Assembly: GCA_017559385.1 (NCBI GenBank)
Contig: JAFYSK010000024.1
Coordinates: forward strand, 1-35,794
Source of the DNA: Paludibacteraceae bacterium
Lineage (GTDB): Bacteria > Bacteroidota > Bacteroidia > Bacteroidales > Paludibacteraceae
Direction of reading: 5' to 3'
DNA: 35,794 nucleotides
Part shown: positions 1-35,794 of the stretch, piece by piece
Layout: the number at the start of each line of letters is the position of its first letter
Numbering within the stretch: position 1 is the first letter of the stretch
Made by a program: the position numbers and the translations under genes
Notes under the pieces: model-generated
Seen by the model: the letters and a program-made list of their open reading frames with translations, nothing else
Told to the model about the DNA's origin: nothing
Databases searched by the model: none

Positions 1-1591
1 CAATGCTCGTCACGCTACTAGGAATGTCTATGGAGGTAAGGGACTTGCAATCAGAGAAAGCCTCCTCTCCAATGCTCGTTACGCTAGCAGGGATGGTAAT
101 AGAAGTCAGCGCCTCGCAACCAGCGAAAGCATTATATCCAACGCTCGTGACACCTTCTTGGATAGTGACAGATTTTAGCGACTTGCAACCATAGAAAGCC
201 CTATCTCCAATGCTCTTGATGCTATTGGGGATAGTTACGGCAGTCAGTGCTTTGCAATCTTTGAACATCTTCTCTCCAATGCTCGTTACGCTATTAGGGA
301 GAGGTATAGAAGTTAGCGACTCGCAACCCTCGAACGCACTCTCCCCAATGTTCGTTACGCTATTGGGGATAGTTACGGCAGTCAGTGCTTTGCAATCTTT
401 GAATGCCTTATATCCGATCTTTGTCACCCGTTCAGGGATGGTAATGGATGGTAGCGATGAGCAACCTCCGAAAGCCCAATTTCCTATGCTTGTTACACCC
501 TCTGGGATCGTGATAGAGGGCAGAGAAGAGCAGTTGCGAAAAACACCATCCTCAATGCTCGTTACGCTATTAGGGATGGTGATAGATGTTAAACCGCTTA
601 GACCATAACAAAGATATGCAGGTATTGATTGTACATTGCTGCCTAATGTGAAACTGGTTATGCTACTTAATCCATGAAAAGGAGGATAGTAACTACCTTC
701 TGAATTTTGATCTATCGCGCAATTGGTTGCATTCCATTGAACGGATTGCAAAGCGGTGCATCCTTGGAAAGTTCCACCCAGTCCAATACTCTTAACGCTC
801 GCGGGGATGGTCACCGATTTCAGCGATTCACTATCCGCGAACGCCGCTCTTCCTATGCTCGTTACGCCCTCTGGAATCGTCACAGATATCAATCCAGAGC
901 AATTATAGAATGCGTAATCTTTAATCTGCTTAACGGAACTTGGAATTACCAGATTCTTCACTTCCTTGCCTGCAATCACCAATTTGCGAGGATTGTAACA
1001 TTTTCCCTCTCTTAGTTTTAAGTTAATGGATGATTTGCAATATTCTTCAATACTATTGGCAGTAATAATAATAGTCAGGTCGTTGCAATCTTTATCAATA
1101 ATCTCATTTCCCAGCGTCTCCACGGTGCAAGGAATAGTCAAGGAAGTGAGCCTAGTGCACCAGAAGAACGCATTCGATGCAATGCTCTTTACACTATTAG
1201 GAATGGTTACAGATGTCAAACTAGTGCAAGCACCGAATGCACATGATCCAATATACCTTACACTATTAGGTATAGTGATAGATTTCAACCTGATGCATGT
1301 ACCAAAAGCCAATTCTCCAATACTGGTCACACTATTAGGTATAGTGACACTCTCAACACCTGTATCTTTGAAGAATGCCTCTTCCCCGATTGCTACTACT
1401 TTAAATGTACGACCATTGTAAGTAACCGTTGATGGTATCTTAATTTGCCCAGAATATTCACTATATCCACTGGTTACCTCTACATGTTTGTCATCAAGAA
1501 AATTGTAATATATACCATATTGCTTAAAATCATACGCCCACAGGCTAGTCGTTGCCACCAGGGCCAGAAGAATAGCCAGAATCTTTTTCAT
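1..1591 (-). CDS. BspA-like leucine-rich-repeat surface protein, partial (C-terminus beyond window)
   Basis: Leftward reading frame open from an ATG at 1589-1591 to the window edge (about 530 codons), so the 3' end is missing. The N-terminus MKKILAILLALVATTSLWA is a signal peptide, followed by a short beta-rich segment and then many 23-residue LRR_5 units of the pattern LTSITIPNSVTSIGxxAFxxC. A break in the array near 1000-1130 carries a non-LRR stretch (residues IIITANSIEEYCK and following). Known family role: secreted or surface LRR_5 proteins, often in adhesion or host binding; the partner here is unknown. It starts 18 nt after the Sel1 gene and shares that gene's leader, so the two probably form one transcript. 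Rightward frames in this interval are antisense shadows of the repeats. The end of the protein, and any sorting domain, cannot be seen. Confidence 0.9.
   Translation of the reverse strand, partial: MKKILAILLALVATTSLWAYDFKQYGIYYNFLDDKHVEVTSGYSEYSGQIKIPSTVTYNGRTFKVVAIGEEAFFKDTGVESVTIPNSVTSIGELAFGTCIRLKSITIPNSVRYIGSCAFGACTSLTSVTIPNSVKSIASNAFFWCTRLTSLTIPCTVETLGNEIIDKDCNDLTIIITANSIEEYCKSSINLKLREGKCYNPRKLVIAGKEVKNLVIPSSVKQIKDYAFYNCSGLISVTIPEGVTSIGRAAFADSESLKSVTIPASVKSIGLGGTFQGCTALQSVQWNATNCAIDQNSEGSYYPPFHGLSSITSFTLGSNVQSIPAYLCYGLSGLTSITIPNSVTSIEDGVFRNCSSLPSITIPEGVTSIGNWAFGGCSSLPSITIPERVTKIGYKAFKDCKALTAVTIPNSVTNIGESAFEGCESLTSIPLPNSVTSIGEKMFKDCKALTAVTIPNSIKSIGDRAFYGCKSLKSVTIQEGVTSVGYNAFAGCEALTSITIPASVTSIGEEAFSDCKSLTSIDIPSSVTSI
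221..403. repeat. 45-bp identical direct repeat inside LRR array
   Basis: Positions 221-265 and 359-403 are identical over 45 bp. The 138-bp offset equals exactly two 69-bp LRR units, so recombination between them would delete or add two in-frame repeats. Confidence 0.85.
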
Positions 1592-1615
1592 GATGAGTAT
1601 TTTTTATGCTTAATA
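1589..1615 (-). promoter_or_regulatory. Duplicated leader shared by the LRR and Sel1 genes
   Basis: Reading leftward, both genes have AAAAAATACTCATC directly before the ATG, and the first ten or so codons are almost identical at the DNA level (ATGAAAAAGATTCTGGCT, then TTCTTCT). The second copy is at about 2370-2410. This suggests a duplicated leader plus signal-peptide cassette. Confidence 0.75.
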
Positions 1616-2395
1616 TCCTAGTTCCTTTACCGCTTTTTGTGCTTCAGCATGACCCAGCTTGGCCGCTTTGTAGTACCATTTGAGCGCTTCGGCATGATCC
1701 TCAGCTACGCCTAGACCGTAATAATACATATTACCCAACTGATATTGTGCATGCGTATTACCTTGTTCAGCCGATTTGTTGTACCATATAAGTGCTGCAG
1801 CATAATCTTGTGCTACGCCTCTGCCTTCATAGTACATATTACCCATGTTTAATTGCGCATCCGCATTACCTTGCGCAGCGGCTTGGCGATACCATTTAGC
1901 CGCTTCGGCGTAATCTTGTGCTACGCCTTGGCCAGAGTAGTAGATATAGCCCAGATAATATTGTGCAGGAGCGTTATCTTGCTTAGCTGATTGGAGGAAC
2001 CATTTGGCCGCTGTGGCATAATCTTGTGCTACGCCTTGGCCAACAAAGTACATGCAACCCAAATTGTATTGCGCAAATGGATTGCCTTGCTTGGCTGCTT
2101 GGTGAAACCATTTAGCCGCTTCGGTATAATTCTGTGCTACGCCTTGGCCAACATAATACATCGTGCCCAATTCTAGTTGCGCATATACATTACTTTGCAT
2201 AGCTGCTTGGCGATACCATTTGGCTGCTGCGGCATAATCTTGTGCTACCTCTTTGCCATGATAGTACATATAGCCCAATGTGAACTGTGCGTTAGCATTA
2301 CCTTCTTCTGCTTTTTGGAGCATGGTATTATAATCCACAGCAAAAATTGGAGTGGCAATGATTAGTACGAGAAGAACAGCCAGAATCTTTTTCAT
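1610..2395 (-). CDS. Sel1-like repeat (SLR) secreted protein
   Basis: 261 residues from the ATG at 2393-2395. The open frame runs further upstream, but that extension crosses the promoter and the neighbouring gene, while this start gives a clean signal peptide (MKKILAVLLVLIIATPIFA). The mature part is six full 36-residue Sel1 units plus a partial seventh, each of the type NADAQxxLGxMYYxGxGVAQDYAEAAKWYRQAA. Sel1 repeats form alpha-solenoids for protein-protein contacts; the partner is unknown. The 108-bp DNA repeat units are very similar to each other. A consensus promoter lies just upstream (2444-2474), and the LRR gene follows after 18 nt. Confidence 0.9.
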   Translation of the reverse strand: MKKILAVLLVLIIATPIFAVDYNTMLQKAEEGNANAQFTLGYMYYHGKEVAQDYAAAAKWYRQAAMQSNVYAQLELGTMYYVGQGVAQNYTEAAKWFHQAAKQGNPFAQYNLGCMYFVGQGVAQDYATAAKWFLQSAKQDNAPAQYYLGYIYYSGQGVAQDYAEAAKWYRQAAAQGNADAQLNMGNMYYEGRGVAQDYAAALIWYNKSAEQGNTHAQYQLGNMYYYGLGVAEDHAEALKWYYKAAKLGHAEAQKAVKELGY

Positions 2396-2443
2396 GATGA
2401 GTATTTTTTTTGTTAATATGATTGTGTTGAGAAATTTTGCGAG

Positions 2444-2474
2444 CAAAATTAGTAATTTTCTCTGACATATGCAA
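2444..2474 (-). promoter_or_regulatory. Bacteroidota promoter for Sel1-LRR pair
   Basis: Leftward strand: TTG (2472-2474), exactly 20 nt, then TAATTTTG (2444-2451). Predicted transcription start is about 2437, giving a leader of roughly 40 nt. The upstream box overlaps the A-tract of the terminator at 2474-2504. Confidence 0.8.
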
Positions 2475-2504
2475 AAAAAATCGCCCCGAAGAGCGATTTT
2501 TTTG
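2474..2504 (-). terminator. Rho-independent terminator with UUCG loop
   Basis: Leftward strand: stem TCGCTC / GGGCGA closed by a TTCG tetraloop, followed by a run of T. It lies directly after the stop codon of the small lipoprotein gene. The flanking A and T runs make it plausible in both directions. Confidence 0.85.
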
Positions 2505-2505
2505 T

Positions 2506-2718
2506 TTAATTCTTCCTTGCGTTGTACGATTCGATGGTTTTGGACTGTATGATCACGGCCGTATCTCCCCGTGTGAGGGACTTGCTTTCGGTGGTGATGG
2601 TCCGGGTGACATTGCAAGAAGTCAGTCCCAGTGCCATAGCAACGGCTGTAGCGACAGCCACTGCCAGGTACTTGATCGCCTTCGTGAGGCGTTGTTTTTG
2701 AATATCGGTTAGTTTCAT
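2506..2718 (-). CDS. Small predicted lipoprotein, hypothetical
   Basis: 70 residues. A charged N-terminus (MKLTDIQKQRLTKAIKYL) is followed by a hydrophobic Ala/Val stretch ending in LTSC, a good lipobox with the cysteine near residue 35, then about 35 polar residues rich in Thr/Ser. The layout resembles the short 'smalltalk'-type proteins of Bacteroidales, but I am not certain of that assignment. It has its own UUCG terminator. No promoter is seen immediately upstream; the nearest leftward promoter is at 3543-3573, which would give a leader of about 0.8 kb through the repeat island. Function unknown. Confidence 0.6.
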   Translation of the reverse strand: MKLTDIQKQRLTKAIKYLAVAVATAVAMALGLTSCNVTRTITTESKSLTRGDTAVIIQSKTIESYNARKN

Positions 2719-2733
2719 AATTGTTTGATTTTA

Positions 2734-2831
2734 GATCGTTCGCTTTGCTCACTGAGAGACCGTTCGTTACACTCACTGAGTGACCGTTCACTTCGTTCAC
2801 TGAGGGACCGTTCGCTTACGCTCTCTGAGGG
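2734..2831. repeat. Tandem 24-25 bp repeat, four units
   Basis: Units begin at 2734, 2759, 2783 and 2807. Pattern: ACCGTTCGCTT, variable bases, then CTCACTGAGGG. Each unit has internal self-complementarity (for example TCACTGAGTGA). The units resemble the right part of family B (CCACCGCTCC...GCTGAATC), suggesting a common origin; that link is an inference. Confidence 0.75.
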
Positions 2832-2918
2832 ATCAATGAGTCTCTCAGGGCTTTAGCCCGGTCTCTCAGCCGAAGGCGGTCTGTCTTGTGAAAAGTTTTA
2901 AGAGTTTTAAAGGTAAAT

Positions 2919-3045
2919 TAGCTCCTACGCCTTCGGCGAGAAATCTTATTAATCTCTTATATCTGCGCTTGTGCCTCGCTTCTTTCCTAGTGCTCCGCAA
3001 TAGATTGCCACCGCTCCTGCGTATACTCGTCGCTGAATCTTAATT
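2919..3045 (+). repeat. Family B repeat, copy B1
   Basis: TAGCTCCT, hairpin GCCttcGGC, GAAATCTTAT, variable middle, CTCCGCAATAGATTGCCACC, CGCTCC, variable part, GCTGAATCTTAA. The inner GCAAT..ATTGC pairs where other copies have GTAAT..ATTAC, a compensatory change. Confidence 0.8.
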
Positions 3046-3079
3046 ACCATGCGGATGCATAAGTTTATAATGGTTCTAT

Positions 3080-3221
3080 TATCTCCTAGCCCTTCGGGCA
3101 GAAATCTTATTAATCCTATTTTATCTGCGCTATAGCATGCGCCTTTTCCATTGTACTCCGTAATAAATTACCACCTCTCCGCGTATCACCTCGAGTGATA
3201 CTTGTGCGATGAATCTTATTA
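3080..3221 (+). repeat. Family B repeat, copy B2
   Basis: CTCCT, hairpin GCCCttcGGGC, GAAATCTTAT, variable middle, CTCCGTAATAAATTACCACC, then a perfect 7-bp hairpin GTATCAC / GTGATAC (3183-3201), then TGAATCTTAT. Confidence 0.8.
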
Positions 3222-3283
3222 ATGCAGCGGTACACATTCTTTGTAGTGCTATACGATTGGCAGTCGATACTTGCTTTATTTGT

Positions 3284-3453
3284 TGAGATTCAGTGAGCTT
3301 TTATCGCGGAGCGATGATTAGTCATAGCGTAGCGTCATGACGCAAAAGCGAACGGTGGCAATCCATTTCGGAGAACCCTATAATCTTGCTTGCAAGGGAT
3401 CTTTAGCAAATAAGATTTATAAGATTTCTTGGCGCCTAGCGCCATAGGAGCTA
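3284..3453 (-). repeat. Family B repeat, copy B3 (leftward)
   Basis: Read leftward: TAGCTCCT, GGCGC-CTA-GCGCC palindrome, GAAATCTTATAAATCTTAT, a middle with CTTGCAAGCAAG (shared with B4), GGTTCTCCGAAAT, GATTGCCACCG, a long variable part including the palindrome GCGTCATGACGC (3332-3343), CACTGAATCTC. It lies about 85 nt downstream of a leftward promoter, so it is probably transcribed in this sense. Confidence 0.8.
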
Positions 3454-3542
3454 TATCCAATCACCTTATCACCTTATCGCCTATAACCGATATCCTATAG
3501 CCTATAGCCCGAAGGGCGGTCGCAACACAGCAATCTGAGGTG

Positions 3543-3573
3543 CAAAGGTACGATAAATTTGCGAAATGTGCAA
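3543..3573 (-). promoter_or_regulatory. Leftward promoter into the repeat island
   Basis: Leftward strand: TTG (3571-3573), 20 nt, TACCTTTG (3543-3550). A full match to the local consensus. The only gene downstream on this strand is the small lipoprotein, about 820 nt away. Confidence 0.75.
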
Positions 3574-3601
3574 GAAAATGGCAGAAAGTTTGTGGTAAAT
3601 C

Positions 3602-3632
3602 TTGCGTACTTCAAAAAAAAGTAGTACTTTTG
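3602..3632 (+). promoter_or_regulatory. Promoter for DUF5606 gene
   Basis: TTG (3602-3604), 20 nt, TACTTTTG (3625-3632). Predicted start about 3639, leaving a 20-nt leader to the ATG. Confidence 0.8.
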
Positions 3633-3658
3633 CCCCGAAATTAGAAAATCAAGACAAT

Positions 3659-4180
3659 ATGTTAAAGGATATTTTATCAATTACAGGCAAGCCAGGACTC
3701 TATAAATTGGTGAATCGTGGCAACAATATGTTGATCGTTGAATCATTGCTAGATGGCAAACGCATGCCTACCTACTCACGCGATAAAATCGTTTCACTAG
3801 GCGAGATATCTATGTACACCATGGGTGACGATATCGCACTCAGCGAAGTATTGACCAAACTAGGCGAGAAAGAAGGACTAAAAACTGCATCTATCGACCC
3901 TAAAAAAGCAGATAACGATCAATTGCGCGACTTCTTTGGTGAAGTACTACCTGACTTTGACCGCGACCGCGTATATCCAAGCGATATCCGCAAATTGATC
4001 CAATGGTATAATATCCTAATTGGCGCTGGTATTACCGATTTCACCGTAGAAGAGGGAGAAGAACTTGCCGTAGAAGAAGTAAAGCAAGAGGTGAAAAAAA
4101 CAGCTCCAAAGCAACAAGTTAAAACACAAAAAGCTGCCGCCACATCAGCTAGAACAGGCGTCGGCTCTAAAAAAGGTTGA
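3659..4180 (+). CDS. DUF5606 domain-containing protein
   Basis: 173 residues from the ATG at 3659 (MLKDILSITGKPGLYKL); the open frame extends upstream to 3602 but that part contains the promoter. The N-terminal ~130 residues look like the Bacteroidota-specific DUF5606 family, with the conserved opening and the SDIRKLIQWYNIL helix. The last ~35 residues are a Lys/Gln/Ala-rich, probably disordered tail. No enzyme motif is visible and the biochemical function is unknown. The stop (TGA) overlaps the TTG start of the Nif3-like gene, so the two are probably translationally coupled. Confidence 0.8.
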   Translation: MLKDILSITGKPGLYKLVNRGNNMLIVESLLDGKRMPTYSRDKIVSLGEISMYTMGDDIALSEVLTKLGEKEGLKTASIDPKKADNDQLRDFFGEVLPDFDRDRVYPSDIRKLIQWYNILIGAGITDFTVEEGEELAVEEVKQEVKKTAPKQQVKTQKAAATSARTGVGSKKG

Positions 4181-4950
4181 TCCTTCAGGATATCATCAAT
4201 ATCATAGAATCTGTAGCTCCCTTGAGTTACCAAGAAGATTGGGATAATTCGGGACTGCAGGTGGGTGATCGCAATGCAGAAGTACATGCAGCATTGTTGA
4301 CGGTAGATGTAACAGAATCTGTCGTCAATGAAGCTATTACTCTGGGTTGCGATTTGATTGTATCTCATCACCCACTACTGTTCCGCGGACTAAAACAAAT
4401 AACCGGTTCTACCCCACAAGAACGATGCGTGCTGAAAGCTATTCAACATGGTATAGCCATCTACTCAGCACACACATCCATGGACTGCTGGCTACACGGC
4501 GTCAGCGGCAAAATAGCCGATAAACTGGGCGTACAAAACTATCGCATCCTGGTGGAGAGCCAAGAGAATGTAGGTTTGGGCGTCATCGGTCAGCTACCAG
4601 AACCCATGAGCGTTGAGCAACTGGTGGCACATGTGGCACAAGTGTTTGGCATAACAGAAGGTTTGCGCTATGTGGTGGGTAAACAAGATAAGGTGCAGAA
4701 GATAGCCATCTGCGGCGGCGCAGGAGCCGACCTGGTAGAGGCGGCCATACAACAAGGAGCAGATGCCTATGTGTCGGCCGACTTTAAGTACCACGAACTG
4801 CAAGCTGCTAGCGGACAAATAACCGTGGTGGATATGGATCATTGGGTAAGCGAACACTACACCCGAGAGATATTTGAAGAACTGCTATCGGGACACATCA
4901 CAACGCATGTGGCAAAAACCGATATGAGTCCGGTAGAATACTGGGTATAG
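4177..4950 (+). CDS. Nif3-like dinuclear metal-centre protein
   Basis: 257 residues. The start is TTG at 4177: an in-frame stop sits at 4168-4170 and the next codons give the expected family start (ILQDIINIIESVAPLSYQEDWDNSGLQVG). Metal-ligand motifs are present: SHHPLLFRG, SAHTSMD, and C-terminal DMDHW-SEHYTREIFEEL. The length matches the short YbgI-like form, without the PII-like insertion found in many Gram-positive and some Bacteroidota members. Family role: toroidal hexamer with a di-metal site; physiological substrate unsettled (often named GTP cyclohydrolase 1 type 2 homolog). TTG initiation and the TTGA overlap with the upstream gene suggest coupled translation. Confidence 0.9.
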   Translation: MILQDIINIIESVAPLSYQEDWDNSGLQVGDRNAEVHAALLTVDVTESVVNEAITLGCDLIVSHHPLLFRGLKQITGSTPQERCVLKAIQHGIAIYSAHTSMDCWLHGVSGKIADKLGVQNYRILVESQENVGLGVIGQLPEPMSVEQLVAHVAQVFGITEGLRYVVGKQDKVQKIAICGGAGADLVEAAIQQGADAYVSADFKYHELQAASGQITVVDMDHWVSEHYTREIFEELLSGHITTHVAKTDMSPVEYWV

Positions 4951-5094
4951 GCGGGCCCTATGGGTTGTTTTAGTCGCAGCTAAAGCTGCTGTTTTAAAGG
5001 TAGGCTAGTTGGACTAGTAGTACTAGATGGGCTAGATACACTAGAACCTTTAAAACCCCTAAAACCTTTAAAACTTTTAAAACTTTATAAACAT
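4951..5094 (+). repeat. Family A leader repeat, copy A1
   Basis: Fills the spacer between the Nif3-like gene and the zinc-ribbon gene. It holds hairpin 1 CCC-TAT-GGG then TTGTTTTAG; hairpin 2 GCAGC-TAAA-GCTGC then TGTTTTAAAGGTA; a CTAG-rich linker; and five exact 9-mers (5048-5092) of the type CTTTAAAAC ending 2 nt before the ATG. The 71-bp core 4967-5037 is identical, in inverted orientation, to 7084-7154. Confidence 0.85.
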
Positions 5095-5847
5095 ATGGCA
5101 AAGAAAGAAGAACAAATCTTGAGCGTGGAAGATAAATTGCGCGCTTTGTATGAATTGCAAACTGTGGACACCAAGATCGATGAGTTGCGCATCTTGGCTG
5201 GTGAGTTGCCACAAGAAGTAAAAGACATGAGTGATGAGGTAGAAGGCCTCAAAACACGTCTTGTTAACATCGAGAACAACATCAAAGAGTGTGAAACCGG
5301 TATCTCAGAACACCGCGTACGCATCGAGAACGCTAACGCAGCTATCTCTCGCTACAAAGAGCAACAAAACAACGTACGCAACAACCGTGAGTACGACAAT
5401 CTCAGCAAAGAGATCGAGTACCAAGAGTTGGATATCGAAGCATCACAACGCAAGATTCGCAACTTCACTACCGAACTAGAGAACTACCAATCTGAAAAGA
5501 GCAAAACGATCACAGATATCGAAGATCGTACCGTAGATTTGAACCAAAAACGTAGCGAACTCGACGCCATCTTGTCAGAAACCAAAGAGCAAACCGAGAA
5601 GTTGATGCTTCGCGCTGCAGAATTGGAGAAACATATCGAGGATCGATTGGTAACCGCCTTCCACCGTATTCGTAAGAACGCACGCAACGGATTGGCAGTA
5701 GTGAAAGTAGAGCGCGATAGCTGCGGCGGTTGCCACAGCAAGATCCCAGCTCAACGCCAATTGGATATCCGTCTGCGCAAGAAAATCATCGTTTGCGAGT
5801 TGTGCGGACGCATCTTGGTTGACCAAGAGATTGATAGTAAGAAGTAG
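5095..5847 (+). CDS. Coiled-coil protein with C-terminal C4 zinc ribbon
   Basis: 250 residues. After a short N-terminal helix, residues ~30-190 are heptad-rich and charged, predicted long antiparallel coiled coil. The C-terminus has a zinc ribbon with CxxC pairs at about 210/213 (CGGC) and 234/237 (CELC). This is the layout of the DUF164 / CT398-CdsZ family, whose role is poorly defined (proposed links to export or sigma-54 in chlamydiae). It follows the Nif3-like gene, a pairing I recall as common in Bacteroidota. The family A nonamer array directly precedes the ATG. Confidence 0.85.
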   Translation: MAKKEEQILSVEDKLRALYELQTVDTKIDELRILAGELPQEVKDMSDEVEGLKTRLVNIENNIKECETGISEHRVRIENANAAISRYKEQQNNVRNNREYDNLSKEIEYQELDIEASQRKIRNFTTELENYQSEKSKTITDIEDRTVDLNQKRSELDAILSETKEQTEKLMLRAAELEKHIEDRLVTAFHRIRKNARNGLAVVKVERDSCGGCHSKIPAQRQLDIRLRKKIIVCELCGRILVDQEIDSKK

Positions 5848-5921
5848 TGGGCAGCGGAGCTGCTAGTTTAGGGGACGCGCCAGAGGCGCTACTGTTTAGG
5901 GTTTAGTGGAGAGGAGGAGTC

Positions 5922-6065
5922 ATAGCTCCTACTCGCTGCGCTCGAGAAATCTTATAAATCTTATTTACAAGGTTCACTTGCAAGCAAGGCTATAAGGTTC
6001 TCCGAAATAAATTACCACCGCTCCACATTTTGGGAACATCCAAAATGTGACCGCTGAATCTTAAC
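5922..6065 (+). repeat. Family B repeat, copy B4
   Basis: TAGCTCCTA, hairpin CTCG...CGAG, GAAATCTTATAAATCTTAT, a middle with CTTGCAAGCAAG, CTCCGAAATAAATTACCACC, CGCTC, then a perfect 10-bp hairpin CACATTTTGG / CCAAAATGTG (6024-6049, 6-nt loop), then GCTGAATCTTAA. Confidence 0.85.
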
Positions 6066-6236
6066 TGCAACGACTCGCCAAAGAGAGAGAGGGACTATAG
6101 CCGAACTAGGAGAACTAGCCGGACTAGTGGGCGAGAGGAGGCGAGGAGGCAAAGAAACAACTCCTGAACTCCTGAACTTCTGAACATTCGCTAGCGAATA
6201 ATCGTTCGAACGAAGTGAGATAAGAACTTCTGAAAC

Positions 6237-6270
6237 AAAAAAGCAGCACCCGAGAGGTGCTGCTTTTCTT
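6237..6270. terminator. Bidirectional terminator between zinc-ribbon gene and plsC
   Basis: Stem GCAGCACC / GGTGCTGC (6243-6263) with loop CGAGA; A-run on the left and T-run on the right. It ends the leftward plsC transcript and could stop rightward transcription too. Confidence 0.85.
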
Positions 6271-6294
6271 GTATAGGATTGCGCGTAGTAACAC

Positions 6295-7005
6295 TTATTT
6301 GAGACCCTTCTCTACCTGCTCACGCATATACGTCATCGCCTCGTTGATATCAGCAAACTGAGACAAATCAATAGGCTCACCTATATGCAAAGATGTATGG
6401 GCACCTGGGTTAACAAAAAGCTGCTTAGCAGGCATAGCCTGGTGGAAACCCTTGAGTGTGATAGGTACTACAGGAAGATTCAAGTCAACCGCAATCTTAA
6501 ACGCACCCTGCTTAAAACGACCAATCTCACCCGTCTTGGTGCGAGTTCCCTCTGGGAAAATAACCGTAGAGATACCATCTACCAACTCGGCCTTGATATG
6601 ATCCATGCTCTGGAGAGCTGCACGAGGATTACTACGATCAACGAAGATATGACCAGCCACCTTGCATGCCGTACCAACAAAAGGCACCTTGCGTATCTCC
6701 TTCTTCATCAACCACTTGAAGTTGTTAGGCAACCAACCATAAACAGCAAAAGCGTCCAAGAAAGACTGGTGGTTGGATACAAAAACATAGGACTGCTTAG
6801 GATCGACATGCTCACGACCCGTTACCTTGATAGGCACAAGCAAGAACCACAACACGGATCTAGCCCAAAGCACTTGGATCGTACGAGGCGCCTTGCCATT
6901 CTTCCAAGGAAAACACAAGATAGTGAAGACAGCCGTGAAAATAGTGGCTACAATAACCAACGGAAAACCTATCAGATATTGATAAAGGATGTAAAGAGGT
7001 TTCAT
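6295..7005 (-). CDS. plsC: 1-acyl-sn-glycerol-3-phosphate acyltransferase
   Basis: 236 residues. N-terminal membrane helices (LIGFPLVIVATIFTAVFTILCF) precede the acyltransferase motifs: NHQSFLD (the NHx4D catalytic box), the substrate-binding FPEGTR, and a following VVPITLKG region. The enzyme converts lysophosphatidic acid to phosphatidic acid at the inner membrane in phospholipid synthesis. It lies downstream of the leftward kinase gene with family A copy A2 between, so it may be read from that transcript or from a promoter in the leader that I cannot identify. Ends at a strong hairpin terminator. Confidence 0.92.
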   Translation of the reverse strand: MKPLYILYQYLIGFPLVIVATIFTAVFTILCFPWKNGKAPRTIQVLWARSVLWFLLVPIKVTGREHVDPKQSYVFVSNHQSFLDAFAVYGWLPNNFKWLMKKEIRKVPFVGTACKVAGHIFVDRSNPRAALQSMDHIKAELVDGISTVIFPEGTRTKTGEIGRFKQGAFKIAVDLNLPVVPITLKGFHQAMPAKQLFVNPGAHTSLHIGEPIDLSQFADINEAMTYMREQVEKGLK

Positions 7006-7173
7006 GTTTGTTATACAGTTTTAAGAGTTTTAGGCGACAAGGTCGCGTTTTAAAAGTTTTAAGAGTTTTAAAAGTTTTAAAGGATCTAGCCCATCTAGTA
7101 CTACTAGTCCAACTAGCCTACCTTTAAAACAGCAGCTTTAGCTGCGACTAAAACAGCCCGAAGGGCGATCGCA
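7006..7173 (-). repeat. Family A leader repeat, copy A2 (leftward)
   Basis: Read leftward from the kinase stop: hairpin 1 GCCC-TTC-GGGC then TGTTTTAG; hairpin 2 GCAGC-TAAA-GCTGC then TGTTTTAAAGGTA; CTAG-rich linker (core 7084-7154, identical to A1); four abutting 9-mers (7048-7083; GTTTTAAAA type on the plus strand); an extra hairpin GCGAC-aag-GTCGC (7034-7046); more 9-mers; then the plsC ATG. Confidence 0.85.
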
Positions 7174-8172
7174 TTAGAACTTAAGCTTATGCATAAAGCC
7201 ACGATAGAGTGCACAGATGCGTCGGATCTCATCCCAGGTCTCATCAGGGAGTTTGGTACCAACGATTTCGACAATACGTCCCGCAGCAATCGTACCAATC
7301 TCACCGCAGCGGCGCAAGTCGAATCCATCGGATAGAGCATGCAAGAATCCACCAGCATACAAGTCGCCTGCACCGGTAGAGTCGAGGCAGGATGAAGTGA
7401 TGGCGCCGATATGGTGCAACTGAGCACCCTGACGAACATAGGATCCACGTTTGCCCACCTTGACAACCGCTATATCACACTGTTGAGCAATATTCTCAAC
7501 GGCCTCTTCAGGATTGAGATGCGTATAAGCAAAAGACTCGTCCTCGTTGGCAAATACAATATCTACATATTTATATATAAGGTCTTTGAGGAATTGATGA
7601 TTCTCGTTGACCACATTATAGCTAGCCAGGTCCAAGGATACGGTACATCCCTGCTCCTTGGCTGTACGCAGGGCCGTTTCGATCAGATTGTGGTCTTGCA
7701 CCAGGTAGCCCTCGACATGACAGATATCGTATCCAATGAATATCTCCTTGGTGATATCTTCAGCTCGCATATCCGCCGCAGCACCCAAATAGGTACAAAA
7801 AGTACGTTCTCCATCAGGTGTGATAAGCACAATACAGCAACCAGACATCAGGGAGGAAGTTAAAAGTTGGGGCTGAACATTATTCTTGAGCAGATCCTCG
7901 TGATAGAATCGTCCGACTTCGTCGTTACCAATCTTACCGATGAAGGCAGCTTTGCCACCAAGTTGAGCCACCGTGGCTACCGTATTAGAAGCACTACCAC
8001 CAGCCACCATTTTTTTACGTACAGAAGCAAACTTGTTCTGAAGTTGTTCAAATTGCTCCGCATTGATGAGATTCATGCTTCCCTTAGGGAACCCAATCTC
8101 TCGGAGGTCACCTTCAGAGATTTGGAGCAAGATATCAGTCAAAGCATTGCCTAAACCTAAAATTTTCTTCAT
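7174..8172 (-). CDS. PfkB-family sugar/nucleoside kinase, probable adenosine kinase
   Basis: 332 residues. The N-terminus GLGNALTDILLQI and the GGSASNTVATVAQLGG glycine-rich segment are typical of the PfkB N-terminal signature. The C-terminal signature is DSTGAGDLYAGGFLHAL, with the catalytic Asp in TGAGD. The family phosphorylates sugars or nucleosides with ATP. Bacteroidota members of this length are usually annotated as adenosine kinase, but the substrate cannot be read from sequence alone. A leftward TATCTTTG promoter element lies at 8231-8238; no good upstream TTG box is spaced correctly. plsC follows after the A2 repeat. Confidence 0.85.
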   Translation of the reverse strand: MKKILGLGNALTDILLQISEGDLREIGFPKGSMNLINAEQFEQLQNKFASVRKKMVAGGSASNTVATVAQLGGKAAFIGKIGNDEVGRFYHEDLLKNNVQPQLLTSSLMSGCCIVLITPDGERTFCTYLGAAADMRAEDITKEIFIGYDICHVEGYLVQDHNLIETALRTAKEQGCTVSLDLASYNVVNENHQFLKDLIYKYVDIVFANEDESFAYTHLNPEEAVENIAQQCDIAVVKVGKRGSYVRQGAQLHHIGAITSSCLDSTGAGDLYAGGFLHALSDGFDLRRCGEIGTIAAGRIVEIVGTKLPDETWDEIRRICALYRGFMHKLKF

Positions 8173-8230
8173 TTGTATGTGTTTTTGTGGATAATTAGTA
8201 CGTTTTGGGGTTAAAAATCAAAAATTTTTG

Positions 8231-8238
8231 CAAAGATA
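8231..8238 (-). promoter_or_regulatory. Candidate -7 element for the PfkB kinase gene
   Basis: Leftward TATCTTTG matches TAnnTTTG; the position 20 nt upstream reads AAG rather than TTG, so only half of the promoter is supported. Confidence 0.5.
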
Positions 8239-8259
8239 GTAATTTTTTTTCAAAAAAAC

Positions 8260-8290
8260 TTGCTCATATCAAAAAAAAGCAGTACTTTTG
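8260..8290 (+). promoter_or_regulatory. Promoter for tRNA-Asn
   Basis: TTG (8260-8262), 20 nt, TACTTTTG (8283-8290), 46 nt before the mature tRNA 5' end. Confidence 0.8.
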
Positions 8291-8335
8291 CACCCGCAAT
8301 CGAAAAACAAGGGTTTTCGTTTGCAAAAAAATAAT

Positions 8336-8409
8336 GCTTCCTTAGCTCAGTCGGTTAGAGCATCTGACTGTTAATCAGGGGGTCCAAGGTTCAAGTCCTT
8401 GAGGGAGCG
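8336..8409 (+). tRNA. tRNA-Asn (anticodon GTT)
   Basis: 74 nt folding as a cloverleaf: acceptor GCTTCCT / AGGGAGC (one T-G pair) with discriminator G; D stem GCTC/GAGC; anticodon stem TCTGA/TCAGG with loop CTGTTAA; T stem CAAGG/CCTTG with loop TTCAAGT. The anticodon GTT reads AAC/AAU. The 3' CCA is not encoded. Own promoter and own terminator, so a monocistronic tRNA gene. Confidence 0.95.
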
Positions 8410-8412
8410 CAG

Positions 8413-8446
8413 GTGTGATAGTCAAAATGCTATCACACTTTTTTTT
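8413..8446 (+). terminator. Terminator after tRNA-Asn
   Basis: Nine-bp stem GTGTGATAG / CTATCACAC with an 8-nt loop followed by eight T. Confidence 0.9.
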
Positions 8447-8466
8447 GTAAAAAAAAATATAAGGTA

Positions 8467-8497
8467 TTGGAAATATCAAAAAAAAGTTGTACCTTTG
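8467..8497 (+). promoter_or_regulatory. Promoter of the mreB operon
   Basis: TTG (8467-8469), 20 nt, TACCTTTG (8490-8497). Predicted leader of about 105 nt to the mreB ATG at 8611; no regulatory fold recognised in it. Confidence 0.8.
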
Positions 8498-8610
8498 CGC
8501 GATTTTATAGTATATAATGCACAAAACTTACAATATAAAATAAGTTTAACCCGAAATCCTTAACTATGGGTTAGCAAATACATGTTTAACAAGCTTAATT
8601 ATTGACAAGA

Positions 8611-9630
8611 ATGGGACTATTTTCGTTCACACAAGAGATTGCTATTGACCTAGGAACGGCCAATACCATTATTATCTGCGATGATAAGGTGGTAGTGGAT
8701 GAGCCATCCGTAGTAGCCATTAGCAGTACAGACAGAAAGATGGTGGCTGTTGGCCGCAAAGCACAACAGATGATTGGTAAGGGAGGAACATTGATTCATA
8801 CGGTACGTCCGTTGCGTGATGGAGTGATTGCTGACTTCTACGCGTGCGAGATGATGATTCGTGGTATGATCAAGATGATTCCAAAGCAGAATCGCCTTTT
8901 CAGCCCAAATATTCGTATGGTAGTATGTATACCATCGGGTAGTACTGAGGTGGAGATTCGTGCGGTACGCGATAGTTCGGAGCACGCTGGTGGTCGCGAC
9001 GTATATATGATATACGAGCCTATGGCGGCAGCTATTGGTATGGGAATTGATGTAGAGAGTCCAGAAGGATGTATGGTGGTAGATATAGGTGGTGGTACTA
9101 CAGAGATTGCCGTGATATCATTGGGTGGCATCGTGGCTAACAAGTCCATTAAGGTAGCGGGTGACGATTTGAATGCAGATATCGTGGATTACATGAGTCG
9201 CATGCACAACCTGCGTATTGACGAGCCAACGGCTGAGCGTATTAAGATGCAAGTAGGTTCTGCCTTGCCAGAACTGGAGGATGCTCCAGAAGACTATATG
9301 GTGATTGGTCCAAACAAGGTGACAGCGTTGCCAATGCAAGTGCCAATTAGCTATCAAGAGATAGCTCACTGTCTGGAGAAGAGTATTGCCAAGATTGAGA
9401 GCGCTATTCTGCAAGCCCTAGAGGCTACTCCACCAGAGTTGTATGCAGACATCGTGAAACGCGGTATTTACCTGACCGGTGGTGGTGCTCAGTTGCACGG
9501 ACTAAGCAAGCGACTAACAGACAAGATTACTATTCAGTTCCATGTGGCAGAGGATCCATTGCACGCGGTGGCTCGTGGAACAGGAGTAGCACTAAAGAAT
9601 GTTAATAACTTCGGTTTCTTGATACGATAA
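8611..9630 (+). CDS. mreB: Rod shape-determining protein MreB
   Basis: 339 residues from the ATG at 8611 (MGLFSFTQEIAIDLGTANT); a TTG nine bases upstream is possible but the ATG gives the usual family start. Actin-fold nucleotide motifs are present: DLGTANT (phosphate 1), DIGGGTTE (phosphate 2) and LTGGGAQLHGL (adenosine). MreB polymerises at the inner membrane and organises the elongasome. First gene of a tight run with mreC, mreD, mrdA and rodA, implying a rod-shaped or elongating cell. Confidence 0.97.
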   Translation: MGLFSFTQEIAIDLGTANTIIICDDKVVVDEPSVVAISSTDRKMVAVGRKAQQMIGKGGTLIHTVRPLRDGVIADFYACEMMIRGMIKMIPKQNRLFSPNIRMVVCIPSGSTEVEIRAVRDSSEHAGGRDVYMIYEPMAAAIGMGIDVESPEGCMVVDIGGGTTEIAVISLGGIVANKSIKVAGDDLNADIVDYMSRMHNLRIDEPTAERIKMQVGSALPELEDAPEDYMVIGPNKVTALPMQVPISYQEIAHCLEKSIAKIESAILQALEATPPELYADIVKRGIYLTGGGAQLHGLSKRLTDKITIQFHVAEDPLHAVARGTGVALKNVNNFGFLIR

Positions 9631-10458
9631 ATGCGAAATCTATTAGATTTTCTACTACGCTATAACAACTTCCTAATATTCACGATATTGGAAGTTGTTG
9701 CGTTTATACTGATAGGCAATACCCATGAATATCAGCAGAGCACTATGTGGACTAGTGCCAATCGAATAGTGGCCGGTAGCAACAACATGAAGGCCTCGAT
9801 ATCAGAGTATCTATCCTTGCGCGAAGATAATTTGGCATTGATTGAAGAAAATGCCAAATTGCAAACTCAGATCATGGAGCTGAAGAACCTGCAAGAGCCT
9901 GCCAACGAACGCAAAAGCGAGTATGTGTATAGTCATCTGGCATGGAAATACACACCCGCCAAAGTGATTGATATCAGCACGAACAAACAACATAACTACC
10001 TGACTATCAACAAAGGATCACGCGATGGAATAGAGAAAGATATGGGTGTGATAAGTGCCAATGGACTGGTGGGTATAGTGAGTTCGGTAGCCGAGCAATA
10101 CGCATTGGTAGTACCATTGATTCATACGGATATCAGTATCAGTTCTCGCATAAAGAGCAACGGACAAATAGGTGGTACCCAATGGAATGGACGGGACTAT
10201 ACCACCGTCAACCTGACGCATATCTCCAGACACATCAGCGTGAATGTAGGAGACACGATTGTTAGTAGCGGCCTAACTCCAGTATTCCCAGAAGGAATAC
10301 CTATTGGTGTGGTGGAGAAAACAACGCTGAAGAAAACATCAGACTACCACACCACGAAAGTGAAACTATGCACAGACTACCGATCGCTGAAATATGTGCA
10401 AGTGCTGCACAATAAGAACAAAAAACACCACGACAATATATACTATGGAATGGATTAA
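9631..10458 (+). CDS. mreC: Rod shape-determining protein MreC
   Basis: 275 residues, ATG directly after the mreB stop. One N-terminal membrane segment (NFLIFTILEVVAFILIG), then a coiled-coil helix (about residues 55-90, LREDNLALIEENAKLQTQI), then the beta-barrel periplasmic domain including GIVSSVAEQYALVVPL and GDTIVSSGLTPVFPEGIPIG. MreC is the periplasmic scaffold that activates PBP2-RodA. Confidence 0.95.
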   Translation: MRNLLDFLLRYNNFLIFTILEVVAFILIGNTHEYQQSTMWTSANRIVAGSNNMKASISEYLSLREDNLALIEENAKLQTQIMELKNLQEPANERKSEYVYSHLAWKYTPAKVIDISTNKQHNYLTINKGSRDGIEKDMGVISANGLVGIVSSVAEQYALVVPLIHTDISISSRIKSNGQIGGTQWNGRDYTTVNLTHISRHISVNVGDTIVSSGLTPVFPEGIPIGVVEKTTLKKTSDYHTTKVKLCTDYRSLKYVQVLHNKNKKHHDNIYYGMD

Positions 10459-10933
10459 GTTCGTACTAAAATCAATCATAATCATCCTGCTGCAAGTTAC
10501 GCTATTTGATCGTCTTCAGATACAAGGCTGGGGCTATCCTATGGTGTATATCATACTATTGCTGAACCTGCCTATTCAACTGCCTAGATGGGTAGAGATA
10601 CTGATTGGTGCGACAGTAGGTGTGGTGATTGATGTATGCAACAATTCGATTGGAGTGCATATGGCAACATGTACAGCGATTAGTTTTGTACGACCTATTC
10701 TGCTGAAACATGCCATCATAGATGTAGAGCGCATCAAAGGTGAGATCAATAGCCGAAGTATTGGTAGAGCCGAATATATCAAATGTGCAGTCATATTAAC
10801 CCTGGCTCATCACTTCATGGTTTTTACACTAGAGGCATGGAGCTTGCAGAACTGGTGGTTACTGATCCTGCAGACCATCTTCAGTAGTATTATCACGCTG
10901 ATAATAGTACTGGGATACGATATGCTAAAGTAA
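10445..10933 (+). CDS. mreD: Rod shape-determining protein MreD
   Basis: 162 residues from the ATG at 10445 (MEWIKFVLKSIIIILLQ), overlapping the mreC stop by 14 nt. A longer start at 10394 lies deep in mreC and is unlikely. About five hydrophobic membrane segments; the GVVIDVCNNSIGVH loop matches the MreD pattern. Inner-membrane partner of MreC; sequence is poorly conserved in this family, so the call also leans on operon position. Confidence 0.9.
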   Translation: MEWIKFVLKSIIIILLQVTLFDRLQIQGWGYPMVYIILLLNLPIQLPRWVEILIGATVGVVIDVCNNSIGVHMATCTAISFVRPILLKHAIIDVERIKGEINSRSIGRAEYIKCAVILTLAHHFMVFTLEAWSLQNWWLLILQTIFSSIITLIIVLGYDMLK

Positions 10934-10937
10934 GAGA

Positions 10938-12767
10938 ATGATTAACGATCAATATTACAATCGCAAGCATATAATAGCGGGCATAGCTATTGTCATTGTA
11001 GTGGTGTATATCATACGCCTCTTCTCGTTGCAGATTATTGATCAATCCACCAAAGAAAAAGCCGATAACAACGCTCAATTGCGCCAAACCATCTATCCTG
11101 CACGCGGACTGATATATGATAGGAATGGAGAGTTGCTGGTATCTAATCAGCCAATCTATGAGGTAACCATGATCGTCAATGAGCAGAAGAAGAAATACTT
11201 TGATACGATCGGATTTTGCAACGCACTGCGTATGGATTCTGCCGAATTTGGCATGCGCATGCGCAATATGACTGACCGGAAAAAGAATCGTGGTTACTCA
11301 TCCTACAAACCGCAAGTATTCATCCAGAACCTGCAGCAAAAAGAGATTGCTAGGCTACAGCAAGAGAAGTACAAGTATCCTGGCATTGATATTAGAATAC
11401 GCACAGTGCGCGACTACACCTATCCCATAGCCTCTCATATCCTAGGTGGTGTGGGTAAGGTGAACTATAATGATATGGAAAAAGACCCATACTATACCGC
11501 TGACGACTATTCGGGTCGTGAGGGTATAGAGCGCACCTATGAAAAGGCATTGAGGGGTGAAAAAGGCGTAGAGATCTTGATACGAGATGCCCGCGGAAGG
11601 ATACAGGGTAAATACCTAGATGGAGCGCTAGATAGAGAAGCCATAACGGGTACAGATCTGCATTTGAGTATAGATAGATCCACTCAAGAGGTGGCCGAAA
11701 AACTGCTGAAGGGCAAGATAGGTAGTGTGGTGGCGATAGAACCCAAAACGGGCGAGATATTGGCCATGGTAAGTGCCCCATATTGGGATCCCCGAAAATT
11801 GGTGGGTCAGGAGCGATCAAAAAACTATCAAGCGCTGCTGAAAAACAAGAATAAACCATTGATGAATAGAGCGATCCAAGCGCAGTACGCTCCTGGATCA
11901 ACATTCAAGGTGATAGAGGCCCTGATAGGCCTGCAGGAGGGCATTATAACAACCCACACCCAGTACCCATGCAACGGACAAGAATCCACTCCGATCAAAT
12001 GTACACACGACCATGGTAGCCCCGTGACCGTAAAAGAAGCCATATCGCAAAGTTGTAACCCATACTTCTGGGCCCTGTTTAAGGACTTTCTGCAACAAGA
12101 TGGTTACCAAGATGGACATGTGCTATTTAAAGAACATTTTGAGACATGGAGGACGGTCGTGACCAGTTTTGGTTTAGGTTCGCGATTTGAAAACACGGAT
12201 ATTCAGAATCAAGCCAAAGGATATGTACCTACCGTAGCCTTCTACAACAAGGCATACGGCAACAAGGGCTGGAAAGCCATTACGATACGCTCATTAGCGA
12301 TTGGTCAAGGAGAATTACTAGCCACTCCATTGCAACTGGCCAATCAAGCTGCGGCTATCGCCAACAAGGGGTATTATATCACGCCACACTTCAATAGACA
12401 CGACTCGATGAAACTGGATGTACACAACACATTGATTGATAAGAAACACTTTCAAGTAGTACACCAGGGCATGCTGGATGTGATGATAGAAGGAACAGGT
12501 AAATTCTACAATGTTCCTGAATTGCATATATGCGGTAAGACGGGAACCGTACAGAATCCGCACGGCAAAGACCACGCGCTATTCATTGGTTTTGCTCCAC
12601 AGGAGGATCCACAGATAGCGATAGCCGTAGCCATAGAGAATGCTGGTTTTGGTTCGACATGGGCCTGCCCAATCGCCACCCTGGTGATGGAACAATATTT
12701 AACGGGCCAAATCAATCGCACAGACTTGTTTTATCAGTTAGCCAACACTAGTTTAATAGGACAATAA
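10938..12767 (+). CDS. mrdA: Penicillin-binding protein 2, elongation transpeptidase
   Basis: 609 residues. N-terminal membrane anchor (IIAGIAIVIVVVYIIRLFSL), pedestal domain with the conserved RGLIYDRNGELLVSNQP, then the transpeptidase domain: SxxK as STFK (Ser about residue 321), SxN as SCN in ISQSCNPYFW, and KTGT near residue 533. Class B PBP that crosslinks lateral-wall peptidoglycan with RodA; target of beta-lactams such as mecillinam in other species. Four nt after mreD and two nt before rodA. Confidence 0.96.
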   Translation: MINDQYYNRKHIIAGIAIVIVVVYIIRLFSLQIIDQSTKEKADNNAQLRQTIYPARGLIYDRNGELLVSNQPIYEVTMIVNEQKKKYFDTIGFCNALRMDSAEFGMRMRNMTDRKKNRGYSSYKPQVFIQNLQQKEIARLQQEKYKYPGIDIRIRTVRDYTYPIASHILGGVGKVNYNDMEKDPYYTADDYSGREGIERTYEKALRGEKGVEILIRDARGRIQGKYLDGALDREAITGTDLHLSIDRSTQEVAEKLLKGKIGSVVAIEPKTGEILAMVSAPYWDPRKLVGQERSKNYQALLKNKNKPLMNRAIQAQYAPGSTFKVIEALIGLQEGIITTHTQYPCNGQESTPIKCTHDHGSPVTVKEAISQSCNPYFWALFKDFLQQDGYQDGHVLFKEHFETWRTVVTSFGLGSRFENTDIQNQAKGYVPTVAFYNKAYGNKGWKAITIRSLAIGQGELLATPLQLANQAAAIANKGYYITPHFNRHDSMKLDVHNTLIDKKHFQVVHQGMLDVMIEGTGKFYNVPELHICGKTGTVQNPHGKDHALFIGFAPQEDPQIAIAVAIENAGFGSTWACPIATLVMEQYLTGQINRTDLFYQLANTSLIGQ

Positions 12768-12769
12768 GC

Positions 12770-14230
12770 GTGAATAAGAACAGAAGTATCATATCGGGTT
12801 TGGATTGGTGGACAATTGGATTGTTCCTCGTCATTTCCATATTTGGTTGGCTGAATATATACGGTTCGAGTTTCACATTTGAACAGACAAGTATCTGGGA
12901 CTTCTCGCATCGTGCAGGCAAGCAATTTATATGGATCATGACGGCCCTAGCTATGGGTACGATCATTGTGGCGGTGGAGGAAAAGATCTATGATATATTG
13001 GGATATATCTTCTATGGAGTAATGATTGTGTTGCTACTAATCACCCCGCTGTTGGCTCGAGATATTAATGGTTCGTTATCATGGATTAATATAGGTTCGG
13101 TCAGTTTGCAACCGGCCGAGTTTGCCAAGTGCTTTACGGCCATAGCGGTAGCTAAATACATGAGTAGATATGGCTACAGGGTACGAGATTTGCGCGATCT
13201 ATTCGTGCCATTTGCCATCATAGGAGTACCTCTGCTGATTATCATGGTGGCTCAGCGAGATACAGGTTCGGCCTTGGTGTTTCTATCCTTCCTATTGGTA
13301 TTCTACCGCGAAGGAATGTCGGGATACGTACTGCTGTGGGGAGTAATAAGTATATTGTTGTTTGTAGTAGTAATACGCTTCTGCGAGGTGGCAGTACCAT
13401 GGGGTATAGGTAATGTAGGAATACTAGTCAGCTCGCTGCTGATAGAGGCTATCACAGTGGGATTATTGATCTACAAAGAAAAAGATATACGCGCTACAAT
13501 CATGATAGCGATTAGCACTATTGCCATATTCGCTATCGGATTGATCATGAATATATGGGTGAAGGTTAATTTCAACTATGTCAGCCTAGCTAGTTTGATA
13601 ATGAGCGCTATTATCATGCTGTTTTTTGCATTTAGACAGCGCAGACGAAGCAGCTGGTGGATCGTAGCCTTTATCGTAGTAGAAACGGTGCTCTGTCAAG
13701 GTTTTGATGCAGCATTTAACAAAGTGCTACAACCCCACCAACGAACTCGTATAGAAGTGCTATTGGGAATTAAAGATGATCCGACAGGAGCTGGATACAA
13801 CGTTAATCAGTCTAAGATTGCCATTGGTTCGGGTCAGTTCCTAGGTAAAGGATGGACCAAAGGAACGCAGACGGCATTGAAATTTGTGCCAGAGCAAGAT
13901 ACCGACTTTATCTTCTGCACCGTGGGTGAGGAATGGGGATTCGTAGGCTCGGCGGGCTTGCTGCTGCTGTATCTAGCATTAATCTTGCGCATCATCTATC
14001 TGGCCGAACGGCAACGGGATCGGTTTAGCATGATATACGCCTATTGCGTGGCTAGTATACTACTGATGCACGTAACGATTAATATAGGTATGGTACTGGG
14101 CTTATTGCCTGTGATTGGTATCCCATTGCCATTCTTTAGCTATGGCGGATCATCCCTATGGGGATTCACATTGCTGCTGTTTATATTGCTGCGACTAGAT
14201 GCGGCACGCATCAACAAATTACACGCATAA
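12770..14230 (+). CDS. rodA: RodA, SEDS peptidoglycan glycosyltransferase
   Basis: 486 residues with a GTG start two nt after the mrdA stop. Polytopic membrane protein; SEDS hallmarks include AEFAKCFTAIAVAKYMS, AQRDTGSALVFLSFLL, and the C-terminal LLPVIGIPLPFFSYGGSS. Longer than the ~370-residue enterobacterial form because of extra hydrophobic segments in the middle (about residues 180-300). Polymerises glycan strands from lipid II with PBP2. Confidence 0.95.
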   Translation: MNKNRSIISGLDWWTIGLFLVISIFGWLNIYGSSFTFEQTSIWDFSHRAGKQFIWIMTALAMGTIIVAVEEKIYDILGYIFYGVMIVLLLITPLLARDINGSLSWINIGSVSLQPAEFAKCFTAIAVAKYMSRYGYRVRDLRDLFVPFAIIGVPLLIIMVAQRDTGSALVFLSFLLVFYREGMSGYVLLWGVISILLFVVVIRFCEVAVPWGIGNVGILVSSLLIEAITVGLLIYKEKDIRATIMIAISTIAIFAIGLIMNIWVKVNFNYVSLASLIMSAIIMLFFAFRQRRRSSWWIVAFIVVETVLCQGFDAAFNKVLQPHQRTRIEVLLGIKDDPTGAGYNVNQSKIAIGSGQFLGKGWTKGTQTALKFVPEQDTDFIFCTVGEEWGFVGSAGLLLLYLALILRIIYLAERQRDRFSMIYAYCVASILLMHVTINIGMVLGLLPVIGIPLPFFSYGGSSLWGFTLLLFILLRLDAARINKLHA

Positions 14231-14237
14231 TCAGGAT

Positions 14238-14687
14238 ATGGCAGAACATAATATAGTAGGAAATATAGGGGAAGAGATAGCATGTCAGATGATGCGCAAA
14301 AAAGGGTTTCGCATAGCAGAAACCAATTGGCGATTTGGACACCTAGAGATGGATATTATAGCGATTAATCGCCGTAAAATAGTCTTTGTGGAGGTGAAGA
14401 CTAGAACATCAACTTTCGGCAACAAACGCGCCGAAGAATACGTGGATGAGCTGAAAAAACGAAGAATGGTAGCAGCAGCTAATGCGTATATCAAAATGAA
14501 TCAGATAGAACAAGTTCCACGTTTTGATATCATCGGATTGATCATGAATCCTTTAACGCACGAGATAATAGAAAGTACACATTTGGAAGATGCCTTTGAT
14601 CCAGCGGTTAGAACCATAGGCAAAAGCACCTTTAGCGGAGAAGACCGATGGCATCATAGACGCAAAACAATAGGCGGGAAAAGATAA
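14238..14687 (+). CDS. YraN / UPF0102 family nuclease-like protein
   Basis: 149 residues from the ATG at 14238 (MAEHNIVGNIGEEIACQMM). A longer start at 14199 would overlap rodA; the shorter one matches the family. Restriction-endonuclease-like fold motifs: GEEIA, GHLEMDIIAI and FVEVKTR, giving the E-D-ExK arrangement. Molecular role unsettled; some members show nuclease activity. Seven nt after rodA. Confidence 0.88.
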   Translation: MAEHNIVGNIGEEIACQMMRKKGFRIAETNWRFGHLEMDIIAINRRKIVFVEVKTRTSTFGNKRAEEYVDELKKRRMVAAANAYIKMNQIEQVPRFDIIGLIMNPLTHEIIESTHLEDAFDPAVRTIGKSTFSGEDRWHHRRKTIGGKR

Positions 14688-14699
14688 AGTATTGATTAT

Positions 14700-16574
14700 A
14701 TGGAATTTAAATACGATATTATTGTTGTAGGTGCAGGACATGCTGGTTGTGAAGCAGCCAGTGCTGCTGCTCGTATGGGTAGCAAGACATTGCTCATCAC
14801 GATGGATATGAATAAGATCGGTCAGATGAGTTGTAATCCTGCTGTAGGAGGAATTGCTAAAGGTCAGATAGTCAGGGAGGTAGATGCTATGGGTGGACAG
14901 ATGGGTATTGTGACTGATAGGAGCGCTATCCAGTTTCGTATGCTGAATCGTAGCAAGGGTCCTGCCATGTGGAGTCCGCGTAGTCAGAGCGATAGAAAAT
15001 GCTTTATAGAAGAGTGGGTAAAGATACTGACAACGATGCCCAACCTAGATATTTGGCAAGATACAGTGATGGAGTTGTTGATCAAGGATGGCCAAGTGCA
15101 CGGAGTAAAGACATTGTTGGGTGTAGAGATGCAAGCAAAGGCTGTGATTTTGACCAATGGAACATTCCTGAATGGCTTGTTACATTTTGGTAAAACGCAA
15201 ATAGAAGGCGGTAGAATAGCCGAGCCTAGTAGTTTTGGTATAACCGAACAACTGCGTGAACTAGGTTTTGCCACAGATAGAATGAAGACGGGTACGCCAG
15301 CGCGTGTGGACAAGAGAAGTATAGATTTCGCACAAATGACAGAGCAATTAGGCGACAATGATAATCATCAGTTCTCGTATTTAGACACAGTAAAGCGCGA
15401 ACTGAAGCAGATGAGTTGTTGGATCACCTACACGAATGAGCAGACGCATGATGTATTGCGTAGCGGATTGGCAGATTCGCCATTATACAATGGACAGATT
15501 CAGAGTATAGGTCCAAGATATTGTCCTAGTATAGAGACGAAGATTGTGACTTTTGCGGATAAGGACATGCACCAACTGTTCTTGGAACCAGAGGGAGTGG
15601 ATTCGAATGAGTACTATATCAACGGATTTTCCTCTTCCCTACCCTGGCAAATCCAATGGCAAGCCTTGAAGACAGTGAAGGGTTTAGAGAACATAGTTCT
15701 CTACCGTCCAGGATATGCAATAGAATACGACTTTTTTGACCCTACTCAGCTGTTGCATACATTGGAGACCAAGAAGGTGAAGAATCTCTTCTTTGCGGGT
15801 CAGATTAATGGTACAACGGGATATGAAGAAGCAGCTGGCCAAGGACTGGTGGCGGGTGTGAATGCCCACCAAAACATCACAGGAGGAGCGCCATTTACCT
15901 TGGCACGCGACGAGAGCTATATAGGTGTGTTGATTGATGATTTGGTGAATAAGGGCGTGGATGAGCCATACCGAATGTTTACCTCAAGAGCAGAATATCG
16001 CATCTTGCTTCGCCAAGATAATGCGGATGCTCGACTGACAGAGAGAAGTTATGAGATGGGGTTGGCAGATGATTACCGCATGAACTTGCTCAAGAACAAA
16101 CAAGCGGGCGAGCAAGCCTTAACAGAGATGCTGCGCACCACTTCGGTTAAGGCAAAGGACATCAACGGATATCTAAACCAAATGGGCTATGGCGACTTGC
16201 AGCAGACCTGCAAATTGATTGATATTGTAGCTCGTCCGAATGTAACGATTATGGGATTGGCCGAAACATTGCCAGAGTTGAGAGAGCAGATAGAAGCACT
16301 AGGGGCCAGAAAAGAGGAGATAGTGGAGAGTACGGAGATTAATATCAAATACAAGGGATATATCGAACGAGAGAAACTAGCTGCAGACAAGCTGCACCGA
16401 CTGGACAATATCCGATTGCCAAAGGATTTTGACTATAACAGCGTGCAATCATTAAGTACAGAAGCCAGACAAAAACTCAGTAAAATACAACCCTCTACGA
16501 TAGGTGAAGCAAGTAGAATACCTGGCGTAAGCCCTAATGATGTAAGCGTATTGCTGGTGCTGATGGGGAGATAA
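14700..16574 (+). CDS. mnmG: MnmG (GidA), tRNA wobble-uridine modification enzyme
   Basis: 624 residues. N-terminal FAD dinucleotide fold VGAGHAGCEAASAAARMG, then SCNPAVGGIAKG, the GTFLNGL region and the C-terminal helical domain ending in IPGVSPNDVSVLLVL. With MnmE it adds the carboxymethylaminomethyl group at C5 of U34 in several tRNAs. The gene is often near the chromosome origin, which fits the parS site just downstream. Confidence 0.97.
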   Translation: MEFKYDIIVVGAGHAGCEAASAAARMGSKTLLITMDMNKIGQMSCNPAVGGIAKGQIVREVDAMGGQMGIVTDRSAIQFRMLNRSKGPAMWSPRSQSDRKCFIEEWVKILTTMPNLDIWQDTVMELLIKDGQVHGVKTLLGVEMQAKAVILTNGTFLNGLLHFGKTQIEGGRIAEPSSFGITEQLRELGFATDRMKTGTPARVDKRSIDFAQMTEQLGDNDNHQFSYLDTVKRELKQMSCWITYTNEQTHDVLRSGLADSPLYNGQIQSIGPRYCPSIETKIVTFADKDMHQLFLEPEGVDSNEYYINGFSSSLPWQIQWQALKTVKGLENIVLYRPGYAIEYDFFDPTQLLHTLETKKVKNLFFAGQINGTTGYEEAAGQGLVAGVNAHQNITGGAPFTLARDESYIGVLIDDLVNKGVDEPYRMFTSRAEYRILLRQDNADARLTERSYEMGLADDYRMNLLKNKQAGEQALTEMLRTTSVKAKDINGYLNQMGYGDLQQTCKLIDIVARPNVTIMGLAETLPELREQIEALGARKEEIVESTEINIKYKGYIEREKLAADKLHRLDNIRLPKDFDYNSVQSLSTEARQKLSKIQPSTIGEASRIPGVSPNDVSVLLVLMGR

Positions 16575-16594
16575 TGGTTTCGTGTTTAGTAAAT

Positions 16595-16610
16595 TGTTTC
16601 ACGTGGAACA
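16595..16610. promoter_or_regulatory. parS, ParB/Spo0J binding site
   Basis: TGTTTCACGTGGAACA; its reverse complement TGTTCCACGTGAAACA matches the bacterial parS consensus TGTTNCACGTGAAACA at all 16 positions. It lies in the 68-bp spacer between mnmG and apt. parS sites recruit ParB for origin segregation and cluster around oriC. parA and parB are not in this window. Confidence 0.85.
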
Positions 16611-16642
16611 TTCGCAGAAAAAATAAAATCATATAAAAAACA

Positions 16643-17167
16643 ATGAAGCAAGAAGAAGTGCTCGCGGCGATTCGCGACGTAAAAGACTTTCCTGTACCAG
16701 GAATCATTTTTAAGGATATTACTACTGTGTTGAGTAATCCAGAGTATCTGAAATGGATGAAAGATGAGATTGTAAATCTGTACAGAGCTTATGGAATTAC
16801 CAAGGTAGTAGGTATAGAATCTAGAGGATTTATCTTAGGTCCAGCAGTAGCTATGGATTTGGGTGCAGGTTTTGTGCCTGTTCGCAAACCAGGTAAACTG
16901 CCAGCAGAGACCATAGAAGTAAGTTATGCAAAAGAGTATGGTATAGATACGATTCAGATACACGCTGACGCATTGAATGAGAATGACGTAGTGCTTTTGC
17001 ATGATGACTTGTTGGCTACAGGAGGATCAATGGCTGCTGCATTAGAGCTAGTAAGAAAGTTCAATGTAAAGAAGGTGTATATCAACTTTATTATTGAGTT
17101 GGAATTCTTGAACGGCAGAAAAACTATTGGCGACGATGTAGAGATTAGCAGCTTGATGAGTTGCTAA
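16643..17167 (+). CDS. apt: Adenine phosphoribosyltransferase
   Basis: 174 residues. Family start FPVPGIIFKDITTVL, GIESRGFILGPAVA, the flexible-loop RKPGKLPAETIEVSY, and the PRPP-binding motif VVLLHDDLLATGGSM. Converts adenine and PRPP to AMP and PPi in purine salvage. The leader contains the parS site. Confidence 0.96.
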   Translation: MKQEEVLAAIRDVKDFPVPGIIFKDITTVLSNPEYLKWMKDEIVNLYRAYGITKVVGIESRGFILGPAVAMDLGAGFVPVRKPGKLPAETIEVSYAKEYGIDTIQIHADALNENDVVLLHDDLLATGGSMAAALELVRKFNVKKVYINFIIELEFLNGRKTIGDDVEISSLMSC

Positions 17168-17266
17168 GAAAGGAAAAAAGAACTAAGAACAAGGAGCAAA
17201 GACAAATTAGTAGTGGTGAAAATAAACGCTGCTGATTTGTGATTTGCTCCGATTTTATCGGAAGGC

Positions 17267-19084
17267 ATGTCTAAAAATCCGCATATACAGGAGATACTTC
17301 GTCGGTTGCCAGAAGAGCCGGGGGTGTACCAATACTTCAACGAAGTAGGGGAAGTGATATATGTGGGTAAGGCAAAGAACCTGAAACGTCGGGTTAGTAG
17401 TTACTTTCATAAGGAGCAGGATCGGTATAAGACCAAACTGCTTGTTCAGAGCATAGCGGATATCAAATATATCGTAGTAAAAAGCGAACAAGACGCATTT
17501 TTGCTAGAGAACAACCTAATCAAGCAATACCAACCTCACTATAATATTTTGCTAAAGGACGGCAAGAGTTATCCGAGTATTTGTATTACGAGAGAGGAAT
17601 ATCCTAGGATATTTAAGACTAGGAAGATCATTAAGGGCATAGGAGATTACTATGGTCCTTATACTTTTGGCTATACACTGGACTTGGTTTTGGAGTTAAT
17701 ACATAAGCTCTACCCTATTCGCACATGCGCAATGCAGATGAATAAAAGTAGCGTTGAAATGGGGAAATATCGTGTGTGTTTGAAGTATCATCTGGGTAAC
17801 TGCTGTGGTATATGCGAGGGTAAAGTAAGCCGAGAGAAGTATTTGGAATATATAGAATCGGCTCGTAAGATCATCAAGGGTGATGCGCAAGAGATCAGCA
17901 AGCAGATAGAGGCAGAAATGATGAAAGCGGCTCTGGGGATGCGTTATGAAGAGGCGGGGCGAGTGAAAGAAAAGCTCGAATTGATCGAGCAATTCAAGAG
18001 TAAAACGGTGATTACGAACTCGCATGCAGGCGATGTGGATGTATTCGGATACGATGAAATGGGCCAAAATGTGTATATCAGTATGCTGCATGTGCATAAC
18101 GGAAGTATTGTACAGGGGCAGACGATTGAGTATAAGAAGCAGCTAGACGAGACTAGAGAAGAGATTTTGGCGATGGGTATTTACGAATTACGCGAGCAAT
18201 TGGGAAGTACAACCAAGGAGGTAATTGTTCCGTTTATTCCGGAGATAATTGATGAAAATTTGCAAGTGAATATCGCTTTGGGAGGTGATAAAAAGAAGCT
18301 GCTGGATCTAGCGATGCAGAATGTGCAGCAGTACAAGAAAGACCGGATTAAACAGGATGATAAGCTGAATCCTGACCAACGAGCTGCGCGTATCCTGGGT
18401 GGACTGCAAAGTTTGTTGGGTCTGCCTACCCTGCCGATGTGGATAGATAGTTTTGATAACTCGAACACACAAGGTAGCAATGCGGTGGCAGGTTGTGTGG
18501 TATTTAAGAAAGCACGCGCGTGCAAGAGCGAGTATAAGAAATATGAGATCAAGACGGTAGTTGGTCCAGATGACTATGCGAGTATGCGTGAGGTAGTCAG
18601 GAGACGATATACTAGATTAGTGGAAGAGGGCAGTGCCCTACCCGACCTGATTATTGCCGACGGTGGACTGGGTCAGATGGGTGCTATTCGTGAGGTAGTG
18701 GAAGGAGAGTTAGGTTTGCAAATTCCGATAGCGGGATTGAAGAAAGATAACAAGCATAGGACGAATACCCTACTCTATGGTGAGCCCGCTAAGGAGTTTG
18801 GCATGAAAGTGACGGACGAGATCTTCCGTCTGATGGTGGAGATACAGGATGAGGTGCACAGATTTGCTATCAGTTACCATAAAAAGAAGCGAAGTAAGGC
18901 TCAAACAAAGAGCGAACTAGATGATATTCAGGGAGTTGGCTCAATTACAAAGCAAAAGATACTGCAACGCTTTGGCTCCGTGGCGCGTGCTAGAAGCGCG
19001 AAATTGGAAGAATGGATTGATTTGCTCGGAACTCGCTCAGGGACAAAGATTTACGAGCATTTTAATGGCAAAATAACGCCCTGA
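17267..19084 (+). CDS. uvrC: UvrABC system protein C
   Basis: 605 residues. GIY-YIG nuclease domain at the N-terminus (GVYQYF...IYVGKAKNLKRRVSSYF), cysteine-containing segment with CLKYHLGNCCGICEG, a UVR helix (about 200-240), the RNase H-like C-terminal nuclease (VAGCVVF, LIIADGGLGQMGA) and a terminal helix-hairpin-helix (LDDIQGVGSITKQKILQRFG). Makes the dual incisions in nucleotide excision repair. The 99-nt spacer after apt holds purine-rich AAGAACAAG-type repeats and a short CCGATtttATCGG hairpin just before the ATG. Confidence 0.96.
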   Translation: MSKNPHIQEILRRLPEEPGVYQYFNEVGEVIYVGKAKNLKRRVSSYFHKEQDRYKTKLLVQSIADIKYIVVKSEQDAFLLENNLIKQYQPHYNILLKDGKSYPSICITREEYPRIFKTRKIIKGIGDYYGPYTFGYTLDLVLELIHKLYPIRTCAMQMNKSSVEMGKYRVCLKYHLGNCCGICEGKVSREKYLEYIESARKIIKGDAQEISKQIEAEMMKAALGMRYEEAGRVKEKLELIEQFKSKTVITNSHAGDVDVFGYDEMGQNVYISMLHVHNGSIVQGQTIEYKKQLDETREEILAMGIYELREQLGSTTKEVIVPFIPEIIDENLQVNIALGGDKKKLLDLAMQNVQQYKKDRIKQDDKLNPDQRAARILGGLQSLLGLPTLPMWIDSFDNSNTQGSNAVAGCVVFKKARACKSEYKKYEIKTVVGPDDYASMREVVRRRYTRLVEEGSALPDLIIADGGLGQMGAIREVVEGELGLQIPIAGLKKDNKHRTNTLLYGEPAKEFGMKVTDEIFRLMVEIQDEVHRFAISYHKKKRSKAQTKSELDDIQGVGSITKQKILQRFGSVARARSAKLEEWIDLLGTRSGTKIYEHFNGKITP

Positions 19085-19390
19085 GAATTGAATATTTTTG
19101 ATGAGCGTGGAACAAGATACAGGCAAAATGATGTGTTTTAGAGGAAAATTTTGCTCCTACTCGCTACGCTCGAGAAATCTAAATAAATCTTATTGCAACG
19201 ACTCTGATTTTATTGCTACCGCTCCTTCGCTTTCGCTCCGTGCGCTGAATCTTAAGTAAATCTAGCGGTAAACGATAAAGTAAAAAAATTACAGTCGTTT
19301 GTAATATTTTCTTTTTCTCATTTGTCTAATGGGTGTAGTCGCAAAGAAGCGACAGAAAACGATTTGTTAAACTTATTAAATTTTAGTATT
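19085..19390. other. Intergenic region downstream of uvrC
   Basis: 306 bp without a gene. Holds family B copy B5 and a small hairpin GTCGC-aaagaa-GCGAC at about 19338-19353. No clear terminator for uvrC and no full promoter consensus for the next gene were found. Confidence 0.7.
19151..19255 (+). repeat. Family B repeat, copy B5 (shortest)
   Basis: GCTCCTA, hairpin CTCG...CGAG, GAAATCTAAATAAATCTTAT, a short degenerate middle lacking the CTCCG box, ATTGCTACCGCTCC, a CGCTTTCG-rich variable part, GCTGAATCTTAA. Confidence 0.75.
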
Positions 19391-19852
19391 ATGTACGCAA
19401 CCATTATTGATGAATTAGTGCCCCTATTTGGAATGTTGTTACTTTTTGGTGGAATACCTGCAATTATTTTGACAGGTGTGATTATGTATCTCAAAAACCG
19501 CCGTCACAAAGTGGAGGAACATAGCAAACTCATCTCTCAAATGATTGAGAAGAGTGAAGGTGCAAACATTGACTTCAAGGCTATGGCTGAGATGTTGAAT
19601 GAGACGGACAGCAAAAAGAAGACCACCAAGATGGCAGTCTTGAAACACTTGGAGTATGGTGCACTTTGCTCATTGGTAGGATTGTTTGTACTCCTTTATG
19701 GCTTGTTCATCAACCCAATTAACAAGGCTGTAGTCATCGGAGGTTTGCTGCTGACTATTGGTGTGGCATTCTTAGTGATGTTCTTTGTGTCAAAGAATTA
19801 TCTCAAGAAGGAGATTGAGAAAGAGGAAAAAGAACTTGCAGAAAAAGAATAA
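19391..19852 (+). CDS. DUF6249-like membrane protein
   Basis: 153 residues from the ATG at 19391; upstream in-frame codons lie in a hairpin leader and do not look coding. One N-terminal membrane segment (LFGMLLLFGGIPAIILTGVIMYL), a charged cytoplasmic stretch, two C-terminal hydrophobic segments (LEYGALCSLVGLFVLLYGLF and VVIGGLLLTIGVAFLVMFF), then a Lys/Glu-rich tail. The layout and the following ECF sigma gene fit the DUF6249 group of Bacteroidota. Function unknown. Confidence 0.75.
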   Translation: MYATIIDELVPLFGMLLLFGGIPAIILTGVIMYLKNRRHKVEEHSKLISQMIEKSEGANIDFKAMAEMLNETDSKKKTTKMAVLKHLEYGALCSLVGLFVLLYGLFINPINKAVVIGGLLLTIGVAFLVMFFVSKNYLKKEIEKEEKELAEKE

Positions 19853-19873
19853 ACTGCGTTTATCTGACTTTCT

Positions 19874-19956
19874 ATTAAAGACAATTATTGTCAATTCAGG
19901 ATATCTTTTGTTTAGGTTAGAGGAATGCGCTAGCGCATTGGTAACCCAAACAAAAT
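19874..19956 (+). repeat. Family C hairpin element, copy C1
   Basis: TTAAAGACAATTATTGTC (palindromic core), AATTCAGG, then a long hairpin: lower stem TTTTGTTTAGGTTA (19906-19919) / TAACCCAAACAAAA (19942-19955) with one mismatch, and an apical 16-bp perfect palindrome AATGCGCTAGCGCATT (19924-19939). Located 42 nt before the ECF sigma ATG. A second copy precedes tsaE. Confidence 0.85.
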
Positions 19957-19997
19957 GAAGAATTTTCGAGATTAGATCACTTGTTTTTCATAAATTA

Positions 19998-20492
19998 ATG
20001 GATAAGCAGCAGTTTATTTCCGCCATTGGCGGCTTGCAGGAATCCCTTAGGCGGTTCCTGCTTGTGCTGACTCATGGTGATGAAGAACTGGCAAACGATC
20101 TGGCACAGGAAGCGATAGTGAAAGCTTATTTGCATTGTGCTACTTTTGAAGAGAAATCGGCTTTGCAGACATGGGTGTTTCGCATTGCCTACAACGAATA
20201 CCTAAACGAACAGAATAAGTACTGGAATACCCATCGTGTGGCAGTAGAGAACTATGAAAGCGTTGATACGGAAGTAGCCACCGAACAGCCAGATGCGGCA
20301 TTTCGCTATGAGCCACTATATCAGGCTATTAACCAGCTACCAAAGCAAGAGAAAGCCGTGGTGATACTGTATTATCTGGAAGAAAAAAGCATTCGAGAGA
20401 TTAGCAAGATCACTGAAATATCAGAGGGCAGTGTTGCGGTGATGCTGTTTAGAGCCAGGAAGAAGCTGAAAGCTATTTTGAGTAAAGAATAA
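19998..20492 (+). CDS. ECF-type RNA polymerase sigma factor
   Basis: 164 residues. Sigma region 2 (DEELANDLAQEAIVKAYLH, then ALQTWVFRIAYNEYLNEQNK) and region 4 (LPKQEKAVVILYYLEEKSIREISKITEISEGSVAVMLFRARKKL) are both clear. No N- or C-terminal extension. Directs RNA polymerase to an alternative regulon. Flanked by a DUF6249-like membrane gene upstream and a small membrane-protein gene downstream, the latter being a candidate anti-sigma or accessory factor. A long hairpin (C1) sits in its leader. Confidence 0.93.
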   Translation: MDKQQFISAIGGLQESLRRFLLVLTHGDEELANDLAQEAIVKAYLHCATFEEKSALQTWVFRIAYNEYLNEQNKYWNTHRVAVENYESVDTEVATEQPDAAFRYEPLYQAINQLPKQEKAVVILYYLEEKSIREISKITEISEGSVAVMLFRARKKLKAILSKE

Positions 20493-20521
20493 GGAACAAG
20501 GAACCAAGAACAAAGACTAAA

Positions 20522-20818
20522 ATGATGCTAACAATAAAAACCAAGATAAGTAAGCGTTTGCGTGCGAGTGCTCCGCAAGTAAAAGATAATGAAGCGTTTA
20601 TGGCGGATACGATTCGTCAGATTGATCTTATGCCATCGCCTAGTAGTGAGTTGCAAGAGAGTTTGCGAAGATATACGATGATGGAGCGATTGGCCATGCG
20701 AATGGATGGTGCTCGTTGGTTGCTGGTTGGCGGTGCTGGTAGTGTGGCTGTTGGATATGCTGTTTTTAGCCATTTAGAGGCGATCTTGGGTGCTATTTCG
20801 GCGTTGATGGTGGTATAA
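20522..20818 (+). CDS. Small membrane protein, possible sigma-factor partner
   Basis: 98 residues (ATG at 20522 or 20525). A soluble basic N-terminal half (about 1-65) and a hydrophobic C-terminal half (WLLVGGAGSVAVGYAVFSHL and AILGAISALMVV). No recognised domain. Its position 29 nt after an ECF sigma gene suggests an anti-sigma-like or accessory role, but no anti-sigma motif is visible. The spacer holds GGAACCAAGAACAAAGAC, similar to the spacer before uvrC. Confidence 0.65.
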   Translation: MMLTIKTKISKRLRASAPQVKDNEAFMADTIRQIDLMPSPSSELQESLRRYTMMERLAMRMDGARWLLVGGAGSVAVGYAVFSHLEAILGAISALMVV

Positions 20819-20846
20819 GTTACTGCCATAAAAGGTGATTTGATGA

Positions 20847-20880
20847 TAAAAAAATGCACTCGAATTGAGTGCATTTTTAT
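20847..20880. terminator. Bidirectional terminator
   Basis: Stem ATGCACTC / GAGTGCAT (20854-20874) with loop GAATT, A-run on the left and T-run on the right, between convergent genes. Confidence 0.88.
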
Positions 20881-20900
20881 TTTACTAAACCTATTTAAAA

Positions 20901-21425
20901 TTAGAAGCAATAGCGAACGCTAGCTGCCAAGTGCCAATCGAATTGATTAAGGAGTAGCTCCATTGGTACATTGATCGACATGGCATAACCAGGACGGAAA
21001 TCTAGTCCAAAAGCAAGAGGTAGATTGTCCATCTTATACCCTACCCCAGCAAAGGCATTAATACCAAACTTACCCAAGGTAGCAGGATTGACTGTATGAA
21101 GGGTTTGCATCAAACCAGCGCTTACACCACCACCGAGCTCGGCATAAATTCCATATTTTAAATCCATATGGTACAAGAAGTTAGGATTGAGGATGAAATC
21201 AAAGATGTCAGCTTGAAGTGGGATATAATCACCATCTCCTATAATACCGAGTTGAGTACTTTGGAAACCAACTGCTAGATCCGCTTGAATAGCAAAATTT
21301 TTGGTCATGTGCTGCTTGTAACTCAAGCCATTGAGTCCACCTACAACGAGACCAATCTCATGGTTTTGTGCCATACTTGCTGTCGCAAAAATTAGTGCAA
21401 CAAGGCTAAAAAATAATTTTTTCAT
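20901..21425 (-). CDS. Outer-membrane beta-barrel protein
   Basis: 174 residues. Signal peptide MKKLFFSLVALIFATASMAQ, then alternating hydrophobic strands with Gly/aromatic pattern and a C-terminal aromatic residue (DWHLAASVRYCF), typical of an eight-stranded OmpX-like barrel. The ligand or role is unknown. Has a consensus leftward promoter (21514-21544) and ends at a bidirectional terminator. Confidence 0.8.
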   Translation of the reverse strand: MKKLFFSLVALIFATASMAQNHEIGLVVGGLNGLSYKQHMTKNFAIQADLAVGFQSTQLGIIGDGDYIPLQADIFDFILNPNFLYHMDLKYGIYAELGGGVSAGLMQTLHTVNPATLGKFGINAFAGVGYKMDNLPLAFGLDFRPGYAMSINVPMELLLNQFDWHLAASVRYCF

Positions 21426-21513
21426 GATTTGTAATTCTGTTGTGCCTACTCTTCTTAGGATTTTCGGCTTACTCCGTTATTATGATAGAATTGATAGTTC
21501 TCTAATTCGAGTG

Positions 21514-21544
21514 CAAAGTTACAACATTTTTTTGACATGTGCAA
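21514..21544 (-). promoter_or_regulatory. Promoter for the beta-barrel gene
   Basis: Leftward TTG (21542-21544), 20 nt, TAACTTTG (21514-21521). Predicted leader about 80 nt. Confidence 0.8.
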
Positions 21545-21564
21545 TTTTTTTTACAAGAATTTTA

Positions 21565-21574
21565 CCCCCCCCCC
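21565..21574. repeat. C10 homopolymer tract
   Basis: Ten consecutive C on the plus strand, 20 bp upstream of the beta-barrel promoter, where slippage could alter upstream DNA geometry. Confidence 0.85.
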
Positions 21575-21682
21575 ATATTCTTTCTAACCAACTGATTTAT
21601 AGGTAGTTGCGTTTTGCGTTTTTTTACTATTAAAATAGGGAATATCATTACTAATTTGTTTGGTAAATATATACTTATCTAA

Positions 21683-21725
21683 CGTATATCTATCGTGTAT
21701 CTACCGTATATGTACCGTAATTGAT
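21683..21725. repeat. 11-bp tandem repeats, helically phased
   Basis: CGTATATCTAT, CGTGTATCTAC, CGTATATGTAC and a degenerate fourth CGTAATTGAT. The 11-bp spacing puts each copy on the same face of the helix, as in a multi-site operator. Sits 60-100 bp upstream of the GNAT promoter. Confidence 0.75.
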
Positions 21726-21784
21726 AGCGAGAGAGAGTAGGGGAGAATAGGTCGGGAAGAAATAGGAAAGAGGATAGATTGGAT

Positions 21785-21815
21785 TTGCAAATATCAGGAA
21801 AAAGTAGTAATTTTG
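21785..21815 (+). promoter_or_regulatory. Promoter for the GNAT gene
   Basis: TTG (21785-21787), 20 nt, TAATTTTG (21808-21815). Predicted start about 21822, so the whole of B6 would be in a leader of roughly 195 nt. Confidence 0.8.
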
Positions 21816-21831
21816 TGCGGGGAATAGGGAT

Positions 21832-21963
21832 TTAGCTCCTTGCGCCTAGCGCAGAAATCTTATAAATCTTATTTTCCACGCATACACCTCGTTTTTTCAG
21901 GCACTCCGTGATAAATTACCACCATTCCTTCCGCCGTTCCGTGCTCAGTCATTGAATCTTAGG
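21832..21963 (+). repeat. Family B repeat, copy B6 (within GNAT leader)
   Basis: TTAGCTCCT, palindrome TGCGC-CTA-GCGCA, GAAATCTTATAAATCTTAT, variable middle, CTCCGTGATAAATTACCACC (G-T wobble keeps the inner hairpin), variable part, TTGAATCTTAG. Confidence 0.85.
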
Positions 21964-22018
21964 GAATGTGGCGAGAAAATTTGATAGTGTTAACAGATGT
22001 ATAAATTCCAAAAAAAAT

Positions 22019-22582
22019 ATGATTAAGATCAGAAAAGCAACAATAGAAGATGTGGCGTATATTGCAGAAGGAATATACCATGCGTTTTTGTTGAAAGATG
22101 AAGGGCTTTATAATCAATGGATTAGTACGCTGAAGGAGGTATGTGCACAAGAGGATACGTATTATAGCTATAGGAACAGCTGGATAGCGGAAGTGGATGG
22201 AGAAAGAGCGGGAATGATGATAGCTGTAGATGGGGAGCATTACCGCGAGCAGAGGGATAAGATGTATCCGCAGCTGAAGGGGCTGTTTGATGTGGCTTTT
22301 GGCAAGGGTTGGGACGATATGGAGGATGAAGCGAAAGCGGGTGAGTTCTATATCGACAGTTTGGCGGTGTCCCTACCCTACAGGAATCAAGGCGTGGGAA
22401 GGGCGTTGCTAGAAAAAGCTAAGAAGATGGCAAAGGACAAGGGGATTGGTGTGGTGACATTGGCTGTGGAGCCAGAGAACAAGGCGAAAAAGTTGTACCA
22501 GAGGCTAGGATTTGGTTATCAGAGAGGTATAGAGATATTCAATGAGGAATATGAACTGTATGCAGCAGAAATAGTTGTGTAA
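22019..22582 (+). CDS. GNAT-family N-acetyltransferase
   Basis: 187 residues from the ATG at 22019 (MIKIRKATIEDVAYIAEGIY). Acetyl-CoA motif A is YRNQGVGRALLEKAKKMA preceded by the strand FYIDSLAVSLP; motif B TLAVEPENKAKKLYQRLGF follows. Substrate cannot be inferred. Monocistronic-looking, with its own promoter and a leader that contains a family B element; the tsaE promoter overlaps its 3' end. Confidence 0.88.
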   Translation: MIKIRKATIEDVAYIAEGIYHAFLLKDEGLYNQWISTLKEVCAQEDTYYSYRNSWIAEVDGERAGMMIAVDGEHYREQRDKMYPQLKGLFDVAFGKGWDDMEDEAKAGEFYIDSLAVSLPYRNQGVGRALLEKAKKMAKDKGIGVVTLAVEPENKAKKLYQRLGFGYQRGIEIFNEEYELYAAEIVV

Positions 22583-22605
22583 TTGAAAAAAAAGTAGTAA
22601 TTTTG
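22575..22605 (+). promoter_or_regulatory. Promoter for tsaE
   Basis: TTG (22575-22577), 20 nt, TAATTTTG (22598-22605). The upstream box lies in the last codons of the GNAT gene. Predicted leader about 180 nt, containing element C2. Confidence 0.8.
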
Positions 22606-22621
22606 CGGCGGAATTATTTTG

Positions 22622-22727
22622 TTAAAGACAATTAATGTCAATTTTGATGTCAATTATTGTCAATTCAAGGTGGATTTTTGTTTTGGTTGGATGAGCGACG
22701 CGTCGCTTGCAACCAAAAACAAAAATA
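22622..22727 (+). repeat. Family C hairpin element, copy C2
   Basis: TTAAAGACAATTAATGTC, a second ATGTCAATTATTGTC copy, then a long hairpin: lower stem TTTTTGTTTTGGTTG (22675-22689) / CAACC...AAAAA (22710-22725), perfect apart from one bulged A, with the apical palindrome AGCGACGCGTCGCT (22694-22707). The layout matches C1 but both stems differ in sequence and stay paired. Confidence 0.85.
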
Positions 22728-22793
22728 AAAGGAATAATTTTTACACTACCAAAATTATAGAATATTATACAAAATTAACCAAAATTATTATTG

Positions 22794-23291
22794 ATGGCAA
22801 ACAATTTGAAATACACGATAAAAAAAGATGCTGAGAAAGGTATCTACTTGCTGAATGCACAAGGAGAGGAAGTGGCTGCTACCGACATTTTAGATAAATG
22901 CGATGACAGACGGGTGTTTGCCTTCAACGGAAAAATGGGTGCGGGTAAGACGACCTTTATCAAGTGTTTGTGCGAAGCAATGGGTACGGAAGATGTGGTG
23001 AATAGTCCGACCTTTGCGATAGTGAATGTGTATGAAGTCAACGCTAATCGCCACCCTGATGAGTTGAAAGTTGAAAATTTAAAGTTTAAAGGCGAAGTGT
23101 ATCACTTTGATTGTTACCGGATTAAGGACCTGAGAGAGGCTTTGGATATGGGTACGGAGGAGTATTTGTACTCGGGTAACTACTGCTTTATTGAGTGGGC
23201 AGAGATGATTGAGCCACTGCTGCCAGAGGATACGGTATGGGTAAGTATTGAGGTGCAGGACAATGGGGAGAGATTGTTAACGATTAATTAG
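22794..23291 (+). CDS. tsaE: TsaE, tRNA threonylcarbamoyladenosine synthesis ATPase
   Basis: 165 residues from the ATG at 22794. Walker A FNGKMGAGKTTFIK, then VNSPTFAIVNVYE, YHFDCYRI and IEWAEMIEPLLPED, all typical of TsaE. Works with TsaB/TsaD to make t6A37 in ANN-decoding tRNAs. Unusual: between VNVYEV and the conserved YHFDCYRI there is an extra segment with ELKVENLKFKG, encoded by a 7-bp tandem repeat, where the family normally has a short turn. A 180-nt leader holds hairpin C2. Confidence 0.93.
   Translation: MANNLKYTIKKDAEKGIYLLNAQGEEVAATDILDKCDDRRVFAFNGKMGAGKTTFIKCLCEAMGTEDVVNSPTFAIVNVYEVNANRHPDELKVENLKFKGEVYHFDCYRIKDLREALDMGTEEYLYSGNYCFIEWAEMIEPLLPEDTVWVSIEVQDNGERLLTIN
23063..23091 (+). 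repeat. 7-bp tandem repeat inserted in tsaE
   Basis: GTTGAAA, GTTGAAA, ATTTAAA, GTTTAAA, G: four heptamers read in frame as ELKVENLKFK. Such heptamers are more typical of intergenic DNA in Bacteroidales. Confidence 0.8.
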
Positions 23292-23313
23292 GCAGTAGTT
23301 GAGCATTGAATAA

Positions 23314-23348
23314 AAAAATAAAAGCATCCTTCAAGGGATGCTTTTATT
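23314..23348. terminator. Bidirectional terminator after tsaE
   Basis: Stem AAAGCATCC / GGATGCTTT with a 6-nt loop, A-run before and T-run after, between convergent genes. Confidence 0.88.
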
Positions 23349-23367
23349 ATATGTATGAAAGAGTAGA

Positions 23368-25080
23368 TTAGAGTTTAGATTGTAATTTAAAGGTAATTTC
23401 TGTTTGACTTCTATCCGTAGATAGTTCGAAAGTCTTACCATTGATTACGATAGTCTCCTCCTCTGGATCGTAAGTGAACTTATTGCTCAAATGATTGATA
23501 AATTGTTCGCAATTGTCAGAAGCTGTGCCTTCTAACTCGAGAATCATTTTGTATTTAGATACAGATTTTTTAGCGTTGAATACTGTCTCATAATACCACC
23601 ATCCATAGTACTCTTTTTCCCAAGGGCTGCAATACGCTTTGAGTTTCAAGTTATAGTGCTTATTCTTAAGTTCTTGGATCAATACTTCGCCACTTTTGAA
23701 TGCGCTAGTACCGCCCAGTTTTTTCTTGATTGCGCCGGATGTAGTTTTAACCATTTCGTTGGTCATAGAAACTAGACTCTCGCTCATCATTTCGAAGTCA
23801 ACAAAATCGCTCTCAATAGGAGCAAAATTACTCAAGCCGTAGTCCTCGAAATAATCTTTGTCAAGCAAGACATCCTCGTCAAATATGAAAGGCACTTGAG
23901 AGAGCGTTTCGCCCTTTGAATTGACGAGTACATATGCGCCTCTACCGAAAGAAACAATATAGTTGTTTTGTCCATCAATTTCGTACATTTCCTCGAATTG
24001 TGGATTAACTACCCACTTACCTTCCTTGTCGATAAGACCCCAATCATCTCCGAGTTTAGCCATAGCCAATCCATTGGATTTGAATGAGTTGACGCGATCG
24101 AATTGAGGATGAATCTCCCAAATACCTTTCTTGTTAACGAATCCCCAATCGTATGTATAGCCATCCATAGCAGGAGCTAGTTTGTTGCCGTTGAATGGTT
24201 TCACGGCTTCATATTGAGGATTGATAACATATTTACCAGAAGCATCGCACCATCCCCAGAGTCCGTCTTTCTCACACATGTAATAATCGCCATCATATTT
24301 AAGGCTAGAGAAGTGAGGGTTGATTTTGATTTGTCCCTTCTTGTTGATAACACCCCATCTGTTATCTTTCTCAACCATAATACGATTATTGAGAACACCA
24401 TTAACATAGTCTATATATGAATCACTGCCTGAGAAAGCGATATCATCGTAGAGCAAAGATTGTTGTTTTTTACCGAGAAGATAGATACCATAAACTTCAT
24501 AGCCCTCTCTGTTTTCACCCATAACAGATACCAAATTATCTACGACAATAGGTAAGCACTCTTTATAAGGAACGGCTTCATCCAATTTGCCAGACTTATT
24601 TACAATAATCCATCCTTTTTGAGCGTCCTTAACAAGACTTTTACCATTGTAAAATGGATATGCCTCTAGCCAATTTTTGTCGGTAGCAACTTCATTACCT
24701 TTGCTATCAATCAAAACGAGATGACCACCTGGCATAGCCACCCATGCACGGTCATCATTCATCACAGTAGCATATTTATAATGGTTGCTGTTAAGCAATT
24801 TACCTTTGGTATTGACGAAATTATAATAGGATATATCACCATCTTCAATAACCTCGATAGTTGCCCATTCGCCATAGAAAAGAGAAGCATCCACAACGTT
24901 TCTTGCGTCGGTAGCAATAATCTCACCAGACTTTAGATTCAAGATGTGTAAAGCATCTGTATTACCCTCTAGAACAACAGGTAAATAAGAAACAGGTGAT
25001 TCAACAGTGTTAGAGCAAGATGCAAAAGTAAACATCGCAAGAACACTCAAAAGAACAAAAAATAAGTTTGACTTTTTCAT
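23368..25080 (-). CDS. WG-repeat lipoprotein
   Basis: 570 residues. Signal peptide with lipobox FASC (cysteine at residue 22). The central region (about 230-370) has WG repeats, such as DNRWGVINKKG, DGLWGWCDASGKYVINPQ, DWGFVNKKGIWEIHPQF and DDWGLIDKEGKWVVNPQFEE, with more degenerate copies before them. WG repeats form beta-structures of unclear function in surface-exposed or periplasmic proteins. The C-terminal ~190 residues have no repeat and no recognised domain. Own consensus promoter and terminator. Confidence 0.88.
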   Translation of the reverse strand: MKKSNLFFVLLSVLAMFTFASCSNTVESPVSYLPVVLEGNTDALHILNLKSGEIIATDARNVVDASLFYGEWATIEVIEDGDISYYNFVNTKGKLLNSNHYKYATVMNDDRAWVAMPGGHLVLIDSKGNEVATDKNWLEAYPFYNGKSLVKDAQKGWIIVNKSGKLDEAVPYKECLPIVVDNLVSVMGENREGYEVYGIYLLGKKQQSLLYDDIAFSGSDSYIDYVNGVLNNRIMVEKDNRWGVINKKGQIKINPHFSSLKYDGDYYMCEKDGLWGWCDASGKYVINPQYEAVKPFNGNKLAPAMDGYTYDWGFVNKKGIWEIHPQFDRVNSFKSNGLAMAKLGDDWGLIDKEGKWVVNPQFEEMYEIDGQNNYIVSFGRGAYVLVNSKGETLSQVPFIFDEDVLLDKDYFEDYGLSNFAPIESDFVDFEMMSESLVSMTNEMVKTTSGAIKKKLGGTSAFKSGEVLIQELKNKHYNLKLKAYCSPWEKEYYGWWYYETVFNAKKSVSKYKMILELEGTASDNCEQFINHLSNKFTYDPEEETIVINGKTFELSTDRSQTEITFKLQSKL

Positions 25081-25224
25081 TTTTTAATTATTTTTGGAAT
25101 GCCGGTTCCTAACACTCCATGAATATGTAACAGCATAGAACCTAACTATTTATACTTATCTTCAAACGCCTTGAAAAAGGATAAATAGCTATGCATAATA
25201 TTGATTGCAAAATGTTTTTCGCTG

Positions 25225-25255
25225 CAAAGTTAATACATATTTTTGAAATAAACAA
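25225..25255 (-). promoter_or_regulatory. Promoter for the WG-repeat lipoprotein
   Basis: Leftward TTG (25253-25255), 20 nt, TAACTTTG (25225-25232). Predicted leader about 140 nt. Confidence 0.8.
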
Positions 25256-25307
25256 GAGATTTCTCAAAAACTAGGCTATACTAGAACAAAAAAAAGCAGT
25301 TAAACGC

Positions 25308-25391
25308 ATGAAGACTGCTTTTAAAACCTTCATTTTCGGGTGGAATATTATTTATCTGGTGTGGTTTATTGGATTAGTCTTGCATATTTAA
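25308..25391 (+). CDS. Candidate 27-residue membrane peptide
   Basis: ATG at 25308 to TAA at 25389-25391. It begins [19 protein letters not shown], and the remainder (FIGLVLHI) is hydrophobic, giving a basic N-terminus and one membrane-spanning segment. No clear promoter or ribosome-binding site; the start codon lies in the loop of a hairpin and the 3' end overlaps the lolD promoter. Could be chance; flagged because the composition is so like small membrane proteins. Confidence 0.25.
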
Positions 25392-25410
25392 AAAAATTGT
25401 TGTAATTTTG
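25380..25410 (+). promoter_or_regulatory. Promoter of the lolD-to-PIG-L gene run
   Basis: TTG (25380-25382), 20 nt, TAATTTTG (25403-25410); ATG at 25432, leader about 15 nt. Confidence 0.8.
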
Positions 25411-25431
25411 CAGAGATATTATAATTTGTGT

Positions 25432-26079
25432 ATGATACAGATACAAGACATACGAAAATCATTTGGCTCCTTGGAAGTACTAAAAGGAGTTAATTTAGCC
25501 ATCTCGAAAGGTGAGATCGTAAGTATAATAGGAAAGAGTGGAGCAGGCAAGACTACACTATTACAAATCATCGGAACACTGGATAAACCAGATAGTGGTA
25601 AGATATGGATTAATGGTATAGATGTGAGTTTGCTAAATGATAAAGAGCTAGCAGATTTTCGGAATAAGCATATTGGTTTTATATTTCAATTTCATCAACT
25701 GCTACCAGAATTCAATGCTTTGGAAAATGTAATGATGCCTGCCATGATCTGCTCAGGAGATTGGAAAGCGGCAGAGAAGCGAGCCACAGAACTATTAAAG
25801 GAACTAGGTTTAGGTGATCGATTGACCCACAAACCGAATGAACTGTCGGGTGGAGAAAAACAACGCGTTGCAGCAGCTCGTGCGCTAATGATGTCGCCAG
25901 ATGTGATATTGGCTGATGAACCTAGCGGAAGCCTTGATGAAGAAAACAAACAAGAATTGCACAGGTTGTTGCTGCAGATGCAAAAGCAATACGGACAAAC
26001 AATCATCATCGTAACACACGATAAAGAGCTGGCAGAAATAAGCGATAGAGTTATTGAGATTAAAGATGGAAAAATTTAG
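25432..26079 (+). CDS. ABC transporter ATP-binding protein, LolD-like
   Basis: 215 residues. Walker [11 protein letters not shown]-loop [18 protein letters not shown], signature [15 protein letters not shown], Walker [14 protein letters not shown]-loop VTHD. Belongs to the LolD/MacB/FtsE-type group. The [21 protein letters not shown] stretch fits lipoprotein-release LolD. The permease (LolC/E) is not next to it, so the partner is elsewhere; lolD is a name by similarity only. First gene of a tight eight-gene run; overlaps gldB by 14 nt. Confidence 0.88.
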
Positions 26080-27076
26080 ACAGATATTATTGATTCTTTT
26101 GGCAGTAGTGGTATGCTCATGCCAAACGAAAAGAGATTTTTTTCCAAAAAACATCGAACAAATTGAGGTTGAAATAATCCGATTTGATCAAGCTCTGTTG
26201 GACATAAATCCTGATGAAGCAGAAGTGGGTATTAAGCAATTATATACTGACTATGTTGGGTTTATGGATATGTATGTAGAAGGTGTTTTGGGACTTGATA
26301 CACGAGATACACTAGGATTTAGCCAAATTTTTGCTAATTACCTGACAGATACTACCATGGGATTTATGCAGACTAATGCTGAGGTTCAGAAACAGTTTGC
26401 CAATATTGATGATATTCAGAAAGAACTAAATAGAGGTTTTAGTAGAATACACTATTTGTATCCAGAGCTAGATATACCCAATATATATCTGTTGGTATCC
26501 GGTTTTAATGCTTCAATTTTTGCGTATGACGATATCATTGGAGTAGGTGTAGATATGTATTTAGGTGGTAACTACAAGTACTATAACCAAGTGGTGTATG
26601 ATTATCAAAAAACTACTATGGATAAAAAGTTCTTGGCTGGCGACATACTTAATTATTATATTACGCAAAACATTCCATTTACCAGCAAGCAAAATCGTTT
26701 GTTAGAACATATGCTCTTTCGCGGAAAGCAGATATACCTGCTAGAGCAATTGTTACCAAACTCACCTAAATGGGAAGTGATAGGATATACCCAAGAGCAA
26801 TGGGATTGGTGTGAAAAATGGGAAAAGGAGATATGGAATAAGATAATGGATAAGCGTGATTTATTTAAAACCGAACCAATGGTAATCACATCGTATTTGA
26901 ATGATGGTCCATTTACTTCTGAAATTTCACAAGAGTCACCTGGTAGATTAGGTATTTGGGTAGGATGGAGAATAATAGATAGTTATATGCGTCATAATGA
27001 AGAAGTCAGTTTGCAAGAGCTGATGAAGGATGGTGATGCGCAAAAGATATTAGAGAAGAGTTTTTACAAGCCATGA
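26066..27076 (+). CDS. GldB-like gliding-motility lipoprotein
   Basis: 336 residues from the ATG at 26066. Lipoprotein signal [13 protein letters not shown]. The body matches the GldB pattern: conserved [12 protein letters not shown] start, [22 protein letters not shown], and the [15 protein letters not shown] motif. GldB is needed for gliding and type IX secretion in Flavobacteriia; in non-gliding Bacteroidales the role is unknown. Overlaps both neighbours (14 nt with the ABC gene, 4 nt with sufS). Confidence 0.8.
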
Positions 27077-28287
27077 GAAGAGAGGATTTTCCGATATTGA
27101 ATGAGAAAGTACACGGGCGTGAACTGGTGTATTTGGACAATGCTGCTACGACCCAGAAGCCACAAGTGGTGTTGGATGCTATAGTGGAAGGGTACAGCAA
27201 GTGGAATGCCAATGTACATCGTGGTGTACATCATTTGAGTCAAGTAGCGACAGAGAAACACGAGCAGGCTCGCAAGAAAGTGGCAGAATGGCTGAATGCA
27301 GTGGCCGAAGAGGTGATTTTTACCAAAGGTACTACTGACAGTATCAATATGCTGGCAAGGAGTTTTGGGGATGCAATGGTGAATGAGGGGGACGAGATTA
27401 TTGTTAGCCAACTGGAGCATCACTCGAATATTGTGCCATGGCAAATGCTATGTGAGAGGAAGAAAGCAGTATTGAAGGTGATTCCTTTGCGAGAGGATTT
27501 ATCCATTGATATTGAGGCTTATAAAGGGATGTTGAACGAGCGCACCCGATTGGTGTCTGTGGCGCAAGTGAGTAATGTATTAGGAATCATCAACCCAGTA
27601 GAAGAGATCATACGCTATGCACATGCTAAGCATATCCCTGTCTGCGTGGATGGTGCGCAGAGTGTACCTCATTTGGCAGTGGATGTAAAGAAGATGGACT
27701 GCGACTTCTTGGTGATGAGTGCCCATAAGATGTATGGTCCAACGGGTTTGGGTGTGTTGTATGGCAAGAAAGAGTGGCTTGATCAGTTGCCTCCAGCAGA
27801 GGGTGGGGGAGAGATGATTGAGCATGTGCGTTGGGATAAGACGACCTACAATGTGTTGCCCTATAAATTTGAGGCAGGAACACCAAATTATATTGGTAGT
27901 TATGCTTTTTCGAAGGCGATAGAATATGTGCAAGAGCAGGGTATAGACGATATTGCGAGACACGAAGAGGAATTGGTGGAGTATATAGAGGAGCGTTTGT
28001 CTGGTTTGAAGCATGTGAAGATTTACGCTGCAGGACAGAAGAAAGCTGGTGCTGTTTCGTTTAATGTTTATCGTGTGGATGGCGGATTGATTCATCCGTT
28101 TGATGTGGGTGTACTATTGGATCGTCAGGGTGTAGCTGTGCGTACAGGACACCATTGTGCGGAGCCATTGATAGAGCACTTAGGTGTGCCAGGCACATTG
28201 CGTGCGTCGGTAGGATTGTATAATACGAAAGAAGATATAGATAAATTGATTGCTGCGCTGGAGCGCGCAATAATGATGTTAGAATAA
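27073..28287 (+). CDS. sufS: Cysteine desulfurase, SufS type
   Basis: 404 residues. Group II (SufS/CsdA) features: YLDNAATTQKP, the NVHRGVHHLS segment, PLP lysine in SAHKMYGPTG, and catalytic cysteine in RTGHHCAEP. Supplies sulfur as persulfide for Fe-S cluster assembly. Stands alone here; sufBCD and sufE are not in the window. ATGA overlap with the GldB-like gene implies coupling. Confidence 0.93.
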   Translation: MRREDFPILNEKVHGRELVYLDNAATTQKPQVVLDAIVEGYSKWNANVHRGVHHLSQVATEKHEQARKKVAEWLNAVAEEVIFTKGTTDSINMLARSFGDAMVNEGDEIIVSQLEHHSNIVPWQMLCERKKAVLKVIPLREDLSIDIEAYKGMLNERTRLVSVAQVSNVLGIINPVEEIIRYAHAKHIPVCVDGAQSVPHLAVDVKKMDCDFLVMSAHKMYGPTGLGVLYGKKEWLDQLPPAEGGGEMIEHVRWDKTTYNVLPYKFEAGTPNYIGSYAFSKAIEYVQEQGIDDIARHEEELVEYIEERLSGLKHVKIYAAGQKKAGAVSFNVYRVDGGLIHPFDVGVLLDRQGVAVRTGHHCAEPLIEHLGVPGTLRASVGLYNTKEDIDKLIAALERAIMMLE

Positions 28288-28288
28288 T

Positions 28289-29497
28289 ATGACAACTATT
28301 CATCTTAAACCCCATAAAGAGGAGTCACTTTTGCGTTTTCACCCATGGGTGTTCTCGGGAGCTATTCGCAGTATAGAGCTTGATGCCGATTATCCACATG
28401 CTCAGCCACAAGAGGGTGAGATAGTGAAAGTGGTGGATTGTAAAGGAAAGACATTGGGTGTAGGCCATTATCAGATAGGTTCAATAGCTGTGCGTATATT
28501 GGAGTTTGGAGTAGGGGAACTGCCTAAGGACTTTTGGAAAACACGCATAGCCGCAGCCTATAGTGTGAGAGAGAGTTTGGGACTGGTGACGGAGGAGAAT
28601 AATACCTATCGTCTGATACATGGTGAGGGTGATTTTCTGCCTGGATTGATTGTGGATGTGTATGCGGATACGGCTGTGATACAGGCGCACTCGGTGGGTA
28701 TGCACTACCATCGTGAAGAGATAGCTAAGGCGATAGTAGAAGCAGTGGCACAAGTGGACAAGGTGTATTATAAATCGGACGATACTTTGCCACATAAGGC
28801 TATGATACAAGGAGATAGAGTAGGGTACTTGATCGGAGGCGATAGGGTAGAGGATAAGGAATTTTGGGCGAAGGAGAATGGATTGAGTTTCCGAATTGAC
28901 TGGTTGAGAGGTCAAAAGACAGGATTCTTTATCGACCAACGAGATAACCGTGCATTATTGGAGCAATATGCCAAGGATAAGGATGTGCTGAATATGTTTT
29001 GCTATACAGGAGGATTCTCGGTATATGCCTTGCGAGGTGGTGCCAAGAAAGTTCACTCGGTGGATGTAAGCCAAAAAGCGGTGGACTTGGTGAGAAGTAA
29101 TGTGGCATATAATTTTGGTGAGGAGGCTCCACACGAGGCATTTGCGGAGGAGGCGTTTGAGTTTCTGAGCAAGAACACCAATACCTATGATTTGATTATT
29201 CTGGATCCGCCTGCTTTTGCCAAGCACCGTGATGCGGTGAAGAATGCTTTGCGTGGTTATCAACGATTGAATGCAAAAGGTATACAAAGTATTCGTCCAG
29301 GAGGTATATTGTTTACCTTCTCTTGCTCGCAAGCTATTGACAAAGATATGTTTCGTTTGGCTGTGTTCTCCGCAGCGGCTCAAGTGGGCAGAAAAGTGAG
29401 AATATTGCACCAATTGCACCAACCAGCTGATCACCCTATCAATATCTATCATCCAGAGGGAGAGTATTTAAAGGGATTGGTATTGCAAATAGAATAA
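28289..29497 (+). CDS. RlmI-like 23S rRNA (cytosine-C5) methyltransferase
   Basis: 402 residues. N-terminal PUA-like domain (LRFHPWVFSGAI), central EEHVD-like domain, and a Rossmann SAM domain with GFFIDQRDNR, NMFCYTGGFSVYALRGGA and catalytic IILDPPAF. C-terminal CSQAIDKDMF. The layout fits RlmI, the m5C1962 methyltransferase; substrate assignment is by family. One nt after sufS. Confidence 0.9.
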   Translation: MTTIHLKPHKEESLLRFHPWVFSGAIRSIELDADYPHAQPQEGEIVKVVDCKGKTLGVGHYQIGSIAVRILEFGVGELPKDFWKTRIAAAYSVRESLGLVTEENNTYRLIHGEGDFLPGLIVDVYADTAVIQAHSVGMHYHREEIAKAIVEAVAQVDKVYYKSDDTLPHKAMIQGDRVGYLIGGDRVEDKEFWAKENGLSFRIDWLRGQKTGFFIDQRDNRALLEQYAKDKDVLNMFCYTGGFSVYALRGGAKKVHSVDVSQKAVDLVRSNVAYNFGEEAPHEAFAEEAFEFLSKNTNTYDLIILDPPAFAKHRDAVKNALRGYQRLNAKGIQSIRPGGILFTFSCSQAIDKDMFRLAVFSAAAQVGRKVRILHQLHQPADHPINIYHPEGEYLKGLVLQIE

Positions 29498-29516
29498 ATA
29501 TCCTAACATACAGACT

Positions 29517-31769
29517 ATGAATTATTTAGACGAACTAAATCCTGCCCAACGCGCGGCAGTAGAATACAACGAAGGTCCGCATTTGGTGATAGCCGGTGCC
29601 GGATCGGGTAAGACGCGTGTATTGACCTACAAGATAGCCTATTTGCTGCAACAGGGCGTGAATGCCGGTAACATCTTGGCATTGACATTTACCAATAAAG
29701 CGGCAAGAGAGATGAAAACTCGTATTGCAGCTTTGGTGGGCGAGCATGTGGCTCGCTACTTGTGGATGGGAACCTTCCACTCTATTTGTTCGCGTATCTT
29801 GCGTCAAGAAGCAGAATATATAGGTTATACGCGTGATTTTACGATTTACGATACAACGGATTCGAAATCTGTGATCAAGCATATTGTGAAAGATATGCAA
29901 TTGGACGAGAAGCAGTATAAGACTAGCGTGGTGCTGGGTCGAATATCGATGGCAAAGAACCAGTTGCTTTCGCCTACTTCGTATAGCGCCAATAGAGAGT
30001 ATATTATGCAAGACCGCTTTGCCCGTATACCGGAGGTGGCTCGTATTTATGCCGAATATAATCGTCGATTGAAAGCATGCAATGCGATGGATTTTGACGA
30101 TTTGCTGTATATGACCAATGTGCTGTTTAAGAACAATGTGGAGGTATTGCGCAAGTATCAAGAGTATTTTCACTATCTGCTGGTGGATGAGTATCAAGAT
30201 ACGAATTATTCGCAATATTTGATTGTGAAGCGATTGGCAGAGCCACAGAATCATGTATGCGTAGTGGGTGATGATGCACAATCTATCTATTCGTTTAGAG
30301 GGGCGAATATTGAAAATATCTTGACCTTCCAGAAGGGGTATGAAACGGCTAAGTTGTTCAAGTTGGAGCGTAATTATCGTTCGACTCAGATTATTGTGAA
30401 CGCAGCTAATTCGTTGATTCGCCATAATAGAGGACAAATACCAAAGGCTGTATATTCAGAGTTGGCGATGGGTGATAGATTGCAGCTGAGTACCTATATG
30501 TCGGACCGTGATGAGGGTAAGGCTGTGGCTACACAGATCAAGCAGCTCTATCGTCAGGGATATGATTATGAGCAAATGGCGGTACTGTATCGTACGAATG
30601 CACAGTCGCGTGTGATAGAGGATGAGTTGCGCCATTTGGGTGTTCCATATCGCATTTATGGCGGCATGAGTTTCTACCAACGCAAGGAGATCAAAGATGC
30701 TATTGCTTATTTTCGTTTGGCAGTTAACCCAGCAGATAATGAAGCATTTATTCGTGTAATCAATTACCCATTGCGAGGTATAGGTGACACGACTGTAATG
30801 AAAGTGCGTGAAGCAGCACACATGGCGGGTTGCTCGATGATGGAGATTATTAATAATCCACAGGCAGCGCAATTGAGCATCAATAATGCTACGCAAAACA
30901 AGTTGAATCTGTTTGCCGCTATGATTCAGGGCTTTGGTGAGAAAATGGCGACTATGGATGCGTATGAGTTTGCGTCGATGGTCATGCGTGATTCGGGAGT
31001 GATGCGCGAGGCAAAGGCAGATACCAGTCAAGAGGGTATAGCTCGCTATGAGAACTTGGAGGAGATGTTGTCGGGTATTCACGAGTTTGTGGAGCAAAAA
31101 CTGCGTGAAGGACAAGCCTTTACGCCTATGACAGACTTCTTGTCGGAGGTAAGTTTGTTGACCGATCAAGATGAGAATAAAGATGATAATCAAGCTCGTG
31201 TGACATTGCTGACGGTGCATGCGGCTAAGGGATTAGAATTTAAAGTGACATTTATCGTTGGACTAGAGGAGAATCTGTTCCCTTCGCAATTCTGCCAAGC
31301 GCCTAAAGAGATAGAGGAGGAGCGAAGATTGTTGTATGTAGCTATTACGCGTTCGATGGAGCGTTGCTATTTGACCAATGCGCGCCAACGATTCCGTAAT
31401 GGTCAGACGGTATTCTCTTCGCCATCACGATTTATCAAGGATATTGATTCGTGTTATATTCAATCGTCGCAAGGGTTTGGTATAGCTCCGCAACGAGTTG
31501 TAATGCCTGAAATGCCAAAAATACCTGCTACATCCACACAGGGTAAACTGAAAAAACTCAGTCCTGTTAGTGGTGGAAGCACAGGCAAATCACACAAAGA
31601 AGTTCGCTCAGAATGGAAAAAAGGAGATAGGATAGAGCATAAGGTGTTTGGTACAGGTACTGTACTGGATGTTTATAGAGAGAATGATAATGATAAGATA
31701 GATATAAAGTTTGACAATAATGGACAAAAAACATTATTGCTTACCTATGCTAAATTAACCAAAATTTAA
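29517..31769 (+). CDS. UvrD/PcrA-type DNA helicase
   Basis: 750 residues. Superfamily 1A motifs in order: Walker A GAGSGKTRVLTYK, TFHSICSRILR, DEYQDTNYSQY (motif II), GDDAQSIYSFRGA, ERNYRST, LTVHAAKGLEF (motif V) and EERRLLYVAITRS (motif VI). C-terminal extension ends in a GDRIEHKVFGTGTVLDV segment, the RNA-polymerase-binding Tudor-like fold of PcrA/UvrD. 3'-5' helicase for excision repair and displacement of RecA or stalled polymerase. Sits in the same run as recO; uvrC is elsewhere in the window. Confidence 0.94.
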   Translation: MNYLDELNPAQRAAVEYNEGPHLVIAGAGSGKTRVLTYKIAYLLQQGVNAGNILALTFTNKAAREMKTRIAALVGEHVARYLWMGTFHSICSRILRQEAEYIGYTRDFTIYDTTDSKSVIKHIVKDMQLDEKQYKTSVVLGRISMAKNQLLSPTSYSANREYIMQDRFARIPEVARIYAEYNRRLKACNAMDFDDLLYMTNVLFKNNVEVLRKYQEYFHYLLVDEYQDTNYSQYLIVKRLAEPQNHVCVVGDDAQSIYSFRGANIENILTFQKGYETAKLFKLERNYRSTQIIVNAANSLIRHNRGQIPKAVYSELAMGDRLQLSTYMSDRDEGKAVATQIKQLYRQGYDYEQMAVLYRTNAQSRVIEDELRHLGVPYRIYGGMSFYQRKEIKDAIAYFRLAVNPADNEAFIRVINYPLRGIGDTTVMKVREAAHMAGCSMMEIINNPQAAQLSINNATQNKLNLFAAMIQGFGEKMATMDAYEFASMVMRDSGVMREAKADTSQEGIARYENLEEMLSGIHEFVEQKLREGQAFTPMTDFLSEVSLLTDQDENKDDNQARVTLLTVHAAKGLEFKVTFIVGLEENLFPSQFCQAPKEIEEERRLLYVAITRSMERCYLTNARQRFRNGQTVFSSPSRFIKDIDSCYIQSSQGFGIAPQRVVMPEMPKIPATSTQGKLKKLSPVSGGSTGKSHKEVRSEWKKGDRIEHKVFGTGTVLDVYRENDNDKIDIKFDNNGQKTLLLTYAKLTKI

Positions 31770-31773
31770 TAAT

Positions 31774-32403
31774 ATGAAAAAGATTTTATTTTTGCTTATT
31801 ATGGCTTCTATTACAATGATTGGTTGCACACCTACATCTACCCAACAAGAACAGACAGAAAATACCCAAAATGCTGTTATAGATGCCATTATGGCTCGTC
31901 GTAGCATTCGTCAATATCATGCTACACCAGTTAGTCGTGATACACTGATGCAAATTATGGAGTGTGGTATCAATGCTGCGAACGGCCAAAACAAGCAATC
32001 ATGGGAGGTGCGTATAGTGGATAATTCTGCAACCATGGCACAGATCCAAGATTTGATGGCAGCAGGTAATGCCGAACTAGACCCTGCTATGGTCAAAGGC
32101 TGTATGCGTGGTGCTCCAGTCATGGTATTTATTGCTCGTGATTTGAATTATGATTTCTCTGCATACGACTGTGGACTATTAGCAGGAAATATTTTGCTTT
32201 CAGCTCAATCTATGGGGGTAGGAAGCATTGTTTTGGGTAGTCCAGTAAGATTTATCAATGACGCTGTGAACAGCGCTGATATCTTACATATTTTAGGTTA
32301 CAGCGAAAACTATGAGTTGTGTCTATGCGTAGGTCTTGGTTATGCAGCTGAGACACCAGCGGCTAAACCACGCGATATTAATAAAGTTAAATTCATCGAC
32401 TAA
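31774..32403 (+). CDS. Nitroreductase-family protein with lipoprotein signal
   Basis: 209 residues. MKKILFLLIMASITMIGC is a strong lipobox (cysteine at residue 18), followed by a polar Thr/Gln linker and then a nitroreductase fold: IMARRSIRQYHATPVS, INAANGQNKQSWEV, CGLLAGNILLSAQSMGVGSIVLG, CLCVGLGY. The RRSIRQ motif usually binds FMN phosphate. Most family members are cytoplasmic flavoproteins, so a membrane-anchored exported form is unusual: it would need FMN outside the cytoplasm. Four nt after the helicase gene. Confidence 0.85.
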   Translation: MKKILFLLIMASITMIGCTPTSTQQEQTENTQNAVIDAIMARRSIRQYHATPVSRDTLMQIMECGINAANGQNKQSWEVRIVDNSATMAQIQDLMAAGNAELDPAMVKGCMRGAPVMVFIARDLNYDFSAYDCGLLAGNILLSAQSMGVGSIVLGSPVRFINDAVNSADILHILGYSENYELCLCVGLGYAAETPAAKPRDINKVKFID

Positions 32404-32410
32404 TTACTAT

Positions 32411-32992
32411 ATGGCAACCGGCATCGTTCTAGCATTAGTCAAGTATTCAGATACGGGAAATATTCTGCATATCTATACTCCCGACCAAGGACGTATGCAT
32501 TTGATGGTATATGGAAGCAAGTATAAGGGAATATTACGGCCATTATCTATTATAGAATATACAAGTTCTCGTCGTAATAACGCACCTATGCAAATGCAAA
32601 CATTGTCATCTGCCAGTTTAGGATATACACCATCTTTACTATCTACAGAAGTTACACGCCAATGTATAGCTATGTTCATAGCAGAAATAGTGAGTTACAC
32701 ATTGCGACACCCTATGAGTGATAAACCACTATACGATTGGCTCAATAATACTATTCAACGATTAGATACAGAAAAAGATATTAGTAATCTACATATAGAG
32801 TTTTTAATAGATTATGCAACCTATTTAGGTATCGGCATCGACGAAGACGAACATCCTGAATGGTATTCTGAACCCACATCACGCATAGAGCGTCAAGAGC
32901 GTTTGCGTGAACTGATAGCATATTTCCAAGAGCATATAGATGATTTGCCTACTATCAAATCCTTGGACGTACTAATTGAGGTATTTAACTAA
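32411..32992 (+). CDS. recO: DNA repair protein RecO, short form
   Basis: 193 residues from the ATG at 32411. N-terminal OB fold (TGIVLALVKYSDTGNILHIYTPDQGRMHLMVYGSK) and helical C-terminal half (HIEFLIDYATYLGIGI) match RecO. Shorter than the ~240 residues usual in Bacteroidota, and it lacks a zinc-finger cysteine cluster (one cysteine seen). Loads RecA with RecR on SSB-coated gaps. Seven nt after the nitroreductase gene. Confidence 0.85.
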   Translation: MATGIVLALVKYSDTGNILHIYTPDQGRMHLMVYGSKYKGILRPLSIIEYTSSRRNNAPMQMQTLSSASLGYTPSLLSTEVTRQCIAMFIAEIVSYTLRHPMSDKPLYDWLNNTIQRLDTEKDISNLHIEFLIDYATYLGIGIDEDEHPEWYSEPTSRIERQERLRELIAYFQEHIDDLPTIKSLDVLIEVFN

Positions 32993-33006
32993 TTTTCTTA
33001 TACATT

Positions 33007-33726
33007 ATGAAAAGAACAAAAATTATTTTATTGGGGCTTTGCTGCTTATTGATGTTGCCACTATCCATGCAAGCTGGCGAAAAATGGCTACAAGGATACA
33101 AAAAAGTTCTTGTTATTGGAGCCCACCCAGATGATCCAGAATCGATGTGTGCAGGCACTATGCTCAAACTTAAAGCAATGGGAGCTGAAGTGGTAGCTGT
33201 ATATCTTACTTCTGGTGAAGCTGGAATAGTAGGCAAAACGCACGAGCAGGCACGCACTATTCGTCAAGCAGAGGCTCGCAAAGCATGTGAAGTATTGGGA
33301 GTAAGAGCCGTCTTTTTAACTCAAACGGATGGCAACGCTGAAGTTAACAAAGAGCGTTATGCTGAAATGAAAGCACTTATTGAGGCAGAACAACCTGATA
33401 TGGTTATCACTCATTGGCCTATAGACTCACACCGTGATCACCGTGTATGTTCTATACTAGTATATGATGCATGGCGAATGACTGGTCGCGGTTTTGATTT
33501 GTATTATTCAGAAGTTATGACGGGTATGCAGACACAAAACTTTACCCCTAGTTTGTGGGTAGATATCACAGACTATCGTGACAAGAAAATAGAAGCTTAC
33601 CTCTGCCATGAGAGTCAAGAGTTGGAAGGGGCTGTAAAAGAATATCACGACACTATGGAACGGATGCGAGGCATGGAATGTCAAGCTAAATATGCCGAAG
33701 CGTTTGTACAGCAGTTATGGAAATAA
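33007..33726 (+). CDS. PIG-L family deacetylase, exported
   Basis: 239 residues. Signal peptide (KIILLGLCCLLMLPLSMQAG), then the zinc-binding AHPDDPESMCAGT and the second ligand site HRDHRVCSILVYDAW; THWPIDSH lies just before. Family members remove acetyl groups from GlcNAc-containing substrates. The signal peptide puts it in the periplasm or outside. Last gene of the rightward run, ending at a shared terminator. Confidence 0.9.
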   Translation: MKRTKIILLGLCCLLMLPLSMQAGEKWLQGYKKVLVIGAHPDDPESMCAGTMLKLKAMGAEVVAVYLTSGEAGIVGKTHEQARTIRQAEARKACEVLGVRAVFLTQTDGNAEVNKERYAEMKALIEAEQPDMVITHWPIDSHRDHRVCSILVYDAWRMTGRGFDLYYSEVMTGMQTQNFTPSLWVDITDYRDKKIEAYLCHESQELEGAVKEYHDTMERMRGMECQAKYAEAFVQQLWK

Positions 33727-33731
33727 TAAAG

Positions 33732-33760
33732 AAAAAGCACTTCGATTGAAGTGCTTTTTT
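33732..33760. terminator. Bidirectional terminator overlapping a stop codon
   Basis: Stem AAAAGCACTTC / GAAGTGCTTTT with loop GATT and T-run. On the leftward strand the end of the metallophosphoesterase gene, including its stop, overlaps the T/A run. Confidence 0.88.
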
Positions 33761-34742
33761 AATTGATAATTTCTACATTATCTATCTGTTTGCCTGAATG
33801 AAGTTCGTAGGTAGAGATAGATAATGTATCATTATTGACTTGTATATATTGATATACTGGAGAACCAGAATATACGCAGTCATAATAGGAATTCTCTTTG
33901 TTTGGGTAATTTTTTGTAGAGGTATTTGTACCTATGAATATAGTAGGCTGCTGCTTGGTCCAAAAACGCTTTTTATATTCTACAGTACGGCGAGCATAAT
34001 TATGATCATGTCCTGAGAATACCACATCTGCATCGCGTAACACTCCGTAAAAAGCCAACCATATCAATGGATTTTGTCGGCCTTGTGCCGTGCTAAATAC
34101 AGGATGATGCATCATTACTATAGTTAGGCGATCTTTGGCCTCGTTGATAGATTGCTTTAGCCAAAAACTAACTTGTGTATAATCGGACATTCGTTGCAGG
34201 CCATCCGTATCAATCGTTATTATACGCAGGGTAGGGAAATCAACTATATAACTTCTACCTAAAAAGCGACGGGGACCATTTTGAGGATTAGGAAAAATAT
34301 TCGTCCAATCTGCGTATAATGATTTTACAATACCTTTATTATACTCATGATTACCAGGAACAGCTATGATAGGCAATGAATCAAATGCGGTACCTTGTAT
34401 AGAGTGGTATAATTGTTGCTTATAGTAGAAATAGGGTCGATCCATCCAATCGCCCAATTGCGCCCAAAAATGGATATTAGGATGACGTTCCGCAAGGATA
34501 TTAAAACTAATTGTATCTAATGAATTATGAATATCACCTAGTAAAAGAAACTCTAATGAGTCCTTTTGCATATTTAGCAATAATTGTTCATCAGCAAATG
34601 TCTTAAACGAAACAGTAATAGTATCTCCTTCCCACTTAGGCTCAGGAGGGATAGCAAACCAAGCCTTCCAGCGGATAGCGCATACTACTGCGCCACCTAC
34701 TAGAAGGCTTGCTAATATAATTAGTTTAATCTTGCGTTGCAT
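33759..34742 (-). CDS. Calcineurin-like metallophosphoesterase, membrane-anchored
   Basis: 327 residues. One N-terminal hydrophobic segment (IKLIILASLLVGGAVVCAI). Complete metallophosphoesterase motif set: GDIHN, GDWMD, GNHEY, MMHHP and GHDHNYAR, the di-metal ligands of purple-acid-phosphatase-type enzymes. Substrate unknown; predicted periplasmic. The start codon overlaps the stop of the DUF3127 gene (ATGA), suggesting coupled translation. Confidence 0.9.
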   Translation of the reverse strand: MQRKIKLIILASLLVGGAVVCAIRWKAWFAIPPEPKWEGDTITVSFKTFADEQLLLNMQKDSLEFLLLGDIHNSLDTISFNILAERHPNIHFWAQLGDWMDRPYFYYKQQLYHSIQGTAFDSLPIIAVPGNHEYNKGIVKSLYADWTNIFPNPQNGPRRFLGRSYIVDFPTLRIITIDTDGLQRMSDYTQVSFWLKQSINEAKDRLTIVMMHHPVFSTAQGRQNPLIWLAFYGVLRDADVVFSGHDHNYARRTVEYKKRFWTKQQPTIFIGTNTSTKNYPNKENSYYDCVYSGSPVYQYIQVNNDTLSISTYELHSGKQIDNVEIIN

Positions 34743-35140
34743 CAGAATGGCAAATCAGTACCATCGTCTACGCCAGCAGCAGGATCAAATGCTTGCACAT
34801 TGGCTTGTGGTGCTGCAACAGGTGCTACACCAGCATCTACTAAAGGAGCAGCTGTTTCAGCAGTTACTACACCTTGTTGGATTTTCCATGCGCGGATAGA
34901 GGTGTACCAACGACCATTGAACTCACGGCTCTCAATATCGAAACTAATAGTCACAATATCGTCCAATTGGCAAGGATTGGCTTTGATGCGGTCTTCACCA
35001 AACACCTCAAAGTGCACCTTGCGTGGGTATTGCTCCTGTGTCTCAAGCACATATGCTTGGAGTTTCCACTCTTTGCCAGAGGTTTTGCTTACGCCACCTT
35101 GCTCTGGCAATACTTGTATAATTTTACCTGAAATTTCCAT
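34742..35140 (-). CDS. DUF3127 OB-fold protein with SSB-like C-terminal tip
   Basis: 132 residues. N-terminal ~85 residues match the Bacteroidota DUF3127 family (MEISGKIIQVLPEQGGVSKTSGKEWK, with R-KVHFEVFGED and ISFDIESREFNGRWYTSIRAW), which has an OB-like fold. The rest is an Ala/Pro/Val-rich linker ending in VDDGTDLPF. An acidic tail ending in LPF closely resembles the SSB C-terminal peptide (DDDIPF/DLPF) that recruits repair proteins. Single-stranded-DNA binding is therefore plausible but untested. Preceded by family A copy A3; coupled to the phosphoesterase gene downstream. Confidence 0.8.
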   Translation of the reverse strand: MEISGKIIQVLPEQGGVSKTSGKEWKLQAYVLETQEQYPRKVHFEVFGEDRIKANPCQLDDIVTISFDIESREFNGRWYTSIRAWKIQQGVVTAETAAPLVDAGVAPVAAPQANVQAFDPAAGVDDGTDLPF

Positions 35141-35281
35141 AAAATATGATAGTTTTAAAAGTTCTAAAAGTTTTAAGAGTTTTAAAGGTGATATTAGTCA
35201 AAGGTAACATACCTTTAAAACAGCGGCTTTGCCGCGACTAAAACTATTAAAACTCTTTTAACAGGATAATCGCCCATGCGA
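35141..35281 (-). repeat. Family A leader repeat, copy A3 (leftward)
   Basis: Read leftward after pgk: hairpin 1 GATAATCGC / GCGATTATC (35267-35286 region, overlapping the pgk stop); GTTTTAG then hairpin 2 GCGGC-AAA-GCCGC then TGTTTTAAAGGTA (core 35210-35244); a linker unlike A1/A2; four 9-mers (35152-35187); the DUF3127 ATG 11 nt later. Hairpin 2 differs from A1 by a compensated A-U to G-C pair. Confidence 0.8.
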
Positions 35282-35794
35282 TTATCCCTTGATTGCTGCT
35301 ACACCTGGGAGTACTTTACCCTCGATAGCCTCGAGCAATGCACCACCACCAGTAGAGATATAACTTACGCGGTCAGCCATGCCGAACTTGTTCACGCATG
35401 CTACACTATCACCACCACCAATCAAACTGTATGCACCATTGTCGGTAGCAGTAGCGATGGCCTCAGCGATGGCCTTAGAACCAGCAGCGAAGTTGTCGAA
35501 CTCGAACACACCTGCAGGACCGTTCCAAAGGATAGTCTTTGCGCCTTCGATAGCTGCAGCAAATGCTTTGCGGCTCTCTGGACCAGCGTCCACACCTTCC
35601 CAACCCTCTGGGATAGCTTTGCTAGAGCAGATTTGAGTATTAGCCTCGTTGCAGAAGTCGTCAGCTGCTACGCAGTCAGTAGCCAATACGAGGTTCACAC
35701 CTTTCGCCTTAGCTTGTGCTACGATATCAAGAGCGAGCTCCAATTTATCATTCTCGCAGATAGATTTACCAATCTCGCCACCGTTTGCCTTAGC
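35282..35794 (-). CDS. pgk: Phosphoglycerate kinase, partial (N-terminal part beyond window)
   Basis: The last ~170 residues are visible; the frame is open to the right edge. C-terminal PGK features: [61 protein letters not shown] and the terminal [19 protein letters not shown]. Catalyses ATP formation from 1,3-bisphosphoglycerate in glycolysis. The A3 element and the DUF3127 gene follow on the same strand. Confidence 0.96.

Follow-up and report, generated by a model that had tools for sequence, protein, structure and literature searches.

A folded intergenic repeat family of a Paludibacteraceae bacterium and its association with GxxExxY genes

The window analysed here, a stretch of 35,794 nucleotides from a Paludibacteraceae bacterium, contains several intergenic copies of a repeat, family B, in which conserved boxes alternate with palindromes that differ from copy to copy. 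The first-pass annotation of this DNA read such a pattern as the mark of a folded RNA or of hairpin-based DNA mobility, and the question is which of the two the repeat represents and what, if anything, moves it.

The repeat and its copies

All six copies of the original description are real (Table 1), their blocks follow one another in the order given there, and the copy ends proved accurate to a few bases. The CTCCG box is absent from the 19152 copy, which has CTCTGATTTTATTGCTACC in that place. Similar short palindromes can also be seen directly in non-unit sequence near the units of the window, e.g., at 2735–2885.

Table 1. Family B units in the window and the centre of their convergent pair.
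Feature	Positions	Strand	Parts	R1 (bits)
Unit, solo neighbour of the next unit (direct orientation)	2919–3042	+	P1 CGCC-TTC-GGCG; TCC-loop box 2993–3012	64.5
Unit, left member of convergent pair	3080–3218	+	P1 GCCC-TTC-GGGC; P2 base TC/GA; box 3 3156–3175	80.1
Centre of the convergent pair, between its tails	3219–3283			
Unit, right member of convergent pair, P2 enlarged	3284–3453	-	box 3 3354–3373	51.8 (over 3337–3452)
Unit, solo	5923–6063	+	P1 arms 5932–5935 and 5943–5946; AAATCTTAT box 5946–5964; box 3 6000–6019; P2 and tail 6020–6063	88
Unit, solo, divergent box 3	19152–19255	+		42.5
Unit, solo	21833–21961	+	box 3 21904–21923	70

The check for more genomic copies suggested with the original description, made with a sequence model, yielded 49 copies in the 2.0 Mb assembly, 34 of them sitting in 17 convergent pairs, i.e., in REPIN-like inverted doublets. 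Among neighbouring copies no more than 300 bp apart there were 17 convergent arrangements, 3 direct and no divergent ones. The 19-base box GAAATCTTATAAATCTTAT occurs 39 times in the genome with up to two mismatches (23 forward and 16 reverse), and its control, the same string reversed but not complemented, 0 times. The unit is roughly 105–170 nt long (104–164 nt in an alignment of 36 copies, where a foot CTCCT ... GAAATC is conserved). The data support a structured nature of family B as well as its high copy number in the genome. No known Rfam family matches the units, either at the gathering threshold or with lax filters (best score in 2880–3500, 14.8 bits, E 6.3); eight loci with long-module copies gave no Rfam match either.

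The units are found in gut bacteria, and their presence is patchy. The first search found them in 3 of 37 genomes of the genus, and 12 genomes have any unit, the copy numbers being, for example, 22 in G025, 30 in G061 and 2 in G070. Matches in RGIG7354 (labelled Alistipes, one unit), SIG114 (one) and RGIG7234 (labelled Bacteroidaceae, three) may represent contaminating contigs and were left out of the host-range evidence. No units were found in viral contigs by a pattern search, or in plasmid and phage records with one unit as the query. In a single case (G069) a unit sits within a coding sequence, in frame with it, and the stretch that holds it varies in length among relatives.

Base pairing within the unit

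The unit comprises two hairpins, P1 and P2, and a small stem with a TCC loop, and base pairing in it is supported by folding energies as well as by pair counts. The 60 distinct P1 strings have a mean energy of −5.53 kcal/mol, whereas chimeras joining left to right arms reach −3.40 and dinucleotide shuffles −2.24; for the 76 distinct P2 strings the values are −7.31, −4.45 and −4.34, respectively. None of 200 arm-swapped chimera sets matched the real energy for P1 or for P2. False regex matches, two for P1 and one for P2, had been removed beforehand; at least two nested ones remained among the P2 strings, their effect running against pairing. The first hairpin had initially been called always self-complementary; the pairing stands, while "always" is too strong, since no more than 4 pairs form in the CTCGC-NNN-GCTC hairpins, or their stem is interrupted by a TC/CT internal loop, and folding is weak or absent in a few of the P1 strings.

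Of 56 distinct C-TCC-G loops, 54 are closed by a Watson–Crick pair, three pair types being represented; the mean after shuffling is 19.7. For box 3 the figure is 49 of 50 (shuffled mean 18.0; none of 2000 shuffles as high), in tests whose shuffles leave the relatedness among copies in place. Covariation is also seen in two pairs at the P2 foot, and the stretches between foot and apex are unpaired or variable. The compensatory GTAA/TTAC to GCAA/TTGC change reported for the box-3 stem in the first-pass annotation did not survive the same kind of count: 18 of 50 cases are Watson–Crick, the shuffled mean is 15.9 and 539 of 2000 shuffles reach 18. This stem was rejected as the box-3 pairing, and the covarying pair of the box is the C-TCC-G loop closer. 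RNAalifold predicted no pairs in the consensus fold of the 36-copy alignment, which we attribute to the hairpins, whose lengths differ and which do not align; anchored pair counts were used in its place.

Hairpin sequences that vary freely, and the similar palindromes in neighbouring non-unit sequence such as 2735–2885, would also be produced if a mutational process, template switching at quasi-palindromes, maintained the palindromes with no selection on the fold. Such a process would have to account for the covariation of the closing pair of a fixed TCC loop and of two pairs at the P2 foot, with unpaired or variable stretches up to the apex, and we consider it very improbable. Strong covariation of short stems and conservation of single-strand boxes may equally bring to mind a transcription-end signal, or an RNA with a regulatory or structural role, repeated by chance. 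The genes flanking the window copies are convergent in some cases and codirectional or divergent in others, i.e., every relative orientation occurs, and a regulatory RNA is therefore less likely; with the patchy presence in the genus, the lack of an Rfam match and the unit lying in frame within a reading frame also speaking against it, we give such an RNA hardly any credence. The asymmetry between G·T and A·C is uninformative as to whether RNA or DNA folds.

Inverted units around a GxxExxY gene

GxxExxY is the name of a protein family used in genome annotation. The link of family B units to one clade of these genes is shown by their position and by phylogeny. There are two loci at which inverted units bracket a gene of this family (TIGR04256/PF13366): the purM–purH junction in G014, G065, G067 and G070 and a transporter locus in G065. 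Units in inverted orientation were thus present on both sides of the gene at 5 of the 46 scanned loci; in G000 units adjoin the cognate gene on a single side, and within 100 bp of the remaining 40 loci there is none. The six unit-adjacent proteins form one clade (97/96) in a set of 43. In G070 the only two units found are those flanking the cognate gene. The flanking of a GxxExxY gene by inverted family B units is new. The GxxExxY family and its accessions are rarely named in the literature searched, where one mention does not concern repeats.

The G014 reading frame scores 138.7 bits against the TIGR04256 profile (cut-off 35), and all six unit-adjacent frames are above the PF13366 cut-off. 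D67, E77 and K79, corresponding to the D ... ExK of PD-(D/E)XK nucleases, are invariant in 20 aligned GxxExxY proteins; the best PDB sequence match has an E-value of 0.69. Repeats of the CACGGAT and CACAGAG/GCAGAGG types adjoin some GxxExxY genes.

In our opinion, family B is rather probably a dispersed, mostly non-autonomous REP/MITE-like mobile repeat of a GxxExxY element. The complete and presumably autonomous element would consist of a unit, the GxxExxY gene and an inverted unit, and gene-less convergent pairs (MITE- or REPIN-like) and solo units would be its derivatives. The PD-(D/E)XK-type protein may recognise the folded ends, as single-strand hairpins or an extruded cruciform, and then cut; the copies would spread through single-strand insertion or break repair, and hairpin modules could be swapped by recombination between copies. 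Strand transfer is not explained by a nuclease alone, and this counts against the scheme.

The cognate gene is present in only 5 of the 12 genomes with units, which also counts against the scheme. Among the 7 others are two draft MAGs, G025, which has no GxxExxY gene at all, and G061, which has two non-cognate ones. This absence, and the resemblance of convergent hairpin-bearing doublets to REPINs as the excerpts of PMC3116915 present them, would fit an unseen transposase, e.g., Y1 of the IS200/IS605 kind, that moves REP- or MITE-like units, with the GxxExxY gene as cargo or passenger between two of them. The location of the gene between units at two loci, the exclusive clade formed by the linked genes and the lack in G070 of any copies beyond the flanking ones make this unlikely. 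As partial evidence, no transposase, Y1 tyrosine transposase included, is among the 25 listed of the 115 Pfam families found in 120 of 124 neighbouring reading frames, the commonest being PDDEXK_3 and DUF5675 jointly with 4 each. Other GxxExxY clades have inverted flanks as well, and this also argues against a passenger role: the flanks exceed the 95% control level at 30 of 41 scored loci (25 of 35 when unit-linked loci are excluded) and are not above control at 11, and a second clade has a dispersed repeat of its own. GxxExxY proteins in general may be dedicated enzymes of a widespread class of elements, mobile or homing, whose ends fold, with one repeat family per clade and in several bacterial phyla, i.e., a counterpart of the RAYT/REP system on a PD-(D/E)XK nuclease; we put this forward tentatively, at somewhat less than even chances.

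Site comparisons and known repeat systems

At the orthologous RGIG906 site of the 19152 unit the flanks and boxes are kept and P1, the middle and P2 differ; the 21833 unit is almost unchanged at its orthologous site there. Two species with about 76–78% identity in the compared genes carry, at unrelated sites, a pair that is 92% identical. This pair and the inverted ends of the GxxExxY element lend support to the mobility side of the initial alternative.

Around the purM–purH element, G014 and G065 are 95–97% identical in the first windows to the right and 82–91% further out. This could be co-conversion if the GxxExxY nuclease cut unoccupied or variant sites and recombination copied the element in, the spread being gene conversion and not transposition; modules that differ at an orthologous site between unchanged boxes and flanks are in line with such homing-like copying. 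To the left of the element, however, identity drops at once to 80%, and many unrelated intergenic sites are occupied, for which allelic homing is not enough, so that we regard homing as quite improbable. The compared sites, being diverged, rearranged or occupied, gave neither a clean empty site nor a target duplication: the window 5923 site in G014 is an intergenic stretch with no unit, too diverged for placing the ends, and the G000 C5 and C40 sites are rearranged, or occupied by a solo unit in G061.

As described in the excerpts of PMC3116915 and PMC3733652, REPINs and REPtrons are extragenic hairpin repeats with inverted doublets and compensatory changes, with a dedicated RAYT (Y1) gene adjoining copies and gene clades matching repeat classes. 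Family B shares with them the extragenic hairpins, doublets and compensatory changes, and a dedicated gene with clade-specific repeats. Its unit differs in size (about 105–170 nt with three stems, against 20–40 bp), the GTAG or CGTC tag of REPs is absent from its consensus (36-copy alignment), and the linked gene encodes a PD-(D/E)XK-type GxxExxY protein instead of a Y1 transposase. The TIRtrons (TIRYTs) of the PMC3733652 excerpt likewise consist of a gene enclosed by long inverted repeats, which also occur dispersed as a family of their own, but the gene encodes a tyrosine transposase and not GxxExxY. Like MITEs, family B has short non-coding convergent repeats resembling the ends of an element that we infer to be autonomous, and terminal inverted repeats related to it (at the 5 GxxExxY loci mentioned); unlike MITEs, it ends in folded units that differ between copies, not in near-identical terminal repeats, and no target duplication was seen at the diverged, rearranged or occupied sites compared. 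The likeness to Rickettsia palindromic elements, compared by description only, lies in the in-frame G069 unit.

These results suggest a REP-like repeat system that rests on a different enzyme family and probably moves. If this is right, REP-type repeat-spreading enzymes arose from at least two unrelated folds. Tying GxxExxY clades to folded repeats of their own would give these proteins a testable function and orphan intergenic repeats a possible origin; GxxExxY elements may then explain some of the intergenic repeats that so far have no explanation in Bacteroidota and elsewhere, among them those of the CACGGAT and CACAGAG/GCAGAGG types.

Copies, layout and folding of the family B units

Direct inspection of the window confirmed the six copies of the intergenic repeat family B described by the first-pass annotation, with their blocks in the order it had given, and many further copies were found in the genome. 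In the source genome (assembly of 2.0 Mb in 70 contigs, about 85% complete; the window is contig C29) the 19-base family B box occurs 39 times with two mismatches or fewer (control 0), and R1, a sequence-only model built from 36 units, retrieves 49 copies with E of 0.01 or lower, partial ones among them. Thirty-four of these form 17 convergent pairs with a neighbour spacing below 300 bp; at the same distance three neighbour arrangements are direct and none is divergent.

The unit is laid out as TA(G/T)CTCCT - P1 - GAAATCTTATNAATCTTAT - variable middle - NN C-TCC-G NN A(T/C)NNATTNCCACC - NNTCC - P2 - NNTGAATCTTA, where P1 and P2 are hairpins, and from the alignment it looks like two cassettes, each made of CTCC, a hairpin and GAATCTTAT. 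Recurring middle and hairpin modules are, on direct inspection, combined differently in different copies. P2 in some copies contains a long hairpin-rich module (...CTTGCAACAAAGAACTCGCTCTGCTCGTTGAGGTTGCC...), which takes the place of its left part in several units from several genomes; this module, for which Rfam gave no match, may be a separate nested element.

Pairing within the unit is supported both by covariation and by comparison with chimeras. The counts used distinct strings from the loci collected at that stage, each taken once, and shuffled controls that retain the relatedness between copies. The pair closing the TCC loop of the small box (box 3) is Watson-Crick in 54 of 56 strings (A-T 24, T-A 19, G-C 11; shuffled mean 19.7), as is the next pair (54 of 56; shuffled mean 46.9). 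At the P2 foot two pairs, which occur as GC/GC, AT/AT, GT/AC and TC/GA, are Watson-Crick in 71 and 72 of 76 (shuffled means 58.9 and 58.4). Each of these values was reached in 0 of 2000 shuffles. Arm-swapped chimeras fold worse than the real P1 and P2, and 0 of 200 chimera sets reach either. Box position 3 and P2-foot positions 2 and 3 gave no pairing in the distinct-string counts, and covariation was not found for the GTAA/TTAC box-3 stem to which a compensatory change had been ascribed. Seven units were folded singly; in three or four the stability was clearly above that of shuffles, in the remainder it was not.

A first search, with filters that lose weak matches, found family B in 3 of 61 genomes at E 0.001 (counting the source genome; 37 belong to the genus). 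When a collection of 84,980 species genomes was scanned by pattern, 27 stretches were recovered from nine named MAGs, mostly of ruminant-gut Paludibacteraceae; R1 counts in seven of the nine are 30, 7, 3, 1, 35, 1 and 12, and those in four further genomes of the genus are 0, 1, 2 and 0. Viral contigs, plasmid records and phage records gave no family B match at the settings used.

As to neighbouring sequences, TTTTAAGAGTTTTAAAGGTG often adjoins unit heads, and CACGGATTATCACGGATG-type repeats directly adjoin several of them in the source genome (just upstream at loci L031, L035 and L041).

Locations and flank scores of features in the window and at the compared loci
Feature	Location	Strand	Remarks
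Family B units	window 2919-3042, 3080-3218, 5923-6063, 19152-19255, 21833-21961	+
Family B unit	window 3284-3453	-
TTTTAAAGGT / GTTTTAAGAG repeat with AAAGCAGC end	window 4955-5083, 7047-7166, 35134-35230		another dispersed repeat; inverted copies around acyltransferase region, 120 nt, 91% complementary
Rfam DUF805b motif	window 21443-21477	-	43 bits; upstream of leftward ORF 20901-21425
Tandem 69-nt coding-type repeats	window 1-1421
Tandem 108-nt coding-type repeats	window 1566-2412		Sel1-repeat protein
Long P2 module	L114:470-600; also L097, L098, L115, L133, L033, L041, L047
23S_rRNA_IVP ORF	L113:4458-4880		four-helix-bundle; about 290 bp from unit head
Unit pair	source genome C5 18908-19336		flanks map to G061 C40 13542 and 24966, apart, opposite orientation
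Sphingomonas parapaucimobilis GxxExxY gene	L308:2983-3411		between fabD and fabG, in line with neighbouring genes
Bacteroides finegoldii GxxExxY gene	L309:2989-3363		after radA, in line with neighbouring genes
Gemmatirosa plasmid GxxExxY locus			flank score 113; reached by 0 controls
Bacteroides finegoldii plasmid-record GxxExxY locus			flank score 45; reached by 0 controls
Bernardetia plasmid GxxExxY locus			flank score 36; reached by 2 controls

GxxExxY genes and their flanks

At the purM-purH junction of four genomes (G014, G065, G067, G070) a convergent unit pair encloses an ORF for GxxExxY, a PD-(D/E)XK-type nuclease-like protein; that of G014 has 133 residues and matches TIGR04256 with 138.7 bits. 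The name purM comes from Pfam AIRS matches among the neighbours, while purH, the transporter and the G069 glycosyltransferase were assigned by eye. The same layout is found at a transporter locus of G065, and at the orthologous locus of the source genome a unit head overlaps the stop codon of a related GxxExxY ORF; four units lie on this flank of the gene and the opposite flank has none. Among 46 GxxExxY loci scanned with R1 (the weak locus L276 was left out, and several run to contig ends), six lie within about 60 bp of a unit, five of them with units on both sides; at L215 there is a unit at a distance of about 850 bp. The six unit-adjacent proteins form one clade (support 97/96) in a tree of the 43 sequences long enough for inclusion (4 of 47 left out), and an earlier tree of 22 proteins grouped five of the six (89/90). 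Both R1 matches in the whole G070 assembly flank its GxxExxY gene. D, E and K are invariant in the aligned proteins, which suggests enzyme activity; the Q...Y motif resembles RecB/Cas4 nucleases.

The cognate gene is present in only 5 of the 12 unit-bearing genomes (the source genome, G014, G065, G067 and G070; draft MAGs) and absent from G025 and G061, draft MAGs with many units. Among the ORFs neighbouring units (120 scanned of 124 found) no transposase stood among the families listed (25 of 115).

Across the purM-purH element the identity of G014 is 95-100% with G065 and 93-100% with G067; on the left the values are 80-91% and 81-95%, and on the right they are 91-97% in the first windows and 82-91% in most of those further on. 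Between G070 and the others identity is 87-91% along one unit arm and 91-99% in the rest of the element. The pattern agrees with the element having spread or been exchanged late; stronger constraint on it is another possibility.

The clade of L208, L209 and L215 has inverted flanks that differ from family B; R2, a model built from eight flank arms of this type, was run on twelve genomes: its copy numbers in nine are 26, 21, 15, 15, 15, 14, 11, 4 and 2, three have no copy, and the weaker copies are partial matches. Against 420 control windows, inverted flanks exceeded the 95% quantile at 30 of 41 GxxExxY loci (a 42nd was unscorable), and at 25 of 35 without the six unit-linked loci, a contrast perhaps overstated, with related loci counted apart and controls evenly spaced and often within genes. 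In plasmid records three of eight loci were top-scoring against 111 controls, and the scores of the remaining five did not stand apart from the controls. The inverted flanks of the L216 gene contain a CACGGAT repeat related to the CACGGATTATCACGGATG-type. The co-orientation of the L308 and L309 genes with their neighbours suggests insertion into operons.

Possible exchange between sites and comparison with known repeats

A unit pair on contig C57 of the source genome is 92% identical to a pair at an unrelated site of G025, the compared orthologous genes being about 76-78% identical. At the site in genome RGIG906 orthologous to window 19152 the boxes and flanks (89-91%) are retained, and the unit has another P1, middle and P2, with the long module; the unit at window 21833 is nearly unchanged at its orthologous RGIG906 site. 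One C40 site holds a pair in the source genome and a solo unit in G061, and a 636-codon open frame of G069 contains a unit in frame, within a glycosyltransferase-like part. Of the empty sites compared, none was clean enough for fixing the unit ends or a target duplication. The C5 pair of the source genome appears placed as if at an inversion breakpoint relative to G061.

Features of REPINs, REPtrons and TIRtrons were taken for comparison from PMC3116915 and PMC3733652; Porphyromonas gingivalis MITEs are treated in PMC5771137. GxxExxY, also as PDDEXK_3, PF13366 or TIGR04256, has few mentions in the searched literature, which omits most subscription papers and all preprints; one is in PMC8934634. 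Matches to four repeat strings in literature of the same scope were unrelated.

Family B appears to work like REP/RAYT or MITE systems, but is no REP, having neither the REP tag nor the REP unit size, and differs from REP/RAYT systems in that its linked enzyme belongs to another family. It is a real, structured and dispersed family linked to one clade of nuclease-like protein, and our best inference is that it is mobile and that the GxxExxY enzyme has a role in this mobility.
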